Part shown: positions 1-64,000 of the stretch, in pieces
Layout: each line of letters opens with the position of its first letter
How positions within the stretch are numbered: the stretch's first letter is position 1
Assembly (NCBI GenBank): GCA_030679035.1
Contig: JAUXTH010000015.1
Location: 1-64,000 of the forward strand
Origin: Methylobacter sp.
Lineage (GTDB): Bacteria; Pseudomonadota; Gammaproteobacteria; Methylococcales; Methylomonadaceae
Length of the DNA stretch: 64,000 nt
Direction of reading: 5' to 3'
Translations under genes and position numbers: made by a program
Notes under the pieces: generated by a model
The model's database searches: none
The model's input: the letters and a program-made list of their open reading frames with translations, nothing else
Told to the model about the DNA's origin: nothing

Positions 1-1
1 T

Positions 2-835
2 TTACATCCGGCACAGGTGATCGTTGCAGGCTTGGAGAAAATGGAAAAAGGTGAATTGTCATTTCGGCTACCCACTTTCGAGCTAGATGAATGGCAGCGA
101 ACAGGAAAGGCCATCAATCAACTGGCGGCAAGTCTGGAACAACTCCTTTCCGAGCGTAAGAAATTAGCATTAAAGCTGATGAATATTCAGGAGGAAGAGC
201 GCCGTTACCTGGCACGAGAGCTGCATGATGAGTTTGGTCAATGCCTGGCTGCGATCAATGCGGTCGCAGCTTCCATTTCACAAACCGCAGCTTATGAATG
301 CCCGGAACTGGTTCCGGAAGGGAAAAACATCAGTCGAATTGTCCATCATATGATGGAATCGTTACGTGGATTATTATTGCGCTTACGCCCTTCTGACATT
401 GATGAACTGGGCCTTACAGTCAGTTTAAAAAGTCTGGTGGCTGGCTGGAATGCCAGCAGTGGCGGCAAGATTCATTATAGCCTTGCTGTTCATGGCGACC
501 TTGACCGGTTACCCGAACCTATTCCCATTACTATTTTTCGTATTGCTCAGGAATGTCTGACCAATGTGTCCAAACATTCATCCGCTAACAATGCGAAAGT
601 AACACTCCGGACAGTCTCCGAAAATAGTTCAATAACAACCATTGAACTCATTATCGAAGATGATGGTAAAACCAAGAACCTGCCGTTTGAAGACAGCCCC
701 GGAATTGGCCTGCTCGGTATACGTGAACGTGTAACCGCACTTGAAGGCCGGTTGACATTAAATACTGGTAACCCCAGCGGGCTTACCGTCCATGTATGGC
801 TTCCGGTTCAGTCTATTTCAGGGACACAAACATGA
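2..835 (+). CDS. Sensor histidine kinase, NarX/DegS type (5' end outside window)
   Basis: The reading frame is open from base 2, so the N-terminal sensor and any membrane segments lie before the window. What remains begins in a HAMP-like helix, followed by a HisKA_3 dimerisation/phosphoacceptor helix (RRYLARELHDEFGQ; the His is about 70 residues after the GTG at 17) and an HATPase_c domain with an N-box (IAQECLTNVSKHSS) and a G-box (GIGLLGIRERV). This family autophosphorylates on His and passes phosphate to a LuxR/NarL-type regulator. The next gene is such a regulator and starts in an ATGA overlap at 832-835, so the two form a two-component operon. The stimulus cannot be inferred. Confidence 0.9.
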   Translation, partial: LHPAQVIVAGLEKMEKGELSFRLPTFELDEWQRTGKAINQLAASLEQLLSERKKLALKLMNIQEEERRYLARELHDEFGQCLAAINAVAASISQTAAYECPELVPEGKNISRIVHHMMESLRGLLLRLRPSDIDELGLTVSLKSLVAGWNASSGGKIHYSLAVHGDLDRLPEPIPITIFRIAQECLTNVSKHSSANNAKVTLRTVSENSSITTIELIIEDDGKTKNLPFEDSPGIGLLGIRERVTALEGRLTLNTGNPSGLTVHVWLPVQSISGTQT

Positions 836-1491
836 TAGGCTCGGAAAGTATCAGAATTTTGCTGGTTGATGATCACGCCATTGTGCGTGAAGGCTATCGC
901 TCACTGTTGGAGAAGCAATCAGGAATGGAAGTGGTTGCTGAAGCAGCTGATGGAGCAGAAGCCTATTCACGCTTTAAGGATTGCAACCCTGATATAGCCG
1001 TTATGGATATTTCAATGCCCGGCCAAGGGGGGCTGGAGGCTATTGTACGTATTAAACAACGATGCCCGGATGCGAAGATCCTGGTATTCAGTATGCACCA
1101 GAATCCAAGCTTTGCTGTTCAGGCAATCAGGGCGGGTGCGCTGGGTTATGTCACCAAGAGCAGTGCGCCGGATGTTTTGATTCGGGCTATCCATGATGTC
1201 TATGCAGGGCGAATCACGTTGAGTGCCGATATTGCACAAGCCTTGGCCCTGGAAAAGTTAGGCGGCGATAGTATCGCGCTGCAAGAATTAACAGTACGAG
1301 AATTCGATATTCTGCGTATGTTAGTCGATGCTCGGCCAACAGATGATATTGCTCAAACACTCAATATCAGTCCAAAAACCGTATCCAACAGCCATTATAT
1401 TATCAAGAGAAAACTTGGAGTTGCCAGTGATATCGAGTTGACTCGCCTAGCCATTAAGATGAATATCATTAATCTTTTGGATTTATCTTGA
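832..1491 (+). CDS. Response regulator, NarL/FixJ (LuxR) family
   Basis: An N-terminal receiver domain has acidic residues D13/D14 (LLVDDHAIVREGY), the phosphoacceptor D59 (AVMDISMPGQGG) and the conserved Lys in VTKSSAPD. A C-terminal LuxR-type helix-turn-helix follows (LTVREFDILRMLVD, then ISPKTVSNSHYIIKRKLG). I chose the ATG at 832 because it overlaps the kinase stop as ATGA; an upstream in-frame ATG at 796 would add 12 residues inside the kinase gene. It is a DNA-binding output partner of the kinase. Its targets are unknown. Confidence 0.92.
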   Translation: MIGSESIRILLVDDHAIVREGYRSLLEKQSGMEVVAEAADGAEAYSRFKDCNPDIAVMDISMPGQGGLEAIVRIKQRCPDAKILVFSMHQNPSFAVQAIRAGALGYVTKSSAPDVLIRAIHDVYAGRITLSADIAQALALEKLGGDSIALQELTVREFDILRMLVDARPTDDIAQTLNISPKTVSNSHYIIKRKLGVASDIELTRLAIKMNIINLLDLS

Positions 1492-2052
1492 AGGAGAGAA
1501 AACAGAATTAGGAACCGGAAAAAGAGATCGCTTTTTTCAAAGCCGGATTCGGGGCAACAAAGACCCATTTATCCTGGAATTGACTGTCCGCTTACTGCTG
1601 GTCCTTTGACGTTTAGGGATTTGATGCCGGTGACAGCAATGGGTCGAACTGAGACAGTCAATGTTTGATGCAGTTGAGATTAATTTTGGCAATTGTCAGA
1701 TCAAGTCCAGAGTTTTACAGATAATGACCAAGACGGGCAAAGTTCAATTTAGTCTTCAGGCCAAAAGGTTCTCACCGGTATCTGGTAAGCATATTCACTA
1801 TTAACGGTCGATTTAATTCGACAGGACAAGCAAGCTCAGTAACTACTCAAGTCCATTTTTCACACGAATTCGACGTTCTCCAAAACATCGCCTTGAATCT
1901 CACGGAAAAATCCCAAAATTTCCTGTGAACCTTAAAGATATTTTGTCCTGTATGTCTGAGCTGGGGCCCCATATTAGGCAGAGGCGCAGGGTTCATTGGG
2001 CACATAAGCGCTTCGAATAAATCAGCATTCCCAAAGATAATTCTTACTCTAT
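1492..2052. other. Intergenic stretch, no gene recognised
   Basis: No convincing coding region is visible. A short A/T-rich stem followed by a T-run near 1515-1540 could end the two-component operon, but it is weak. The open frame on the minus strand across 1847-2155 has no recognisable domain and runs through a promoter-like site. Confidence 0.4.
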
Positions 2053-2094
2053 GTGCTTTGCCGCACCGACTACATTCAGCTTCGCAGGTATTGT
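2053..2094 (+). promoter_or_regulatory. Dyad promoter 1, upstream of PRC-barrel gene
   Basis: Dyad GTGCTTTGCCGCAC at 2053-2066, -35 CCGACT at 2066-2071 and -10 TATTGT at 2089-2094. The -10 starts 36 nt after the dyad start, giving a predicted +1 near 2101 and a dyad centre at -41.5. The sequence after the dyad resembles that of the glgP promoter. Confidence 0.65.
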
Positions 2095-2201
2095 TTGTCC
2101 GTGGGCGATATAAAGCATCATTCTCGCTCGTATTATCGGGCTCTGGCGATCTCAAAAATGAACGTAAGCCCCTACTAACATCATTCTAACAGGAGATGAA
2201 C

Positions 2202-2621
2202 ATGAACTACGAAGATCGCGATACCTATGGTATTTACAAAAGCAAAACCGGCAAAGGACCTGGACCCCGCCTGATGGGCGCCAACACCCTAATTGGAAAT
2301 GACGTCTGCAACCGAAAAGGCGAAAATATCGGTGACATCAAGGAAATCATGTTGGACACCTTCAGCGGTAAAGTGTGCTATGCGGTATTGTCCTTTGGTG
2401 GATTCCTCGGAATGGGGGAAAAACTTTTTGCGGTACCTTGGGACGCGTTAAAGCTCGATACAGAGCACAAGCGCTTCGAGCTAAACATGGAGAAGGATCG
2501 CCTCGAAAAGGCACCGGGATTCGATAAAAATAACTGGCCCGACATGGCAGACCAGTCTTGGGTGGATGAAATTCATTCTTACTATGGGACTAAACCGCAA
2601 CACAGTCAGTCGTGCATGTGA
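2202..2621 (+). CDS. PRC-barrel domain protein
   Basis: A 139-residue soluble protein with one PRC-barrel domain at about residues 25-105 (NTLIGNDVCNRKGENIGDIK, then VCYAVLSFGGFLGMGEKLFA and VPWDALKLD). PRC-barrel proteins of this size are common stress-associated or photosystem-like beta-barrel proteins of undefined biochemistry. It has no signal peptide, unlike the paralogue at 14458-14997, which shares the FGGxLGxGxKLFAxPW core and the C-terminal APGFDKxxWPD motif. I prefer the ATG at 2202 because the AGGAG at 2191-2195 abuts the in-frame ATG at 2196 but is 6 nt from 2202. A dyad promoter lies 100 bp upstream. Confidence 0.85.
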   Translation: MNYEDRDTYGIYKSKTGKGPGPRLMGANTLIGNDVCNRKGENIGDIKEIMLDTFSGKVCYAVLSFGGFLGMGEKLFAVPWDALKLDTEHKRFELNMEKDRLEKAPGFDKNNWPDMADQSWVDEIHSYYGTKPQHSQSCM

Positions 2622-2879
2622 CTTAGATCTTGTCAAAAACTGAGAAGATGGAGCGAATCGATCCGACGCTTCGACCTATCGCATTGGCAGGTGTTTTCCG
2701 AACAAGAATTGTCTTTCACTTCAAAAATTGTCGCTGCAAAGTGCTAGCTGCTTTCCGGAATGGATGTATCCCTGACACATTGTTGCCGGGGATACAAGCT
2801 AACGAAAGACGGCGCGGGAATCGCAGGCTCCCATATTAGTCGCTATTTTATTGGGCCGCCGCCACTATTCGTCGCTTAT
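2622..2879. other. Intergenic, no gene recognised
   Basis: An open frame from 2630 to 2839 has no ribosome-binding site and no recognisable domain, so I did not call it. The next dyad promoter starts at 2880. From there to the BON gene at 3252 is a leader of over 300 bases with no other clear feature. A short open frame from the ATG at 3168 is in frame with the BON gene. Confidence 0.4.
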
Positions 2880-2921
2880 GTGCGACACCGCACCGACCGA
2901 GATCGATTTTACGAATAATCT
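2880..2921 (+). promoter_or_regulatory. Dyad promoter 2, upstream of BON gene
   Basis: Perfect 5-4-5 dyad GTGCGACACCGCAC at 2880-2893, -35 CCGACC at 2893-2898 and -10 TAATCT at 2916-2921 with the 36-nt offset. The predicted start near 2928 leaves a leader of about 320 nt before the BON gene. Confidence 0.6.
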
Positions 2922-3251
2922 CATTGTCAGATTGTTAAAGCAGTGTTTTTTTATTTATTCGTCCCTCTAATTTCTGATGGAGAAGTATGACTAAAGCGTC
3001 AATGCTCCCTTATTTATAATAGGTCGACGCACTACATGCAATAGCGGCAGCAGCCGCATAGCGGTCAAAACCATATGGCATAAATCATGACGCACAGGCT
3101 GAACAAGGTATTTACGGTTTTCCAAGAGTACTTATCCTAATTTTACATTCTAGCAAAGGGGGCCATCATGCAAATCAGAAGCAAAAAAAACAACACCGAC
3201 GAATCCAATACAAAAGCGTACCTCAAAAACTTTAATCGCAAGGAGTTCACA

Positions 3252-3656
3252 ATGCCTAAATTATTAGGGTTAGTCACATTCATTTTGACGACGGGCCTGA
3301 TGCTGTCAACCGGCAGCGTCCAAGCTGAGCGTTTCACATCAATACTTGCGGCCAATTCGGAGCTCGAAAACACCGAGCGCAATGTTCGCGACAGTGGCGG
3401 CGCCACCCTCACACCGGAAGATCAAAAGGAATCTCGCGGCGATCGTAAGATTACGGCAGCCATCCGTCAATCTATCGTCAAAGACAAATCGCTGTCACTC
3501 GACGCGCATAACGCCAAGATCATCACCCGCAACGGTGTTGTAACCTTACGCGGGCCCGTCGAAAATTCTGCGGAAAAAATCAAACTGCAATCAATCGCCG
3601 AAAAAAAACGGGGCGTGAAGCAGGTGGATAATCAACTCGAACCCAAAGCGCCTTAA
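3252..3656 (+). CDS. Secreted BON-domain protein
   Basis: A 134-residue protein with a Sec signal peptide (about residues 1-26, ending GSVQA-ER) and one BON domain at about 65-130 (DRKITAAIRQSIVKDKSL, ITRNGVVTLRGPVE, IAEKKRGVKQVDNQL). BON domains occur in OsmY-type periplasmic stress proteins and are thought to bind membranes or other envelope components. I chose the ATG at 3252 because AGGAG at 3241-3245 precedes it and the signal peptide starts there. An in-frame ATG at 3168 would add 28 charged residues before the signal sequence. Confidence 0.85.
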   Translation: MPKLLGLVTFILTTGLMLSTGSVQAERFTSILAANSELENTERNVRDSGGATLTPEDQKESRGDRKITAAIRQSIVKDKSLSLDAHNAKIITRNGVVTLRGPVENSAEKIKLQSIAEKKRGVKQVDNQLEPKAP

Positions 3657-3677
3657 TCAGCAATTAGGAGATAGATC

Positions 3678-4193
3678 ATGAAAAAAGCAGTTTTTTGTAT
3701 CACCCAAAATATGGATCAAACAGAGCATATTATCAACCAGTTGAAGACGGCTGGTTTCTCGAATAACGATATTTCCGTTCTGTTACCTGACAAATCCAGC
3801 ACCAAAGACTTCGCCCATGAAAAGCACACCAAGGCACCCGAAGGTGCTGCTGTCGGGGGAGCTACGGGTATTGGCGTTGGCGCCGTGTTGGGTTGGTTGG
3901 CGGGTATCGGGAGTCTAGCCATTCCAGGGGTCGGCCCATTCATCGCCGCAGGGCCTATCATGGGAGCCTTGAGCGGTGCGGCAGTGGGCGCCGCCACCGG
4001 TGGCCTTACCGGCGCTTTGATCGGTTTGGGCATTCCGGAGTATGAGGCAGTACGCTATGAAGGAAAGATCAAAGGAGGAAGCGCTTTGATTTCCGTGCAT
4101 ACGGAAAGCTCCGAAGCACGTTCGAAGGCAAAGGAAATCTTCGAGCATGCCCATGCGGAAGATATTTCATCGACTGGTGAAAGCGGCGTATAA
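3678..4193 (+). CDS. General-stress-like protein with glycine-zipper membrane segment
   Basis: The N-terminal 45 residues (KKAVFCITQNMDQTEHIINQ, GFSNNDISVLLPD) resemble the alpha/beta fold of Bacillus YflT / general stress protein 17M-like and low-temperature-induced proteins. A long Gly/Ala-rich hydrophobic zipper follows at about 60-125, then a second small domain ending SALISVHTESSEARSKAKEIF. An AGGAG precedes the ATG, and the gene starts 21 bp after the BON gene, so the two are likely cotranscribed from dyad promoter 2. The family is linked to stress; its biochemical role is not known. Confidence 0.75.
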   Translation: MKKAVFCITQNMDQTEHIINQLKTAGFSNNDISVLLPDKSSTKDFAHEKHTKAPEGAAVGGATGIGVGAVLGWLAGIGSLAIPGVGPFIAAGPIMGALSGAAVGAATGGLTGALIGLGIPEYEAVRYEGKIKGGSALISVHTESSEARSKAKEIFEHAHAEDISSTGESGV

Positions 4194-4516
4194 GCATAAG
4201 CGATTAGAAGTTCTGACAATTTCAGAAAACAACACCTGATCGTTAGTCGATTTTTAGAAAGTCTATCTCAGTAGTTCGTTTGCCTTGAGGTCTGTCAAAG
4301 GGTTTCTTAAGTTTACTAAGATAGACTCTTAATTGAATATTTAGACATAAAACACTTGTTCACATTCTTTTTCGAGTTTTCTGACCATGAAGTTCAGGGA
4401 ACTCGGTGAAGAGTGTGCACGGTTATCGCCGCTTCCGGGTTGTACACCACCGGCTTGGGCTGAATGACGATATAGCGGCCAAACATATTGATATAGCTAT
4501 TTTGAGGAATTCGATC
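4194..4516. other. Intergenic, no gene recognised
   Basis: A/T-rich. No dyad site matches the 5-4-5 pattern here. A sequence near 4290-4330 weakly resembles one near 10500-10560 (both end in a CTACTGAAATAG-like stretch), which suggests an old dispersed repeat. Confidence 0.3.
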
Positions 4517-4840
4517 ATGAAAAAATTAACTATTGCATCCATTGTACTCATAGCCTTGCCGATCACCGGTATGGCTGCTACAGACCAAACCGTTGGCGCT
4601 CCAAACAGCGAAAACATTGACCAATCTCATCCGGGATCCACGATGTCCGCTAAGGAACAAACTTCCGCGAAACATTTGGCGGCGGCTGCGGCTCATGAAC
4701 AAGCCGCTATGCATCATAAAGCCGCCGCTGACGCAATGCAGTCTGAACAAGCAAAGGAACATGCCAAGGCAGCGGAAAAAGCCTCCGCAGCAGCTTGTGA
4801 AAAAAGCACAGAAGCCTTGCTGTCCTCGGTTGGCAAGTAA
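4517..4840 (+). CDS. Secreted Ala/His-rich helical protein (SmbP-like)
   Basis: A 107-residue protein with a clear signal peptide (MKKLTIASIVLIALPITGMA-A). The mature part is almost entirely helical, rich in Ala, Lys, His and Glu (HLAAAAAHEQAAMHHKAAAD, then AKEHAKAAEKASAAACEKS). Repeated H-x-x-A spacing resembles SmbP, the periplasmic metal-binding protein of Nitrosomonas, but the match is by composition and pattern only. I chose the ATG at 4517 because of the upstream GAGGAA and the signal peptide; the frame is open further upstream to 4406. Confidence 0.65.
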   Translation: MKKLTIASIVLIALPITGMAATDQTVGAPNSENIDQSHPGSTMSAKEQTSAKHLAAAAAHEQAAMHHKAAADAMQSEQAKEHAKAAEKASAAACEKSTEALLSSVGK

Positions 4841-4908
4841 GCAGAAACTTGATCTTACCGTAAAAGACGTCGGTCAAAACCGCAGAGGAAATATATCGAC
4901 GGAGCCGA

Positions 4909-4942
4909 GCAACGGTGAACAAACATGAAGTCTCACCGTTGC
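4909..4942 (+). terminator. Hairpin after the SmbP-like gene
   Basis: A perfect 10-bp inverted repeat, GCAACGGTGA (4909-4918) and TCACCGTTGC (4933-4942), with a 14-nt loop and no T-tract. It may stabilise the mRNA end or act as a Rho-associated terminator. Confidence 0.5.
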
Positions 4943-5252
4943 CTCAGCTAATCGGTACTAAGTTAAAAAATGACAAAGACGGACGATTCATATCCTTACC
5001 TGATTAGAAAATCAGCACCCTCAAGTTCATCGATCCACGCGGATTTACCGCTGGAATATTGAATTTTTAAAGCGTCAGATCTTTTACCCTTCTGAGAATC
5101 TAATCTACGTTAAATCGGTGTGTTTTAAGAAGATAGCCTGATTTTTCCAACCCAAAAATCTTAATCGCTTTGGCATAGCGGTGCTAAGACCATAGATTTT
5201 TGAGCTGAAGAAATAGCTCCTTTTATTACAGCCTATAGCCGCCTGCCTGTAT

Positions 5253-5294
5253 GTGCTCTACCGTACCGACTACAGTCAGCTTTGCAGCTAAAGT
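5253..5294 (+). promoter_or_regulatory. Dyad promoter 3, glgP
   Basis: Dyad GTGCTCTACCGTAC at 5253-5266, -35 CCGACT and -10 TAAAGT at 5289-5294, giving a +1 near 5301, 18 nt before the start codon. About 46 bp including the dyad and -10 is nearly identical to the site at 10342. Confidence 0.7.
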
Positions 5295-5318
5295 ATTTTT
5301 GGTCATGAAGGAGAAAAC

Positions 5319-7862
5319 ATGAGCAAACAAACCCGTGTCAGCCACCCGATATACAGCCTTTTGCCCACCGAAGTCGAGGGGTTTGATTCCCTGGCGGAGC
5401 TGGCTCTGGATATGCGCTGGTCATGGAGTCATGCCACCGACCAGGTATGGAGGCAACTTGATCCGGAACTATGGAAACTCACTCAGAATCCTTGGGTGGT
5501 TCTACAGACGGTGTCTCGCGACCGGATAGAGCGCGTGTTGGCCGACCCCGTTTTCCGAAAAATCGTTGATGACCTGGTGCAGACTAGGCGGCAAACGGTG
5601 GAAGCGCCCGCCTGGTTTCAGCAACATCATCCGCAAGCTCCGTTGACCTGCATCGCATATTTCAGCATGGAATTCATGTTGAGCGAAGCGCTGCCCATTT
5701 ACTCAGGCGGACTCGGCAATGTGGCCGGTGATCAGCTCAAAGCCGCCAGCGATCTTGGCGTACCTGTGGTCGGCGTGGGACTGCTCTACCAACAAGGCTA
5801 TTTTCGCCAAGTGATTGACAAGAACGGAGCGCAACAGGCCCTGTTCCCGTATAACGACCCTGGACAGTTGCCGATAACGCCGTTACGCCAAGCCAACGGC
5901 GAGTGGCTGCGTTTGGAAATCGCCTTGCCCGGTTACTCAGTCTGGCTACGCGTCTGGCAGGTTCAGGTCGGCAGAGTAAAACTTTACCTGCTGGACAGCA
6001 ATGACGCGGCAAACTTCCCCGCTCATCGGGGGATTACCAGCGAACTGTACGGCGGCGGGCCGGAGCAACGCATCAAGCAGGAACTGATGCTCGGGATTGG
6101 CGGCTGGCGGCTGCTGCGTGCGCTGGGCATTCAGCCTGAAGTCTGCCACCTGAATGAAGGGCATGCCGCCTTCGCGGTGTTGGAGCGCGCCCGCAGTTTC
6201 ATGGAAGAGACCGCGCAGTCCTTCCAGGACGCTCTGGCCGTCACCCGGGCCGGAAACCTTTTCACCACCCATACGGCAGTGGCCGCCGGTTTTGATCGTT
6301 TCGCTCCGGCCCTTATCGAGCAATACCTCGGCGGTTATGCCAAGAATCTCGGTCTGACAGTCCACGATTTGCTGGCCCTAGGCCGCCAGAACCCGAACGA
6401 CTCGTCGGAAAGTTTCAATATGGCCTATCTGGCAATCCGCGGCAGCGGGGCGGTAAATGGCGTGAGTCGCTTGCATGGCAAAGTCAGCCGACACCTCTTT
6501 GAGCCTCTTTTTCCCCGCTGGCCGGTGAACGAAGTACCCGTCGGACACGTAACCAACGGCGTCCACATGCCGACCTGGGACTCGGCCCCGGCCGATGATC
6601 TATGGACGGAAGCCTGTGGCAAAGACCGCTGGCTGAGGCCGACGGAAACCATGGATCAAGACATCCGCCGTATTTCAGACATCAGGCTCTGGCAATTTCG
6701 CGCCGATGCCGGCAAGTGTCTGGTTGAATACGCCCGCGAGCGATTATCCCGGCAACTGGCCGCCTCCGGCGCGTCTCCCGAGGCGGTGGAGGAAGCGAAA
6801 CATCTATTTAACCCCACCGCATTGACCCTGGGTTTTGCGCGCCGCTTCGCGGCCTACAAGAGGCCGAACCTGCTGTTGCACGACCCGGATCGACTGCTTC
6901 GTCTTTTATCCAATGCCGAGCGACCGGTGCAACTCATCCTTGCCGGCAAAGCTCATCCGGCAGACCTGGAGGGGCAGGCCCTGATTCAGCAATGGACTCA
7001 TTTCATCCGACGCCCCGAGGTGCGCCCTCATGCGATCTTCCTCAGTGACTATGACATGCATTTGACTGAGCAGTTGGTGCAGGGCGTGGATGTCTGGATC
7101 AACACGCCAAGGCGGCCCTGGGAAGCGTGTGGAACCAGCGGCATGAAGGTGCTGGTCAATGGCGGCCTCAATCTGTCGGAATTGGACGGCTGGTGGGCGG
7201 AAGCCTACACACCTGAGGTGGGGTGGGCGTTGGGGGACGGCCAGGAACATGACCACGATCCTGCCTGGGACGCGGTCGAAGCCGACGCGCTCTACGACCT
7301 GCTTGAACACGAGGTGATCCCCGCGTTTTATACCGTCGATGACCGGGGCATTCCCACGGGCTGGGTGGCGCGAATGAGAGAAAGCATGGCGCAATTGACC
7401 CCGCGTTTCTCAGACAACCGCACAGTGCGCGAATACACCGAACAACATTACCTATCGGCAGCGGCCGCCTATCAATTGCGCATTGCCAATAAAGGCGCAA
7501 TCGGCAGGCAAATAGTCGAATGGCAGCGGAGTCTGGAACTGAAATGGGCCGCGCTACACTTCGGGGAAATTAAGGTAGAGACTGACGGCGAACAACACCG
7601 ATTTGAAGTTCAAGTGTATCTCGATGATCTTAATACGGAGGCAGTGCGAGTCGAACTTTATGCTAACGGCATTGACGGTAACGCACCCGAGCGAATGGAT
7701 ATGAAGCGCGTGCGGCAACCGGCCGATGCGTCGGACGGCAACGTTTACAGCGCGACTGTATCTGCGACCCGCCCCGCAACAGACTATACGGCGCGGATAA
7801 TACCGCACTGCGACGGTGTTGCGATCCCATTGGAAGCGGCTCACATCCTGTGGCAACGATGA
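5319..7862 (+). CDS. glgP: Alpha-glucan (glycogen) phosphorylase, DUF3417-type
   Basis: An 847-residue GT35 phosphorylase that releases glucose-1-phosphate from glycogen or maltodextrin ends with inorganic phosphate, using PLP. The N-terminus (LPTEVEGFDSLAELALDMRW SW) is the DUF3417 region of the long bacterial/archaeal type rather than the E. coli GlgP type. Also visible are YFSMEFMLSEALPIYSGGLG, the His-containing HLNEGHAAF, and the PLP region PWEACGTSGMKVLVNGGLN with the Schiff-base Lys. AAGGAG precedes the ATG. The last ~100 residues form an extra beta-rich tail. The gene stands apart from the glg/tre cluster 26 kb downstream, but both have the same promoter type, so breakdown and remodelling are probably co-regulated. 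Confidence 0.95.
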   Translation: MSKQTRVSHPIYSLLPTEVEGFDSLAELALDMRWSWSHATDQVWRQLDPELWKLTQNPWVVLQTVSRDRIERVLADPVFRKIVDDLVQTRRQTVEAPAWFQQHHPQAPLTCIAYFSMEFMLSEALPIYSGGLGNVAGDQLKAASDLGVPVVGVGLLYQQGYFRQVIDKNGAQQALFPYNDPGQLPITPLRQANGEWLRLEIALPGYSVWLRVWQVQVGRVKLYLLDSNDAANFPAHRGITSELYGGGPEQRIKQELMLGIGGWRLLRALGIQPEVCHLNEGHAAFAVLERARSFMEETAQSFQDALAVTRAGNLFTTHTAVAAGFDRFAPALIEQYLGGYAKNLGLTVHDLLALGRQNPNDSSESFNMAYLAIRGSGAVNGVSRLHGKVSRHLFEPLFPRWPVNEVPVGHVTNGVHMPTWDSAPADDLWTEACGKDRWLRPTETMDQDIRRISDIRLWQFRADAGKCLVEYARERLSRQLAASGASPEAVEEAKHLFNPTALTLGFARRFAAYKRPNLLLHDPDRLLRLLSNAERPVQLILAGKAHPADLEGQALIQQWTHFIRRPEVRPHAIFLSDYDMHLTEQLVQGVDVWINTPRRPWEACGTSGMKVLVNGGLNLSELDGWWAEAYTPEVGWALGDGQEHDHDPAWDAVEADALYDLLEHEVIPAFYTVDDRGIPTGWVARMRESMAQLTPRFSDNRTVREYTEQHYLSAAAAYQLRIANKGAIGRQIVEWQRSLELKWAALHFGEIKVETDGEQHRFEVQVYLDDLNTEAVRVELYANGIDGNAPERMDMKRVRQPADASDGNVYSATVSATRPATDYTARIIPHCDGVAIPLEAAHILWQR

Positions 7863-7886
7863 TCCCTGCGACGGAAGGGTGGAGGA

Positions 7887-8000
7887 ATGTGGGTCTGGAC
7901 AATGATCGGCATCCTGGTGATCGTGCTGCTGGTCGCCGTTATCATCAAGCTGTCCAAAAAATCATTCAGTGCACCGCGCTGTTACCAAGTGAACTATTAA
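7887..8000 (+). CDS. Possible small single-span membrane protein
   Basis: A 37-residue frame, 24 bp after glgP. One hydrophobic segment (MIGILVIVLLVAVIIKL) is followed by a short basic/polar tail. GGAGG sits only 1 nt before the ATG; the second in-frame ATG (7902) is 16 nt away, so the start is unclear. Its position between glgP and the DUF302 gene on the same strand suggests a small operon member. No family recognised. Confidence 0.4.
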   Translation: MWVWTMIGILVIVLLVAVIIKLSKKSFSAPRCYQVNY

Positions 8001-8015
8001 CTGAGAGGTCATCTT

Positions 8016-8402
8016 ATGTTATTCAAATTATCTACCGACAAAACCGTAACTGCGGCTGCCGCTGCCTTGCAGACCGCCGTCCTGGCCAATCACTTTGGCG
8101 TCATGCAGGTGCACAACCTCAAAGAAACCATGAACAAAAAGGGCGTGGAATTCGTCCATGAATGCCTTATTTTTGAAGTGTGTCAGCCTCAGCAAGCCAA
8201 GAAAGTTCTTGAGCAAGACATGAGCGTCTCCACTGCCCTACCCTGCCGTATCAGCATTTACGAGGAGGAAGGTAAAACTGTTCTGGCGACATTGAAACCA
8301 ACCACTCTTCTGGCAATGTTCAACGTGCCGCAACTGGAAGTGGTGGCGCGGGATGTGGAAAACACCATTGTTAAAATCATGAAGGCGGCGGCATCAAGCT
8401 GA
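8016..8402 (+). CDS. DUF302 domain protein
   Basis: A 128-residue cytosolic protein that fits the DUF302 fold throughout (TAAAAALQTAVLANHFGVMQ, HECLIFEVCQPQQAKKVLE, ALPCRISIYEEEGKTVLATL). DUF302 proteins are small alpha/beta proteins found in sulfur- and metal-related and general stress contexts, with no defined activity. GAGAGG upstream serves as ribosome-binding site. It probably shares the glgP transcript. Confidence 0.85.
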   Translation: MLFKLSTDKTVTAAAAALQTAVLANHFGVMQVHNLKETMNKKGVEFVHECLIFEVCQPQQAKKVLEQDMSVSTALPCRISIYEEEGKTVLATLKPTTLLAMFNVPQLEVVARDVENTIVKIMKAAASS

Positions 8403-8486
8403 TATAACGATTGAGCAGATCGGCGACCTGATCGATTACGATTTTTCCACCTTGCTCGGCATCCCCAAAGCCGACTGCACATAACC

Positions 8487-8673
8487 GGCAGCGAAGTCGC
8501 TGTGCATTGCCGCTTATGAGCAATTGAAGGCAGAGGGAATCAATGCGCGCGTGATCAGCATGCCGTCGTGGGAACTGTTCGAGAGCCAGAACCAGGAATA
8601 CCGCGACAGCGTGCTGCCGCCGGAGATAACCGCACGCGTCGCCGTCGAAGCGGCGTCCAGGCAAAGCGTCTAG
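8487..8673 (+). pseudogene. tkt: Transketolase C-terminal remnant
   Basis: The frame around 8505-8673 encodes YEQLKAEGINARVISMPSWE and then a segment ending VLPPEITARVAVEAAS, the characteristic last domain of transketolase. It is preceded, in another frame, by GSEVA (8487), so there is a frameshift at about 8500. The ~600 upstream residues and the normal C-terminus after the VEAAS motif are absent. Only about 60 codons remain, so it cannot be functional. The adjoining frame 8403-8480 also reads peptide-like but matches nothing I recognise. Confidence 0.75.
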
Positions 8674-8814
8674 TTTGGCACCTTAAGTCATCGTGGTTCC
8701 GTATTTGAAAACAATTTCAACGAATGTCATGCTCAAGGATAAGGGATTTTAGGCACCCGTAACTCTATGCTCATTAGGATCTTTGAATCGTAGTGGCTCG
8801 GAAAACGGAGTTGC

Positions 8815-8856
8815 GTACGTCAGCGTACAGACAACATTCTTTGTGTAAAGGACAAT
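8815..8856 (+). promoter_or_regulatory. Dyad promoter 4, FAD oxidoreductase
   Basis: Perfect dyad GTACGTCAGCGTAC at 8815-8828, -35 CAGACA at 8828-8833 and -10 GACAAT at 8851-8856 with the 36-nt offset. Predicted +1 near 8863. Confidence 0.6.
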
Positions 8857-8937
8857 TTCTTTTCAATCTCTAAAGGCGCTACGCGAGTCCGAACAGCAAC
8901 TCTGGCAAGAGCAAGTAAAAGACAGGAGACACAAACT

Positions 8938-10143
8938 ATGAAGCACTATCAGTATTTGATCATTGGCGGCGGGATGACCGCAGCAGCCGCGGTGGATGGC
9001 ATCCGCGAAGTCGATTCAACCGGCGGCATCGGGCTGATCAGCGCGGAACTTGACACTCCATATGACCGCCCTCCTCTATCGAAGTCGCTTTGGAAGGGAA
9101 AACCTTTGGACGTCATCTGGCGCAAGACGGAGAACAAAGGCGTTAAGCTTCACCTTGGCCGTGTCATCAAAGAAATTCTTCCTCAGCAGAAACGTGTTGT
9201 AGACGACAAGGGAGACGTTTTCACCTATCAAAAACTCTTGCTGGCCACAGGCGGCAAGCCGCGACGCCTTCCGTTCGGCGGTGACCATATCATCTACTTC
9301 CGTACCTTGCCGGACTACCGGAATCTTCGCGCGCTCACCGAAACGGGGCAGCGGTTTGCCGTAATCGGTGGCGGGTTTATTGGTTCGGAGGTCGCGGCGG
9401 CATTGGCTATGAACGGGAAAGAAGTGGTGATGATTTTCCCCGACAAAGCTATTGTAGATCGCATATTCCCATGGCCTCTCGCTCAGTTTGTGTCCGACTT
9501 CTACCGGCAAAAAGGCGTTGAGATATTGGCAGGCGAAGAGATTGTCGGTTTGGAAACACGCGGCAACCAATGTGTTTTGAAAACGCATACTAACCGGGAA
9601 ATCGCGGTGGACGGCGTGGTGGCCGGAGTCGGCATCACGCCGAACGTCGAACTCGCTCAATCCGTGGGGCTTGAGGTGGAAAACGGAATCATCGTGGACG
9701 AATTCCTGCGTACCAGCCTTCCCGACATCTATGCGGCAGGAGACGTTGCCGCATTCTACAACCCTGCGTTGGGAAAGCGCATCCGGGTCGAGCACGAGGA
9801 CAACGCCAACTCCATGGGCCGATTGGCGGGGCGGAACATGGCAGGCAAGTCTGAGCCCTATCATCACCTGCCGTTCTTTTATTCCGATATGTTCGATTTG
9901 GGATACGAAGCCGTCGGCGAACTGGACTCGCGTTTGGAGACTTTTACCGACTGGAAGCGCCCCAACGAGGAAGGCGTCATCTACTACTTACAGAACGATC
10001 GCGTGCGGGGCGTGCTGCTGTGGAATGTCTGGGACCAAGTGGAAGCCGCTCGCCAATTGATTGCCGAGCCTGGTCCGTTCACTGTAAAGGATCTCAAAGG
10101 TCGGTTGCCGGCTAAGCCCCCAATCCCGAAACAGGATGCATGA
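8938..10143 (+). CDS. NAD(P)/FAD-dependent oxidoreductase, AIF/ferredoxin-reductase type
   Basis: A 401-residue flavoprotein. It has an FAD-binding Rossmann motif at the N-terminus (YLIIGGGMTAAAAVDGI), a second GxGxxG for NAD(P)H at about residue 142 (FAVIGGGFIGSEVAAALA) and the FAD-contacting motif DIYAAGDVA. The C-terminal ~90 residues (SDMFDLGYEAVGEL, VRGVLLWNVWDQVEAARQLI) look like the reductase/AIF C-terminal domain. The electron acceptor, possibly a ferredoxin or rubredoxin, is not encoded nearby. AGGAG precedes the ATG. A dyad promoter lies about 120 bp upstream. Confidence 0.88.
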   Translation: MKHYQYLIIGGGMTAAAAVDGIREVDSTGGIGLISAELDTPYDRPPLSKSLWKGKPLDVIWRKTENKGVKLHLGRVIKEILPQQKRVVDDKGDVFTYQKLLLATGGKPRRLPFGGDHIIYFRTLPDYRNLRALTETGQRFAVIGGGFIGSEVAAALAMNGKEVVMIFPDKAIVDRIFPWPLAQFVSDFYRQKGVEILAGEEIVGLETRGNQCVLKTHTNREIAVDGVVAGVGITPNVELAQSVGLEVENGIIVDEFLRTSLPDIYAAGDVAAFYNPALGKRIRVEHEDNANSMGRLAGRNMAGKSEPYHHLPFFYSDMFDLGYEAVGELDSRLETFTDWKRPNEEGVIYYLQNDRVRGVLLWNVWDQVEAARQLIAEPGPFTVKDLKGRLPAKPPIPKQDA

Positions 10144-10391
10144 GCAGCGAGCAGAGTCTCGACCGGCTCCAGCGTGCCGCGTTCGGCTACTTCCTGCATG
10201 CGGTAAATCCGGCCAATGGACTGATCGCCGACAACTCGCGCGAGAATTCGCCGACCAATCCCCCCAACCCTCTTCCAGGGAGGGAACAAGTTGTTGAAGT
10301 TATTTTGTGGGCGTTCCTTAAGGTATCGACACTGCCGGTATGTGCTCTACCGTACCGACTACAGCAAAGTTTGCGGCTAAAGTACCTTTAA
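10140..10391 (+). pseudogene. Truncated glycoamylase-like gene (N-terminus only)
   Basis: It starts in an ATGA overlap with the oxidoreductase, the arrangement of a real operon partner. The first ~40 residues (LQRAAFGYFLHAVNPANGLI, then ADNSRENSP) match the start of glycoamylase-like (PF10091-type) proteins, normally over 400 residues. After about 10260 the similarity ends and the frame runs on into the dyad promoter at 10342. The rest of the gene seems to have been lost or replaced by the segment carrying that promoter. Confidence 0.65.
10342..10383 (+). promoter_or_regulatory. Dyad promoter 5, BON/DUF883 operon
   Basis: Dyad GTGCTCTACCGTAC at 10342-10355, -35 CCGACT and -10 TAAAGT at 10378-10383. 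It is nearly identical to the glgP promoter over about 46 bp. The predicted +1 near 10390 leaves a leader of about 190 nt. Confidence 0.65.
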
Positions 10392-10580
10392 GGTTTTTGT
10401 CGAGTATTCGACGCGAGACCTGTAATCGGTTGCTAAAACAGCACCAGATCTAAGTCGAATCAAATCGGCTTGTTTTTTGTATTTTAAAGCTATCTCGGTA
10501 GACCGTCTGTCCTGAACCTGTCGAAGGTATCAACGGGCTTCTTCAGCCTACTGAAATAGTCACTAACTGGAGATTTACTC

Positions 10581-10895
10581 ATGAAATACCTAATTAGATT
10601 TTTCTCAGCATCTTTTTTGGTTCTGACGCTAATGACTGCCGCGGGTTGCGCATCAACGGAAAAGCACGAGGGAACTGGCGAGTATGTTGATGACAGTGTT
10701 ATCACCACCAAGGTTAAAGCAGCCATATTGAATGAGCCTGGCTTAAGCTCCGCCGAGATCAATGTTGAAACTTTCAAAGGCGAAGTTCAATTGAGCGGTT
10801 TCGTGACTTCACGAGCCGATATTAATAAAGCAGTCGCAGTTGCACGTAGCGTCAAAGGCGTACATTCGGTCAAAAATGACATGCGCCTCAAATAA
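10581..10895 (+). CDS. BON-domain lipoprotein (OsmY-like)
   Basis: A 104-residue protein with a lipoprotein signal (LTLMTAAGC, lipobox Cys about residue 23) and one BON domain (DDSVITTKVKAAILNEPGLS, KGEVQLSGFV, VARSVKGVHSVKNDM). It is anchored on the periplasmic side of a membrane. It is the first gene of an operon with DUF883 and YqjE-like genes. The grouping of a BON protein with these families is familiar from RpoS-type stress regulons of enterics. Confidence 0.85.
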   Translation: MKYLIRFFSASFLVLTLMTAAGCASTEKHEGTGEYVDDSVITTKVKAAILNEPGLSSAEINVETFKGEVQLSGFVTSRADINKAVAVARSVKGVHSVKNDMRLK

Positions 10896-10909
10896 ACCAG
10901 GAAACTATT

Positions 10910-11140
10910 ATGGAAACTATAGACAAAGCAGCTGATCTGGCCAATGAGGCTTACGATAAGATCGCCAGTACGACCCATCAGGCCGTTGAAACACTGGGCG
11001 AAAAAGGCGAACAACTGATAAATGCCGAACAGCACTTAATGAAGAATTGTCGCGGTTATGTCCGCGATAATCCCATAACGTCGGTAGTTATCACGGCAGC
11101 GGTCAGCTTTGTTCTGGGCCGTCTATCGAGCCGACGCTAG
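10910..11140 (+). CDS. DUF883 (ElaB/YqjD/YgaM) family protein, copy 1
   Basis: A 76-residue tail-anchored protein. An amphipathic helical region (METIDKAADLANEAYDKIAS, then LGEKGEQLINAE) is followed by the family signature NCRGYVRDNPITS and one C-terminal membrane span (VVITAAVSFVLGRLSSRR). E. coli YqjD and ElaB of this family bind ribosomes at the inner membrane in stationary phase; the same role here is inference. It starts 14 bp after the BON gene and uses ATG, while copies 2 and 3 use GTG. Confidence 0.85.
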   Translation: METIDKAADLANEAYDKIASTTHQAVETLGEKGEQLINAEQHLMKNCRGYVRDNPITSVVITAAVSFVLGRLSSRR

Positions 11141-11210
11141 GCCAACCGTCAAACGTTATAAATCTTGACTCCGTAACTGGCATGCGGTTCAAACTAGAGA
11201 GGTAACCATC

Positions 11211-11456
11211 GTGGAAACAATAGACAAAGCATCACATTCTGCACATGAGGCTGTCGATAAGATCGCCAATGCGACCAATCAGGCCGCCGAAGCAATTGGC
11301 GAAAAAGGAACGCAACTAAAAAATGTCGAACAGCAATTGATGGAAAATTGTCGTGGCTATGTCCGCGACAACCCTGTGACATCACTAGGCATTGCCATAG
11401 CAGGCGGCTTTCTACTGAGCCGCCTGCTAAGTTGCTGCCCGTCCGACCGTAAATGA
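11211..11456 (+). CDS. DUF883 family protein, copy 2
   Basis: An 81-residue paralogue of the preceding gene with a GTG start after GAGAGG. It shares METID, the EKGxQL helix, NCRGYVRDNPVTS and the C-terminal membrane anchor, and ends with a short Cys-containing tail (LLSCCPSDRK). The upstream sequence (GAGAGGTAACCATCGTGG) is the same as before copy 3, so the duplicated unit includes the translation signals. Confidence 0.83.
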   Translation: METIDKASHSAHEAVDKIANATNQAAEAIGEKGTQLKNVEQQLMENCRGYVRDNPVTSLGIAIAGGFLLSRLLSCCPSDRK

Positions 11457-11502
11457 CCATAAACCCGAATGACAAACGGCTCAAAACAGAGAGGTAACCA
11501 TC

Positions 11503-11733
11503 GTGGAAACAATAGACAACGTATCACATTCTGCACATGAGGCTGTCGATAAGATAGCCAGTGCAACCAGTCAGGCCGCTGAAGCAATTGGTGAAAAAGG
11601 CGATCAACTGAAAAGTGCCGAGCAGCGAATGATGAACCAGTGCCGCGGTTATGTTCACGACAATCCAATAACGTCGCTGGGTATCGCAGCAGCGGCCGGC
11701 TTTCTGCTGAGCCGGCTGCTAAGCGGTCGTTAG
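11503..11733 (+). CDS. DUF883 family protein, copy 3
   Basis: A 76-residue paralogue, closest to copy 2, with the same GTG start and ribosome-binding site. It has the helical N-terminus, QCRGYVHDNPITS and one C-terminal membrane span (LGIAAAAGFLLSRLLSGR). Three tandem copies suggest either gene-dosage amplification or mixed oligomers. It lies 13 bp before the YqjE-like gene. Confidence 0.83.
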   Translation: METIDNVSHSAHEAVDKIASATSQAAEAIGEKGDQLKSAEQRMMNQCRGYVHDNPITSLGIAAAAGFLLSRLLSGR

Positions 11734-11746
11734 ATAGGCAAGCATC

Positions 11747-12187
11747 ATGGCTCAGAACGCCGTAAATGATGAGACTATTGGGCAAACTGCAACGCGCGGC
11801 GATCCGAGAAAAGGTTCGGGGGTGCTGGAAGATGCTCAGTCGTTATGGCAAGAGCTACGTGAGCTAAGCCATGATCGCTTTCGGCTCGCCGCGCTGGAAA
11901 CACAGCGGGCGGGCGATAGCTTGGTGTCCATGCTCATGGCGGGAGTGATGGTTGCCGTTTTGTTAATCGGCGCGTGGTTGGGACTTCTGGCCGCAGCCGT
12001 GCTGTGGCTGGTTGAGCATGGCGTCGTGGCGAGTAGCGCCATACTGCTTGCCGTCGTTTTCAATTTGTTACTCTCGTTGATTCTCTGTGCTGTGATACGT
12101 CGCAAAAGTCGTTATCTACAATTTCCAGCCACCCTCCGTAGTCTTCGGCCCATGCCTCCAGAGCGCCGTGACCAGGAGAAATCATGA
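11747..12187 (+). CDS. YqjE-like phage-holin-superfamily membrane protein
   Basis: A 146-residue protein. The soluble N-terminus carries the family motif (LWQELRELSHDRFRLAALET) and is followed by two membrane spans (MLMAGVMVAVLLIGAWLGLL and AILLAVVFNLLLSLILCAV), then a basic tail. This is the layout of YqjE-type holin-fold proteins that sit next to YqjD (DUF883) in E. coli. The stop overlaps the next start (ATGA at 12184), so translation is coupled. Confidence 0.8.
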   Translation: MAQNAVNDETIGQTATRGDPRKGSGVLEDAQSLWQELRELSHDRFRLAALETQRAGDSLVSMLMAGVMVAVLLIGAWLGLLAAAVLWLVEHGVVASSAILLAVVFNLLLSLILCAVIRRKSRYLQFPATLRSLRPMPPERRDQEKS

Positions 12188-12603
12188 TGCTCAAGTCCCT
12201 GACAGCTCAAATCAATGCTGCCGAGCGGCAGGTGTCGAATCGTCAACAGGAGGTCGGCATCCGCACAGATATATTGGTTCGAAAGATACACCAACAGATG
12301 ACCGCTCCGGCAACTTTGCTGCTGGTGACCGGCATCGGATTTATCATTGGCGAACTCACCAAGTGCCAAACCTCCAAAAAACGCCCAGGCACTGTCGACA
12401 AGCCGCAGGCTACCGAAAATTCACCGTTGAGAATCGCGCTGAATCTCATAACCTCGGCTCGAACTTTATACACGGCCTTGCCTCTAGTCTGGATGGTGAA
12501 GTCCTACTTTCAACCGGGTGCATTGGATCACCCCCCCACACATCACTCACACCCACTGGCGACTTCCGATGCAACTGGTGTGCGCCGAAGATCGAGGCGA
12601 TAG
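12184..12603 (+). CDS. Small membrane protein at YqjK position
   Basis: A 139-residue protein with basic N- and C-termini and one or two hydrophobic segments (PATLLLVTGIGFIIGEL, about residues 42-58, and a weaker one near 90-110). It starts in an ATGA overlap with the YqjE-like gene after AGGAG. I recognise no family by sequence. In E. coli, YqjK follows YqjE, so the position suggests an analogue; this is inference from gene order only. It is the last gene of the operon. Confidence 0.6.
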   Translation: MMLKSLTAQINAAERQVSNRQQEVGIRTDILVRKIHQQMTAPATLLLVTGIGFIIGELTKCQTSKKRPGTVDKPQATENSPLRIALNLITSARTLYTALPLVWMVKSYFQPGALDHPPTHHSHPLATSDATGVRRRSRR

Positions 12604-12706
12604 AGTTGATTTCATCCTCCTATATTCATTGGATTGACATAGATCAGCCGGTGTTTTCGACATCCGGGTCAAAATTCTCGACTGACCGGAATACACTATC
12701 AATTGG

Positions 12707-12744
12707 ATAAAAAAAATGCCCTGCTGATTTTAATGGAGGGCATT
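12707..12744 (-). terminator. Intrinsic terminator of the candidate sRNA
   Basis: An 8-bp perfect stem, AATGCCCT/AGGGCATT (12737-12744 with 12715-12722), with a 14-nt loop, followed on the minus strand by eight T residues. Confidence 0.8.
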
Positions 12745-12846
12745 ATAGAGATCCTATGAGGAGGATACTTAAAATTTCAATGTTTTAGCTGAAAACGACT
12801 CACCGGAACCCGAGATGCTATCTATTGAACACCTAGGATTCTCTGT
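12707..12846 (-). ncRNA. Candidate ~140-nt small RNA with anti-Shine-Dalgarno loop
   Basis: Read on the minus strand. Dyad promoter 6 predicts a start near 12846 and an intrinsic terminator ends at about 12707. No start codon with a ribosome-binding site opens a convincing frame in between. Just before the terminator, a hairpin AUCCU-CCUCAU-AGGAU displays CCUCCUC, which is complementary to ribosome-binding sites. Such C/U-rich loops are typical of trans-acting sRNAs that block translation starts. Promoter, length and terminator agree, but expression is unproven. Confidence 0.6.
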
Positions 12847-12852
12847 TAATTG

Positions 12853-12894
12853 ATGATAGAGAATTATCAAGATTTTTTCTGTACGTTGCCGCAC
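12853..12894 (-). promoter_or_regulatory. Dyad promoter 6, candidate sRNA
   Basis: On the minus strand: dyad GTGCGGCAACGTAC (12894-12881), -35 CAGAAA (12881-12876) and -10 TATCAT (12858-12853; 5 of 6 consensus bases) with the 36-nt offset. The only thing downstream on this strand before the terminator is the candidate sRNA. Confidence 0.62.
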
Positions 12895-13040
12895 ATAAAC
12901 GACTTTTCTGTAGGGGATTGAGTCGAATGCTGTTCAGGCTGGTTTCACCACCACAGCAGCATGAATTAAAGAGCTATGATTATCTGATCGGGGTAACTGG
13001 TATCTAACGAAGTCTTGCCAAACCATGACTTATTACTGAA

Positions 13041-13059
13041 CGGCGGGCTTTACCCGCCG
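13041..13059 (-). terminator. Hairpin ending the CsbD/SmbP operon
   Basis: CGGCGGG and CCCGCCG with a 5-nt loop, about 30 bp beyond the stop of the minus-strand gene at 13090. There is no long T-run. Confidence 0.5.
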
Positions 13060-13089
13060 CCCCTTGCGACACCAAAGGCTGGTGGTCGT

Positions 13090-13410
13090 TTATTGCGCGG
13101 CTTTCAGATGTGTCACAGCCTCTTCGGCGGCCTTCTGCGCCGCTTCGGGATGCTTCATCTTGCCGTGATCGATAGCATCATTCAAGCTCGTGATACTGGC
13201 ATCCAGGTGTTCATCGGCAGTTTTCGCATGGGTCTTCGCCGCCTCCGCATGTTCGGCGATAGTCTTGCCATCGGTGGCTTTGGCCGCAGCTTCCGCGTGT
13301 TTAAGCGCTTCCGCCATATGGCTTTCCCCAGCAGCATAAGCGCCATACGAACAGAAGGTCAAAAGGATAGCTGCCAATAAGCCGGTGTGTTTCATGTTAG
13401 TAAGTTTCAT
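13090..13410 (-). CDS. Small metal-binding-like protein (SmbP family)
   Basis: A 106-residue secreted protein with a signal peptide (MKLTNMKHTGLLAAILLTFC, then SYGAYA-A). The mature helix is rich in Ala and His with heptad-like spacing (ESHMAEALKHAEAAAKATDG, IAEHAEAAKTHAKTADEHLD). This agrees with SmbP-type periplasmic metal-binding helical proteins; the metal is not predictable. The in-frame TTG at 13416 is a poorer start than the ATG at 13410. The first ~120 bases of the gene and leader are almost identical to those of the CsbD gene at 13499-13777, although the mature proteins are unrelated. Confidence 0.75.
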   Translation of the reverse strand: MKLTNMKHTGLLAAILLTFCSYGAYAAGESHMAEALKHAEAAAKATDGKTIAEHAEAAKTHAKTADEHLDASITSLNDAIDHGKMKHPEAAQKAAEEAVTHLKAAQ

Positions 13411-13430
13411 GTTCAATTTCCTATAAAAAA
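13336..13430 (-). repeat. Duplicated leader/signal-peptide segment, copy A
   Basis: Covers the ribosome-binding site, start and signal-peptide codons of the SmbP-like gene. It is nearly identical to 13700-13795, with only scattered single-base changes. Similarity stops at the signal-peptidase site. Confidence 0.85.
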
Positions 13431-13449
13431 AGTTTAAGAGTATCTCGTT

Positions 13450-13483
13450 GCTGCTGGGCAGCAGGCCAGTGGTGCCCAGCAGC
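13450..13483 (-). terminator. Hairpin between secreted CsbD and SmbP genes
   Basis: An 11-bp stem, GCTGCTGGGCA/TGCCCAGCAGC, with a 12-nt loop and no T-tract. It sits after the stop of the CsbD gene, so it may reduce read-through or protect the mRNA. Confidence 0.5.
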
Positions 13484-13498
13484 TCAACAATTCTGATA

Positions 13499-13777
13499 TT
13501 ATTTGTTGTCCTTAATGTCCTTCTTTAGATCGCCATAGCCCGCCTGAGCCTTGCCGAGATTCTTTTGGACATTGCCTTCTATCTCCATACCTTTGTCGTC
13601 CAGTACCTTGCCGGTGACTTCCTTGACTTTACCTTTGGCTTCTTCGACGCGGCCTTTTACCTGATCTTTGTTCACATTGGTCTCAATCTTGATTTCTTCG
13701 GCATAAACGCCAAACGAACAGAAGGTCAAAAGAATAGCTGCCAATAAGCCGGTGTGTTTCATGTTGGTAAGTTTCAT
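13499..13777 (-). CDS. Exported CsbD-like protein
   Basis: A 92-residue protein. A signal peptide (MKLTNMKHTGLLAAILLTFC, then SFGVYA-E) is fused to a complete CsbD domain (NKDQVKGRVEEAKGKVKEVT, DDKGMEIEGNVQKNLGKAQA, YGDLKKDIKDNK). CsbD proteins are small stress proteins usually without a signal peptide, as in the neighbouring gene at 13845. I prefer the ATG at 13777 because AGGAA is well spaced to it; an in-frame ATG at 13783 adds two residues. If exported, this would be a periplasmic CsbD. Confidence 0.82.
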   Translation of the reverse strand: MKLTNMKHTGLLAAILLTFCSFGVYAEEIKIETNVNKDQVKGRVEEAKGKVKEVTGKVLDDKGMEIEGNVQKNLGKAQAGYGDLKKDIKDNK

Positions 13778-13795
13778 ATTCATTTCCTGTGAAAA
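13700..13795 (-). repeat. Duplicated leader/signal-peptide segment, copy B
   Basis: The partner of 13336-13430, covering the leader and signal-peptide codons of the exported CsbD gene. Confidence 0.85.
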
Positions 13796-13844
13796 AGGTA
13801 TTTATGGCCATCTCGTTGCTGCCTGCCGTTCAGCAGTGTTTGTT

Positions 13845-14033
13845 TTAGTCGTCTTCCTCAAGTTTATCCTTGATGTCTTTCTTGAGATCACCAAAGCCCT
13901 TCTGAACCTTGCCGACGTTTTTTTGGATATTGCCTTCTATCTCCATACCCTTATCGTCCAGTATCTTACCGGCAACCTCCTTGACTTTACCTTTGGCTTC
14001 TTCGACTCGGCCTTTTACTTGATCTTTGTTCAT
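13845..14033 (-). CDS. CsbD family stress protein
   Basis: A 62-residue hydrophilic helical protein that is a full CsbD domain (MNKDQVKGRVEEAKGKVKEV, ILDDKGMEIEGNIQKNVGKV, GFGDLKKDIKDKLEEDD). It has no signal peptide, so it is cytosolic. CsbD is a sigma-B-dependent general stress protein in Bacillus; its molecular role is unknown. GGAG precedes the ATG. It is the first gene of a minus-strand operon (csbD, exported csbD, smbP-like) behind dyad promoter 7. Confidence 0.9.
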   Translation of the reverse strand: MNKDQVKGRVEEAKGKVKEVAGKILDDKGMEIEGNIQKNVGKVQKGFGDLKKDIKDKLEEDD

Positions 14034-14116
14034 GAATGTCTCCAGATAATTAATTTAACCATGATCACATTGCTATGACCAAAGCGCGGAATGATGTTTT
14101 CCATCGCTTACTGAAA

Positions 14117-14158
14117 ACAATACACGCAAAACTGAATGAGGTCGGTGCGGCAACGAAC
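14117..14158 (-). promoter_or_regulatory. Dyad promoter 7, csbD operon
   Basis: Minus strand: dyad GTTCGTTGCCGCAC (14158-14145), -35 CCGACC and -10 TATTGT (14122-14117) with the 36-nt offset. The predicted +1 near 14110 gives a leader of about 77 nt. The -10, -35 and part of the spacer resemble those of the other csbD promoter at 18545. Confidence 0.68.
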
Positions 14159-14324
14159 ATAGCGCTTGTGTGCGGCAAAGTACAATGGGTATTAAATCGA
14201 CAGGACTGTCTAATTTGACGGCGCGGTTTTATTGTTCGCATAACGCCAACCGTAGCTTCCATCTATCGGTTATGTAGGCTGAATTCTGCGTAACGAGAGC
14301 AGATGCCCGGACTCGCACTCTTAT

Positions 14325-14366
14325 GTTCGATACCGTACCGACGATGTTTTATACATTAGATAAACT
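14325..14366 (+). promoter_or_regulatory. Dyad promoter 8, secreted PRC-barrel gene
   Basis: Dyad GTTCGATACCGTAC at 14325-14338, -35 CCGACG and -10 TAAACT at 14361-14366. Both the dyad and the -10 are the same as in promoter 10 (19160-19201). Predicted +1 near 14373. Confidence 0.65.
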
Positions 14367-14457
14367 GGGTGCGGGTTTGTGACAAATCACAAAGAACCTA
14401 AATAAGTCTCGAAACTTATCGAGAAACCGATTATTTTCAAAAGTTGGAGTACACAAT

Positions 14458-14997
14458 ATGAAATCATTTATCCCCATCGTAGCCGTGTCGTTTCTGAGTG
14501 CAACACTCGTGAGTACTACCTATGCGGCTGACGTTCATGAGAAACAAAAGGAGTTAGTCGAAAAACAACAGGAGGTCAAAGAAGCACAAAAAGAACTCAA
14601 ACAGGAGGCCCGCAAGGAATCACTTGAGACTACCCATGAAGCCAATAAGGCGATGCTACAGGTGAGCCGGGCCAGTAAGATTATTGGTACCAATGTGAAA
14701 AACACGACAGGTGAAAACATGGGCGGCATCAAAGACCTGGTACTTGATCCTGAGAGTGGTCACGTAGTCTATGCCGTGGTTTCCTTCGGCGGTATTTTGG
14801 GTCTGGGAAACAAGCTCTTTGCCATCCCTTGGTCAGTATTGAAATGGAATCGCGATAAAGAATATTACGTTCTTGATCTGGATAAGGAGACATTAAAAAA
14901 CGCTCCAGGGTTTGATAAGAAACATTGGCCGGATACTTCAAATAAATGGGATCTACGGCGCGAGGAGATCAATCAGTTTTATCACGTCAACCCTTAA
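14458..14997 (+). CDS. Secreted PRC-barrel protein with coiled coil
   Basis: A 179-residue protein with a signal peptide (about residues 1-23, ending STTYA-A), a charged coiled coil at about 25-60 (VHEKQKELVEKQQEVKEAQK) and a PRC-barrel domain at about 70-145 (ASKIIGTNVKNTTGENMGGI, VVYAVVSFGGILGLGNKLFA). It ends like the cytosolic paralogue at 2202 (NAPGFDKKHWPD), so the two are cytosolic and exported versions of one fold. A dyad promoter lies about 90 bp upstream. Confidence 0.85.
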   Translation: MKSFIPIVAVSFLSATLVSTTYAADVHEKQKELVEKQQEVKEAQKELKQEARKESLETTHEANKAMLQVSRASKIIGTNVKNTTGENMGGIKDLVLDPESGHVVYAVVSFGGILGLGNKLFAIPWSVLKWNRDKEYYVLDLDKETLKNAPGFDKKHWPDTSNKWDLRREEINQFYHVNP

Positions 14998-15010
14998 CAG
15001 GATACCAAAG

Positions 15011-15055
15011 GGGGCAGACTCTGAAGTCATTGTTGTTGGCTTTAAGGTCTGCCCC
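15011..15055. terminator. Hairpin between convergent genes
   Basis: GGGGCAGAC (15011-15019) and GTCTGCCCC (15047-15055) form a 9-bp stem with a 27-nt loop between the PRC-barrel gene and the oncoming oleate hydratase gene. It may serve both strands or be a dispersed palindrome. Confidence 0.45.
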
Positions 15056-15107
15056 TTCACTAAAGGCAAAGGTTGAGATAACAAACAAGCCGTTTACTTA
15101 TTTAGTT

Positions 15108-16739
15108 TTACCTGTGCATCGTTTTGAGTGCGTTGAAGAGCACACCTACATCATGCTGACCCTTGAATACCGGCGGAATATCCCTTTTGATGTCAAAAAG
15201 TTTATAGACAGCCATTTGCGCTGACCTTACCGAATATTCAACGGTAAACACCACATCATCCGGGATTTCGCAGAACTGTCCGATAAACGCGAAATTCTTC
15301 GCCCCAGCCGGCACTACGTCTGGACGATCCCCTTTGATTCTGGGCATGAATTGACTGGTGATGAAAGGCATCAAGCACGGAATACAGATTGCAGCATCAA
15401 TGATGGGCTGAGCCTTGTCGCCCAGTTTGAGATGGTGAAATAGCTCAATCAAAATCTCCTCACCCGTACACTCGGACATGGGTTTGTTGACGAAGTTGCC
15501 GACTCTGTCCGGGAATAAACCATAGCCCCAGAATACGAAAATATTATCGGGTTGGTTGATAAAATGCGGCTGATGCGCCAGAACAATACTCATAAACCAG
15601 TTGGAATCCACCAGTGTGAATAGTCCACCTGTACCCGCCTCATTACCGGTAAAATCTTCTATGAACTGGAAGAACTCTGGGTCGTTTAGCGTCACGGTAA
15701 ACGACTGCCACTTGGTCTGTTCAATATGCTCGGCGAATACAGCGGGATGTCCGAAACCTGGGCGACCATTGGCAATGCTTTCCCACAAGTCCCATGAACC
15801 ACCTGCTTTTTTCGAGTTCAGAATGGCTGGCGATGTCATTGAGCCAAGACTGGAGCACTCCGTCATACAACCCAGCGTGACGAAAACCCGATCATCCATG
15901 CCAACGGCAATAGTGTTATGCTCACCATCACAGGTATAGCGAATGCCCTGCACTGATCGCCAACCGCCACCCAAGTCAAAATCAAGTCCAGTGACCTCGG
16001 TATCCAGCAAGAAATGCACCCCTTGCTCTTTGAGCCAGACAGTAAGCGGCAATATCATCGAATCATACTGGTTATAGGGTGTGCGCCAGACGCCACCCAT
16101 TTTGCTGAAGTCGGGAAACAATTGAATGAATCGCAACAGATAGCGCTTGAGTTCGACCGCGCTATGCCAAGGCTGGAACGCGAACATCGTCGCCCACATC
16201 AGCCAGAAATTATGCTCAAAAAACGAGGGCGAGAACCAGTCTTCAATGCTCTTATCGCCAATCGAATCTTCGGAATGGATAAGCAGAGCGATTAAATCCA
16301 AGCGATCTTTTTCACTCAGCTCAAACGATGAGACATCGATCTTTTTGCCATCCCTGACCAATCGACATCTGGAGGAGCTGACGTATTTGTGGCTAAACTC
16401 GACAATTTCATCTTTAACGCTTTTGGCTGAATCAGTCAGTGAAGGAATAGTTGCAAACAGATCGTAGGTGCAAACGTAGTGCTCTTCCATCATCCGACCG
16501 CCACGAATGACATAACCTTTATCTGCTGAACCGGTTCCATCCAGGCTGCCGCCCGTGATTTTAAGCTCTTCGAAAATATGAATATTATCGCCTGAGACAA
16601 GACCGTCCCGAATAAGAAAAGCCGCACCTGCAAGGGAAGCAATTCCGCTTCCGACAAAATAAGCTTTCTTATTGCTGTGCGGCGCAGGACCAGTCTCGAC
16701 TAAAAAGTCCGGCCTAGTACTTTGATATGCGCGCTTCAT
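15108..16739 (-). CDS. ohyA: Oleate hydratase
   Basis: A 543-residue FAD protein of the oleate hydratase (MCRA-like) family, which adds water to the cis-9 double bond of oleate to give 10-hydroxystearate. The FAD motif is VGSGIASLAGAAFLIRDG near residue 30. Family blocks include GSLDGTGSADKGYVIRGGRM, the catalytic-region MMEEHYVCTYDLF, and WRTPYNQYDSMILPL. The length fits the family. AGGAAA precedes the ATG. It lies 11 bp after a multi-span membrane protein gene and is probably cotranscribed with it. Likely roles are fatty-acid detoxification or membrane lipid adjustment; this is inference. Confidence 0.92.
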   Translation of the reverse strand: MKRAYQSTRPDFLVETGPAPHSNKKAYFVGSGIASLAGAAFLIRDGLVSGDNIHIFEELKITGGSLDGTGSADKGYVIRGGRMMEEHYVCTYDLFATIPSLTDSAKSVKDEIVEFSHKYVSSSRCRLVRDGKKIDVSSFELSEKDRLDLIALLIHSEDSIGDKSIEDWFSPSFFEHNFWLMWATMFAFQPWHSAVELKRYLLRFIQLFPDFSKMGGVWRTPYNQYDSMILPLTVWLKEQGVHFLLDTEVTGLDFDLGGGWRSVQGIRYTCDGEHNTIAVGMDDRVFVTLGCMTECSSLGSMTSPAILNSKKAGGSWDLWESIANGRPGFGHPAVFAEHIEQTKWQSFTVTLNDPEFFQFIEDFTGNEAGTGGLFTLVDSNWFMSIVLAHQPHFINQPDNIFVFWGYGLFPDRVGNFVNKPMSECTGEEILIELFHHLKLGDKAQPIIDAAICIPCLMPFITSQFMPRIKGDRPDVVPAGAKNFAFIGQFCEIPDDVVFTVEYSVRSAQMAVYKLFDIKRDIPPVFKGQHDVGVLFNALKTMHR

Positions 16740-16750
16740 GGTAAAGTTTC

Positions 16751-17251
16751 CTATTTTGAAGACGATACGTCGTTATGGCGGTCTAATTGTCGACTTCCAT
16801 ACCGAAGAGATTGGGCATGCCCTTTCACCCCAAAAAAGAAGAATACGATGACACCCAAGGCAAACATGCATGCTTGAGCTAGCTGCAACCCATAGGGTAT
16901 GGGGTTGACACTCAGCAGTAGCGCCAATACAACGAGCGACGGCACCAAGCCAAATACGATAATCAGCGCGATAATGAAAACAGGTTGTTCCGCTCCAGTC
17001 GGTTTCGTATAGGCAAAACCTGAAACGACTTTAATGATGGTTTGGCCAAATAAAACAGCTGAGCCAAATGATAATTCCGGAGTTTGAATGATCGCAAACA
17101 ATGATCTGCCGATACTTACGTCGACGATTGAAATCACGACCAACGGAAGCACGATAAACAGCAGATCCCCCAATATGGCATACATTGCGGCTATTCGATG
17201 AGTCTTATGCGCTCCCTCGACATTAAGTATTACGGATAGGTCTTTAATCAT
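16751..17251 (-). CDS. Multi-span membrane protein, unknown
   Basis: A 166-residue protein with four to five hydrophobic segments (GDLLFIVLPLVVISIVDV, FGSAVLFGQTIIKVVSGFA, PVFIIALIIVFGLVPSLVVL, ACMFALGVIVFFFFGV) and a basic C-terminus. I recognise no family. No good ribosome-binding site precedes the ATG. It sits immediately upstream of ohyA, so it may act in fatty-acid handling at the inner membrane. Confidence 0.65.
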   Translation of the reverse strand: MIKDLSVILNVEGAHKTHRIAAMYAILGDLLFIVLPLVVISIVDVSIGRSLFAIIQTPELSFGSAVLFGQTIIKVVSGFAYTKPTGAEQPVFIIALIIVFGLVPSLVVLALLLSVNPIPYGLQLAQACMFALGVIVFFFFGVKGHAQSLRYGSRQLDRHNDVSSSK

Positions 17252-17467
17252 TTAACGAAGCGCCTTTTCCAGATGCGAAAGTCTTAGGATGATGTTCATG
17301 TGCCGTCTCCACTGTCAAAACCGTAATATTGAAGAAAGAGGCGGAGCTTGATATAACATTTTCTCTTTTTCTGCCTGACAACCGGCAACGGATTCCTCAA
17401 AATCGGTGTAAACAGCTACCAAGTTTTAGCTTCGCTGGTAATGAATGATCGCCCAATGATATAGCTA

Positions 17468-17689
17468 CTAGCCCTTCCTGCTCGCAAAAAGCAGGAGCCC
17501 GCCGCCTGCCACTATCGCCCCCACCCCAGCCCAAACCGGTACATTGACTGTCTCAGTATCTTTAACCGTCAGTTCTAACGGGCCTAACTTGGCTTGCTGT
17601 GTTTCCTTTGTATAGCTGAATTGACCATATACCAGCCCCAACAGACCGGCTATGATCAGCACGATTGCCACAATCTTGACTGCACTCAT
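17468..17689 (-). CDS. Small two-span membrane protein
   Basis: A 73-residue protein with two membrane spans (IVAIVLIIAGLLGLVYG and VPVWAGVGAIVAGGGLLLFA) flanking a short extracytoplasmic loop (KLGPLELTVKDTETVNVP). This architecture resembles DUF3185-like proteins, but the family name is tentative. AGGAGAG precedes the ATG. It is one of four tiny membrane-protein genes on this strand. Confidence 0.7.
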   Translation of the reverse strand: MSAVKIVAIVLIIAGLLGLVYGQFSYTKETQQAKLGPLELTVKDTETVNVPVWAGVGAIVAGGGLLLFASRKG

Positions 17690-17943
17690 CTTGTCTCTCC
17701 TAAAAATGACGCCCTTGGAGTCAGGCCTAAGGCGGTGCTTACTATTACATCGACGATTTCGTTTACGTTAGAAATAATCACCTAACCGACATCATTTACT
17801 AACCCGCTTATGACATTGCCAATTTCATTGATTAGGCTTTCAACTTCAATTTAGATTAAAGACAAGCCTGGAAACCGTTACTGCGGTGCGGGTTTCCAAG
17901 CTGTCTGAACTGAATCGTCCGACCGATTGCGCTTTGCCAAGGC

Positions 17944-18090
17944 TCAGATGCGTCGCCCTTGAATGACCCGCAGCACGATAACGATAATCGCGATAACCAA
18001 CAGAATGTGAATAAATCCACCCAGTGTGTATGAGGAGACCAAACCAAATATCCAGAGGATGACTAGGAGGATTGCGAGAGTTTCTAACAT
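17944..18090 (-). CDS. Lmo0937-family small membrane protein
   Basis: A 48-residue protein with two hydrophobic segments (TLAILLVILWIFGLVSSY and IHILLVIAIIVIVLRVIQG) ending in GRRI, the pattern of the lmo0937/DUF5670 family of tiny membrane proteins. GGAG lies upstream of the ATG at 18090. The function is unknown; homologues are widespread next to csbD-type genes. Confidence 0.8.
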   Translation of the reverse strand: MLETLAILLVILWIFGLVSSYTLGGFIHILLVIAIIVIVLRVIQGRRI

Positions 18091-18189
18091 GTGTGCTTCT
18101 CCGTAAGAGGCCGTCAATTGGCGGCGATATAAACCACAGATAAACATATGAAGTATGGCCGAAGGTCAAAACGATACTAACTCATCAAC

Positions 18190-18242
18190 GGCGAGTTCCT
18201 GTTCATCTCCTGTAAAAAAGGTAGTTAAGAGCATCCCGTTGC
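18190..18242 (-). other. Leftover leader and start codon of a lost gene
   Basis: On the minus strand the sequence after the csbD hairpin repeats the block found after the other two CsbD genes (GCAACGRGAT, then a T-run, then ACAGGARATGAA). Here the ATG opens only 9 codons (MNRNSPLMS). In the 13-14 kb operon the same block leads into an intact gene, so a downstream gene seems to have been deleted. Confidence 0.5.
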
Positions 18243-18283
18243 AGTTGTGCAGCAGTCCAACTTGGACGGACTGCTACACAACT
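18243..18283 (-). terminator. Hairpin after csbD
   Basis: AGTTGTGCAGCAGTCC and GGACTGCTACACAACT pair over about 15 bp with one mismatch and a 9-nt loop, just after the csbD stop. The T-run of the following repeated block lies about 25 nt further on. Confidence 0.55.
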
Positions 18284-18297
18284 CAACAGCTCTCGTG

Positions 18298-18480
18298 TTA
18301 GTCGTCAAGTTTATCTTTGATATCTTCCTTGAGATCGCCAAAGGCCTTCTGAACCTTGCCAACATTCTTTTGGATATTTCCTTTTACTTCCATGCCTTCG
18401 TCGTCCAGCAACACGCCGGTGGCTTCCTTAACTTTACCTTTGGCTTCTTCTACCCGGCCTTTCATTTGATCTTTGTTCAT
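18298..18480 (-). CDS. CsbD family stress protein, second locus
   Basis: A 60-residue CsbD domain protein (MNKDQMKGRVEEAKGKVKEA, LLDDEGMEVKGNIQKNVGKV, AFGDLKEDIKDKLDD), very similar to the product of 13845-14033. AGGAG precedes the ATG at 18480. It is cytosolic. Its own dyad promoter lies about 65-105 bp upstream. Confidence 0.9.
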   Translation of the reverse strand: MNKDQMKGRVEEAKGKVKEATGVLLDDEGMEVKGNIQKNVGKVQKAFGDLKEDIKDKLDD

Positions 18481-18544
18481 GAGTTTCTCCTGATAATTAA
18501 TTTTGTTATGACCCAAAGCATGGGAGATTTCCCATTGCTCACAC

Positions 18545-18586
18545 ACAATATAAGTAAAATTGAACCCAGTCGGTGCGGCACCGCAC
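18545..18586 (-). promoter_or_regulatory. Dyad promoter 9, csbD
   Basis: Minus strand: dyad GTGCGGTGCCGCAC (18586-18573), a perfect 5-4-5 inverted repeat, with -35 CCGACT and -10 TATTGT (18550-18545) at the 36-nt offset. Predicted +1 near 18538. Confidence 0.7.
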
Positions 18587-18757
18587 ATAGGTAATTGGGG
18601 GCGAGAGGGATGAACTACTTATTGGCGGTAAGTAGCAGGCTGGCATGCAACCTCGCCGCCAATACGAGTTGATCTTAGGTATTATTTCACATTGAAATGA
18701 GACGACTCGTATCGGCTTTGAATCTAAAGATGCAATCATAACGGAATTACTTCCCAG

Positions 18758-18916
18758 CTAGATTCTGCCCAATAACACCAGAACTAGTAAAATGATCAGC
18801 ACCAGCCCGAGTCCACCGCTGGGGCCATAACCCCATTCCCGGCTGTGTGGCCAGGTAGGAAGGACGCCAACAAGCATTAGGATAAGAATTACGAGTAAGA
18901 TTGTGCCAATTGACAT
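18758..18916 (-). CDS. DUF3309 family small membrane protein
   Basis: A 52-residue protein with the DUF3309 pattern: a hydrophobic start (MSIGTILLVILILMLVGVLP), the polar signature TWPHSREWGYGPSGG, then a second hydrophobic segment (LGLVLIILLVLVLLGRI). AGGAG precedes the ATG. It follows the DUF3096 gene by about 70 bp and is probably on the same transcript from promoter 10. The function is unknown. Confidence 0.88.
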   Translation of the reverse strand: MSIGTILLVILILMLVGVLPTWPHSREWGYGPSGGLGLVLIILLVLVLLGRI

Positions 18917-18987
18917 GATAGTGCTCCTGTTTGAGAAAAAACGTTAACTGAAAAAACGGCGCTGCCTTAATCCGTGGGGATAACCAC

Positions 18988-19128
18988 TCACGTCAGGGTA
19001 TGGTGCGTAAGCCCCAAAATCCCCACAACGATCAAATACACGGCCACGAAATAATTTAAAAACCTCGGAACCAACAAAATTAATATGCCTATTACCAGTG
19101 CCAGTAAGGGTTCGATTGCAATATTCAT
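18988..19128 (-). CDS. DUF3096 family small membrane protein
   Basis: A 46-residue protein with two membrane spans and the DUF3096 pattern (MNIAIEPLLALVIGILILLV, PRFLNYFVAVYLIVVGILGL). AAGGAT precedes the ATG at 19128. Dyad promoter 10 places its +1 only about 25 nt upstream, so this gene is a clear target. The function is unknown. Confidence 0.85.
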   Translation of the reverse strand: MNIAIEPLLALVIGILILLVPRFLNYFVAVYLIVVGILGLTHHTLT

Positions 19129-19159
19129 GAGAGTTATCCTTTAAGTTAAGTCAAATTAA

Positions 19160-19201
19160 AGTTTATAGGCAAGATTAAGCTGAGTCTGTACGGTATCGAA
19201 C
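19160..19201 (-). promoter_or_regulatory. Dyad promoter 10, DUF3096-DUF3309
   Basis: Minus strand: dyad GTTCGATACCGTAC (19201-19188), -35 CAGACT and -10 TAAACT (19165-19160) at the 36-nt offset. The +1 near 19153 gives a short leader, so assignment to the DUF3096 gene is straightforward. Confidence 0.72.
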
Positions 19202-19230
19202 ATAAAAACATCGCCCGCGACAGATCCTGC

Positions 19231-19595
19231 CTAGCGTGTAGCGATGTTGCCGCTTCCGTCGGAGAGGATTATTTCGACGCGGCGATTCAATTGTCGACCA
19301 GTCGCCGAGTCGTTGCCCGCAACCGAATACGCATCAGCATAACCTCGCGTCCTGATACGATCAGTGCCAATCCCCATATCACTTAAAGCCGTCCGTACAC
19401 AAACAGCGCCTGATAGCGCTCTCTGTCATTGCCGACTGTATCAAGGCGTGAGTGGTGGTAAATGCCGCACCGAAAGGGCTGACAAAGACTTGTTGACGAT
19501 GACCCAATTCGAACCCGGCTTGCGGGTGTAGTAACCGAGGCACATCTGCCGCAGTGCGAGAAGGCAGAGATCAGGGTTTGTTGGGCAACACTAAG
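19231..19595 (-). pseudogene. OmpA-family C-terminal domain remnant
   Basis: On the minus strand the last ~50 codons read LSDMGIGTDRIRTRGYADAY and then GNDSATGRQLNRRVEIILSD before a stop at 19231-19233. This is the typical end of an OmpA/Pal peptidoglycan-binding domain (NRRVEI motif). Upstream, in a different frame, LDTVGNDRERYQAL matches the preceding part of the same domain, so at least one frameshift near 19385 separates them. The beta-barrel or linker part is absent or unreadable. Dyad promoter 11 still sits at its 5' side. Confidence 0.7.
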
Positions 19596-19601
19596 GTAGA
19601 T

Positions 19602-19643
19602 AACATACCGGGAACATTTTCGTCCTTCTGTACGATAACGCAC
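19602..19643 (-). promoter_or_regulatory. Dyad promoter 11, OmpA remnant
   Basis: Minus strand: dyad GTGCGTTATCGTAC (19643-19630), a weak -35 CAGAAG and -10 TATGTT (19607-19602) at the 36-nt offset. It precedes a decayed gene. Confidence 0.5.
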
Positions 19644-20146
19644 AGACGAACGAAAGATGCAGCTGTAGATTAACTCCCTGAGTAGATGTATGAAACCAGA
19701 CGGACAGGGTCTTCAACTTTGTGTGCGGAGGTGTTGGTGAGCACGAACATAAAGCCATGCGAGCGATGCCAAGTTGAAGGCCGATGAATCAAAAGGCCAT
19801 ACCCTACTTCTTACCGGGTCTAATGATCCGAGTCTTTATGTAAAAAACCATCCGTTAATTATATGGTTGTGGCATTCAGGGATGAGCTTGTTATCAAAAA
19901 AAGTCATGGTGGGTTCGATGCATGGAACCCGTATGATTGATGGTGACTAGCCCAGACCTTGTCTGCGAACCATTCAATAAAAATGGGCTATTAAGCTCAT
20001 TAAATGTCTAATTATTTTGGAGAACAGTAATGACTTTTGATCAAATCGAAGACAAATCGGTAGCACTAAGAGGCAAATTTGCGATGAAATGGAAGCACGG
20101 CCTGATAAACACTCCCGACCGATCCGTCGGGCGGAGACGGGTAACC
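19644..20146. other. Intergenic, no gene recognised
   Basis: No coding region or dyad site is visible. The frame from 20030 to 20146 is in frame with the TRL-like gene but precedes its signal peptide and is unlikely to be translated. Confidence 0.35.
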
Positions 20147-20473
20147 ATGAGAACATTCTTGGTTCCGGGCGTGATCGGCCTCGTATTTGGCCTCAATGGG
20201 TGCATGATCGTCGACTCGCCGATTAAAGGTGTTCTGGGTACCGAGGTTATCTGGGGTGATATAGCGACCGGGAAAGCAGGTTCTGCTTCCCCTGAGTCGA
20301 AGGAAGGCAAAGCTTGTGCGGAGTCCATCCTGGGCTTGCTGGCCCGCGGTGATGCCAGTGTTCGCGCGGCTAAGGAAAACGGCGGCATCACAGAAGTCAC
20401 TTCAGTGGATCACTCGGCGAGGAATTTCTTAAATGTCGTCGCCGAGTGGTGCACGATAGTGAAGGGCCACTAG
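20147..20473 (+). CDS. TRL-like family lipoprotein
   Basis: A 108-residue protein with a lipoprotein signal (VIGLVFGLNGCMIVDSP) and the TRL-like domain pattern: SPIKGVLGTEVIWGDIATGK, KACAESILGLLARGDASVRA and the end GGITEVTSVDHSARNFL followed by CTIVKG. TRL-like proteins are small secreted or lipid-anchored proteins of unknown role. I chose the ATG at 20147 because the signal peptide begins there. Confidence 0.8.
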   Translation: MRTFLVPGVIGLVFGLNGCMIVDSPIKGVLGTEVIWGDIATGKAGSASPESKEGKACAESILGLLARGDASVRAAKENGGITEVTSVDHSARNFLNVVAEWCTIVKGH

Positions 20474-20652
20474 GCATATTGCTCTCGATTAACGAGATGA
20501 CAATGAAACGGAAGGTGCGGCATAGGATCGATAGGTCGTACCTGTCTATGCGACGCAGGATTGGTGGCGGTTCGCTGGGGGTGACTGCGTGTACGAAGCC
20601 CCCTATCGTCCACATGCAGAGCGCCAAAGGGCCTCTTCGACATCGCAGCGCC

Positions 20653-21552
20653 ATGAAACAAGCCTGGCTAGAATTGCCGGAGCGGAGCAACCTGTTCTGG
20701 TTGGACACCATCAAATGGATCGCTCTGCGGGTCGGGCGATGGCTGTCCCTCCTCCTGCTTTACCCTATTACAGCTTATTTCGTGGTCTTCTCGTACCGTT
20801 CCCGCACCGCCTCTCGCGACTTTTTGCGGCGGGTTTTGGGTCGTGAATGCGGCTGGGCCGAAGTGTTCAAACATTACCACACTTTCGCCTGCACGCTACT
20901 GGATCGGCTATACATCTTTGCCGGGCAGGGCCATCGACTGGACATTCGCATGCAAGGCCTGGAAATACTGGATAGTTACGCCCAGTCCGCACACGGTTGC
21001 CTGCTGGTAGGCGCCCATCTAGGCAGCTTCGAAATCGTCCGGGCGGTAGGGCTGTTGCGGCGCGAATACCGTATCAAGGCTCTCGTTTACGGGGAGTCGA
21101 CGCCCCGCATCACCGGCCTATACCGGAAGCTGAACCCATCGCTGTTCGAAGATATTATTTACATGGGGGGTGTCGGTTCCTTGATTGGGCTCGACGAGCA
21201 CGCGCACCAGGGCGGCATCATCGCACTAATGGGAGACCGCAGTGTGCATGCCAGCAAGCGGGTTCGCTGCGATTTCTTCGGCGAGCAGGCCTGGTTTCCT
21301 CAGGCCCCTGCCCTGCTGTCTCAAATTCTCGACATGCCTCTGGTTATGTTTTTCTGCCTGCACCGGGGCGATGGGCGTTACGATGTGTGGTTTGAACACT
21401 TGGCCGACCCACCACCACAAGTCGGTCGACGCGGACGGGAGACTGCCGTTCATGACATCATGCAGAGCTACGCCAACCGTCTGGAACATTACTGCCGACT
21501 GTCGCCTTATAACTGGTTCAATTTTTATGATTTCTGGCAGTCGGACGAATAG
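20653..21552 (+). CDS. Lipid A/lauroyl-type acyltransferase
   Basis: A 299-residue member of the LpxL/HtrB acyltransferase family. It has an N-terminal membrane anchor (LSLLLLYPITAYFVVF, about residues 32-47), the catalytic HX4E motif in GAHLGSFEIVRA, and the typical MGDRSVHASKRVRCDFFG and FPQAPALLSQ blocks. The family moves acyl chains to lipid A or other glycolipids at the inner membrane. I chose the ATG at 20653 because LELPERSNLFWL is a usual N-terminus; the frame is open to 20446 but the extra 69 residues look non-coding. The next gene is a glycosyltransferase, so a glycolipid is the likely product. Confidence 0.82.
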   Translation: MKQAWLELPERSNLFWLDTIKWIALRVGRWLSLLLLYPITAYFVVFSYRSRTASRDFLRRVLGRECGWAEVFKHYHTFACTLLDRLYIFAGQGHRLDIRMQGLEILDSYAQSAHGCLLVGAHLGSFEIVRAVGLLRREYRIKALVYGESTPRITGLYRKLNPSLFEDIIYMGGVGSLIGLDEHAHQGGIIALMGDRSVHASKRVRCDFFGEQAWFPQAPALLSQILDMPLVMFFCLHRGDGRYDVWFEHLADPPPQVGRRGRETAVHDIMQSYANRLEHYCRLSPYNWFNFYDFWQSDE

Positions 21553-21637
21553 AACCTTGGCTAGCCAAGGGCATGCAATCCTAAAACAGGATATCGTATA
21601 TTGCTAGGCAACTTTTCGGACTGAATGGAGAGATGAC

Positions 21638-22396
21638 ATGAACGGAAGAGACGAATACGTATTGGTAATTCCAGCTTACAACGAATCTGCAACCATCCGC
21701 GAGGTGGTGCAAGGTGCCCTACGGCATTTCGGCACGGTGATTGTGGTTGACGACGGTTCCAGTGACGACACGGTGGAAAAACTCTCGGATTTGCCGGTGA
21801 CGCTACGGCACCATCCCGAGAATCTGGGCAAAGCGGCGAGCCTGTGGAATGGCATGCAGACGGCACTAAAGCTAGGTGCGAAGGGGATCGTAACCATGGA
21901 TGGGGACGGTCAGCACGATCCGGCCGATCTTCCAAAGCTGTTGATGGCCGCACAAGCTCATCCAGACAAGCTGGTGATTGGCTCGCGCCTATGGAACCGT
22001 GACGCGATTCCAAAGGCCCGCTACCGCGCCAACCGTTTTGCCAACTTCTGGATCGCCTGGGCCTCAGGCCAGGCAATTGAAGATAGCCAATCGGGATTCC
22101 GGGTGTATCCAGCGCAACTTATCCGGCTCTGCCAGTTCGAGCTGAGCCGTGACCGGAGCTTCGTCTTCGAAAGCGAGATCATCATTGAAGCCGCCCGACA
22201 CAGGTTTCTATGCGTCTTCCAACCGGTGCAAACCACATATCCAAAAAATGCCAGACCCAGCCATTTCCGCCCAGTGCTGGATATTGTTCGCATCACCCGC
22301 ATGGTGTTCTGGCGGCTGTTAATCCGTGGTTTTTTTCTGCCCGGATTGTGGCGAAGCCTAAGTGAGAATCACAGCCTAAGACCACAAAAACTTTAG
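21638..22396 (+). CDS. Family 2 glycosyltransferase
   Basis: A 252-residue GT2 protein with VIPAYNESATIREVV, the DDGSSDDT nucleotide-binding motif and a DxD-type MDGDGQHDP motif, then GSRLWNRDA. A hydrophobic segment near the C-terminus (MVFWRLLIRGFFLPGLW) suggests membrane association. It resembles dolichyl/undecaprenyl-phosphate sugar transferases. GGAGAG precedes the ATG. With the acyltransferase it may modify a lipid carrier or glycolipid; the pairing also occurs in aryl-polyene clusters, but no other genes of such a cluster are here. Confidence 0.85.
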   Translation: MNGRDEYVLVIPAYNESATIREVVQGALRHFGTVIVVDDGSSDDTVEKLSDLPVTLRHHPENLGKAASLWNGMQTALKLGAKGIVTMDGDGQHDPADLPKLLMAAQAHPDKLVIGSRLWNRDAIPKARYRANRFANFWIAWASGQAIEDSQSGFRVYPAQLIRLCQFELSRDRSFVFESEIIIEAARHRFLCVFQPVQTTYPKNARPSHFRPVLDIVRITRMVFWRLLIRGFFLPGLWRSLSENHSLRPQKL

Positions 22397-22444
22397 ACGC
22401 CTGCTAATTCAATTAGTTGTACGTAACTCAGCATGAAAGATAAT

Positions 22445-22525
22445 GGAACACGGATGACGCGGATTAGGCTGATAATCACGGATAAAAATCCGCGTAAATC
22501 CGTCCAATCCGCGTCATCCGCGTTC
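22445..22525. repeat. Palindromic REP-like element (GATGACGCGGAT type)
   Basis: The arms GGAACACGGATGACGCGGAT (22445-22464) and ATCCGCGTCATCCGCGTTC (22507-22525) pair almost perfectly. A related element follows treS at 41456-41556. Confidence 0.75.
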
Positions 22526-22688
22526 TATTAATCGTAGTCAGTATTTTCTGTACTTCGGTAGGGGTTATGGTTATGGTTTTGCAAGCAATCCATTTTAAAA
22601 TCCTTGTAAAGCCTATTTTTCTGACGAGAAAATAGGCAATGGCTGGTTTACCCGAATTTAAAATCCCCGACACTCTCTTTATCAAACT

Positions 22689-23129
22689 ATGAAAAAAATC
22701 CTACTTTCGCTTTTAGCTATTTTCCTGATCATAGAGGAGTGGCTTTGGGACTTATTGACGGCATTTGGGCACTCATTAGCCAAATTGCTGAATCTGGAAC
22801 CATTTGAACAATGGCTCAGTCAGACAACTGCGCCCATGGCTTTGGTGGCATTTAGCATTCCGATTCTGATTGTTACGCCGATCAATCTCGCGGCATTCGG
22901 ATTGCTGGCGAAGGGATTGATTCTGCAAGGCATCTTGACAGAAATATTGGCAAAATTACTCGGCACTTTGCTGGTAGCCAGAGTGTTTGCGCTGACCAAA
23001 CCGCAGCTATTAACGTTTGCCTTCCTGAGGACCATTTACACCACCATCACGCGTTGGCTGCAATGGGCTCATGAGAAAATCACTGATACCACCATCTATC
23101 GCTGGGTGAAACGCAATAAGGTGCGGTAG
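22689..23129 (+). CDS. Membrane protein, unknown
   Basis: A 146-residue protein with hydrophobic segments at about residues 4-30, 50-75 and 85-105 (MALVAFSIPILIVTPINLAA, FGLLAKGLILQGILTEILAK) and a basic Trp-rich tail. I recognise no family. It is convergent with shc and the two coding ends overlap by 34 bp. No dyad site is upstream. Confidence 0.65.
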   Translation: MKKILLSLLAIFLIIEEWLWDLLTAFGHSLAKLLNLEPFEQWLSQTTAPMALVAFSIPILIVTPINLAAFGLLAKGLILQGILTEILAKLLGTLLVARVFALTKPQLLTFAFLRTIYTTITRWLQWAHEKITDTTIYRWVKRNKVR

Positions 23130-25063
23130 CGGCCTAACGCCCAAAGCGGGAAAAATTTATCGTAACCGTGGTATTTCAGGTAAAACACCTTGGGGAAGCC
23201 GGGAGCATTAAAGCTTTCGTCGCTCCAGAACCCGTCGGCCTGCTGGTTTTTTAACAGATAATTCACCCCGGCTTCGACTTCAGGGCAGCCTGCTTCACCA
23301 GCCGACAGTAATGCCAGCAAGGCAAGCGCAGTGTGGAATGCTGTACTGGTATGGAACTCGCCACGCATCCTGGTGTCGTAATAGCTGTAATTGTCCTCAC
23401 CCCAGCCACCGTCGGCGCGTTGTTTGGATTTAAGCCAGGTTACGGCTTTGCGAACACAAGGATCATGCTTGGGAACCCCGGCGGTTTCGAAACCGGTCAG
23501 CACTGACCAAGTGCCGTAAATGTAATTGGTGCCCCAACGCCCGAACCAGCAACCATCCGTTTCCTGCTCCTTGCGCAAGTAATCGACGCCGTTGTCGATG
23601 ACCACTTGGTATTCCGGATGTTGGTTGACCAGCTTACCCAACAACATGATGCAGCGTCCGCTGACATCAGCGGTTGGCGGATCAATCAGGGCGCCGTGGT
23701 CGGCAAACGGAATGTGGTTGAGATAGTGACAGGTGTTGTCGGCGTCAAAAGCGCCATAGCCGCCATTGCTGGATTGCATGCCCGCAATCCAGCCACCTGC
23801 ACGCTCAATGTTCTCGGCAAACTGCCGGTCATTGGACTGAACCAGAGCATGAGCGACTACCGCCGTATCATCAACGTCGGGGTAATAACTATTGCCAAAC
23901 TGGAAGGCCCAGCCGCCGCCATGCAAGTCAGGACGCTGAATTCGCCAATCACCCGGTTCGTCTTTCAACTGTTTACCGGCCAGCCAATGCAAAGCGGATT
24001 TAAGGGCTTGCCGGGTATGTGAATCGCGTTCGTGACGGTCGACTTCTTGCAGGGTCAGGGAAACCAACGCGGTATCCCAGATGGGAGAAACGCAGGGCTG
24101 GCAGTAGGCCATATCATCTTTGACGATCAGCAACCGATCTATAGCTCCCCTGGCGATCCGCCGTTGTTCATTATCGACAGGGAGCCCCAAGTAATCCATG
24201 GCTTCATAGGCGTTGACCATAGCCGTAAAAATCGCCCCCAGACCATCGTAACCATTCAATCTTTCCATAAACCAGTCACGCGCCTTTGCGGTAGCCTTCC
24301 GGCGGATGAATCCCGGAATCAACGGTTCCATCAGACGTCCCATGCGATCAAGCACCAGTATGGCCTTGCCCAGCGGGGTTTTGACATGGAAGAAATAATG
24401 TTGCTCTTTATCCGGTGGCGTAACGAACAGTTCGGCAATACCGATTTTGTACGGGTTACGCGCCTTGACTTTATAAGTGCAGAGAATGAATAGCGGAACC
24501 ATCACGGTGCGCGACCAGTAGGACACTTTATCCAGATGAAACGGGAACCACTTGGGTAGCAACATGATTTCCACGGGGATGAAGGGTACGCCGCGCCAGG
24601 GAATCTGCTCGAACATCGCCAGCGTGCATCGCGTCAGGACATTAGCCCTGGCGGCGCCTCCTTGGGCCAAAATCCACTCCCGAGCCTTAATCATATGCGC
24701 CGCATCGGTAGAATCGCCGGCCAATTTCATGGCGTAATAAGCCTTAACGGTGCAGCTGATGTCACCCGGACCGCCTGCGTACAGGGGATAGCTGCCGTCC
24801 ACGCTTTGTTGTGCGCGAAGAAAATTGGCGATCTTGGCCTGGAGTGCCAAGTCGATTTCGTCCATGTAGTGCATCATCAGTATGTACTCGGCGGGAATAG
24901 TACAATCCGCTTCTAGTTCGAATACCCAATAACCTTCTTCATTTTGCAGGCCGAGGAGTTGCGCTCTGGCTCGGCCAATCGCGCTGTCCAGAGTTGTCGG
25001 CGCATGGGAGGGGCCGGTGTAGGTAGAATCGGGACGGGGAACTGATAAAGTCTCTGTTAGCAT
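23096..25063 (-). CDS. shc: Squalene-hopene cyclase
   Basis: A 655-residue class II triterpene cyclase that folds squalene into hopene/hopanol, the precursor of bacterial hopanoids, at the membrane. The catalytic acid motif DVDDTAVVAHAL is present, as are many QW repeats (GYWVFELEADC, GGWGEDNYSYYDTRM, ADGFWSDESF). I chose the ATG at 25063, giving the usual length; the frame stays open further upstream but there is a terminator in that stretch. Hopanoids harden membranes under stress, which fits the dyad promoter 230 bp upstream. No other hopanoid gene (hpn) is nearby. Confidence 0.95.
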   Translation of the reverse strand: MLTETLSVPRPDSTYTGPSHAPTTLDSAIGRARAQLLGLQNEEGYWVFELEADCTIPAEYILMMHYMDEIDLALQAKIANFLRAQQSVDGSYPLYAGGPGDISCTVKAYYAMKLAGDSTDAAHMIKAREWILAQGGAARANVLTRCTLAMFEQIPWRGVPFIPVEIMLLPKWFPFHLDKVSYWSRTVMVPLFILCTYKVKARNPYKIGIAELFVTPPDKEQHYFFHVKTPLGKAILVLDRMGRLMEPLIPGFIRRKATAKARDWFMERLNGYDGLGAIFTAMVNAYEAMDYLGLPVDNEQRRIARGAIDRLLIVKDDMAYCQPCVSPIWDTALVSLTLQEVDRHERDSHTRQALKSALHWLAGKQLKDEPGDWRIQRPDLHGGGWAFQFGNSYYPDVDDTAVVAHALVQSNDRQFAENIERAGGWIAGMQSSNGGYGAFDADNTCHYLNHIPFADHGALIDPPTADVSGRCIMLLGKLVNQHPEYQVVIDNGVDYLRKEQETDGCWFGRWGTNYIYGTWSVLTGFETAGVPKHDPCVRKAVTWLKSKQRADGGWGEDNYSYYDTRMRGEFHTSTAFHTALALLALLSAGEAGCPEVEAGVNYLLKNQQADGFWSDESFNAPGFPKVFYLKYHGYDKFFPLWALGRYRTLLRFTQR

Positions 25064-25158
25064 GGTATGGTTTTCTCTGGTTTCACATTTTCTGTTAGGG
25101 CTTTCGGTCAGTGCATTAAGACGGATAGCTAAAACTTTTTTGTCGGAAATGGGTAAAC

Positions 25159-25227
25159 CTAAACCGACCGTATAAAAAAACGCCGCAGCAAGACATTGCG
25201 ACGGCGAACGAGGTGCGTAATCATCAT
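25159..25227 (-). CDS. Possible 22-residue leader peptide before shc
   Basis: A GGGGGA stretch precedes ATGATG on the minus strand, opening a 22-codon frame (MMITHLVRRRNVLLRRFFIR, then SV) that runs across the whole terminator hairpin and stops 95 nt before shc. Six of 22 residues are Arg. A ribosome translating it would disrupt the hairpin, as in attenuators. This is inference from layout only. Confidence 0.35.
   Translation of the reverse strand: MMITHLVRRRNVLLRRFFIRSV
25174..25206 (-). terminator. Intrinsic terminator inside the shc leader
   Basis: On the minus strand: CGCCG-tc-GCAA-tgtc-TTGC-tg-CGGCG followed by TTTTTTT. It lies between dyad promoter 12 and shc, so it must be read through for shc expression from that promoter, or it ends a separate ~115-nt RNA. 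Confidence 0.8.
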
Positions 25228-25290
25228 ATCCCCCAAGGATTAGGCGGCTGATCTTAACGTTGTGTGGCGCTTTTTCATCCGACAATGTGC

Positions 25291-25333
25291 AGATTAAACC
25301 GTAACATTAGGCTCAGTCGGTACGGTAACGCAC
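25291..25333 (-). promoter_or_regulatory. Dyad promoter 12, shc leader
   Basis: Minus strand: dyad GTGCGTTACCGTAC (25333-25320), -35 CCGACT, and either TTTAAT (25298-25293, offset 35) or TAATCT (25296-25291, offset 37) as -10. The asymmetric GAC flank points to shc rather than to the Crp/Fnr gene on the other strand. Confidence 0.6.
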
Positions 25334-25460
25334 ATTAGGTATTTGCACTTATTGTTTGAAAAATATGGACAATATATCCTACAGGCTCAATGCAATAGCG
25401 ACCCTTTTTGATGGTTGATATAGTTTTTCAATGCTTATTACAAAAATAGGGAGATTACTT

Positions 25461-26273
25461 ATGATTGACCCGCATAACCATAACCTTGGGCGAAACCATA
25501 TTCTCGACTCCCTATCCGCCACCGAATACAACCACCTTTCCCCCCTTCTTGAACTGGTCGCATTGTCGCTCGGAGAGGTTATTTACGAGCCCGTGGACGA
25601 GTTGCGTTACGCTTATTTTCCCATAACCTGCATCGTATCGATGCTTTACGTAATGGAGAGCGGCGCGTCGGCCGAAATCGCCATGGTCGGCAAAGATGGC
25701 ATCATAGGTGTTTCCCTTTTCATGGGCGGTGGAACCATGCCTAATCGAGCTGTTGTGCGGAGTGCTGGTTACGCCTATCGGTTGCGGGCGGAACTGCTTT
25801 TGCAGGAATTCAACCGAGCAGGGGGATGCCGCAATGGAGCGCTGCACGAGTTGCTGCTGCGTTATACCCAGGGGCTGATTACCCAAATAGCACAGACGTC
25901 GGTCTGCAATCGCCATCATTTCGTGGATCAGCAACTCTGTCGCTGGCTGCTCTCAAGCCTTGACCGGCTCCCTTCGAATGAGTTAATCATTACCCAGGAG
26001 TTGATCTCCAATATGCTCGGCGTGCGCCGCGAAGGCGTCACGGAGGCCGCCAGAAAATTGCAGCAAGCCGGATTGATTGATTGCCACCGGGGACGCATCA
26101 CGGTGTTGGACAGGCCGGGATTGGAAGCGCGAACCTGTGAATGCTACCACGTGGTCAAAACAGAACATGATCGCCTGCGCCTCTCTCCTCGGCATGCTCA
26201 ATTGCCTTCGTACATCCCCTTATATAAGGATGGGCTGGTTCGAAGTGAATCATTAAGCAACCGCCAAGCGTAG
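25461..26273 (+). CDS. Crp/Fnr-like transcription regulator 1
   Basis: A 270-residue protein. The N-terminal half is a cNMP-binding-type beta-roll (VIYEPVDELRYAYFPITCIV, SGASAEIAMVGKDGIIGVSL); the usual cAMP-contacting Arg-Ser pair is not obvious, so the ligand is unknown. The C-terminal winged helix carries MLGVRREGVTEAARKLQQAG as recognition region. About 80% of residues look shared with the regulator at 27907. AGGGAG precedes the ATG at 25461. It is divergent from shc, with dyad site 12 between them. It is a candidate binder of the dyad sites. Confidence 0.85.
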   Translation: MIDPHNHNLGRNHILDSLSATEYNHLSPLLELVALSLGEVIYEPVDELRYAYFPITCIVSMLYVMESGASAEIAMVGKDGIIGVSLFMGGGTMPNRAVVRSAGYAYRLRAELLLQEFNRAGGCRNGALHELLLRYTQGLITQIAQTSVCNRHHFVDQQLCRWLLSSLDRLPSNELIITQELISNMLGVRREGVTEAARKLQQAGLIDCHRGRITVLDRPGLEARTCECYHVVKTEHDRLRLSPRHAQLPSYIPLYKDGLVRSESLSNRQA

Positions 26274-26427
26274 ATGAAATAAGGATAATGTCGCCGTATT
26301 CAGGATGTCCGATACACTTGCCCGCAGTCATCCCGGCATATTCAACTCTGTGAGTTTCGTCGTAAATATCTTCGGAGATTTCTGCGTATTGCTGCACTGT
26401 CAGGGGTGTTATCTTTATTGCTAGCAT
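26155..26427 (-). CDS. Doubtful small protein opposite the end of a Crp/Fnr gene
   Basis: A 90-residue frame on the minus strand. The first ~55 residues (TPLTVQQYAEISEDIYDETH, then EYGDIILISSTLGG) have a protein-like composition and lie in the gap after the regulator; the rest runs antisense to it. No ribosome-binding site or family is recognised. It could be a small gene, a remnant, or chance. Confidence 0.2.
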   Translation of the reverse strand: MLAIKITPLTVQQYAEISEDIYDETHRVEYAGMTAGKCIGHPEYGDIILISSTLGGCLMIHFEPAHPYIRGCTKAIEHAEERGAGDHVLF

Positions 26428-26553
26428 TTGGATAGTCTTCAGTAGATTAGAAGGGAGGGTAAGCAATCCCTTGCAGCGCGGAGGACGAAGCCTACCCTTG
26501 TAAGAAATGTATTTATCCCTCTGAACTTGTTCCGGGATAAACAAGATACCGAT

Positions 26554-26979
26554 CTAGTCTCCCTGCTGTTGGGGCCAGGTGAACGACAGCGAAGTCCTCT
26601 TTGTTGTATTTGCGACCGTTGCATTCTTATTGACTACCTGACCGTCCCGGTCAACGGTAACGGTGTAACGGCCGGGCTTGAGCTTGGCGAACAGCATAGG
26701 GCCGTCAGACACGGTTTCCAGAAGGGTGTTGCCGCTTGAGTCCGTGATACGGACCTTCACGTCACTGACATATTCTCCTGTACCCTTTATCGAAAATAGC
26801 AGGTGCAAGTTATAGTCAGCCCCCATGGCTTGCATCGCATTTTGTTCATCGCCCCCCACCCCACCGTTGACGAATGTAACCTCACCTTGGGTTTGTGGTT
26901 TGATCAGATCCTGTTCCGCAAGCGCAGGGAAGCTTAACAAAATACAGGGAAGGATAAGTGCCAAGTGTAATCGTTTCAT
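26554..26979 (-). CDS. Secreted beta-sandwich protein (carboxypeptidase-regulatory-like)
   Basis: A 141-residue protein with a signal peptide (MKRLHLALILPCILLSFPAL-AE). The mature part contains a short Ig-like/CarboxypepD-regulatory-type fold (VSDVKVRITDSSGNTLLETV, LFAKLKPGRYTVTVDRDGQV). AAGGAG precedes the ATG at 26979. It is probably periplasmic or on the cell surface; the function is unknown. Dyad promoter 13 lies about 50-85 bp upstream. Confidence 0.75.
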   Translation of the reverse strand: MKRLHLALILPCILLSFPALAEQDLIKPQTQGEVTFVNGGVGGDEQNAMQAMGADYNLHLLFSIKGTGEYVSDVKVRITDSSGNTLLETVSDGPMLFAKLKPGRYTVTVDRDGQVVNKNATVANTTKRTSLSFTWPQQQGD

Positions 26980-27022
26980 TAGAATTTCTCCTTGGGTCGT
27001 AAGGAATAACGACCTTAGATAT

Positions 27023-27063
27023 AGCATACAGAACCTGTCACCCCAGTCTGTACGGTAGCGTAC
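27023..27063 (-). promoter_or_regulatory. Dyad promoter 13, secreted protein
   Basis: Minus strand: dyad GTACGCTACCGTAC (27063-27050), -35 CAGACT and -10 TATGCT (27028-27023), at offset 35 rather than 36. Confidence 0.58.
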
Positions 27064-27126
27064 ATGCGTGGGGCCAGATTGAATCTTAGGCTTTCCGACA
27101 ACTCGGAAAGATCCACTACCTGTTAC

Positions 27127-27522
27127 TCAGGGCCGCACGTCAGCTTCCCAGGAAACAGTGGCAGGACACCACTGCCATATCCCCAGTGTTAGTATCCTGG
27201 TCAGCACAGTAGGGATGCACGCACCATGCCCCATGTCCACCTCCCGGTTGATCAACTTGGTGCTGTCCCCGCACCGCTTGAGGTAATCATCGGCCTTGAT
27301 GTCATTAAGATCGGTGTGGGGCATAAAAAACGCCACCACCGGAATCGGCAGCACAGCTAGGGTAGAGTCATCCACCCACTCGGAACCGGAACAATGGGAA
27401 GTGCCGTCGCTGGAATAGTGAGTGTCATCCTTGACCAGGGTTTGGGAACAACTCGGCAGAATCAGGATAGCCGAAAGGGCCAACAGAGTCAGTTTGGACC
27501 GTAATAACGTGATATATTTCAT
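27127..27522 (-). CDS. Lipoprotein, unknown
   Basis: A 131-residue protein with a lipoprotein signal (LTLLALSAILILPSC) followed by a short domain with several Cys residues (SHCSGSEWVDDSTLAVLPIP, DYLKRCGDSTKLINREVDMG, HGACIPTVLTRILTLGIWQW). I do not recognise the family with confidence; the C-terminal pattern is somewhat Bor-like. A perfect GGAGG precedes the ATG at 27522. The dyad promoter 14 upstream suggests membership in the same envelope-stress set. Confidence 0.7.
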   Translation of the reverse strand: MKYITLLRSKLTLLALSAILILPSCSQTLVKDDTHYSSDGTSHCSGSEWVDDSTLAVLPIPVVAFFMPHTDLNDIKADDYLKRCGDSTKLINREVDMGHGACIPTVLTRILTLGIWQWCPATVSWEADVRP

Positions 27523-27652
27523 AAAACCTCCTAGGTTATATCTCAATCAGAGACTTAAGGATAAAAGACTCGAACGACGATTATTCAACATCATCCCGGC
27601 AATGAGCCTGTTGTTTAACACGTCATCGCTCGTCGTTTCAGCCACTGAAAAT

Positions 27653-27694
27653 AGCTTAACCGTAACACTTGTCGCCGTCGGTACGGTAACACAC
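27653..27694 (-). promoter_or_regulatory. Dyad promoter 14, lipoprotein
   Basis: Minus strand: dyad GTGTGTTACCGTAC (27694-27681), -35 CCGACG and -10 TAAGCT (27658-27653) at the 36-nt offset. About 65 bp here aligns with the ndvB promoter region at 62181-62247. Confidence 0.63.
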
Positions 27695-27906
27695 ATAAAG
27701 CCGTTGGGTGATTGATCCAAAATTATCGACACTCTTTGCCCATACCTGCTCCGGCGTCGCTTTATCAAACCCGATTAGCAACTTGAACGTTAGAATGCCC
27801 TGTGTTATAAAACGTACAGAATGCTATACTTTCATAACCTCTGAAGAGTCTAATGGATCCCATTTGATGAGGCCTTCGACTTTAACTAAAAACATAAAGA
27901 TTGTTT

Positions 27907-28638
27907 ATGACTGCCTCACATAGCCCACGACAAAACTATCTTCTCGGTAGCCGGCCCGCGGATGAATACGAGCGCCTTTCCCAAAAGCTGGAACTGGTTC
28001 AGATGCCGCTGGGCAAAGTCATTTACGAATCGGGGGATGAGTTGCGTCACGCCTATTTCCCGACGAACTGCATCGTATCGCTGCTTTATGTCATGGAAAA
28101 TGGCGCTTCAGCCGAAATCGCCGTAGTCGGCAACGATGGCATTATTGGCGTCGCCCTGTTTATGGGCGGAGGAACCATGCCTAATCGAGCCGTCGTGCAA
28201 AGCGCAGGCTACGCCTATCGGCTGAGAGCACATCACCTTATGCAAGAATTCGACCGCTTTGGCGGGCGTCGCTATGGGACGTTACATGATTTGTTACTGC
28301 GCTATACCCAGGCGCTGATTACTCAGATGGCACAAACGGCAGTCTGTAATCGGCATCATTCCGTGGACCAGCAACTCTGCCGTTGGCTGCTGTTAAGCCT
28401 CGACCGGCTCACTGCGAATGAGTTAACCATGACCCAGGAATTGATCGCCAATATGCTCGGCGTGCGCCGCGAAGGCGTAACGGAGGCCGCAGGAAAATTG
28501 CAGCAAGCCGGTTTGATTCATTACAGCCGTGGCCATATCACGGTATTGGACAGGCCGGGATTGGAAGCGCGGGTCTGCGAATGCTACCAGGTGGTCAGAA
28601 CGGAGTTCGATCGCCTACTGCCTCCCCGAGTCCGCTGA
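27907..28638 (+). CDS. Crp/Fnr-like transcription regulator 2
   Basis: A 243-residue paralogue of the regulator at 25461, with the same beta-roll (VIYESGDELRHAYFPTNCIV) and helix-turn-helix (MTQELIANMLGVRREGVTEA). I chose the ATG at 27907; it lacks a clear ribosome-binding site, and the in-frame TTG at 27901 is not better. Close paralogues 2.4 kb apart suggest tandem duplication followed by insertion of the secreted-protein genes between them, or repeated gene gain. No dyad site lies directly upstream. Confidence 0.85.
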   Translation: MTASHSPRQNYLLGSRPADEYERLSQKLELVQMPLGKVIYESGDELRHAYFPTNCIVSLLYVMENGASAEIAVVGNDGIIGVALFMGGGTMPNRAVVQSAGYAYRLRAHHLMQEFDRFGGRRYGTLHDLLLRYTQALITQMAQTAVCNRHHSVDQQLCRWLLLSLDRLTANELTMTQELIANMLGVRREGVTEAAGKLQQAGLIHYSRGHITVLDRPGLEARVCECYQVVRTEFDRLLPPRVR

Positions 28639-28780
28639 CATAGCTCATTCGAGCGAAAACATCTACGTAGAAATCGCAAAGCGAAAGTGACACGATAAGT
28701 TCGCTTCCCTTCCCTTGGCCTAATTAGCAAATGACTTCAGCCAGCACCGTCATACCGGCATGAAGCCATCACGACTATCT

Positions 28781-28822
28781 GTGCGCTGGCGTACAGACCC
28801 CACCGGAGATTTGGAGTATTGT
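28781..28822 (+). promoter_or_regulatory. Dyad promoter 15, rlpA
   Basis: Dyad GTGCGCTGGCGTAC at 28781-28794, -35 CAGACC and -10 TATTGT at 28817-28822, at the 36-nt offset. Predicted +1 near 28829. Confidence 0.63.
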
Positions 28823-28858
28823 CAGGTCACAGCAGAAAATAAACGCTGACAAAACATC

Positions 28859-28887
28859 TGTAGGGGCGGATAAATTCGCCCCTACAT
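28859..28887. repeat. Palindrome of the TAGGGGCGAATTTATTCGCCC family
   Basis: TGTAGGGGCG and CGCCCCTACA pair perfectly around GATAAATT. The same sequence family occurs at 38017-38092. It lies in the rlpA leader. Confidence 0.7.
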
Positions 28888-28959
28888 ATCGCTCAATATT
28901 TTTCATTCTGGAAAAATCAGTTGGCACGTCTGTAGTCCGTTCACCAGGCTGGAGAGCAT

Positions 28960-29520
28960 ATGTCACATCAAACCATTAAACACTACGATGCCTCACCCAG
29001 CAGAACCACGCCCATCCAAAAATGGCTTTCAGGTATGTCTCAACTAACCCTGCTCGGCGCTTTGGTTTTTTCCGGCTGCACCTCGGAACACTCGGAAGGG
29101 CAAAGCAAACAGGCACAGCAAGAAAAAGAGAGTGCCACCAACAAACCTGTTCACAAAGAGGTCGGCGAAGCGTCATGGTATGGCCCTGGATTTCAAGGCC
29201 AGGAAACCGCCAATGGAGAGACCTTTGACCAAAAAGACATGACGGCCGCCCATCCAAGTTTGCCGATGGGAACCAAGGCCGAAGTAACCAACCTTGAGAA
29301 CGGCAAGAAGGTCGAGGTCAGAATTAATGACCGAGGCCCCTTCACCGAAAACCGCGTCATCGATCTTTCCGGAGCAGCAGCTAAAAAACTCGATATGAAA
29401 AAGGATGGCACCAGTCAGGTCAAGATTGAGACTAAGCCCGCGAAGAAAAAGCGCTCCACCCGCCCGTCCAGAAAATCCAAACCTGCACTCACTCGGCCAT
29501 CAATCGGTAAAACTGAGTAA
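28960..29520 (+). CDS. rlpA: RlpA-like lytic transglycosylase lipoprotein
   Basis: A 186-residue protein with a lipobox (LLGALVFSGC, about residue 40), a Lys/Gln-rich linker, then a double-psi beta-barrel at about 67-150 (GEASWYGPGFQGQETANGET, VEVRINDRGPFTENRVIDLS). The Glu in NGETF and the Asp in NDRGP correspond to the catalytic residues of RlpA, which cleaves naked peptidoglycan strands. There is no SPOR domain; the C-terminus is a short basic tail (KPAKKKRSTRPSRKSKP). It overlaps the convergent GGDEF-EAL gene by 21 bp. Confidence 0.88.
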   Translation: MSHQTIKHYDASPSRTTPIQKWLSGMSQLTLLGALVFSGCTSEHSEGQSKQAQQEKESATNKPVHKEVGEASWYGPGFQGQETANGETFDQKDMTAAHPSLPMGTKAEVTNLENGKKVEVRINDRGPFTENRVIDLSGAAAKKLDMKKDGTSQVKIETKPAKKKRSTRPSRKSKPALTRPSIGKTE

Positions 29521-31452
29521 TACGCCGGTTTGCAGTAAGGTGGCTAGCGCCTCTGCTTCCAGCGGACGACAGAAATAGTAGCCTTGACCCTCATCGCAAT
29601 GCAGAGCCAGAAGAGATGCTGACTGCTCTGCTGTTTCCACGCCCTCTGCAATGACTTGTTTGTTAAGGCTCTTCCCCATGCTAATCACCGCGCTGACAAT
29701 GGTGGCATCGTCCGCGTTGCTGGTCATCAGGTTCACAAACGACTGATCAATCTTCAGGGTATCGATCGGGAACTGTCTCAGATAACTTAGGCTGGAATAG
29801 CCGGTGCCAAAGTCGTCAATTGCAAGCTTTACGCCCAAGTCTGCAAGCGCATGCAACACTGAATCGGTAGACTTGGCATCCCGCATCAGCACGCTTTCGG
29901 TTAGTTCGAGTTCCAGATAGCGCGGCTCCAAGCACGTATCCTTGAGGGTTGCACGTATATTTTCGAGAAAATCCTTGTCTCGGAACTCAAGCGCGGAGGT
30001 ATTGACTGCGACGGTGACCGGCAGCAAGTCGGCCTGTTGCCAAATCCGGGCCTGGAGACAGGCTTCGCGCAGCACCCAGCGGCCAATAGGCAGAATCAGT
30101 CCACAATCTTCGGCTATGGACATGAACTGCGTCGGCAATACCAGTCCTAGTTTAGGATGCTGCCAGCGAATCAGCGCCTCGACGCCGACAATCACGCCGC
30201 TGTGAAGATTTATTTTCGGTTGGTAGTACAACACAAACTCCTGCCGTTCCAACGCCCTGCGAAGGCTGGCTTCGATGGATTGTCGCTGAACGGCCAGATC
30301 ATTCATATTCTGCTCAAAGAATTTGTAATTGTTGCGTCCGCTTTCCTTGGCATGATACATCGCTGTGTCCGCACTTTTTATCAGGGTTTCCGCATCCCGA
30401 CCATCGTCAGGGTAGATACTGATACCGATACTCACATTGATATGGAGATCGTGTCCTTCGACGCGGTGAGGCTGCGAGATCGACGCGAGCATCTTTTGCG
30501 CAGACAGCGCTGCGTCTTCTGCGTGCTCAATAAAGGAAAGCAACAGCACGAACTCATCCCCCCCCTGGCGACTGATGGTGTCCGAGTGACGTACGCAAGC
30601 CAACAAGCGCTGGGCAACCGATTGCAGCAGTTGATCGCCAACCGAATGCCCCAATGAATCGTTAATGTGTTTGAATCGATCCAGATCCATAAACATCACC
30701 GCAAGTTGCCTGCCCTGACGATGGGCCAACTCAATTGCCTGATTAAGCCGATCTTGCAGCAACATTCGGTTAGGCAAATCGGTCAGCGCATCGTGATGCG
30801 CTAAATAGTCCAGCTGATTTTTGGCCATTTGGACTTGTTCGGCCAGTTTTTGTGCTTCAATGGTAGCGATGACCAGATGTTCGTTCGCTTGCTGCAGCAT
30901 AGCTACGTGATCCTCAGACGCTGCTTGTTTCATCTCTACCACGTGAATTCTCCGCTCACGCGAGGTAGCTTCCCCTTCCCGCAGTTGGGCGGCGTCTTCG
31001 CGTGAGGTAGCTTTCCCTTCCCGCAGATGTGCGGCGTCCTCACGCGAGGTAGCTTCCCCTTCCCGCAGATGTGCGGCGTCCTCGCGTGAGGTGGCTTTCC
31101 CTTCCCGCAGTTGGGCGGCGTCCTCGCGTGAGGTGGCTTTCCCTTCCCGCAGATGGGCGGCGCCTTCGCGTGAGGTGGCATTCCCTTCTCGCAGATGTGC
31201 GGCGCCTTCGCGTGAGGTGGCTTTCCTTTCACGCAAGTCGGCTGCATTTTCACGAACATGCGCGGCATCTTCCCGAGCGGTCGCCAATTTCTCGCGGCTT
31301 ATGACGGCCTCCTCATTGGCAATGACAGTGCTTTCCCGTCTCGTAATGTTTTTTTCGAGGCTCTCCGGCAACTTGTCCTTGTGTCGGCTGGTCACGACCG
31401 GTTGCCCTGGATCAGAGGCTTTAGAAGTGTCGTCATTATCATTTCTGTTCAT
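29500..31452 (-). CDS. GGDEF-EAL c-di-GMP turnover protein with repeat coiled coil
   Basis: A 650-residue protein. The N-terminal ~180 residues are a charged helix built of 14-residue repeats (REGKATSREDAAHL type). A helix follows (about 180-215), then a GGDEF domain with an intact RQGGDEF motif, and an EAL domain with VGVEALIRW, the FGTGYSSLSYL loop and KIDQSFV. Both domains look catalytically competent, so it may make and break c-di-GMP. No membrane segment is present, so it is cytosolic. Its start overlaps the kaiC-like stop by 14 bp, which points to translational coupling. Confidence 0.93.
   Translation of the reverse strand: MNRNDNDDTSKASDPGQPVVTSRHKDKLPESLEKNITRRESTVIANEEAVISREKLATAREDAAHVRENAADLRERKATSREGAAHLREGNATSREGAAHLREGKATSREDAAQLREGKATSREDAAHLREGEATSREDAAHLREGKATSREDAAQLREGEATSRERRIHVVEMKQAASEDHVAMLQQANEHLVIATIEAQKLAEQVQMAKNQLDYLAHHDALTDLPNRMLLQDRLNQAIELAHRQGRQLAVMFMDLDRFKHINDSLGHSVGDQLLQSVAQRLLACVRHSDTISRQGGDEFVLLLSFIEHAEDAALSAQKMLASISQPHRVEGHDLHINVSIGISIYPDDGRDAETLIKSADTAMYHAKESGRNNYKFFEQNMNDLAVQRQSIEASLRRALERQEFVLYYQPKINLHSGVIVGVEALIRWQHPKLGLVLPTQFMSIAEDCGLILPIGRWVLREACLQARIWQQADLLPVTVAVNTSALEFRDKDFLENIRATLKDTCLEPRYLELELTESVLMRDAKSTDSVLHALADLGVKLAIDDFGTGYSSLSYLRQFPIDTLKIDQSFVNLMTSNADDATIVSAVISMGKSLNKQVIAEGVETAEQSASLLALHCDEGQGYYFCRPLEAEALATLLQTGVLLSFTD
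30958..31251 (-). repeat. 42-bp in-frame tandem repeat (7 units)
   Basis: Seven 42-bp units with starts 42 bp apart (30958, 31000, 31042, 31084, 31126, 31168, 31210), each encoding 14 residues of the GGDEF-EAL protein's N-terminal helix. The units differ at a few positions (K/E/N after REG; D/G; H/Q), and a degenerate unit precedes them. Confidence 0.9.
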
Positions 31453-32950
31453 TACCGTCTCCTACTCCTATCACTGGGTTGTTATGATTAGAGTCTGACG
31501 CAGTGGGTCGGCCCGACATGATTCCTGCATACCCGGATAAAGTCTCGCCAATAATGATGCCCTCGTCTGTAATGTCAAACAATCGAATAGCCTTACTATG
31601 CATACTGCCACGGACTTTAACAACCGAGAGTACACGCTTGAATTGGCCTTCGATTTCGATATAGCGCTGCACGATAATTGCGTCAGCGAGAAAAGCACTG
31701 CCAAATGGGCTAAAACGCAAATCGGTATAGCGGTCTTCCAGTTCCGAGGTCATTAATATGGTTATGCCCATATTGGTAAGCTCGGCAATTAACCTATACA
31801 GCGAACTCCGAAAATCCTCACTAAACTCTGGCGCCAGTGCCAGCTCAAATCCGGACAAGGAATCAATGACCACACGCTTTGCTTTCATTTTATTAATCAT
31901 TTTGATCAATTCATACAAAATTTCATCAATCGACAAATCAAGGGAACGGGTGTCAATCACCCCAACTTGACCCGTCTTGATTAACTTAAACAGCTGAATA
32001 TTCAGCAATTGACTAGGACTCTTCTCAAATGCCGCAATTACGCCCGGCTCGCCTTTGCGTACGCCTTCGGCGAGAAACTCCGTCGCCAATATAGTTTTTC
32101 CTGAGCCGGATGGCCCTACCACGAGCAGCGAATATCCGACCGGCAAGCCTCCGCCCAGCATTTCATCCAAGCCGGGTACTCCCATCGACACCCGATTCTT
32201 GTTAATGGCTACCTTGATTTCTGACTCCCTCCCTGTATCTTCCTTGATAATTGCACGCGGAAAAACATGAATTCCTTCATTGCTAATACGGAACGTATGC
32301 AAACCTGGTACTTGGGCTTGACCACGCATTTTGACCACTTGCATCCTGCGCACCATTGAATTGCGATGCAAGTTTTGTGAGAGTCGCAAAATGCCATCCG
32401 CCACAGAAGAAACAGGGCTAACCTCTGATTCTGAGGTCAAATATTCACCGATTAAAAATGTTGTTGCCTGCCAGTTAGTCATTTTCATGACCAGTTGCTG
32501 GATAAACCGTTGCAGTTCAGATTCCCCTCGTTCCTTCTGCTTAGCTAACTGCACGACTGATCGGAACGAATCAATAAATACTAAACTCGGCTCATAGTCT
32601 TTCACTTCTTCGGCAACGCGCGACAAAACACGCTCAAGATTTCCCTCCAGAAGATCTACAGACAGGTTAACGAAGCGGATCGATTTGTTGACTTTATTGA
32701 TATCAAAAAACGGAAATTGCTGTTGATAACGGAGCATCTTTAAGGCGGGTTCCCCGAGCACCGTGAAGTACAGCGCTCGACTTGTCGGACTTGCCAGCGA
32801 AAACATAATCTGGTGAGCGAGTGTTGTTTTTCCGCTTCCCGGCGCGCCTCCAATCAGGTTAAATGAGAATTCCGGCAAGCCTCCTCCCAACAGGTTGTCC
32901 AATCCAGGCACCCCCGTTTTCAGGCGATGTATGCTTACTTTTTTACCCAT
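31439..32950 (-). CDS. KaiC-like double-domain ATPase
   Basis: A 503-residue protein with two RecA/KaiC domains, each with a Walker A motif (GAPGSGKTT at about 35-43; GPSGSGKT at about 285-292) and Walker B-like strands (LVFIDSFRS; RVVIDSLSG). Cyanobacterial KaiC autophosphorylates on neighbouring Ser-Thr in the second domain; the corresponding region here reads SPFGSAFLADAIIVQRY without the pair. No kaiA or kaiB is nearby. It is probably a signalling ATPase, not a clock. GGAG precedes the ATG at 32950. It is the middle gene of a three-gene overlapping operon. Confidence 0.9.
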   Translation of the reverse strand: MGKKVSIHRLKTGVPGLDNLLGGGLPEFSFNLIGGAPGSGKTTLAHQIMFSLASPTSRALYFTVLGEPALKMLRYQQQFPFFDINKVNKSIRFVNLSVDLLEGNLERVLSRVAEEVKDYEPSLVFIDSFRSVVQLAKQKERGESELQRFIQQLVMKMTNWQATTFLIGEYLTSESEVSPVSSVADGILRLSQNLHRNSMVRRMQVVKMRGQAQVPGLHTFRISNEGIHVFPRAIIKEDTGRESEIKVAINKNRVSMGVPGLDEMLGGGLPVGYSLLVVGPSGSGKTILATEFLAEGVRKGEPGVIAAFEKSPSQLLNIQLFKLIKTGQVGVIDTRSLDLSIDEILYELIKMINKMKAKRVVIDSLSGFELALAPEFSEDFRSSLYRLIAELTNMGITILMTSELEDRYTDLRFSPFGSAFLADAIIVQRYIEIEGQFKRVLSVVKVRGSMHSKAIRLFDITDEGIIIGETLSGYAGIMSGRPTASDSNHNNPVIGVGDGNEQK

Positions 32951-33365
32951 GTTTAAACTCCTTACCGGATCCATCCGAAGCGTCATTGCCCCATGCCGAA
33001 CATAAAATACTGGTCGTTAACTGCTCGCCAATTAACGAGGCCAGAATATCGGTGAAAGTGATCAATAGCAGACTGTTTGCTTCGCTGACTTGTACAGGCG
33101 ATTGTCCTTCAAAACTCTTTTTTAATTCCGCGAACCGTTGACCAGTCTTTGATGCGGTTGAGTCCGCCGATAGCCAGGGGAATGTTGATTGGGTAAGGAA
33201 CAGACTTCTCGCGTAAAGTGAATTGAAACCACCTTCACCAACAATCGAAATGATTTGGGTCGCCATTTGCTCCCATAAGTTAATCGCGGCATCCGCAATT
33301 TTTTCAGTGTGCTGAGCCATAAGATTGTTAATGATCTGGTGCCGCAGTAAGCTACTGTTTTCCAT
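32943..33365 (-). CDS. Conserved-looking protein of the KaiC-like operon
   Basis: A 140-residue soluble, mostly helical protein (LLRHQIINNLMAQHTEKIAD, ISIVGEGGFNSLYARSLFLT, SLLLITFTDILASLIGEQLT). I do not recall a named family. It overlaps the kaiC-like start by 8 bp, so the two are translated together, and it is likely an input or partner protein of that ATPase. I took the ATG at 33365; alternative GTG codons occur just upstream. Confidence 0.75.
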   Translation of the reverse strand: MENSSLLRHQIINNLMAQHTEKIADAAINLWEQMATQIISIVGEGGFNSLYARSLFLTQSTFPWLSADSTASKTGQRFAELKKSFEGQSPVQVSEANSLLLITFTDILASLIGEQLTTSILCSAWGNDASDGSGKEFKHG

Positions 33366-33773
33366 GTAAAACACCACTGATAATAGACTGATATAAAGAT
33401 GTTAGTGGAATGCAGCCACCGTTTCAATCCAGCATCCATATAGCTGCCGTAGGCGGCTTCGCGGCAACAAACCACCAATTACCCAAAGCAGGTGTTCTTG
33501 AAGTTGCGGTAGATTGCCTAGCGGCAAATCACCCTACAGCACACCTAAATAAAACAGGTTGGTGTCGTACAAATGATTTCAGGATATGAGATTCGGCTTT
33601 TTCAATCAATATGCGTTATTACCTATCTAGTGAACTCGTTTTTAGATGTATGCCTTGCATATGACATCGTTTGTTTTTTAGGTTTACGATCGAACACTAG
33701 TCACTGACACGGGTTTGGCTTCATCCAGCCTGATTGAGACACATTGTCAGCCTATCGCCGGCAGCGGCTTTAT
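33366..33773. other. Intergenic with palindromic segment
   Basis: No gene recognised. At about 33440-33535 two G/C-rich palindromes occur (one around GTAGGCGGCTTCGCGGC, one around GATTGCCTAGCGGCAAATC) with related arms, so they are probably small dispersed repeats. The glgB dyad promoter follows. Confidence 0.4.
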
Positions 33774-33815
33774 GTGTGACACCGTACAGACAACGTTTGA
33801 CTCTTACAGTAAGGT
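33774..33815 (+). promoter_or_regulatory. Dyad promoter 16, glg/tre cluster
   Basis: Dyad GTGTGACACCGTAC at 33774-33787, -35 CAGACA at 33787-33792 and -10 TAAGGT at 33810-33815, at the 36-nt offset. It is upstream of glgB and so of the whole 14.6-kb cluster. Predicted +1 near 33822. Confidence 0.65.
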
Positions 33816-34008
33816 ATTGATTCATTTGTGGTGAACATCAAGAATACCGATCGAATCCGTACTAGCGTTTACTGATATCAAGGATTTCAAATTAGTTCGT
33901 CGCCGTGTATTTGATCGTCCTGGATATCATTAGGCCAATGAGCCATAGCCTTATGTGAAGAGGTGATTCCAAACGTTAAATCCGCCAAAATAAACATGAG
34001 GGTAGCGA

Positions 34009-35949
34009 ATGTCCACGACAACGAATCTTCCCGTGGAAACGGTATTTCACGCCAGCCAGCTTACGGATCTCGATATTTATTTGTTTAAGCAAGGCAGTGA
34101 TTTTCGCCTGTATGAAAAATTGGGCTCACACGGCATTACAGTTGATGGCGTCAAAGGTACTCACTTCGCAGTATGGGCGCCCAATGCCTCCGTCGTTTCG
34201 GTAATCGGCGACTTCAATCATTGGGATGCAGCATTGAACGCACTGCAAGTGCGTAATGACGACTCGGGGATTTGGGAAGGATTTATTGCCGATGTCACGG
34301 TCGGGGCAATCTATAAATATCGCATTGTTTCCCGCGACGGAAAAATAGCCGATAAGGGCGATCCGTTTGCTTTCTGCTGGGAAATGCCGCCGTTAACCGG
34401 TTCCCGTGTCTGGGAACTGGATTATGCCTGGAACGACGCTGACTGGATGGCGCAGCGCGGAGAGAAAAACCGGCTGAACGCGCCTTGTTCCATTTACGAA
34501 GTACACCTGGGTTCCTGGCGCCGTGTTCCTGAAGACGGCAACCGTTCCCTCACCTACCGCGAGATGGCGGAATGGCTGCCGAGGTATGTTGCAGAGTTGA
34601 ATTTCACCCACGTCGAGTTCATGCCGCTGACAGAGCATCCTTTCTACGGCTCATGGGGCTACCAGACCGTCGGCTACTTTGCGCCCACGGCACGATACGG
34701 TACGCCACAGGATTTCATGTTCCTGGTGGATACCTTGCATCAGCACGGCATCGGCGTGATCATGGACTGGGTGCCGGCGCATTTTCCCTCCGACGCCCAT
34801 GGCCTCGGCTATTTCGATGGAACCCATCTTTTTGAACACGCCGACCCGCGCCAAGGCTTTCAACCGGAATGGCATAGTTCGATTTTCAATTATGGCCGCC
34901 ACGAAGTACGCGCATTTTTGACCAGCAGCGCGTTATTCTGGCTTGATAAATATCATATTGATGGACTACGCCTGGACGCGGTGGCGTCGATGCTTTACCT
35001 GGATTATGGCCGCAAAGAAGGCGAATGGATTCCCAACCGTAATGGCAGCCGGGAGAACCTGGATGCGATTACTTTCCTGCGCAACCTGAACGAGGCTATC
35101 TATCGTGATTACCCCGATACGCAGACTTTCGCCGAAGAATCGACCGCCTGGCCCATGGTTTCCCGTCCCGCCAATGTTGGCGGCCTGGGGTTTGGCCTGA
35201 AATGGAACATGGGTTGGATGCATGACACGCTGGGGTATTTTTCAGAAGATCCGCTTAACCGGAAATATCACCACGCACAGATTATTTTCAGCATCTGGTA
35301 TGCGTTCTCGGAGAACTTCGTGCTGCCTTTGTCACACGACGAAGTGGTCTACGGCAAGGGTTCGTTGATCGGAAAAATGCCCGGCGACGAATGGCAGCAG
35401 TTTGCCAATCTGCGCTTATTGTATGGCTATATGTGGGGACATCCGGGCAAGAAGCTGTTGTTCATGGGTTGCGAATTCGGACAGAAACGCGAGTGGCAGC
35501 ACGACGAGAGCCTGGAATGGGATGTACTGCAATATCCTAAGCACGCCGGATTGAAGCGCTGGGTCGAGGATCTCAACCGTTTTTACCGCAGTGAAGCGGC
35601 GCTCTATCAACAAGACTTCAGCCGCGACGGCTTTCAATGGATGGATTGTAACTACGCGGAAAAAAGTGTGGTCAGTTTTGTGCGCCGTGGCTACAGCCCT
35701 GGCGATACGTTGTTGGTGGTCTGCAATTTTACGCCCATCGTCCGCGAGAATTACCTGGTCGGTGTGCCCAGCGGCGGTTACTGGCATGAAGTGCTTAACA
35801 GCGATACCGAACTCTATGGCGGCAGCGGCGTGGGCAATTTTGGCGGCGTTGAAGCGGGCCCCGTAGCAACCGGTGAAATGTATCATTCACTGATGTTGCG
35901 TCTTCCGCCGCTTGGCGTCCTGTTCTTCAGGCAAGGAAGCCGATCATGA
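34009..35949 (+). CDS. glgB: 1,4-alpha-glucan branching enzyme
   Basis: A 646-residue GH13 enzyme that makes alpha-1,6 branches in glycogen. An N-terminal CBM48 (THFAVWAPNASVVSVIGDFN) is followed by the catalytic barrel: [29 protein letters not shown] with the nucleophile Asp, FAEESTAW with the acid Glu, and LPLSHDEVVYGK. The C-terminal beta domain is complete. The length is shorter than the long E. coli-type GlgB, meaning one N-terminal module. The stop overlaps the glgE start (ATGA at 35946). Confidence 0.96.
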   Translation: MSTTTNLPVETVFHASQLTDLDIYLFKQGSDFRLYEKLGSHGITVDGVKGTHFAVWAPNASVVSVIGDFNHWDAALNALQVRNDDSGIWEGFIADVTVGAIYKYRIVSRDGKIADKGDPFAFCWEMPPLTGSRVWELDYAWNDADWMAQRGEKNRLNAPCSIYEVHLGSWRRVPEDGNRSLTYREMAEWLPRYVAELNFTHVEFMPLTEHPFYGSWGYQTVGYFAPTARYGTPQDFMFLVDTLHQHGIGVIMDWVPAHFPSDAHGLGYFDGTHLFEHADPRQGFQPEWHSSIFNYGRHEVRAFLTSSALFWLDKYHIDGLRLDAVASMLYLDYGRKEGEWIPNRNGSRENLDAITFLRNLNEAIYRDYPDTQTFAEESTAWPMVSRPANVGGLGFGLKWNMGWMHDTLGYFSEDPLNRKYHHAQIIFSIWYAFSENFVLPLSHDEVVYGKGSLIGKMPGDEWQQFANLRLLYGYMWGHPGKKLLFMGCEFGQKREWQHDESLEWDVLQYPKHAGLKRWVEDLNRFYRSEAALYQQDFSRDGFQWMDCNYAEKSVVSFVRRGYSPGDTLLVVCNFTPIVRENYLVGVPSGGYWHEVLNSDTELYGGSGVGNFGGVEAGPVATGEMYHSLMLRLPPLGVLFFRQGSRS

Positions 35950-37940
35950 CAGATAGACAAAAATCCGACGGCAGATGCCGCGTAGTTATCGAAAATGTGC
36001 AGCCGGAAATCGATGGCGGGCGGTTTCCGATCAAACGCGTCATAGGTCAGAGCGTTGAGGTGGAGGCTGATGCTTTCAGCGACAGCCACGATACATTGGC
36101 CTGCGTGTTGCGCTACCGGCATGCGTCGGAAACCGGCTGGCATGAAGTCGCGATGACGCCGCTAATCAATGATCGTTGGCGCGCCTCATTCCCGATCACC
36201 GAACTTGGCCAATATGTCTACACGATTACGGCCTGGATCGAGCATTTTTTTTCGTGGCGGCATGAATTTTCTCGTCGCAACGATGCACAGGATATTGCCC
36301 TGGCGCTTCAGGCCGGTGCGATGCTGGTGGAAGAGGCGGCGTCACGTGCCGACGGCAAAAATCAGATGCAGTTACAGCAGATTGCCGAGGAATTACGCAC
36401 TGTCAACCCGGATGCAGGAAGTGCACTGGCACTTTCCGAAACCCTGGCGAGCTTAATGCGGCAACATTCGGACCGCAGTTTGGCTACAGATTATCCCGGA
36501 CTGCTAAACGTGTGGTCCGAACAGGTCAAAGCGCAGTACAGCACATGGTATGAATTTTTTCCGCGCTCCTGCGTGGGCGATGACATGGATCACGGCAGCT
36601 TCGCCGAATGCGAAAAGCGCTTGCCGTATGTAGCGGCAATGGGCTTCGACGTGGTGTATTTGCCGCCGATTCATCCTATCGGCCTGACCAAACGCAAGGG
36701 GGCTAATAATGCGCTGGTAGCGACTGAGACCGACGTAGGCAGTCCGTGGGCAATCGGCGCGGCGGAGGGCGGCCATAAAGCGATTCATCCGCAACTGGGC
36801 ACACTGGACGACTTCCACCATCTGGTGCTCAAAGCGCGTGAACTGGGCATTGATGTAGCGCTGGACATCGCCTTTCAGTGTTCTCCCGATCATCCTTATG
36901 TGCGCGAGCATCCGGAATGGTTCCGCCACCGCGCAGATGGCAGTATCCAGTATGCCGAAAATCCGCCCAAGAAATATGAAGACATTGTCCCGTTCAATTT
37001 TGAAACCGACGCATGGAGTGAGCTATGGCAGGAATTGCTGGATGTGTTCCTGTTCTGGATTAAACAAGGGGTTTATATATTCCGGGTCGACAACCCGCAC
37101 ACCAAACCGTTCCCATTTTGGGAGTGGCTGATTGGCGAAGTGAAGCGCGCGCATCCCGAGACGATTTTTCTGGCTGAAGCATTTACCCGTCCGAAAATTA
37201 TTTACCGTCTCGCCAAGCTTGGCTTCAGCCAGTCCTACAACTATTTCCCGTGGCGCAATACCAAAAGCGAACTCGAGACCTATTTCACCGAACTCAGTCG
37301 TACTGAAGTGCGTGACTATTTCCGATACAACCTTTGGCCGAATACGCCCGACATCCTTCCCGAATATTTGCAATTCGGAGGTCGCCCGGCGTTTATGCTG
37401 CGCCTGGTACTGGCGGCCACGCTGGGAGCGAATTACGGCATCTACGGCCCGGCTTACGAGTTGATGGAGGCGGCTCCCCGCGAGGCGGGCGGAGAAGAAT
37501 ATCTCGATTCAGAAAAATACCAGGTGCGCCGCTGGAAGCTTGACCGCGCCGACAGCCTGCAGGATTTTATCGCACGGGTGAACCGCATACGCAGGGAAAA
37601 CCCGGCACTGCAACAGGATCAAAGCCTGCAATTTTTTGATGTGGACAATGACAACCTGCTTTGTTACGCAAAAACCACAACGGATAACGTTGACACCATT
37701 TTGGTAGTCGCCAATCTTGATCCGCATCATACCCAATCCGGCTGGGTCACACTGCCGCTGGATGTGCTTGGGCTGGATGTACTTCATTCTTACCAGGTAC
37801 AGGACCTGCTGACGAGTGCACGCTTTTTGTGGAATGGCGTGCGCAATTACGTCGAGATCAATCCCCTGGTTGCGCCCGCGCATATTTTTAAATTGCGTCG
37901 GCGTGTGCGTACCGAACACGACTTCGATTACTTTCTGTAA
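35946..37940 (+). CDS. glgE: Alpha-1,4-glucan:maltose-1-phosphate maltosyltransferase
   Basis: A 664-residue GH13_3 enzyme that extends alpha-glucan with maltosyl units from maltose-1-phosphate. The N-terminal beta-sandwich carries RCRVVIENVQPEIDGGRFPI. Then come the GlgE signatures VVYLPPIHPIGLTKRKGANN, GVYIFRVDNPHTKPFPFWEW with the nucleophile Asp, and FLAEAFTRPKIIYRLAKLGF with the acid Glu. It is translationally coupled to glgB. With the TreS-maltokinase fusion next door, the trehalose to maltose to maltose-1-P to glucan route is complete. Confidence 0.96.
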   Translation: MTDRQKSDGRCRVVIENVQPEIDGGRFPIKRVIGQSVEVEADAFSDSHDTLACVLRYRHASETGWHEVAMTPLINDRWRASFPITELGQYVYTITAWIEHFFSWRHEFSRRNDAQDIALALQAGAMLVEEAASRADGKNQMQLQQIAEELRTVNPDAGSALALSETLASLMRQHSDRSLATDYPGLLNVWSEQVKAQYSTWYEFFPRSCVGDDMDHGSFAECEKRLPYVAAMGFDVVYLPPIHPIGLTKRKGANNALVATETDVGSPWAIGAAEGGHKAIHPQLGTLDDFHHLVLKARELGIDVALDIAFQCSPDHPYVREHPEWFRHRADGSIQYAENPPKKYEDIVPFNFETDAWSELWQELLDVFLFWIKQGVYIFRVDNPHTKPFPFWEWLIGEVKRAHPETIFLAEAFTRPKIIYRLAKLGFSQSYNYFPWRNTKSELETYFTELSRTEVRDYFRYNLWPNTPDILPEYLQFGGRPAFMLRLVLAATLGANYGIYGPAYELMEAAPREAGGEEYLDSEKYQVRRWKLDRADSLQDFIARVNRIRRENPALQQDQSLQFFDVDNDNLLCYAKTTTDNVDTILVVANLDPHHTQSGWVTLPLDVLGLDVLHSYQVQDLLTSARFLWNGVRNYVEINPLVAPAHIFKLRRRVRTEHDFDYFL

Positions 37941-38016
37941 AAGCGCCATGAACGGAACCAACGCTAACAATCATGACGGTATTGATTCATCAGCACAAAT
38001 GATGAAAGCAAGCTCT

Positions 38017-38092
38017 TGTAGGGGCGAATTTATTCGCCCAATCGCAAAAAGCAGATTAAACAGAGCGAATGAATTCGCCCCTACAGGAAAGA
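38017..38092. repeat. Palindromic repeat between glgE and treS
   Basis: TGTAGGGGCGAATTTATTCG at the left and GCGAATGAATTCGCCCCTAC at the right pair around a 30-nt centre. It is the same family as the short palindrome at 28859. It separates glgE from treS and may affect read-through or mRNA stability. Confidence 0.75.
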
Positions 38093-38099
38093 GAACACC

Positions 38100-41000
38100 A
38101 TGAACACAATAAAACCCGGCGAGATAAAAAAACCGCTCGCAGACAACGCACAATGGATGGAAGACCCGCTCTGGTATAAAGATGCCGTTATTTACGAACT
38201 GCACGTCAAAGCTTTTTTTGACAGCGACAATAATGGCACCGGGGATTTCGCCGGGTTAATCCAGAAGCTCGATTATCTCCAGGATTTAGGGGTGAATACG
38301 CTGTGGCTGTTACCCTTCTACCCTTCGCCAATGCGCGACGACGGTTATGACATCTCTGACTATCGCAACATCCATCCCGAGTACGGCACCATGGCCGATT
38401 TCAGACAGTTCGTGAAAGAAGCGCACCGCCGTGGTCTCAAGGTGATCACCGAACTGGTCATAAATCACACTTCCGACCAGCATCCGTGGTTTCAGGCTGC
38501 GCGCCGCGCACCTGCCGGTTCGAGCAAGCGTAATTATTATGTATGGAGCGATACCGACAAGAAGTTTCCCGAGACGCGCATTATCTTCACCGATACTGAG
38601 AAATCCAATTGGACCTGGGATGAGGATGCCCATGCTTATTATTGGCATCGTTTCTTCTCCCATCAACCGGACCTCAACTTCAATAACCCGCAGGTGGTGA
38701 AGGCGGTTATCAGACTGATGTGTTTTTGGCTGGATCAGGGCGTGGACGGCGTGCGTCTGGACGCGATTCCCTATCTGTGCGTGCGTGAGGGCAGCCAAAA
38801 CGAAAATCTGCCGGAAACGCATGCCGTGATCAAACAAATGCGTTCGGTGCTCGATGCGCATTATCCTAACTGCGTGTTTCTGGCCGAAGTCAATCAGTGG
38901 CCGGAAGACGTACGCGACTACTTCAGTGACGGCGATGAATGCCACATGGCTTACCATTTCCCCCTGATGCCGAGGATGTATATGGCCATTGCACAGGAAG
39001 ATCGTCATCCCATTGTCGATATTATGCGGCAGACCCCGGATATTCCGGAAACCTGCCAATGGGCCGTTTTTCTGCGCAATCATGACGAGCTTACCTTGGA
39101 GATGGTTACTGACAAAGAACGTGACTATATGTACCAGATGTATGTCGGTGATCCGCGCGCGCGCGTAAACGTCGGTATCCGGCGCCGACTGGCGCCACTG
39201 ATGGACAATGAGATCGACAAAATCAAGCTGATGAACAGTTTGCTGCTGTCCATGCCGGGCTCGCCCATCATCTATTACGGCGACGAGATTGGCATGGGGG
39301 ATAATTTCTTCCTGGGCGATCGTAATGGCGTGCGTACGCCCATGCAATGGAGTCCGGACCGTAATGCGGGGTTTTCTCGCGCCGATCCGCAGCGCCTGTA
39401 TCTGCCGCCTATCATGGATCCGGTGTATGGTTACGGGGCAGTCAATGTGGAAGCGCAGCTGCGAGAACGTGCTTCGCTGTTGAACTGGATGCAGCGTGTG
39501 CTGGCGCTGCGCAAGAATCATCAGGCATTCGGTCGTGGGAAACTGGTTTTTTTGCACCCCAGAAATCGCAAGATACTCGCCTATTTCAGACTCTACGAAG
39601 ACGACATTATTTTGTGCGTTAGCAACCTGTCGCGTGCCGCGCAAGCAGTCGAGCTGGATCTATCCGCTTATAAAGGATGTGTGCCGGTAGAATTGATGGG
39701 GCGTTCGGCTTTTCCGCCTATTGGCGAATTGCCCTACCTGCTCACCCTGCCTGGGCATAACTACTATTGGTTCAGGCTCGCCAGTGGCGAAGAGGTTCCG
39801 GCGTGGCATGAGGAACACTTGCCACCCGAGGAATTACCGACGCTGGTGCTGTTCGATGGTTGGCACAGCTTCTTCCGTGAGCGAGTTGTACCCTGGCGTA
39901 TTGCCATGGCGGAGAAGGTTCGTACCCAGCTCGAAGAAGACGTACTGCCGCACTTTGTCTCAGCACAACGCTGGTATGGAGCCAAGGGCGAGATGATAAA
40001 ACGCGTGGTCGTTACCGATTATGCAGAGTGGGTCAATGCGGATTATAAGTGGCTGGTAGCCCTGTTCGACATTGAAGCCGCGGCCTGTGAGCCGCTAACC
40101 TATTTTTTGCCCCTTGCACTGGCATGGGAAAACGGCAACGAGGAACGCCTGCACGGCATGTCGCCGACCACCATTGCCAAAGTGCGCCAAAAGGCGCAAG
40201 TTGGAATTATGGGAGATGCATTTGCTGACGGGGCATTTTGTCGGGCTGTGGTACAGGCCATCGGCGCGGGTCAAACTCTGTCCTGCGAACAAGGCGCTAT
40301 CCGCTTTTCCCCCACCGAGGCTTTCGCTACACTCGCAGGGGCTGAATTCGCCAACCTGTCAGTACGACCGCCCGGCACACAAGGCAGCAATACCGCTGTC
40401 GTGCTGGGTGATCAGTTATTCCTGAAAGGCTATCGGCATCTGCAAATCGGGACGCACCCGGAATTTGAGGTCGGACGTTTTCTAACCGAAGTGGCGAAAT
40501 TTCCCAATACGGCACCCCTGTTCGGCGTAGTCGAGTATCAAGGCAGCGACGGCAACAACATGACGCTTGCGTTGCTACAGGGCTATATCGAAAACCAGGG
40601 CGACGGCTGGAGCTACACGCTGGATTACCTGGGACGTTTTCTGGAAGAATGCCGCACAGCAACCTTGCCGCTCGCCTCCCCGGATCAAGCACATGCCGCC
40701 TACCTGGTTCTGATACATACGCTCGGTCAGCATACCGGCGAACTGCACAATGCACTGGGTAAAACGACAGGGGATTTAGCCTTCGATCCCGAACCGGTTA
40801 CCGACACCGATCTTGCGGACTGGGTACTTCAGGTGCAGGCGGAAGCGATAGCCACGCTGGATCTGCTTGAACGTCGTAAAGCCGGGCTTGCTGAAACTGC
40901 CCGCGAGACAGCACAAATATTGCTCGACCAACGTAATGCACTTAAGGATCGTATCCAAGCCTGTACTTCCGGACAGATTAAAGTAGTCAAGACACGCTAC

Positions 41001-41468
41001 CATGGCGATTTTCATCTGGGGCAAGTGCTGCTCACCCAGAATGATTTCGTGTTCACCGATTTTGAGGGTGAACCGGCGCGTCCGTTTGCCGAGCGTCGCC
41101 ACAAACACTCGCCCTTGCGCGATGTGGCCGGCATGCTGCGATCATTCAACTATGCCTCCCAAACCGCACTTGAGCACGCCACCGCTGAACGACCCACGGA
41201 TTTGGCAAAGTTTGAGCCTCTGGTACGCGACTGGGAAACCGAGGCTGGACGCGTTTTCCTCGCCGCCTACGATGAAGCCGTACCCGGTTCCGGACTGTCC
41301 GCTCCGGATGCATCGCTACGCGGCTTACTCGACCTGTTCCTGCTGGAAAAGGCGCTTTACGAGGTGCGCTACGAACTTGACGACCGCCCGGATTGGGTAG
41401 CCATTCCGCTTCACGGCATCCTGTCGCTATTGCTACCAGCACCATCAAATGCAATGGAACGCAGATGA
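38100..41468 (+). CDS. treS: Trehalose synthase fused to maltokinase
   Basis: A 1122-residue fusion. Residues ~1-570 are GH13 trehalose synthase ([31 protein letters not shown] with the nucleophile, FLAEVNQWPEDV, LRNHDELTLEMV), interconverting maltose and trehalose. Residues ~600-1122 are a Pep2-type maltokinase with RYHGDFHLGQVLL as catalytic loop and FVFTDFEGEPARPFAERRHK as metal-binding region; it makes maltose-1-phosphate with ATP. The fusion feeds GlgE directly. The stop lies within a palindromic repeat. Confidence 0.96.
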   Translation: MNTIKPGEIKKPLADNAQWMEDPLWYKDAVIYELHVKAFFDSDNNGTGDFAGLIQKLDYLQDLGVNTLWLLPFYPSPMRDDGYDISDYRNIHPEYGTMADFRQFVKEAHRRGLKVITELVINHTSDQHPWFQAARRAPAGSSKRNYYVWSDTDKKFPETRIIFTDTEKSNWTWDEDAHAYYWHRFFSHQPDLNFNNPQVVKAVIRLMCFWLDQGVDGVRLDAIPYLCVREGSQNENLPETHAVIKQMRSVLDAHYPNCVFLAEVNQWPEDVRDYFSDGDECHMAYHFPLMPRMYMAIAQEDRHPIVDIMRQTPDIPETCQWAVFLRNHDELTLEMVTDKERDYMYQMYVGDPRARVNVGIRRRLAPLMDNEIDKIKLMNSLLLSMPGSPIIYYGDEIGMGDNFFLGDRNGVRTPMQWSPDRNAGFSRADPQRLYLPPIMDPVYGYGAVNVEAQLRERASLLNWMQRVLALRKNHQAFGRGKLVFLHPRNRKILAYFRLYEDDIILCVSNLSRAAQAVELDLSAYKGCVPVELMGRSAFPPIGELPYLLTLPGHNYYWFRLASGEEVPAWHEEHLPPEELPTLVLFDGWHSFFRERVVPWRIAMAEKVRTQLEEDVLPHFVSAQRWYGAKGEMIKRVVVTDYAEWVNADYKWLVALFDIEAAACEPLTYFLPLALAWENGNEERLHGMSPTTIAKVRQKAQVGIMGDAFADGAFCRAVVQAIGAGQTLSCEQGAIRFSPTEAFATLAGAEFANLSVRPPGTQGSNTAVVLGDQLFLKGYRHLQIGTHPEFEVGRFLTEVAKFPNTAPLFGVVEYQGSDGNNMTLALLQGYIENQGDGWSYTLDYLGRFLEECRTATLPLASPDQAHAAYLVLIHTLGQHTGELHNALGKTTGDLAFDPEPVTDTDLADWVLQVQAEAIATLDLLERRKAGLAETARETAQILLDQRNALKDRIQACTSGQIKVVKTRYHGDFHLGQVLLTQNDFVFTDFEGEPARPFAERRHKHSPLRDVAGMLRSFNYASQTALEHATAERPTDLAKFEPLVRDWETEAGRVFLAAYDEAVPGSGLSAPDASLRGLLDLFLLEKALYEVRYELDDRPDWVAIPLHGILSLLLPAPSNAMERR

Positions 41469-41556
41469 CGCTGATGAATATGATAAACACAGATAATCTA
41501 TTGAATCATAATGATCAGCGTCGCCTAGAGGCGCCTACTTTTGGCATCTGCGTTCT
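41456..41556. repeat. Palindromic REP-like element after treS
   Basis: GGAACGCAGATGACGCTGAT at the left arm; ATCAGCGTC (41514-41522) and CATCTGCGTTCTA (41545-41557) at the right, with a small internal palindrome between (CGCCTAGAGGCG). It is the same family as 22445-22525. It overlaps the last treS codons. Confidence 0.7.
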
Positions 41557-41645
41557 ATTTTTGGCTGCTTAATAGAGTGTGGTGGTTTATTTCTTGCCAG
41601 TTGCCTTGCAGTCTAACGTGAATTTTTCAAACGAGAGAACTCAAT

Positions 41646-43778
41646 ATGACTAAACCGATAACTGAAGTCTGGCCCGGCCGTCCCTATCCCCGCGGCGCAT
41701 TCTGGGATGGCGAAGGCGTGAATTTTGCTATTTTTTCCGAGCATGCCGAAAAAGTCGAGTTGTGTCTGTTTGATCCCAAGGGAAAGAACGAAGTCCAGCG
41801 CATAGAACTGAAAGAGCGTAGCGATATGGTCTGGCACTGCTATCTGCCTGAGGTTCGCCCAGGGCTGCTTTATGGTTTCCGCGTGCACGGACCTTATCGT
41901 CCAGAGGAGGGACATCGTTTCAATCCGCACAAGCTGCTGATAGAACCCTATGCGAAAGATATAGTAGGAACGCCGCGCTGGAGCGATGCCCATTTCGGTT
42001 ACAGCATCGGCAGCAAGCACGCCGATCTTTCTTTTAGTCGTCGCGACAATGCCGGCGTCATGCCGAAGTGCCGGGTTATCGATCAGACCTTTATCTGGGG
42101 AAATGATCAGCCCCCCGACATACACTGGCACGATATGGTGATTTATGAGCTGCACGTTAAAGGATTTACCATGCAGCATCCGGACATCCCTCCCCAGTTT
42201 CGCGGAACCTATGCCGGATTGGCGATGGAGCCGGCCATCAGTCATCTCAAGCGTCTGGGCGTGACGACGGTTGAACTGATGCCGGTGCATACTTTCCTTG
42301 ATGATCGCCACCTGATCGAACAAGGGATGCGCAATTACTGGGGATATAACTCGATTGGCTTTTTTGCGCCCGATTCCCGTTATTCGGCTAGCGGCCAGAT
42401 AAGCGAGTTTAAAACCATGGTAAAGGCCCTCCATAAGGCGGGCATTGAGGTCATTCTGGATGTGGTCTACAACCACACTGCCGAAGGAAATCAGCTGGGT
42501 CCGACGCTGTCCTTCCGCGGCATCGACAATGCTTCCTACTATCGCCTGGAGGGAGATAACCCGCGCTATTATAGAGACTACACCGGCTGCGGCAACACCC
42601 TGGACATGCAACATTCATGCGTACTCCAGTTGATCATGGACAGCCTGCGCTATTGGGTGCTGGACATGCATGTGGACGGCTTCCGTTTCGATCTGGCTTC
42701 CGCGCTGGCGCGGGAGTTGCACGAAGTAAACCAGCTGGGCACCTTCTTCGATACCATTCGCCAGGATCCAGTCCTGAGCACTATCAAGCTGATCGCCGAG
42801 CCCTGGGATCTAGGTGAAGGCGGCTATCAAGTAGGAAATTTCCCGATGGGTTGGGCGGAATGGAACGATAAGTATCGCGATAATATTCGAGCCTATTGGA
42901 AAGGCGATGGCGGGTTGCTCGGGGAGCTGGCGCAACGGTTGACTGGATCCAGCGATCTTTACGAACTCAGCGGGCGCAAGCCGCATGCCAGCATCAATTT
43001 CATCAGTGCGCACGACGGTTTTACCTTGCATGACCTGGTGACCTACGACGCCAAGCACAACGAGGCAAATCAAGAAGACAACCGCGATGGTAACGACAAT
43101 AACCATTCCTGGAATTGCGGCGTCGAGGGAGAAACCGACGATCCGGCGATTAATGCCTTGCGTTCCCGCCAGAAACGCAATCTTCTCGCTACCCTGCTGT
43201 TTTCACAGGGGGTTCCAATGCTGGTTGCAGGCGACGAGATGGGCCGTACCCAGCAAGGTAATAACAACGCCTATTGTCAGGACAACGCGATTAGCTGGCT
43301 AAGCTGGGAACTGAAGCCACAGGATCAGGATTTGCTTGAATTCACCCAACGCATTATCAATTTGCGCAAAGAACATCCCTTGCTCAGGAGACGCTATTTT
43401 TTTCAGGGGCGCCCCATTCGCGGCGGCGATGTGAAAGATCTGGTCTGGCTCAATCCGGACGGGTCCGAAATGAGCGATGAAGACTGGAATCAGACATTTT
43501 CGCGTTGTCTGGGCGTGCATCTTGTCGGCGATACCTTGAATGAAACCGACGGGCGCGGACGACGTTTAACGGACAATAATCTGCTGTTGCTGATCAATGC
43601 GCATCACGAGGACATTGCCTTTACACTGCCGGAATTCGACGAGCATTTCTATTGGGATGTATTGCTCGACACCTTTGATACCAGCGGTATACCCGAACTT
43701 TCTCGCTATAAAGTCGGAAAAGACTATCCCGTGCATGGACGGTCACTGGTGCTGCTAAAACAAGGCAAGTCTCAATGA
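41646..43778 (+). CDS. glgX: Glycogen debranching enzyme
   Basis: A 710-residue GH13 isoamylase-type enzyme that hydrolyses alpha-1,6 branches. An N-terminal CBM48 ([20 protein letters not shown]) precedes [28 protein letters not shown] with the nucleophile, [14 protein letters not shown] with the acid/base Glu, and [13 protein letters not shown]. In this cluster it would release linear chains, the substrate of TreY. The start has GAGAGAACTCAAT just upstream. Its stop overlaps the next start (ATGA at 43775). Confidence 0.95.
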
Positions 43779-45607
43779 GAAGGTCGCACGATATGCCTTT
43801 TGGCGCATGCATGCTGCCTGATGGCGGCATCCATTTCCGTCTGTGGGCGCCGTCGGTAAGGCGGGTCGAGTTAATATTGAAAAATAACACCGACAAAGAA
43901 ATTATCTTACCGATGCACCGGCTTGCAGACGGCTGGTTCCAGATCAAAACTTCTCCGCAACAGGCGACACCCGGAACCTTATATCATTACCGTCTGGACG
44001 GCGGGCTTAGCGTACCCGATCCGGCGTCGCGCGCCAATCCGCAAGACGTTCACGGCCCCAGTCAGGTCGTCGATGCGACGGCCTTTATCTGGCAGGACGA
44101 TAGCTGGCAGGGCCGTCCCTGGCATGAAGCGGTCATCTATGAGCTGCATCTGGGCACATTCACGAATGAGGGTACCTTCAGGGCAGCCATCCAGCGCCTC
44201 GACTACTTGGTGGAATTAGGTATTACCGCCATTGAGCTGATGCCGGCGGCGGATTTTCCAGGCACGCGCAACTGGGGCTACGACGGTGTGCTGCTGTTTG
44301 CGCCCGACCACAGTTACGGTTCCCCGGATGATCTGAAGGCGCTGGTGCAGGCGGCACATGCGCGCGGATTGATGGTGTTGCTCGACGTTGTGTACAACCA
44401 CTTTGGGCCGGACGGCAATTATCTACATTCTTATGCCCAGCAGTTTTTTAGCGAGCGCCATCATACGCCGTGGGGCGCGGCTATTAATTTTGACGGCGAC
44501 GGCAGCCGCACAGTGCGCGATTTTTTCATTCATAACGCGTTGTACTGGCTTGAAGAATACCATTTCGACGGGCTGCGGCTCGACGCTGTGCACGCCATTA
44601 TTGACGACAGTCGGCCGGACATCGTCGAAGAACTGGCTGCGGCGGTTCAGGCCGGGCCTGGACAATCCCGCAAGGTGCACCTGATACTGGAGAACGACGC
44701 CAATACAGCTCGATATCTAAAACTAGGAACCATTGCCGCCCAGTGGAACGACGATATTCACCATGCCCTGCACTTCCTGCTGACCGGCGAACGTGACGGC
44801 TACTACGCCGATTATGCCGGTCAGCCGACACGCCATCTGGCACGCTGTCTGGCGGAGGGCTTTGCCTTCCAGGGCGAGCCTTCACCCTTTCGCGATGGTC
44901 GGCCGCGCGGCGAGCCCAGCGGAGACTTGCCGCCCGGCGCTTTCATCAATTTCATCCAAACGCACGACCAGATAGGCAACCGCGCTTACGGCGAGCGCAT
45001 TGCCATGCTTGCACAACAACGACCGCTGCAAATTGCGCTGGCTGTGTTGCTGCTGGCGCCGTCGCCGCCCCTGCTGTTCATGGGCGAGGAATTTGCTGCG
45101 GCAACGCCATTCCAGTTTTTCTGCGATTTCCAGGGTGATCTGGCCGAAGCAATAACCGAGGGGCGACGGCGCGAATTCGCCGGTTTCCGTAAATTCGCCG
45201 ATCCCGCCGCACGTGCAGGTATTCCCGATCCTAACGATCCGGCTACCTTCGTAAGGTGCAAGCTCAATTGGGACTGCCTGGATGAGCCGCAACACAAGGC
45301 CTGGCTCGAGTATTACCGCAGTTTGTTGACACTACGCCGCACGCATGTCGTGCCACGCTTGTCGGGCATGGACGGTGGAGCTGAATTCGAATTGATCGGG
45401 GCGTCGGGTCTGGTCGTGCGCTGGCGTCTGGGTGACAGTGCTCAGCTGATGCTGTTAGCCAATCTGGGTGATGATCAAGTCGAAGGCGCATTGCGTTTTG
45501 CCGGTACGTCATTGTATTGCAGCCAACCCGACCTGCCGGAAATCCTTGCCGTTGGTCGCATGCCGCCCTGGTGTGCGGCCTGGTTCATTGAGGAAGCTCA
45601 ACTATGA
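43775..45607 (+). CDS. treZ: Malto-oligosyltrehalose trehalohydrolase
   Basis: A 610-residue GH13 enzyme that cuts trehalose from maltooligosyltrehalose made by TreY. Motifs: [52 protein letters not shown] with the nucleophile, [13 protein letters not shown], and [16 protein letters not shown]. It may start at the ATG overlapping glgX (43775) or at 43793, 6 codons later. The stop overlaps the treY start (ATGA at 45604). Confidence 0.95.
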
Positions 45608-48600
45608 AACCTCCTAAGACGCCCGCAGCTGGCCATGACAGTGCGGATGAGAGCGCATCTGCCGCACCGGTCACGCTTCCATCCGCACATGCGGATAACT
45701 CCACTCGCTGGCTATTGACACGGGAAGACAGTAGGCGTGAAGAAGCGTTATTTCAGCCGCCCGCGCCGCGCATTCCATTGTCCACCTATCGCCTGCAATT
45801 CAACCGCGATTTCACGTTTAACCAGGCCCGCGAGATTGTCCCCTATCTGAGCGCGCTGGGCATCTCGCACCTGTATGCTTCGCCCTATCTGAAGGCGCGG
45901 CCAGGTAGTCGGCACGGCTACGACATCATTGATCACAACGCACTGAATCCCGAAATCGGCACTTACGAGGAGTTTGTGCAGCTTTGTGCAACCCTCGCCG
46001 AACACGGTATGGGACAGGTGCTTGATGTGGTGCCCAATCATATGGGCGTACAGGGTGGGGACAATGCCTGGTGGCTGGACGTGTTGGAAAATGGTCAGGC
46101 ATCCGCACATGCTGGATTCTTCGATATTGACTGGACGCCGATAAAGGCCAAGCTGCACGGCAAGGTTCTGTTGCCGGTGTTGGGTAACTCTTATGGTGCG
46201 GTGCTGGACAATGCCGAATTACAACTGCGCTTTGACGCGGAACGTGGTGAATTCGTCATTTATTACTACGAACACCACTTTCCTGTGGATCCGGCGGAAT
46301 ACCCGCATATTTTGGCATATCGCATAGATACCTTGAGCACCTGTTTAGGGCAGGACAATCCGTTACTGATGGAATACCAGAGTCTGGTCACTGCGTTCCG
46401 TAATCTTCCGCCCCGTGATGAGGACTCGCCTGAACGTCAGGTTGAGCGCAGGCGCGACAAGGAAGTATACAAGCGTCACCTTGCCGGTCTCGTTGAGCAA
46501 TCTTCCGACATCGCCCGGTTTCTGGAAGAAAACCTGAGCTTCTTCAACGGCACGGCCGGGGAATCATCCAGCTTCGATCAGCTCCACCACTTGATTGAGG
46601 CGCAAGCCTACCGGCTGGCGTTCTGGCGGGTGGCCTCGGACGAGATTAATTACCGGCGGTTTTTCGATATCAACGATCTTGCCGGGCTGCGTATGGAGAA
46701 CGACGAGGTCTTCGATGCGACCCATCAGTTATTGCTGCGGCTGGTTCAGGAAGGCAAGCTGGATGGCCTGCGTCTGGATCATCCGGATGGACTGTACGAT
46801 CCGGAGGCTTATTTTCACAAGCTGGTCGAGCAATGCGGCCGCACGGGGCACGCGCCTTATCTGGTGGTGGAAAAAATCCTGGCGGTTCGCGAGGCTTTAC
46901 GCTCCAGCTGGCCGGTGCAAGGTACTACGGGTTACGAATTCACTAATCTGCTCAATGGGCTGTTTGTGGCTACCAGTGCCGCCAAGCGTATGACGCGCCT
47001 GTATAACAGCTTCATCGGAGAGCGTGTCAACTTCGACGATCTGCTCTACCGTTCCAAAAAGCTTATCATGAAGACCGCGCTGGCGGGAGAGCTGAATGTA
47101 TTGGCCAACCTGCTCTCGAAAATCGCCGAAGACGACCGTCATACCTGCGATTACACGCTGAACGGATTGCGTGCGGCATTGGCTGAGATAGTCGCCTGCT
47201 TCCCGGTTTATCGTGGTTACATCAGCGCCCGCGAAGTTGCGCCGGAAGACCGCCGTAACATCGAACAGGCAACGGCAGCGGCTAAACGCAGAAGTACAAC
47301 GGCAGATACCAGCATCTTCGATTTTCTGCGTGAGGTACTTACACTTGCTGCAGCTGATGGAAAAACACCCGCGTATTATGAGCAGGTGCTTGCATTTGCG
47401 ATGAAATTCCAACAATTCACCAGCCCGGTCATGGCAAAAGGACTGGAGGATACCAGCGCCTATATCTATCACCGCTTGCTGTCGCTCAACGAAGTCGGCG
47501 GCGATCCGCGTCAGTTCGGCGTGACCCGCACCGCATTTCATCGAGCCAATCAAGCGCGCGCTGAGAATTGGCCGCACACAATGTTGGCCACTTCCACTCA
47601 CGACACCAAGCGTAGCGAGGATATACGCGCGCGCCTCAATGTGCTGTCTGAAATACCGGCTGCCTGGCGGCTGGCACTACGACACTGGAGTCGCGCCAAC
47701 CGAAGCTTCAAGCGTAGGGTGGATGGGATGCCTGTGCCCACACCCAACGATGAGTATTTCATCTATCAGACATTGCTTGGTATCTGGCCGCAAGGCGAAC
47801 CGGATAAAAACGAAATGGCGCGATTGGGTGTTCGGATCGCGGAATATCTGGTCAAGGCGGTGCGTGAAGCCAAGATCTATACCAGCTGGATAAACCCCAA
47901 TACACCGTATGAAGACGCAATCCTGGCATTCGCCGATACGCTGATAAATGCACCGGCGGAAAGTGCGTTCCTGACCGATTTTCTGCCTTTTCAGAGGAGG
48001 ATTGCGCGGCTCGGGCTATTCAACAGCCTGTCGCAGACATTGATCAAGCTCACTGTTCCAGGTGTGCCGGATATTTATCAAGGTTGCGAATGTTGGGATT
48101 TCAGCCTGGTGGACCCCGATAACCGGCGGCCGGTCGATTTCGGTCACCGCCGAACCCTACTTGATTCATTGCTGACACTTACCACGTTGGAATCGCAACA
48201 GCGTAGCGCAGGGGTACGCGCGTTATGCGACACGCTGGAAGACGGCCGGACCAAATTGCTGATCGTCAGAACGGCGCTGGCGTTGCGGGAACGCTGGCCG
48301 GACGTGTTTTTGCAAGGAAGCTATTTACCGCTGGCAGTCAAGGGAGAACATGCTGCTCATCTGTGCGCTTATGCCCGTATTGCCGGTGGGCGTACCGTCA
48401 TTACGGTGGCACCGCGTTTCTTCGCACAGTTGCTGGGTGAAACCGACATGCTTCCTCTGGGAGAAAAGATTTGGGGAAATACAACAGTGGACTTGCCTTT
48501 TCATCGGCGCGATAACCCATACTCATGCGCCTTCACGGAAAAAGTGCTAAAACCCCAGCAGCGGCGGTCCGGATGGTGTCTGCCCGTCGCACAAGTGCTG

Positions 48601-48663
48601 GCAGAATTTCCGGTAGGCCTGATCGTCAATGAGAGAGGTTTGAAGTCCAATAGTGTCGGATAA
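45604..48663 (+). CDS. treY: Malto-oligosyltrehalose synthase
   Basis: A 1019-residue GH13_26 enzyme that isomerises the reducing-end linkage of maltodextrins to alpha,alpha-1,1, giving maltooligosyltrehalose. A non-conserved ~55-residue N-terminus is followed by PLSTYRLQFNRDFTFNQARE, ASPYLKARPGSRHGYDIIDH, QVLDVVPNHMGVQG, LDGLRLDHPDGLYDPEAYFH with the nucleophile, VVEKILAVREALR, and TSTHDTKRSEDIRARLN. It is coupled to treZ. The pair makes trehalose from glucan, alongside the TreS route. Last gene of the cluster. Confidence 0.95.
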   Translation: MKPPKTPAAGHDSADESASAAPVTLPSAHADNSTRWLLTREDSRREEALFQPPAPRIPLSTYRLQFNRDFTFNQAREIVPYLSALGISHLYASPYLKARPGSRHGYDIIDHNALNPEIGTYEEFVQLCATLAEHGMGQVLDVVPNHMGVQGGDNAWWLDVLENGQASAHAGFFDIDWTPIKAKLHGKVLLPVLGNSYGAVLDNAELQLRFDAERGEFVIYYYEHHFPVDPAEYPHILAYRIDTLSTCLGQDNPLLMEYQSLVTAFRNLPPRDEDSPERQVERRRDKEVYKRHLAGLVEQSSDIARFLEENLSFFNGTAGESSSFDQLHHLIEAQAYRLAFWRVASDEINYRRFFDINDLAGLRMENDEVFDATHQLLLRLVQEGKLDGLRLDHPDGLYDPEAYFHKLVEQCGRTGHAPYLVVEKILAVREALRSSWPVQGTTGYEFTNLLNGLFVATSAAKRMTRLYNSFIGERVNFDDLLYRSKKLIMKTALAGELNVLANLLSKIAEDDRHTCDYTLNGLRAALAEIVACFPVYRGYISAREVAPEDRRNIEQATAAAKRRSTTADTSIFDFLREVLTLAAADGKTPAYYEQVLAFAMKFQQFTSPVMAKGLEDTSAYIYHRLLSLNEVGGDPRQFGVTRTAFHRANQARAENWPHTMLATSTHDTKRSEDIRARLNVLSEIPAAWRLALRHWSRANRSFKRRVDGMPVPTPNDEYFIYQTLLGIWPQGEPDKNEMARLGVRIAEYLVKAVREAKIYTSWINPNTPYEDAILAFADTLINAPAESAFLTDFLPFQRRIARLGLFNSLSQTLIKLTVPGVPDIYQGCECWDFSLVDPDNRRPVDFGHRRTLLDSLLTLTTLESQQRSAGVRALCDTLEDGRTKLLIVRTALALRERWPDVFLQGSYLPLAVKGEHAAHLCAYARIAGGRTVITVAPRFFAQLLGETDMLPLGEKIWGNTTVDLPFHRRDNPYSCAFTEKVLKPQQRRSGWCLPVAQVLAEFPVGLIVNERGLKSNSVG

Positions 48664-48995
48664 ACGGTGTATCCCATCAAAAACCCCGGTATCCGTTGTT
48701 CCAGCCAATACCGTGGTCTATCCTGTAATGAAGCCCCCTGCCCCGGTGCTGGGTAAATTCCAATTGTAGGTACGGCGATATTTCATTCAGGGCGGTGACT
48801 TCTTGTCGCGATCAATCAGGATGGACTGGGCTGTAAAAAAGCGTCCAAAATTTATCACTATCAGCACCGGTTTTTCCAGTTAAATACGTCAGTAGGTATT
48901 TTAATAACGATAAGATAACAAGGCTTGTCGTTTGAGCGACCGATGGCAAAGCCGCCATGATGTTAGCCGTCGCGCCATAAGATCAAAAAACCTCG
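48664..48995. other. Intergenic, nothing recognised
   Basis: Between the end of the glucan cluster and the convergent DUF4105 gene. No clear hairpin with a T-run, no open frame with a ribosome-binding site and no 5-4-5 dyad were seen. A GTAGGTACGGCGAT sequence near 48766 matches only half of the dyad. Confidence 0.35.
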
Positions 48996-50000
48996 TTAAT
49001 GGCGCGGCGTAGAAGCCACCCGTATTCGCTTGGAAAAATCAGTCGCCTGATCGGCAGCCTGAGCCAAGCTGTTGATATAAGCCTGTCGCTGCAATTCTGA
49101 TAAAGGAACCTGCTGCTCAAGTAACTTCGACTCATAGAGATATTCAGGCAGGTAACCACTCAGCAGAATTTTCCAGGAAAAAGGTAATTGTTCATCGCTA
49201 ACCCATGAACGAACCCAAATAGCCGTGGTGCAATTGTCCAGCAAGGTATTATAAAACTGCGGCTTTTCGTGCAATTCGTTGATTTTTTTCAGGTAACCCA
49301 GAAACAAGCGTTGTCCGTTTTCCTTGGAGCCTTTTATTCGGTAGAGATAGCCCTCTTCAGGAGGATTCTTGCGATAGTTGCTGCGCAATCGAATGACATC
49401 GCGCTCGTCGGCCAGGATATAAATAAGCTCGTATTGACGGAAAAATCCTTTAATTGTCGAATATTCCTCATTCAGCTCTTTGCGGGTTTCAATCGAAACA
49501 GCCAGTTGGCCCTGTTCACCGAAATTAAAACTTATGATCGTATGCGCGATGGCAGGCCCCATCCAATAAAAGGCGAAGAGATCCACGCCATCGAGCTTGG
49601 TTATATCATAGGATTGATCGTAATAGGCCGGTTGGTAGTCAAATTCACTCCGATAATTAAAGTTGCGGATATTGTGTACCGTGACGATGCCCCCTTCAAA
49701 AGTGGCATAGGGAAGTTGGCTGACATCCGGTTGCCACGCTCGATCATTCGAAGGCGTAATCTCTAACCACCAAACAAGGATGCCGATAAACAATACTAAA
49801 TGACCCAGAACCCATTGAATGCGCCAACGAAACCATAAAACACCCATTAATACCGCAAAACCAAACAAGCCAAATACCGTAGCCACACACACTTGAGCCA
49901 ACCCTGTCTGGGAATCGCCATAATATACAGCCAACACTCCCCAAACTGTTGTTCCAATCAGCATGACTGAAAGAAAAAATCCTTTGAGTAATTTAATCAT
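48996..50000 (-). CDS. DUF4105 membrane protein
   Basis: A 334-residue protein. Three hydrophobic segments lie in the first ~85 residues (GFFLSVMLIGTTVWGVLAVY, VCVATVFGLFGFAVLMGVLW, LGHLVLFIGILVWW), followed by a large soluble DUF4105 domain (LDGVDLFAFYWMGPAIAHTI, YNTLLDNCTTAIWVRSWV). The conserved Asn-Cys near the end of the domain recalls a papain-like Cys site, but activity is unproven. I chose the ATG at 50000. The first ~75 residues recur in a truncated copy at 52652-52906. Confidence 0.8.
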   Translation of the reverse strand: MIKLLKGFFLSVMLIGTTVWGVLAVYYGDSQTGLAQVCVATVFGLFGFAVLMGVLWFRWRIQWVLGHLVLFIGILVWWLEITPSNDRAWQPDVSQLPYATFEGGIVTVHNIRNFNYRSEFDYQPAYYDQSYDITKLDGVDLFAFYWMGPAIAHTIISFNFGEQGQLAVSIETRKELNEEYSTIKGFFRQYELIYILADERDVIRLRSNYRKNPPEEGYLYRIKGSKENGQRLFLGYLKKINELHEKPQFYNTLLDNCTTAIWVRSWVSDEQLPFSWKILLSGYLPEYLYESKLLEQQVPLSELQRQAYINSLAQAADQATDFSKRIRVASTPRH

Positions 50001-50075
50001 AATCCCACCCAAGCCTAAGCGGGCAACCACGTCCCCGATGCTTCAACGTACCATTGAATCAAAATATGCTTTATA
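49760..50075 (-). repeat. Duplicated segment, copy A (5' part and leader of DUF4105 gene)
   Basis: Similar to 52675-52990 through the leader (including TTGAATCAAAATATGCTTTA) and the first ~75 codons. The two copies are in the same orientation and flank the response-regulator and Crp/Fnr genes. Confidence 0.85.
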
Positions 50076-50263
50076 GGCAATTGAACTTTCCAATGGTAAA
50101 TAATGGAATACGGGTATCAAATACGGTTTACTGATTTTTTCAACAGTACACACCGCCTCAAACCTTGAATTGGAAATAAATCAATCAACTGGAAGTTCAG
50201 TTCAAACTGGAAATCGAAACCTTGATGAAGCTTAATGTGCAATTATTTTATTGTTGTAACGAT

Positions 50264-51115
50264 CTACAAATTATCGGTCGATTCATCGTTGGGGCGCATC
50301 GTGTCGGTCACGTCCTTGCCGATCCCTCGGTAGCCGGTAAAGCGGCCGCAATGGTCAAACATCGGCTCCCCGCTCACCATTAAATATTGCCGCGAGCCGT
50401 CGGGGTTGGTCCGGCTGTAGACGAAGTCAAGGAAGGGGCGTCTGGCTGCCAGGTTCGCTTCAAGTATTTCTTGTTCTGCTTCGTTCCAGATGATCCCCTG
50501 ATCTTGCCTTGTTTTGCCCAACGCGTCATCGACCCGGATTCCGAGCATTTCAAGCACCGGGCCGTAAACCTTGGTGAAATGTCCGTTCTCGTCCTGTTCC
50601 CAATACCAGTCGGACGACAGCTCAGTCAGACGGCGAAAACGCGCTTCGCTTTCACATAGTTCGGCGGTCCGTTCCAGCACTGTTTGTTCCAGCTCCTTGT
50701 TGTAATTACTTAGCTTTTTGTACAACAGCCGCACTTCCAGCAGGTTGTGGATGCGCGTCCGTACTTCGACCAGATCAAACGGTTTGCTGACAAAGTCTTT
50801 CGCGCCGGCAGCGAGCGCCCGCAGCTTGTGGCCTGGTTGGGCAGTGATCACGAGTACTGGAAGGTAGCCATCTGTTTCAATTTCCTTAAGGCCTTCCATC
50901 ACCTGGAAGCCATCCATGTCAGGCATCTGCAGATCGAGCAGGATCAGGTCGTAGCGGTTTTTACGATGCAGTTCGCAGACCGCATAGGGATCTATCGTCG
51001 ACGCAATGCAAGCATAACCGACATCGCGTAGCATTTCCTCAAACAGAAGCACATTGAATTGCTGATCGTCAACGATCAGAATGCCGGCGTTAAGAATTTC
51101 TTGTTCGCTAATCAT
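50264..51115 (-). CDS. Response regulator with PAS output domain
   Basis: A 283-residue protein. The receiver domain at about 10-125 has acidic D16/D17 (GILIVDDQQFNVLLFEEMLR), the phosphoacceptor D61 (LILLDLQMPDMDG) and the Lys in FVSKPFDLVEV. A coiled coil follows (LLYKKLSNYNKELEQTVLER), then a PAS domain at about 150-275 ending in a PAC-like GRFTGYRGIGKDVTD. No output enzyme follows, so it may act by protein contact or is a shortened PAS-kinase or GGDEF protein. The ATG at 51115 overlaps the end of the upstream receiver remnant. Confidence 0.82.
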   Translation of the reverse strand: MISEQEILNAGILIVDDQQFNVLLFEEMLRDVGYACIASTIDPYAVCELHRKNRYDLILLDLQMPDMDGFQVMEGLKEIETDGYLPVLVITAQPGHKLRALAAGAKDFVSKPFDLVEVRTRIHNLLEVRLLYKKLSNYNKELEQTVLERTAELCESEARFRRLTELSSDWYWEQDENGHFTKVYGPVLEMLGIRVDDALGKTRQDQGIIWNEAEQEILEANLAARRPFLDFVYSRTNPDGSRQYLMVSGEPMFDHCGRFTGYRGIGKDVTDTMRPNDESTDNL

Positions 51116-51623
51116 CGTATTTGTCCGTTTTATTTGTGTTGACAAAGCCTATTTCAGAAAGTTTCAGAGCATCGTCCAAGGCGCTCATAAATTCATTGAC
51201 CTTAATGGGTTTGGTGAGATACCGGAAGAATCCCGCCTCCAGTCCCTTCTCGATATCGCGTGGCATGGCATTGGCACTGATGGCAACGACGGGGATATGC
51301 GTTGTTGCCGGATCTTCGCGTAGAATTTTCAGGGCTTGGATGCCGCTGATACCAGGCAAATTGATGTCCATCAGGATCACATCAGGGAGATGCGCGCGTG
51401 CCAGTGCAATGCCAAGATTGCCATCACGCGCGCTCAGCATGCGTATGAGCCTGCAGCGGGCTTGATAATGGAGGGATCGAGATTTTTTTCGGACATGGTT
51501 TACCTTTATGCAAATTGTGGAATTGGTCTGGAGACGGATCACGCGATGGTAGGCTTTTGTTGGATTACAGCGCAAAAAAACGCGCCTCGGCAATCGCTCC
51601 TGCATTGCTCTACCTTCCTGCAT
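51108..51623 (-). pseudogene. Receiver-domain remnant (probably the end of a hybrid kinase)
   Basis: The last ~110 codons read as the larger part of a receiver domain (MLSARDGNLGIALARAHLPD, VILMDINLPGISGIQALKIL, GFFRYLTKPIKVNEFMSALD) with the phosphoacceptor Asp and the Lys. The first beta strand and acidic pair that must precede it are missing; the upstream 60 codons are unrelated basic sequence. This sequence type normally sits at the C-terminus of hybrid histidine kinases, whose kinase part is absent. Expression of a shorter protein is possible but it would lack the acidic pocket. Confidence 0.6.
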
Positions 51624-51652
51624 TAACGCAGTCGTAACCTCACCTACATGAC

Positions 51653-52456
51653 TTAAACGCGAGTCTTGTCACAAACAAACATACCTTTATCATAGTGTTC
51701 TCGGGACGACTCAACTCCATGATTCATTGGAAGGCTCTTAACGGTTGCTATATCGCAGAGCAAGCGTTGGAATTCTTTCTTGACTACGTTGTAACATTCG
51801 CAAGCGCGGGACTCTAATCCCAACCGATCAAGTACCGTGATGTGACCTCGGCGGTAACTGATCAAGCCGGCGCGCTGTAAATTCCCGGCGGCTTCCGTAA
51901 TGCCTTCGCGACGTACGCCGAGCATACCGGCAATCAATTCCTGTGTCATAGTCAATTCATTCGAGGGCAATCGATCGAGGGTTAACAATAGCCAGCGACA
52001 CAATTGCTGCTCTATCGAATGATGCCGATTGCAGGCCGCAGTTTGGGACATCTGTGTAATTAATGCCTGGGTGTAACGCAGCATCAACCGCATCATCGGC
52101 CCCGCGCAATTGAATTCCTCAATCATCAACCGCCCTTTCAGTCGGTAACCGTAGCCCGCAGTCTGTACGGTGGCACGACTGGGCGTGGTATTGCCGCCCA
52201 TGAAAAGTGAAATTCCGAGTACACCCTCATTGCCCACTCCCGCGACTTCGGACGATGCGCCATTCTCCATGAGATAGTGCAGGGACACGATAGCGGTCGT
52301 CGGGAAATAAACGTGTTGCAATTGGCCGCCGGATTCGTAGAGAACTTCACCGAGCGGCATCGAGATCAGCTCCAGATGAGGGGCGATATGCTCGAATATT
52401 TTCGTAGGCAGGGCGGCGAGAAGATGGTTCTGATTGGGGGCATGCCGAGCGGACAT
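51653..52456 (-). CDS. Crp/Fnr-like transcription regulator 3
   Basis: A 267-residue paralogue of the regulators at 25461 and 27907. The beta-roll (VLYESGGQLQHVYFPTTAIV, NGASSEVAGVGNEGVLGISL) and the recognition region (MLGVRREGITEAAGNLQRAG) are conserved, with a longer C-terminal tail of ~30 residues. I chose the ATG at 52456, which aligns with the starts of the other two; the frame is open to 52528. The near-identical recognition helix suggests that all three bind the same DNA sequence. Confidence 0.85.
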   Translation of the reverse strand: MSARHAPNQNHLLAALPTKIFEHIAPHLELISMPLGEVLYESGGQLQHVYFPTTAIVSLHYLMENGASSEVAGVGNEGVLGISLFMGGNTTPSRATVQTAGYGYRLKGRLMIEEFNCAGPMMRLMLRYTQALITQMSQTAACNRHHSIEQQLCRWLLLTLDRLPSNELTMTQELIAGMLGVRREGITEAAGNLQRAGLISYRRGHITVLDRLGLESRACECYNVVKKEFQRLLCDIATVKSLPMNHGVESSREHYDKGMFVCDKTRV

Positions 52457-52651
52457 AAGGGCGACCATCTTCTTGCCTCTGGATAGAGTGACCAATAGGG
52501 CGGAAATAAAAACACAGCGGAACAGCAAAGGTTAAGACTTTAAAATCTACATTGTGTATTCCTTCTTATAACACACTATTCCAAGGAGAGTCGGTAAGGT
52601 TTAGGCGTTTGAACTCGAATAACACGAAAAAAACACGATTGAAATAAACAG

Positions 52652-52906
52652 CTAACCGTTTTCCCTCATTAAGAACTCCCCAAGGATGCCGATAAACAGT
52701 ATTAAATGCCCCAGAACCCATTGATTGCGCCAACGAAACCATAAAACACCCGTTAATACCGCAAAACCAAACAAGCCAAATACCGTAGCCACACACCCTT
52801 GAGCCAATCCTGTCTGGGAATCGCCATAATATACAGCCAACACTCCCCAGACAGTGGATCCAATCAGCATTAATGCAAGGAAAAATCCCTTGATTAATTT
52901 ATTCAT
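52652..52906 (-). pseudogene. Truncated copy of the DUF4105 gene
   Basis: 84 codons, of which the first ~75 are about 90% identical to the start of the 48996-50000 protein (DSQTGLAQGCVATVFGLFGF). After LFIGILG the sequence diverges and stops within 9 residues, so the entire DUF4105 domain is missing. The three-span membrane part could still be made as a short protein; it has the same leader and start. Confidence 0.8.
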
Positions 52907-52990
52907 AATCCCGCCTAAGGCTAAACACGCAACATTGTCCCTAATGTTTCAACACACCGTTGAATCAAAATATGCTTTATAGGGAACTTC
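52675..52990 (-). repeat. Duplicated segment, copy B
   Basis: The partner of 49760-50075, containing the truncated DUF4105 copy and its leader. Confidence 0.85.
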
Positions 52991-53074
52991 CATTAATTGC
53001 AATTTGCTGCCGGCATGGGAAGAAAATGCTTATCTTTTTGCAAACATTGCATTGTTGGCACCATTCTTTAGCCG

Positions 53075-53263
53075 TTAAATAGGAATTTCGTCTACACCCT
53101 CAGCAGCCTTATCAATCGCATCATGTACAGGATTACCTACACCCGGCACAATAGAAACTACTGCACCACCCAGACGCATTGGTACAGAAACAACTTTAGT
53201 GAACACACACCCTTGTAAAACGCTGACAGCAATCACCAGCTGAAAAATTTTTTTGAGTTTCAT
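53075..53263 (-). CDS. Small lipoprotein (DUF6726-like)
   Basis: A 62-residue protein with a lipoprotein signal (LKKIFQLVIAVSVLQGC) and a short conserved-looking mature part (VFTKVVSVPMRLGGAVVSIV, GNPVHDAIDKAAEGVDEIPI). The pattern matches a family of tiny lipoproteins I know as DUF6726; the name is tentative. AGGAGG precedes the ATG at 53263. No dyad site is upstream. Confidence 0.75.
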   Translation of the reverse strand: MKLKKIFQLVIAVSVLQGCVFTKVVSVPMRLGGAVVSIVPGVGNPVHDAIDKAAEGVDEIPI

Positions 53264-53367
53264 TTTAGCCTCCTGACCAAATGGATGGAAAAACATCAAG
53301 TTAATACAACTCGATTATACAAACAGCAACCGCTAATTGCCGCCTGAAATTAAGACAGCTTGTTTGC

Positions 53368-53444
53368 TCTCGTTCCTTACGCACTGCGCCGCGAGTCACG
53401 ACCAACGCCTTGTGGGTACGGGACGCACAGTGCGTAGGAACGAG
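53368..53444. repeat. Palindromic repeat after ndvB
   Basis: CTCGTTCCTTACGCACTGCG (53368-53387) and CGCACAGTGCGTAGGAACG (53424-53442) form long arms around a 36-nt centre. It starts 2 bp beyond the ndvB stop and could act as its terminator. The centre contains GTACGGGACGCAC, a 5-3-5 chance resemblance to the dyad. Confidence 0.75.
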
Positions 53445-53446
53445 AA

Positions 53447-56400
53447 CTAGCCCATTACCACCAACACCTGATGATTCTGCCCATCGTGCAACAACGGAAT
53501 ACCGTCGCCCTCTGCTTGCGGCACTCCGTCCAATTCAATCAACACGATGCCTTTCGATACGCCACCGGGATTGTTTATGGTGATTTCATAGTGAGTGTCT
53601 TCGTGTTGATAACTTAAACTGTAACTGCGCCAGTCACTCGGAATACAAGGATTGAAATGAATTTTGTCGCCACGAATATTCAGGCCCAACAACCATTCCA
53701 GTCCGGCACGGTAAAACCATCCTGCGGCGCCTGTGTACCAGGTCCAACCACCGCGCCGCACATGGGGCGGTACGGCATAAATATCCGCCGCTATCACATA
53801 CGGCTCGACTTTGTAGGCATAGACTCCAGTCCGATTAGCGGTACGATTGATCGGGTTCAGCATATGCAGAAGATCGGCTGCCTGATCGCCGTCTCCGAGC
53901 ATCGCGTAGGCGATAACGCACCAGATTGCCGCATGGGTATATTGCCCGCCATTTTCCCGTACGCCCGGCAAGTAACCTTTGATGTAACCGGGATCGAGCA
54001 GTGTCTTATCGAAGGGTGGCGTAAACAGCAGCACCAGGCCGTCGCCGTATTGGATCAGGTATTCACGTACCGAATTCATCGCCTGCCGCGCCCGCTCGGG
54101 GTCGGCGGCGCCGGAAATAACACCCCAACTCTGAGCCAGCGAATCAATGCGGCACTCCGTGTTGGATGCAGACCCCAACGGCGTCCCGTCATCATAATAG
54201 GCGCGCCGGTACCAGGATACATCCCATCCTTCAGCTTCCACCGCAGCCTTTAACTTGGCTACGTGTTCGCGCCAACGTACGGCGTGCTCGATATCTCCGC
54301 GCAGTTCTGCCACATCGGCAAATTCCGTCAACGTAGCGATCAGGAACCAGGCGAGCCACACGCTCTCGCCTTTGCCCAAATGACCCACCCGGTTCATGCC
54401 ATCATTCCAGTCACCGCTACCCATCAACGGCAGACCGTGTGCGCCGACTTTCAAGCTCGAATCCAGCGTTCGCGCACAGTGCTCAAACAGGCTGGCTTGT
54501 TGCTCCGATGGAGTCGGCTCGAAATAGGCATCTTCCTGTTCCGGGTCAAGTACAGGCCCTGCCAGGAACGGCGTTATTTCATCGAGTACAGCCCTGTCGC
54601 CGCTCACCTTGACATAGTGAGCCACCACATACGGCAGCCAGATAAGATCATCGGAGAAATGGGTGCGCACGCCGCGATTGGAAGGCGGGTGCCACCAATG
54701 CTGCACATCGCCCTCGACAAACTGATGCGTCGCGGCACGGAGGATATGTGCGCGGGCAAGATCCGGCCGGGCTACCGCAAACGCCATGCTGTCCTGTAAC
54801 TGATCGCGAAAACCGAAGGCCCCGCCTGCCTGATAAAATGCGGCTCGCGCCCACATTCGACAGCTCAAGGTTTGATACAGCAGCCAACCGTTCAACATCA
54901 AGTCCAGCCCTCTATCCGGCGTTTTTACCTGAATTTTTCCGAGTGTCTTAGACCATGATTGTTTTACGTCGGTGAAGGTTTTCTGCATATCCGCAGATCG
55001 ATAACGCTTGACCAGTTCGCCGGCATGGTCGCGGTCACTGCCCTGCCCCAACAGGAAAACAAGCTCGATGCTCTGATCGACTGCAAGTTCTACCTGTGTT
55101 GTCAGTGCCGCACATGGATCAAGCCCTGCTCCAACACGACTTTTAAGCGCCCTGGACTGAGTCAAGGCTATCGGCGCATCCAGGCTGCCGTTACGGCCGA
55201 TAAATTCAGTCCGATTGCAAGTCCAGGCCGTTTGCAGGCCGGCAAGATCGACAAAGGCAATACGCTGACCAAAATCCATATCCAAGTGGTTATAGACAAA
55301 CACGGCTCCGGTGGCTTGATCCAACTCAGTAATAATATAAGGCGCCGTGTTGGTGCGAGAGGCGCCTAGCACCCATTCGACATAGGCTGTAACCGATAGT
55401 TTACGGGGGCGGCCGGAATTGTTTTTCAAGGTTAGCGTTGAAATTTTGATCGGGTCGTCCGAACTTACAAATTGCAGCAGCTCGCTATGAATACCGTGAG
55501 AAGCATGCTCGAAACGACTGTAGCCCTGGCCATGGCGAATCACATAGCTGGCGTTATCCACTCGAATCGGTAACGCTGTCGGCGTCCACAAATCGCCTGT
55601 CTCGTCGTCCTGTATATAAAATATTTCGCCGGGAGGATCGCTGACCGGATCGTTCGACCATGGCGTCAACTGGTTCATGCGGCTGTTAAGGCTCCAGGTA
55701 CAGCCACCGCCCAGCTCAGAAACCGTAAACCCGAATTCAGCATTGGCGATCACGTTAATCCAGGGTGCCGGCGTCCATTGCCCCTTGCCCAGCACTATGA
55801 CATATTCGCGCCCGTCATCGGCAAACCCACCCAGCCCGTTAAAATATTCGAGGTCCGTAGTGGCGATTAATGGTGCGCTGCTGTCGACACCGGGTGCAGA
55901 CAAGGCTTTGGGTTGGATAAAATCCGGCGTAGGCTTGGGATGCCGCATCAGCTGTTCAGCCAAGGTACCTCTGCTGCTCAAAAGCACTGCGCGAGCCGAG
56001 GTTTGCAATAGCACGCGCTCCTCCTCGGAGAGTTGATCTGCGCGCAGCACAAAAATCTCTCCTTGCCCTCCGTACTCATGACTTGCTGCAAACGCTTGGT
56101 TTTCGCGGACCATGCCTTCCAATAAGTTCTGCAATTCATTGCTGTAGGTAATTTCTTTTTCATTCAGAATCACCAAATCGACCGACAAACGTTTCATGCG
56201 CCAATATTCGTGGGCGCGCAATAACTGATCGGCAATAGCCCGATCTTCTATTGACGCTAACCGCAGCAATACAATGGGACGATCACCGGAAATACTGAGC
56301 CTCCATAAACCGGTGACATTTAACCGGTTCAGCTTCATCAGCTTGCTGTTCGCTCGCAGCGAAGCATCGGCATAGAGCAATCGATTAGCCAGGGCTTGAA

Positions 56401-59400
56401 ATAATTGGGCTTCGTCAGGCTTAATGCGCAGATGCCGTAATTGGATCTGAGCATGAGTCCAGGCAAGATCGGAAACCCGGTTAAAAGTAGCTGAGTTGTG
56501 ATACTTATCGGCTAAATCTTCAACCACCTGCCGTGACGAAGCAACCAACGTGGTAAATGTCACATGAACAGTCGCGCCCGGTTCGATGCTGACTCGTGTA
56601 CGCAGACTGAAAATAGGATCGAGCACCGCGCCGACCGTATTGCTGAGCGGGCGTCCATCGATCACTGCGGCAGGTGCACGCAGTGTTTGTCCCCGACCGC
56701 AAAATTTTACCCGGTCGGTTTCATATTGCAGTCCTGCACCGATGTCGTTGCACGCCAGCACATGAGCCGCCCAAATCCGCGGATCATTCTCTGCCCGAGG
56801 CCGCCGTTGCGCGAGCAGTCCGCACGCCTGCGGCAGGAATTCGGTCTGTATGAACAAATTTGAAAATGCGGGATGAGCGCTATCAGCCGTAGGTGGCGCC
56901 AGCACGATTTCCGAGTAGGAGGTCACCTCGATTTCCTGTGTATGCGAGCCGTTATTGGTCAAACTCAAGCACCGGATTTCCGCGTCATCCTCAGGCGAGA
57001 CAATGATTTCCAGGCGACTGGCTATGGTGTTGTCTTCGCGGGAGATGCGCACCCGGTCTTCGAGAAAGACCACTTCGTATCGATCGGGAAGCGCCGCAGT
57101 CGGCTGGTATCCCGCAGACCAAATCCTGCCGCTGGTCAAATTGCGCAAATAGATAAAACTGCCCCAACAATCGCGCGTCACATCTTCGCGCCAGCGAGTG
57201 ACCGCCAGCTTTTCGCAAACACTGTAGCCCGAACCGGCTGCGGTGATCATCACCCCGTAACGGCCGTTGGAAAGTAAATGCGTTGAGGGCACGAGGGACA
57301 TCGGCGAAGGCTCGCGGCGCACTGACGGCTGTACTATTTCTTTTACTTCGGCTTCAGCCTGGGTGAAGGCGGGAATGCCGCTGTCAGCACCGTGCGGAAC
57401 CCGCTCCTGCAACAGCATTTCAGCGCCCTGAATCATCGGGGTGCTATGGAAACGACGGCGCATAGCCTCATCGTTTACGACATTAGCCAAAGCCACCAAC
57501 GACATACCTTGATGATGCGCCATATAGCAGCGCACAAACGCCACTTTTTGATCTTCCGCGAGACGCGTCGGTGTGAAATCGAGCGCTTCGAAAAAGCCGT
57601 AACGCCCCAATGCGCCCAATTTTTCCAGGCGCTCAAAATTCACTACCGCAGCATGGTTGTTGTACATCGCCGCCAAGGCTGTCGCATAGGGGGCAATGAC
57701 CAAATCAAAGGCAAGTCCGCGCTTCATGCCCAGGCCGGGCACGCCAAAAGCGGAATACTGATAAGTGAACCAACGGTCGCGACCATTAAACGCCGATTCG
57801 GATACGCCCCACGGCACACTTTGCTGTTCACCGTATTCAATCTGACTCTGCACGGACAAACGACAGGTCTGATCGAGCAGGCTGTAGCGCGGCGAATAAG
57901 TCACCAGCGAAGGCATCAGGTATTCAAACATCGAGCCGGACCAGGACAACAACACCGTGCCGTTCGCGGTGCGTGTCACCCGTCTCCCTAAGTGAAACCA
58001 ATGCGTGCTCGACACGTCCCGCTTGGCGATAGCGATTAAGCTGGTCAGGCGCGCTTCCGAGGCGAGCAGATCGTAATAGCTGTCGTCGATGACACCGCTT
58101 TCAACGCGATACCCCAGCGAAAACAAGTGCCGGTTTTGATCATAGAGGAAACGAAAATCCATCTCGACGAATAATTGATGGGCCAGTTCCGCAAGCGCAT
58201 TTACCCGGTGGGTCAATACTGTCCAGCGCTGGACTTCCGGTTGCGTAGGGTCGTCAAGGGGAAGCTCAAAATGGATCGACGAACCAAAGTTTTCCATGTC
58301 GCGCTCGTGAGAGTGGATGTCACTGTGCAGCAGTGTGGCCCATGCCAGCACTTCGCTGTCATCCATCAATTCGCCGCGCTCAGCGGCATAAGTGCGAGCA
58401 AAATCCAATAGGTTATCGGCGCATGGGGTTATTTGCCGCCACAAATAGACCCATTCTTCGTGGCTGGTAGGCTTACACGCCAAAAAGCCGCCAAGTTTAT
58501 TCGCTTTTTTATGCAGCTCTTCCTGTGTCACTATCAGCATACGCTGGTCATCATTGATTTTGGCAAGTGCCGATAACAGCAGCCTGTGGGTATCGGAAAT
58601 ACCGTCTAACACGACGGAAAACGCATAGGGTTGCTGCGTCAATTCTTTACATCCTTGAATAAGAACCAGTAGATGTCCTGCCAAATTGCCGCTATCCACG
58701 GTCGATACATACTTGGGTTCCAGCGGGTGCAAGCTGCGCGTGTCGTACCAGTTATAAAAATGTCCATGCAGTCGCGGCAGCTTGTTCAGCGTGTCCAGGG
58801 TTGCCTCTAGCCGATCAACGGTGTCTATCAACCCCAACCAGCCAAAATCGTGCGCGGCAAGTACGGATAGCAGATAAAGACCGAAATTTGTCGGCGAACT
58901 GCGATTAGCGATAATGGGCTCAGGATCTTCCTGAAAATTATCCGGCGGCAGATGATTTTCCTGCTCCGTCACGAAGGTGGTAAAAAATCGCCAGGTACGC
59001 CGGGCGACTTGTCGTAACTGCAATGCATCTTCTGGAAGTAATAATTCAGCCGGATCCCGTCTCGGCGGCAAACTCAGGATATGGGCAACGATTGGCGACA
59101 ATAACCACAACAACAGGAACGGCGCGGCAACTCCCATCGAATCAGGATTGAACAGCAGCACGACCGAACCGGCGCAAACGACTACGATAGTTACGCTGCC
59201 CAGAGGCCGAATAAGGCTCTCCAAAGCATGCCCCGCCGATGTCTTCGCTTGCAGCGCAGTGACCCACCTGAGCAATTTTTGTCGGGTGATAAACAGCCGC
59301 ACCAAGGTGCTGACGATAGCGTCAGTCATCAACCAAGCCTGCTGCGCCAGCAGGGTTAGCGTAACCAGGCTATGGCTTAATCCCATGAATACATTTTCTG

Positions 59401-61984
59401 TCGTGGAGCGAATCTGGTTACGCAGCGGAATGTCGGTGCGAAGTCTCATTCCAGCAACGATGGCCAGTAAGGCAGGAGCAGTCAACGCTATCAACACCAT
59501 TCCCATCAGTATCCATTGCGGCGCGTTCGGAATAGCCCAAGCCGCCAACAGGGTAAAAAATGCGCCCGGTGCTGAAAAAGTCCGGCGTAAATTATCCAGC
59601 ATTTTCCAGCGTCCTATCAGCGGCATGCCTTTGCCGAGGGAACCAAAAATCCAGGGTAATAACTGCCAGTCGCCACGCGCCCAACGGTGCGAGCGGGACG
59701 CGGCAACTTCCGTATGGGATGGAAATTCTTCAAACAATTCAACATCGCTTATAAATGCACAGCGAGCGAACACGCTCTCGAATAAATCATGACTAAGCAA
59801 GGTGTTTTCCGGGACGCGTCCTGCCAACGCGGCTTCAAAGGAGTCGACCTCATACAAGCCTTTGCCGCTGTATGTCCCGAGCCCGAACAAATCCTGATAG
59901 ACTTCGGACACCGCCGTCGAATAGGCGTCCATACCGCATGCGCCGGAAAAAAGCTGATGAAACAACGAATGCTCCCGTCTGTGCGGCAGGGTCGGTGTAA
60001 CTCTTGGCTGGAGAATACTGTATCCGCTGGTTACGCAATGCGTGACCGGATCAAGGACAGGCCAATTGAGCGGATGGGCGGCTGTACCTACCAACTGTTG
60101 CACCGCGCCGATAGGCAGTTTGGTGTCAGCATCCAGGGTAATGACATAACGAACACCCGGCGGAGCAAACGCAGGTTTTCCATGGATCGGCATAAACGAA
60201 GTGTCTTCTGCCCCGCGCAGCAGTCGATTAAATTCATGCAACTTGCCGCGCTTGCGCTCCCAGCCCATCCATATTTTCTCGCTGGGGTTCCACTCGCGTT
60301 TACGGTGATACAGGAAAAAGCGCTGATCTCCGTACTTGGCATTAAGCGCGTCAACCCCGGCAATGGCGATGTTCAACAGCAAGGCATCGTCCGGCATGGT
60401 TTCCTGATCCGCATCCACCCAATCGGATAACAGGGCAAAACGGGCATCGCCGGCCGGATTGGACAAATAGTGGACCTCCAGATCATCGATTTGTTTTTGT
60501 ACGTTCTGCTCGCTGATAAACATGGTCGGCACCACCACAAAGGTGCGCAACGTATCAGGGATGCCTTCCTTCAGTTCGAGTCTGGGTAAATGGCGTGGCG
60601 GCACGACGGTAATAACGAAGCGGTTGACCATGCTCGTGGCAATATCCGAAGCCGGAAATAGGGCAAACAGCGCAATCAGGAAAATCGGAAAAACGCCTAG
60701 CCCAGACTCAAAAGCAACGCTCAACGGCAGGGCCAGCAAGATCAGTGTACATACGCCCAGACTACCCAGATAAGCAACCGCCGCATGCGCGACATAAGCG
60801 CGCAGTAATTTTTGGCTGAAGGTAGGACGAAAGCCGACTTCTTGTTCGAACTCGCCCCGACCGGCGCCGATCAAGTAGTAGCCCGGCTCCTGTAGCTGCC
60901 GGTCGGCGCCAGATTCTTTACCAACACGATCAATCTTGTCGATGACTTTTTGGGCGATTTCCACTTCGGAATGCGGCGAACGTTTAGCAAGATCTTCAAT
61001 CGCATGCCGGTAGCGGTCACGGGTAAGAAAATCCATCGCGATGTAAGTGGGGTGAATGCGCAGACATTTATCCACCAGACTCGAATCTTCAACAAATTGC
61101 GGCCAGTCGAACGCCGATATGGCGCGCATGCTGGTGATGATATTGCGCACGGTCAGATTGGCGGCAATCTGACTGGCGTGTTCACGATGGACTATTTCAT
61201 CCAGCGTGACGCCCTGTTCGTCCAGCCATTGATTCAGAAAATCGAGTGTAGGCGCAGGCCCCGGATGCGGCTCATGCAAGCGTTGTACAATCTGAACCGC
61301 AAAAGCCTGGCGCAAAGGAGCTGAGGGTAGAATGGGAGTCTTGGCCGGAAAATCGGGCTTTTCGGGTTGATCGATAAAATCGTCAGCCAACTGCCGCCCG
61401 GCTTGTGAACGCATGACTTTTAACGCCAACCGACGCAGATTCTCGATCATTACGATACGTAGCGTGATCGGTAGTGCCCAAAGCTCGCCAATACTGAGCG
61501 GCTGAACTTCCTGATACGCACGCATGAAACAAGCCAGTTGTTCATGAGAAAAACGGCTATCGGTATGAGCAACCAGCGCCCAGGCAATGCCGTAGACACG
61601 CGGATAACCGAAAAGGAAACCCCCGGTTAATTTGGGTAATTGATTGTAAAATTTTTCCGGCAGGTAGAGGTTGATGTCATTGATCTGCTCTTCAATCACA
61701 TGAAAATTGTCGAGCAACCATTCTGCGGCCGGAGTAATGGCTCGATGCTCACGCGCCGCCTTGCCTATGGCTTTGTAAGCTTCAAACAACAACCGGGAAT
61801 TCTCGCGCACCCTCGGCATCAGCTTGAGTCCGTCAGGGCGAACTTCGGCTTTTTGCGCTTTCGCTAAACTGGCGGCATGCTGTTCCATCCGTTCATTGCT
61901 AAACAACTCAAACCGGATTGGCTCATCCTCACCGCCTGGATCAGCAAGCCTGGCCTTCCGTCTATGATTCCCCAATTTCATCAT
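53447..61984 (-). CDS. ndvB: Cyclic beta-glucan synthetase (NdvB/ChvB-like)
   Basis: A 2845-residue membrane protein of the cyclic beta-1,2-glucan synthetase family, which builds, cyclises and trims periplasmic glucans from UDP-glucose. In order: an N-terminal helical region; membrane spans near 400-460; a GT84 domain (RYVITLDADTKLPIGAVQQL; SRSHRWARGDWQLLPW); further spans near 800-990; a glycoamylase-like domain at about 1000-1500; and two GH94 phosphorylase-type regions, the second with GSGDWNDGMNRVGHLGKGES containing the catalytic Asp. GGGGGA precedes the ATGATG. Cyclic glucans serve osmoprotection and envelope integrity, in keeping with dyad promoter 17 upstream. Confidence 0.92.
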   Translation of the reverse strand: MMKLGNHRRKARLADPGGEDEPIRFELFSNERMEQHAASLAKAQKAEVRPDGLKLMPRVRENSRLLFEAYKAIGKAAREHRAITPAAEWLLDNFHVIEEQINDINLYLPEKFYNQLPKLTGGFLFGYPRVYGIAWALVAHTDSRFSHEQLACFMRAYQEVQPLSIGELWALPITLRIVMIENLRRLALKVMRSQAGRQLADDFIDQPEKPDFPAKTPILPSAPLRQAFAVQIVQRLHEPHPGPAPTLDFLNQWLDEQGVTLDEIVHREHASQIAANLTVRNIITSMRAISAFDWPQFVEDSSLVDKCLRIHPTYIAMDFLTRDRYRHAIEDLAKRSPHSEVEIAQKVIDKIDRVGKESGADRQLQEPGYYLIGAGRGEFEQEVGFRPTFSQKLLRAYVAHAAVAYLGSLGVCTLILLALPLSVAFESGLGVFPIFLIALFALFPASDIATSMVNRFVITVVPPRHLPRLELKEGIPDTLRTFVVVPTMFISEQNVQKQIDDLEVHYLSNPAGDARFALLSDWVDADQETMPDDALLLNIAIAGVDALNAKYGDQRFFLYHRKREWNPSEKIWMGWERKRGKLHEFNRLLRGAEDTSFMPIHGKPAFAPPGVRYVITLDADTKLPIGAVQQLVGTAAHPLNWPVLDPVTHCVTSGYSILQPRVTPTLPHRREHSLFHQLFSGACGMDAYSTAVSEVYQDLFGLGTYSGKGLYEVDSFEAALAGRVPENTLLSHDLFESVFARCAFISDVELFEEFPSHTEVAASRSHRWARGDWQLLPWIFGSLGKGMPLIGRWKMLDNLRRTFSAPGAFFTLLAAWAIPNAPQWILMGMVLIALTAPALLAIVAGMRLRTDIPLRNQIRSTTENVFMGLSHSLVTLTLLAQQAWLMTDAIVSTLVRLFITRQKLLRWVTALQAKTSAGHALESLIRPLGSVTIVVVCAGSVVLLFNPDSMGVAAPFLLLWLLSPIVAHILSLPPRRDPAELLLPEDALQLRQVARRTWRFFTTFVTEQENHLPPDNFQEDPEPIIANRSSPTNFGLYLLSVLAAHDFGWLGLIDTVDRLEATLDTLNKLPRLHGHFYNWYDTRSLHPLEPKYVSTVDSGNLAGHLLVLIQGCKELTQQPYAFSVVLDGISDTHRLLLSALAKINDDQRMLIVTQEELHKKANKLGGFLACKPTSHEEWVYLWRQITPCADNLLDFARTYAAERGELMDDSEVLAWATLLHSDIHSHERDMENFGSSIHFELPLDDPTQPEVQRWTVLTHRVNALAELAHQLFVEMDFRFLYDQNRHLFSLGYRVESGVIDDSYYDLLASEARLTSLIAIAKRDVSSTHWFHLGRRVTRTANGTVLLSWSGSMFEYLMPSLVTYSPRYSLLDQTCRLSVQSQIEYGEQQSVPWGVSESAFNGRDRWFTYQYSAFGVPGLGMKRGLAFDLVIAPYATALAAMYNNHAAVVNFERLEKLGALGRYGFFEALDFTPTRLAEDQKVAFVRCYMAHHQGMSLVALANVVNDEAMRRRFHSTPMIQGAEMLLQERVPHGADSGIPAFTQAEAEVKEIVQPSVRREPSPMSLVPSTHLLSNGRYGVMITAAGSGYSVCEKLAVTRWREDVTRDCWGSFIYLRNLTSGRIWSAGYQPTAALPDRYEVVFLEDRVRISREDNTIASRLEIIVSPEDDAEIRCLSLTNNGSHTQEIEVTSYSEIVLAPPTADSAHPAFSNLFIQTEFLPQACGLLAQRRPRAENDPRIWAAHVLACNDIGAGLQYETDRVKFCGRGQTLRAPAAVIDGRPLSNTVGAVLDPIFSLRTRVSIEPGATVHVTFTTLVASSRQVVEDLADKYHNSATFNRVSDLAWTHAQIQLRHLRIKPDEAQLFQALANRLLYADASLRANSKLMKLNRLNVTGLWRLSISGDRPIVLLRLASIEDRAIADQLLRAHEYWRMKRLSVDLVILNEKEITYSNELQNLLEGMVRENQAFAASHEYGGQGEIFVLRADQLSEEERVLLQTSARAVLLSSRGTLAEQLMRHPKPTPDFIQPKALSAPGVDSSAPLIATTDLEYFNGLGGFADDGREYVIVLGKGQWTPAPWINVIANAEFGFTVSELGGGCTWSLNSRMNQLTPWSNDPVSDPPGEIFYIQDDETGDLWTPTALPIRVDNASYVIRHGQGYSRFEHASHGIHSELLQFVSSDDPIKISTLTLKNNSGRPRKLSVTAYVEWVLGASRTNTAPYIITELDQATGAVFVYNHLDMDFGQRIAFVDLAGLQTAWTCNRTEFIGRNGSLDAPIALTQSRALKSRVGAGLDPCAALTTQVELAVDQSIELVFLLGQGSDRDHAGELVKRYRSADMQKTFTDVKQSWSKTLGKIQVKTPDRGLDLMLNGWLLYQTLSCRMWARAAFYQAGGAFGFRDQLQDSMAFAVARPDLARAHILRAATHQFVEGDVQHWWHPPSNRGVRTHFSDDLIWLPYVVAHYVKVSGDRAVLDEITPFLAGPVLDPEQEDAYFEPTPSEQQASLFEHCARTLDSSLKVGAHGLPLMGSGDWNDGMNRVGHLGKGESVWLAWFLIATLTEFADVAELRGDIEHAVRWREHVAKLKAAVEAEGWDVSWYRRAYYDDGTPLGSASNTECRIDSLAQSWGVISGAADPERARQAMNSVREYLIQYGDGLVLLFTPPFDKTLLDPGYIKGYLPGVRENGGQYTHAAIWCVIAYAMLGDGDQAADLLHMLNPINRTANRTGVYAYKVEPYVIAADIYAVPPHVRRGGWTWYTGAAGWFYRAGLEWLLGLNIRGDKIHFNPCIPSDWRSYSLSYQHEDTHYEITINNPGGVSKGIVLIELDGVPQAEGDGIPLLHDGQNHQVLVVMG

Positions 61985-62200
61985 CTGTATTCCCCCGTTT
62001 GGACTGCCGCTTGGTCAAGCTTTTACTCCTCTTTTGTAGTCTACTGGGCTACGGAGCAATGGGCGGTAACGGCGCCGGCATTGCATGTGTCATCCTTGAC
62101 CAGAGATTGAGTACCGCCCGACAGAACCAAAATAGACTTGAGGGTTAAACAGCACCTGTTTTGTGACAAGTACCACTCATCGTTTCAGGCACTAAAAGGC

Positions 62201-62242
62201 AGTGTAATCGCAACATTTAGCGTCGTCAGTACGGTAACGCAC
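62201..62242 (-). promoter_or_regulatory. Dyad promoter 17, ndvB
   Basis: Minus strand: dyad GTGCGTTACCGTAC (62242-62229), -35 CTGACG and -10 TACACT (62206-62201) at the 36-nt offset. The +1 near 62194 leaves a 210-nt leader. The dyad is the same as at promoter 12. Confidence 0.65.
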
Positions 62243-62400
62243 ATAAAAACGCTATCGCTAATTAAGCCGTGAATGAAGCGAAAAAACATGATATTCCCAC
62301 TTGCTTCTCTTACTGTGGGATTATTGGGATAATAAATAGGGATGGTTAGCTTAACCGTTTATAACTATTCAGCCACTGATTAAACAGATTTACCTTGTCC

Positions 62401-62573
62401 CCACGCGCTCTACGTCACTGCCATTAAGTTAAGCGTTGTAGGAGCGGGCCATGCCCGCGATGAAGGTGCTACAACTCTGCAATCGCGCCACCAAAATGTC
62501 GCGGGCGCGGCCCGCTCCTACGGTGTCATTGTACTTAACTTAATGGCAGTGACGCGCTACGTGGGAATGCAGT
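62401..62573. repeat. ~173-bp nested palindromic element
   Basis: The outer arms CACTGCCATTAAGTTAAG and CTTAACTTAATGGCAGTG are perfect, flanked by CCACGCGCTCTACGT and ACGCGCTACGTGG. The inner arms GTAGGAGCGGGCCATGCCCG and CGGGCGCGGCCCGCTCCTAC also pair. This looks like a REP-type palindrome inside a longer inverted repeat, of MITE-like architecture. It has no coding capacity. Confidence 0.8.
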
Positions 62574-62800
62574 ATCGGCGCGCTACGCCGCGAACCCCGC
62601 AATTGGCTGATAATGAATCTTTCCAAATACAGGACACAACGAGTGAGCAAATAGAACGAACGCCAAAAAGGCACTTTACGATTGCATGGATGCAAGAGGT
62701 AGAGCAATGCAGGAGCAATTGCCGAGGCCGGTGCATGGATCATGCGTAGCAATATGCCGAGCAATCAGGCACTTCCATGTGCCGAACCAGTGTCTGCCGT

Positions 62801-63937
62801 TTAGAAGTGGTAATGTGCGCCCACGCCGATATATTCCACTTTATCTTTATAAAACTGCCCGCTAGGTGTGTAGCCGTTATAGTACTCAGCAAGAACTTGA
62901 AGCTTCCGGCCTAATACCGTCAAATTTTCAAATTCAACGCCTGCTCTGGCTGATATATCGGTACTCCAGTTATTTTCATCATAATGTTTGATGTCAGCGG
63001 CAACAATAGGCCTCAATGATGCAAAATCCATGCGCCAAGGGCTTCGAAACTCAATACCGTATTGCGCCGACCACACTTTAAGCGCCGTAGGTTCTTTATG
63101 GAACAGACCACCGCCGCCGCCATACAAGCGTATGCCATAAGGAAGTTCATAAGAGAGTTTCAAATCCACGCCTTCATAACTCAGGTTCACGCGCTCGAAT
63201 TTAGTGTTTACCTTGCGCAGTAGAAATTCATCACCCAGATGTGAACTCTGATGATAAAGTCGACCAAAAGCTGAAAATTGACCGGCACGCATACTTGAAT
63301 AGACTGATGCAATAAAATCGGTGTTGAGCAGATCAGACGATGAGGCACCCAGATTGAAGTCACTAAAAACCCCGGCCTGAAGTCCTGTTTCCCATTGCAC
63401 AGTGGATTGCCCGAAGTTACTGCGATAAAACGGTATGGTTTCACCGAAGCTGACAGAGGCTATATCTCTTCCATCAAAATTATTGCTTTGGTAATTGCGG
63501 TAAGCGGCCGAAAAATGAGCCCAACGGGTATCTGCCAATAATGGCTTGAACAAATGCCCCTTAGGTAGAAGTCCCGTTGCCAATATGGTCGGTTCAGATG
63601 CTGATGCAGACGCCGTCTCATTACCTGAAACCTGGGCAGCATTTAGGGTTTTGTCCATAGGCTGACCGCTGGTGGTTTCCGTTGTCTTTACCGCATTAAC
63701 GCCAGGAATTTCCCATAATAACTGTACCGCTTTGGCGCGGTCTGCGGTTTCCATCCCTGCTACCGGCAAAGTAATTACGCCATCCTTTACCAATAACGGC
63801 ATTTCAAGCTTTACACTATGCTTTAACACGCCGACAGCATAACCGGCAATGTAAGCGTCATCCTGAACTGTGGCATGAGCAAAAGATGCAGGTATCAGCA
63901 TAACTCCCAGAACAGCTGTAAACCGTAAATAAACCAT
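62801..63937 (-). CDS. BON-like / DUF1207 outer-membrane protein
   Basis: A 378-residue protein. A signal peptide (about 1-22, ending ASFAHA-T) is followed by a BON-like region at about 25-88 (DAYIAGYAVGVLKHSVKLEM, AVQLLWEIPGVNAVKTTE), a Ser/Ala-rich linker, and a DUF1207 domain from about 125 to the end (GHLFKPLLADTRWAHFSAAY, then alternating strands ending in a C-terminal aromatic YHF). The strands and terminal Phe suggest an outer-membrane beta-barrel. It lies 2 bp downstream of another BON gene and is probably in its operon. Confidence 0.82.
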   Translation of the reverse strand: MVYLRFTAVLGVMLIPASFAHATVQDDAYIAGYAVGVLKHSVKLEMPLLVKDGVITLPVAGMETADRAKAVQLLWEIPGVNAVKTTETTSGQPMDKTLNAAQVSGNETASASASEPTILATGLLPKGHLFKPLLADTRWAHFSAAYRNYQSNNFDGRDIASVSFGETIPFYRSNFGQSTVQWETGLQAGVFSDFNLGASSSDLLNTDFIASVYSSMRAGQFSAFGRLYHQSSHLGDEFLLRKVNTKFERVNLSYEGVDLKLSYELPYGIRLYGGGGGLFHKEPTALKVWSAQYGIEFRSPWRMDFASLRPIVAADIKHYDENNWSTDISARAGVEFENLTVLGRKLQVLAEYYNGYTPSGQFYKDKVEYIGVGAHYHF

Positions 63938-63939
63938 TA

Positions 63940-64000
63940 TTATTTGCTCGGAGTGCTTAGTTTTACAGTCAGATCCGTTTGCACCGATTTCACATTCTCC
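63940..64000 (-). CDS. C-terminus of a BON-domain protein (5' end outside window)
   Basis: The minus-strand frame entering at the window edge reads ENVKSVQTDLTVKLSTPSK and stops at 63942-63940. V-K-S-V-x-x-x-L is the usual last strand of a BON domain. The stop is 2 bp from the start of the BON/DUF1207 gene, so the two form an operon. Confidence 0.6.
   Translation of the reverse strand, partial: ENVKSVQTDLTVKLSTPSK

Follow-up and report, generated by a model that had tools for sequence, protein, structure and literature searches.

Class II activators of the CRP and FNR type bind a site centred at −41.5, with the sequence TGTGA-N6-TCACA for CRP and TTGAT-N4-ATCAA for FNR, and a 5-4-5 dyad is the geometry of the Crp/Fnr superfamily. 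NtcA of cyanobacteria recognises GTA-N8-TAC, with a −10 box about 22 nt further on, and the sites of FNR, FixK and DNR are of the TTGAT type. In cyclic-nucleotide binding proteins such as GlxR, the Glu of the phosphate-binding cassette has a role in binding. The FNR/FixK/DNR regulons of alphaproteobacteria were assigned by comparative genomics and phylogenetic profile and, as far as the excerpted text of that study goes, those regulators differ from the ones described here in belonging to another subgroup, which controls anaerobic metabolism (PMC2908626). In the excerpted text of a study of Azotobacter, trehalose and glycogen synthesis and a BON-domain protein are brought together under one stress regulator, AlgU, much as is proposed here, but AlgU is an ECF sigma factor whereas our candidate is a dyad-binding activator (PMC10651043).

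We analysed a promoter element and its probable regulator in a 64,000-nucleotide stretch of Methylobacter sp. DNA, the whole of which is referred to as the window. The system resembles CRP and FNR in its Crp-like helix-turn-helix (HTH) and fold, its 5-4-5 dyad, its predicted −41.5 centre and its sigma70-like −10 box, but differs from them in its half-site (TGTKCG) and its recognition helix (RREGVTEAA). What it shares with NtcA is the −10 spacing, a Val at the cassette position, the Crp fold (Foldseek matched 9guk and 2xko to the model of paralogue 2) and, at some sites only, the outer bases GTA/TAC; the other helix residues and the targets are different. The NtcA equivalog model scored 32.4 and 23.7 bits for two of the three window paralogues, against a cut-off of 244.95, and did not match the third. 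The 17 copies of the element are very probably binding sites, as predicted from sequence, of the family of Crp/Fnr-type proteins encoded beside them.

The element and its promoter layout in the window

The original prediction placed 17 copies of a dyad close to GTRCG-N4-CGYAC in the window, and all 17 were recovered at the same coordinates and on the same strands. These sites are far beyond chance and all are intergenic: every one falls outside the 42 listed coding sequences, which make up 0.78 of the window (binomial P = 5e−12). Four perfect 5-4-5 inverted repeats were also confirmed, at 2880, 8815, 18573 and 27050. The strict dyad was present in 9 of the 17 sites, the other 8 each being one half-site position off, and the longer asymmetric form TATGTGCGnTACCGTACnGAC describes the sites better, with columns G1, T2, C10, G11, A13, C14, G16 and A17 invariant in all 17.

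We built a 21-column matrix from the 17 sites and scored them leave-one-out, which gave 15.8 to 30.6 bits, although this scoring is not wholly independent because 5253 and 10342 have an identical dyad. Over 60 dinucleotide shuffles of the window, the best score per shuffle averaged 12.4 bits with a maximum of 17.8, so that 16 of the sites scored above all shuffles and the weakest, 8815, lay within the shuffle range. Places above 14 bits averaged 0.2 per shuffle; the window had 21, four of the 17 sites being read on the second strand as well. A full-model scan of the window found no other strong site, the next independent place scoring 9.8 bits at 52161, and a search of the window against Rfam matched no family. 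One further site was found on the same contig just beyond the window, at 64704. The dyad is identical at three promoters, 5253, 10342 and position 49158 of contig C196, and this looks like a duplicated promoter segment.

On the forward strand, the sites at 2053–2094 (−10 box TATTGT) and 14325–14366 (TAAACT) precede PRC-barrel genes (2196–2621 and 14458–14997), and those at 2880–2921 (TAATCT) and 10342–10383 (TAAAGT) precede BON genes (3168–3656, and 10581–10895 together with a DUF883 gene at 10910–11140). Also on this strand, 5253–5294 (TAAAGT) lies before an alpha-glucan phosphorylase gene (5319–7862), 8815–8856, which has GACAAT instead of TANNNT at offset 22, before a pyridine-nucleotide/FAD oxidoreductase (8938–10143), 28781–28822 (TATTGT) before a DPBB/RlpA-like gene (28960–29520) and 33774–33815 (TAAGGT) before a run of branching-enzyme/GlgE/alpha-amylase-family genes (34009–48663). 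On the reverse strand at 29500–33377, a KaiC-like double ATPase is encoded next to a GGDEF-EAL protein and a small ORF that has no match in Pfam.

Among the reverse-strand sites, 14117–14158 (TATTGT) precedes a CsbD gene (13499–13783), 19160–19201 (TAAACT) a DUF3096 gene (18988–19128) and then a DUF3309 gene (18758–18916), 27653–27694 (TAAGCT) an ORF at 27127–27546, and 27022–27063, whose −10 box TATGCT is one base nearer, a gene for a probably secreted protein (26554–27027). Two more, 25292–25333, with its −10 box TAATCT one base further, and 62201–62242 (TACACT), have downstream of them the squalene-hopene cyclase gene shc (23096–25285) and an ndvB-like GH94 gene (53447–61984), though a search of about 350 nt from either site gave no SD-preceded start. 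No SD-preceded ORF of at least 40 aa was found downstream of 12853–12894 (TATCAT) or of 19602–19643 (TATGTT), the latter lying before an apparent broken OmpA-type frame, judged by eye, and the SD-preceded ORF downstream of 18545–18586 (TATTGT) has only 60 aa and is perhaps a gene remnant. Apparent gene remnants, with frames judged by eye, were seen at 18247–18594 (CsbD-like) and 19231–19643 (OmpA-like); both keep the full element.

Column counts over the 17 sites gave three conserved blocks, namely TAT plus the dyad (positions −2 to 14), GA(C) (16–18) and T-A-N-N-N-T (37–42), and TT-N-C at positions 30–33 was also common. A −10-like hexamer (score > 3) was found at an offset of 22 nt in 14 of the 17 sites, with 8815, 25333 and 27063 missing the exact spacing, and in at most 3 sites at any other of the 44 offsets tried (0–43). 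This fixed distance between dyad and −10 box had been overlooked in the original prediction. Taking positions 37–42 as the −10 box puts the dyad centre at −41.5 from the predicted start and makes GAC coincide with the −35 element, 17 bp of spacer separating the two boxes, and class II CRP and FNR promoters have this same layout. The evidence for class II activation at these promoters is moderate; the GAC at −35 could also be interpreted as part of a sigma-factor site.

A 52-column, sequence-only model found 22 sites in the whole genome at E ≤ 0.01: the 17 on which it was trained, the one which comes next on the window contig, two on contig C172 and one each on C196 and C50. It should be noted that, of the 18 sites on one 65-kb contig, 17 had trained the model. 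The strict short dyad was not enriched genome-wide, with 18 places against 40 for a reversed control, per strand, and 10 of the 18 were on the window contig; only the longer element or the local density is therefore informative. In the scans of this genome and its relatives which had been proposed with the original prediction, the longer element survived the refuting conditions, and the strict dyad on its own lacked genome-wide enrichment. The longer element is mainly intergenic, and in methanotroph relatives it is conserved close to similar types of gene.

Crp/Fnr-like regulators and the element in other genomes

The likely regulator, overlooked in the original prediction, is a Crp/Fnr-type protein encoded in three copies in the window: paralogue 1 at 25431–26273 (+), paralogue 2 at 27901–28638 (+) and paralogue 3 at 51653–52528 (−). 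A C-terminal HTH_Crp_2 domain was above cut-off in all three (E = 7.3e−15, 5.4e−16 and 4.5e−14, respectively), and the cNMP_binding profile was above cut-off in paralogue 2 and slightly below it in the other two. The identities of the other two to paralogue 1 are 74 and 54%, and the recognition helices (LGVRREGVTEAA in paralogue 1, LGVRREGITEAA in paralogue 3) are near-identical. When all 17 candidates in the genome were scored, only these three were found at E ≤ 1e−60. Paralogue 1 is divergent from shc, with the site 25333(−) in between, and the site 27694(−) lies, divergently, 207 bp upstream of paralogue 2. An AlphaFold model of paralogue 2 (pLDDT 75) matched structures of GlxR, FNR, NtcA and CRP with E values of about 1e−11 to 1e−9. 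In a phmmer alignment to GlxR, which was solved with cAMP, the position of the cassette Glu is occupied by Val in the window regulator, as in NtcA, and cAMP is therefore not assumed to be the effector. The genome does encode four class III cyclases over cut-off, so that cyclic nucleotides may yet act as effectors, and it also encodes RpoS.

A protein search with the three window genes gave at least 584 relatives, and the best 80 were used as loci; these came from Methylobacter, Methylomonas, Nitrosomonas, Halomonas, Variovorax, Ralstonia and others. The window matrix, which has no columns in the −10 region, gave 357 matches above 14 bits on both strands of the 80 loci (1.316 Mb), while the reversed matrix gave 7 and six column-shuffled ones gave 1 to 9. 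After joining of strands and removal of duplicates, 271 distinct sites remained in 77 of the loci, and 3 of the 80 had no site. TANNNT was present at offset 22 in 135 of the 268 readable held-out sites and in 0 to 18 at other offsets from 5 to 44, so that the class II arrangement, an activator centred at −41.5 with a −10 box at a fixed distance, was found in the sequence of half of these sites as well as in the 14 of the window. By group, this was 72 of 100 sites in loci titled as methanotroph and 63 of 168 in the remaining loci. In the held-out sites, conservation was seen in the dyad and its adjoining TAT, in GA(C) and in the −10 box, with near-random columns in between. Crude ORFs of at least 120 aa, which cover 80% of the bases, contained 77 of the 271 sites, and a same-strand ORF start lay 15–450 nt downstream of 177. 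In 49 of the 80 loci a site lay in the 500 bp before the regulator stretch that had been matched or in the opening 60 bp of that stretch, where about 9 loci would be expected at the overall density; most of these sites point towards the divergent neighbour, away from the regulator gene. The evidence that links the predicted regulator to the element is good.

The presence of the site near more distant homologues depended on the recognition helix, which we read by profile alignment; these homologues mostly come from genomes outside the window's class, presumably Alphaproteobacteria. In the first 20 stretches, strict GTNCG-N4-CGNAC was present in 7 of the 8 with helix RRxxVT and in none of the 12 whose helix differed (control pattern: 2 stretches in each group), but because the RRxxVT rule was drawn from these stretches post hoc, and at least L132, L133 and L145 had been picked with the site already known, only the later 40 stretches count as a test. 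These were fetched after the prediction had been written down, with L190 and L191 chosen, to extend the set, from the window's own class, to which L189 likewise belongs. The strict site was present in 11 of 21 later stretches with RRxxVT and in 0 of 19 with other helices (P = 1.9e−4), compared with 1 of 21 and 5 of 19 for the control pattern, a result that connects the site with the recognition helix of the regulator itself. The written prediction had said that “most” RRxxVT loci would have the site; 10 of the 21 had none, so that it held for about half. Quite different helices, such as VQRT and GARRNSVS, were seen in L135, L139, L148 and others of L132 to L191; the stretches with helices of this type hold no strict site, and presumably other sites are used there.

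These results also bear on whether the whole element could be the promoter of an alternative sigma factor, its dyad symmetry being incidental. The −35-like GAC and the TANNNT at a fixed distance would suit such a promoter, as would the sigma control of BON-domain stress proteins elsewhere, which the excerpted text on Azotobacter describes for AlgU (PMC10651043); we nevertheless consider it very unlikely, given that the dyads are strong and several are exact palindromes, that TANNNT occurs at offset 22 on the opposite strand in 23 of the 271 held-out sites (0 to 8 at other offsets), which is compatible with a symmetric operator, and that the element is linked to the Crp/Fnr gene and its helix.

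We also compared regulator and element across 199 Pseudomonadota genomes, our own included, counting the element with one mismatch allowed. The mean number of elements was 5.2 (reversed control 1.8) for the 18 genomes besides our own that have close homologues, 0.88 (control 0.40) for the 25 with distant homologues and 0.81 (control 1.15) for the 155 without a match at E ≤ 1e−40. The close-homologue and no-match genomes differed for the element (Mann–Whitney: P = 1.2e−9) and not for the control (P = 0.14), with the split between strong and weak homologues set after the data had been seen. Three or more elements were found in 12 of the 155 genomes without the regulator, and in 19 for the control. 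Within a set of 41 genomes of the family (elements at E ≤ 0.001, regulator at E ≤ 1e−60), the element was present in all 22 genomes with the regulator (21 of 21 minus our own) and in 2 of the 19 without (Fisher: P = 1.1e−9, own genome included), but because genomes share history the P values of these comparisons are too small and independence is overstated. The two genomes with elements yet no such regulator at the cut-off were G214 (1 element) and G230 (2 elements), the latter from a genus whose other member, G204, also has no regulator. Two further genera are split, one genome having both traits and the other neither: one between G206 and G232 and one between G235 (19 elements) and G209 (none).

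In near-complete relatives the elements were clustered near the regulators, with six of seven within 45 kb in G221 and seven of nine within 74 kb in G233; G207 has seven, and the six that were listed span no more than 75 kb, while the four elements of G224 are scattered. This clustering, together with presence in only 22 of the 41 family genomes, suggests that the predicted regulator and elements form an island which is gained or lost as one unit. In G207, G208, G211 and G233 a second, more distant Crp-like paralogue (207–227 bits) adjoins the first, in tandem or divergently.

The same family genomes bear on a LuxR-type response regulator (796–1491, with a histidine kinase at 17–835) which might bind the element in place of the Crp/Fnr proteins. 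Of the 22 family genomes with the Crp-like gene, 16 have its orthologue, and of the 19 without, none does, at a cut-off (E ≤ 1e−80) fixed after the table had been seen; the response regulator thus travels with the system. We rejected it as binder on six genomes (G199, G202, G206, G207, G212 and G235, with 3 to 19 elements each) which keep the Crp-like gene and the element with no close LuxR-type orthologue; moreover, whether distant homologues have the site nearby depends on their Crp recognition helix, and a 5-4-5 dyad at −41.5 is Crp/Fnr geometry. Binding by this protein is thus extremely unlikely, and it looks like a partner rather than the binder. A 97% identical copy of it lies at the same coordinates on another contig (C123, 796–1488), and a 73% copy at C123 position 71198, which may reflect a duplication or a strain variant at a contig start. 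It is hardly credible that the element is a REP-like or otherwise mobile repeat which multiplied by copying and regulates nothing, despite the three identical dyads and the concentration of genome sites on one, largely training, contig, as held-out sites are conserved only in the dyad and its TAT, in GA(C) and in the −10 box, and neither the exact −10 spacing nor the intergenic placement would be expected of a repeat.

The proposed switch and its target genes

We consider it highly likely that the element serves as operator-promoter for an activator of the Crp/Fnr superfamily, three copies of which are encoded in this part of the genome. A dimer of whichever paralogue acts would bind TATGTKCG-N4-CGNAC, centred at −41.5 and overlapping the −35 region, and would touch RNA polymerase in the manner of class II activation, switching on the −10 box 22 nt downstream of the dyad; an effector would be sensed via the N-terminal cNMP-like domain. 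The regulator appears to turn on envelope-protection and storage-sugar genes, and the targets in methanotrophs would serve envelope, hopanoid and glucan/trehalose-type functions.

The target families in the window include PRC-barrel, BON, CsbD, DUF3096/DUF3309, squalene-hopene cyclase and glucan phosphorylase, with further targets among branching-enzyme/GlgE/alpha-amylase-family genes, the ndvB-like GH94 gene and the DPBB/RlpA-like protein. For the other loci, we surveyed 80 of the 172 genes that come first after a high-scoring site and compared them with 80 control genes from the same loci, matched roughly in length. The first genes included 7 CsbD, 5 BON, 5 squalene-hopene cyclase, 3 DUF3096 and 7 Crp-like HTH genes, and the controls 6 Crp-like HTH genes and 1 cyclase, with CsbD, BON and DUF3096 at no more than 1 each, being absent from the 25 families shown. 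The claim that a shared promoter element marks a regulon is supported by the intergenic placement and by the conservation near the same kinds of gene. Among 58 of the 93 first genes in loci not titled as methanotroph, we found 6 Crp-like genes, 5 with PAS domains, 3 TPS-secretion, 3 fatty-acid desaturase, 2 CsbD and 2 BON genes; the target families thus differ there, and the stress label is not simply transferable. The predicted switch is common to these lineages and its regulon is lineage-specific, the stress reading resting on the methanotroph targets. The original description of a “stress regulon” is plausible from those target families and weaker outside the methanotrophs, and protection under osmotic, stationary or desiccation stress is suggested as the most likely role within them.

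We searched the literature for a published regulator with this site and saw none among the matches listed, in agreement with the original prediction, although this is a weak test as the slashed term “Crp/Fnr” is unsearchable. The matches listed for the motif letters look unrelated by title, and among those listed by gene family there was no link of a Crp/Fnr regulator to CsbD or BON genes. The proteins form a predicted Crp/Fnr subgroup with a conserved operator-promoter, of which no description was found in the literature searched. We would suggest tentatively, and with rather more doubt than belief, that this is a self-contained, horizontally moving stress-response island, in which a Crp/Fnr-type master activator moves together with the genes it controls and works alongside RpoS as a general switch for envelope and osmolyte stress, helix and operator being kept or co-evolving across the classes of Pseudomonadota.

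For a common branch of the Crp/Fnr superfamily, with at least 584 relatives, these results predict the operator, the promoter geometry, a rule for the recognition helix and a set of targets, and they make the function of this branch directly testable in cultured methanotrophs. One switch may tie together CsbD, BON, PRC-barrel and DUF3096 genes, whose role is obscure.
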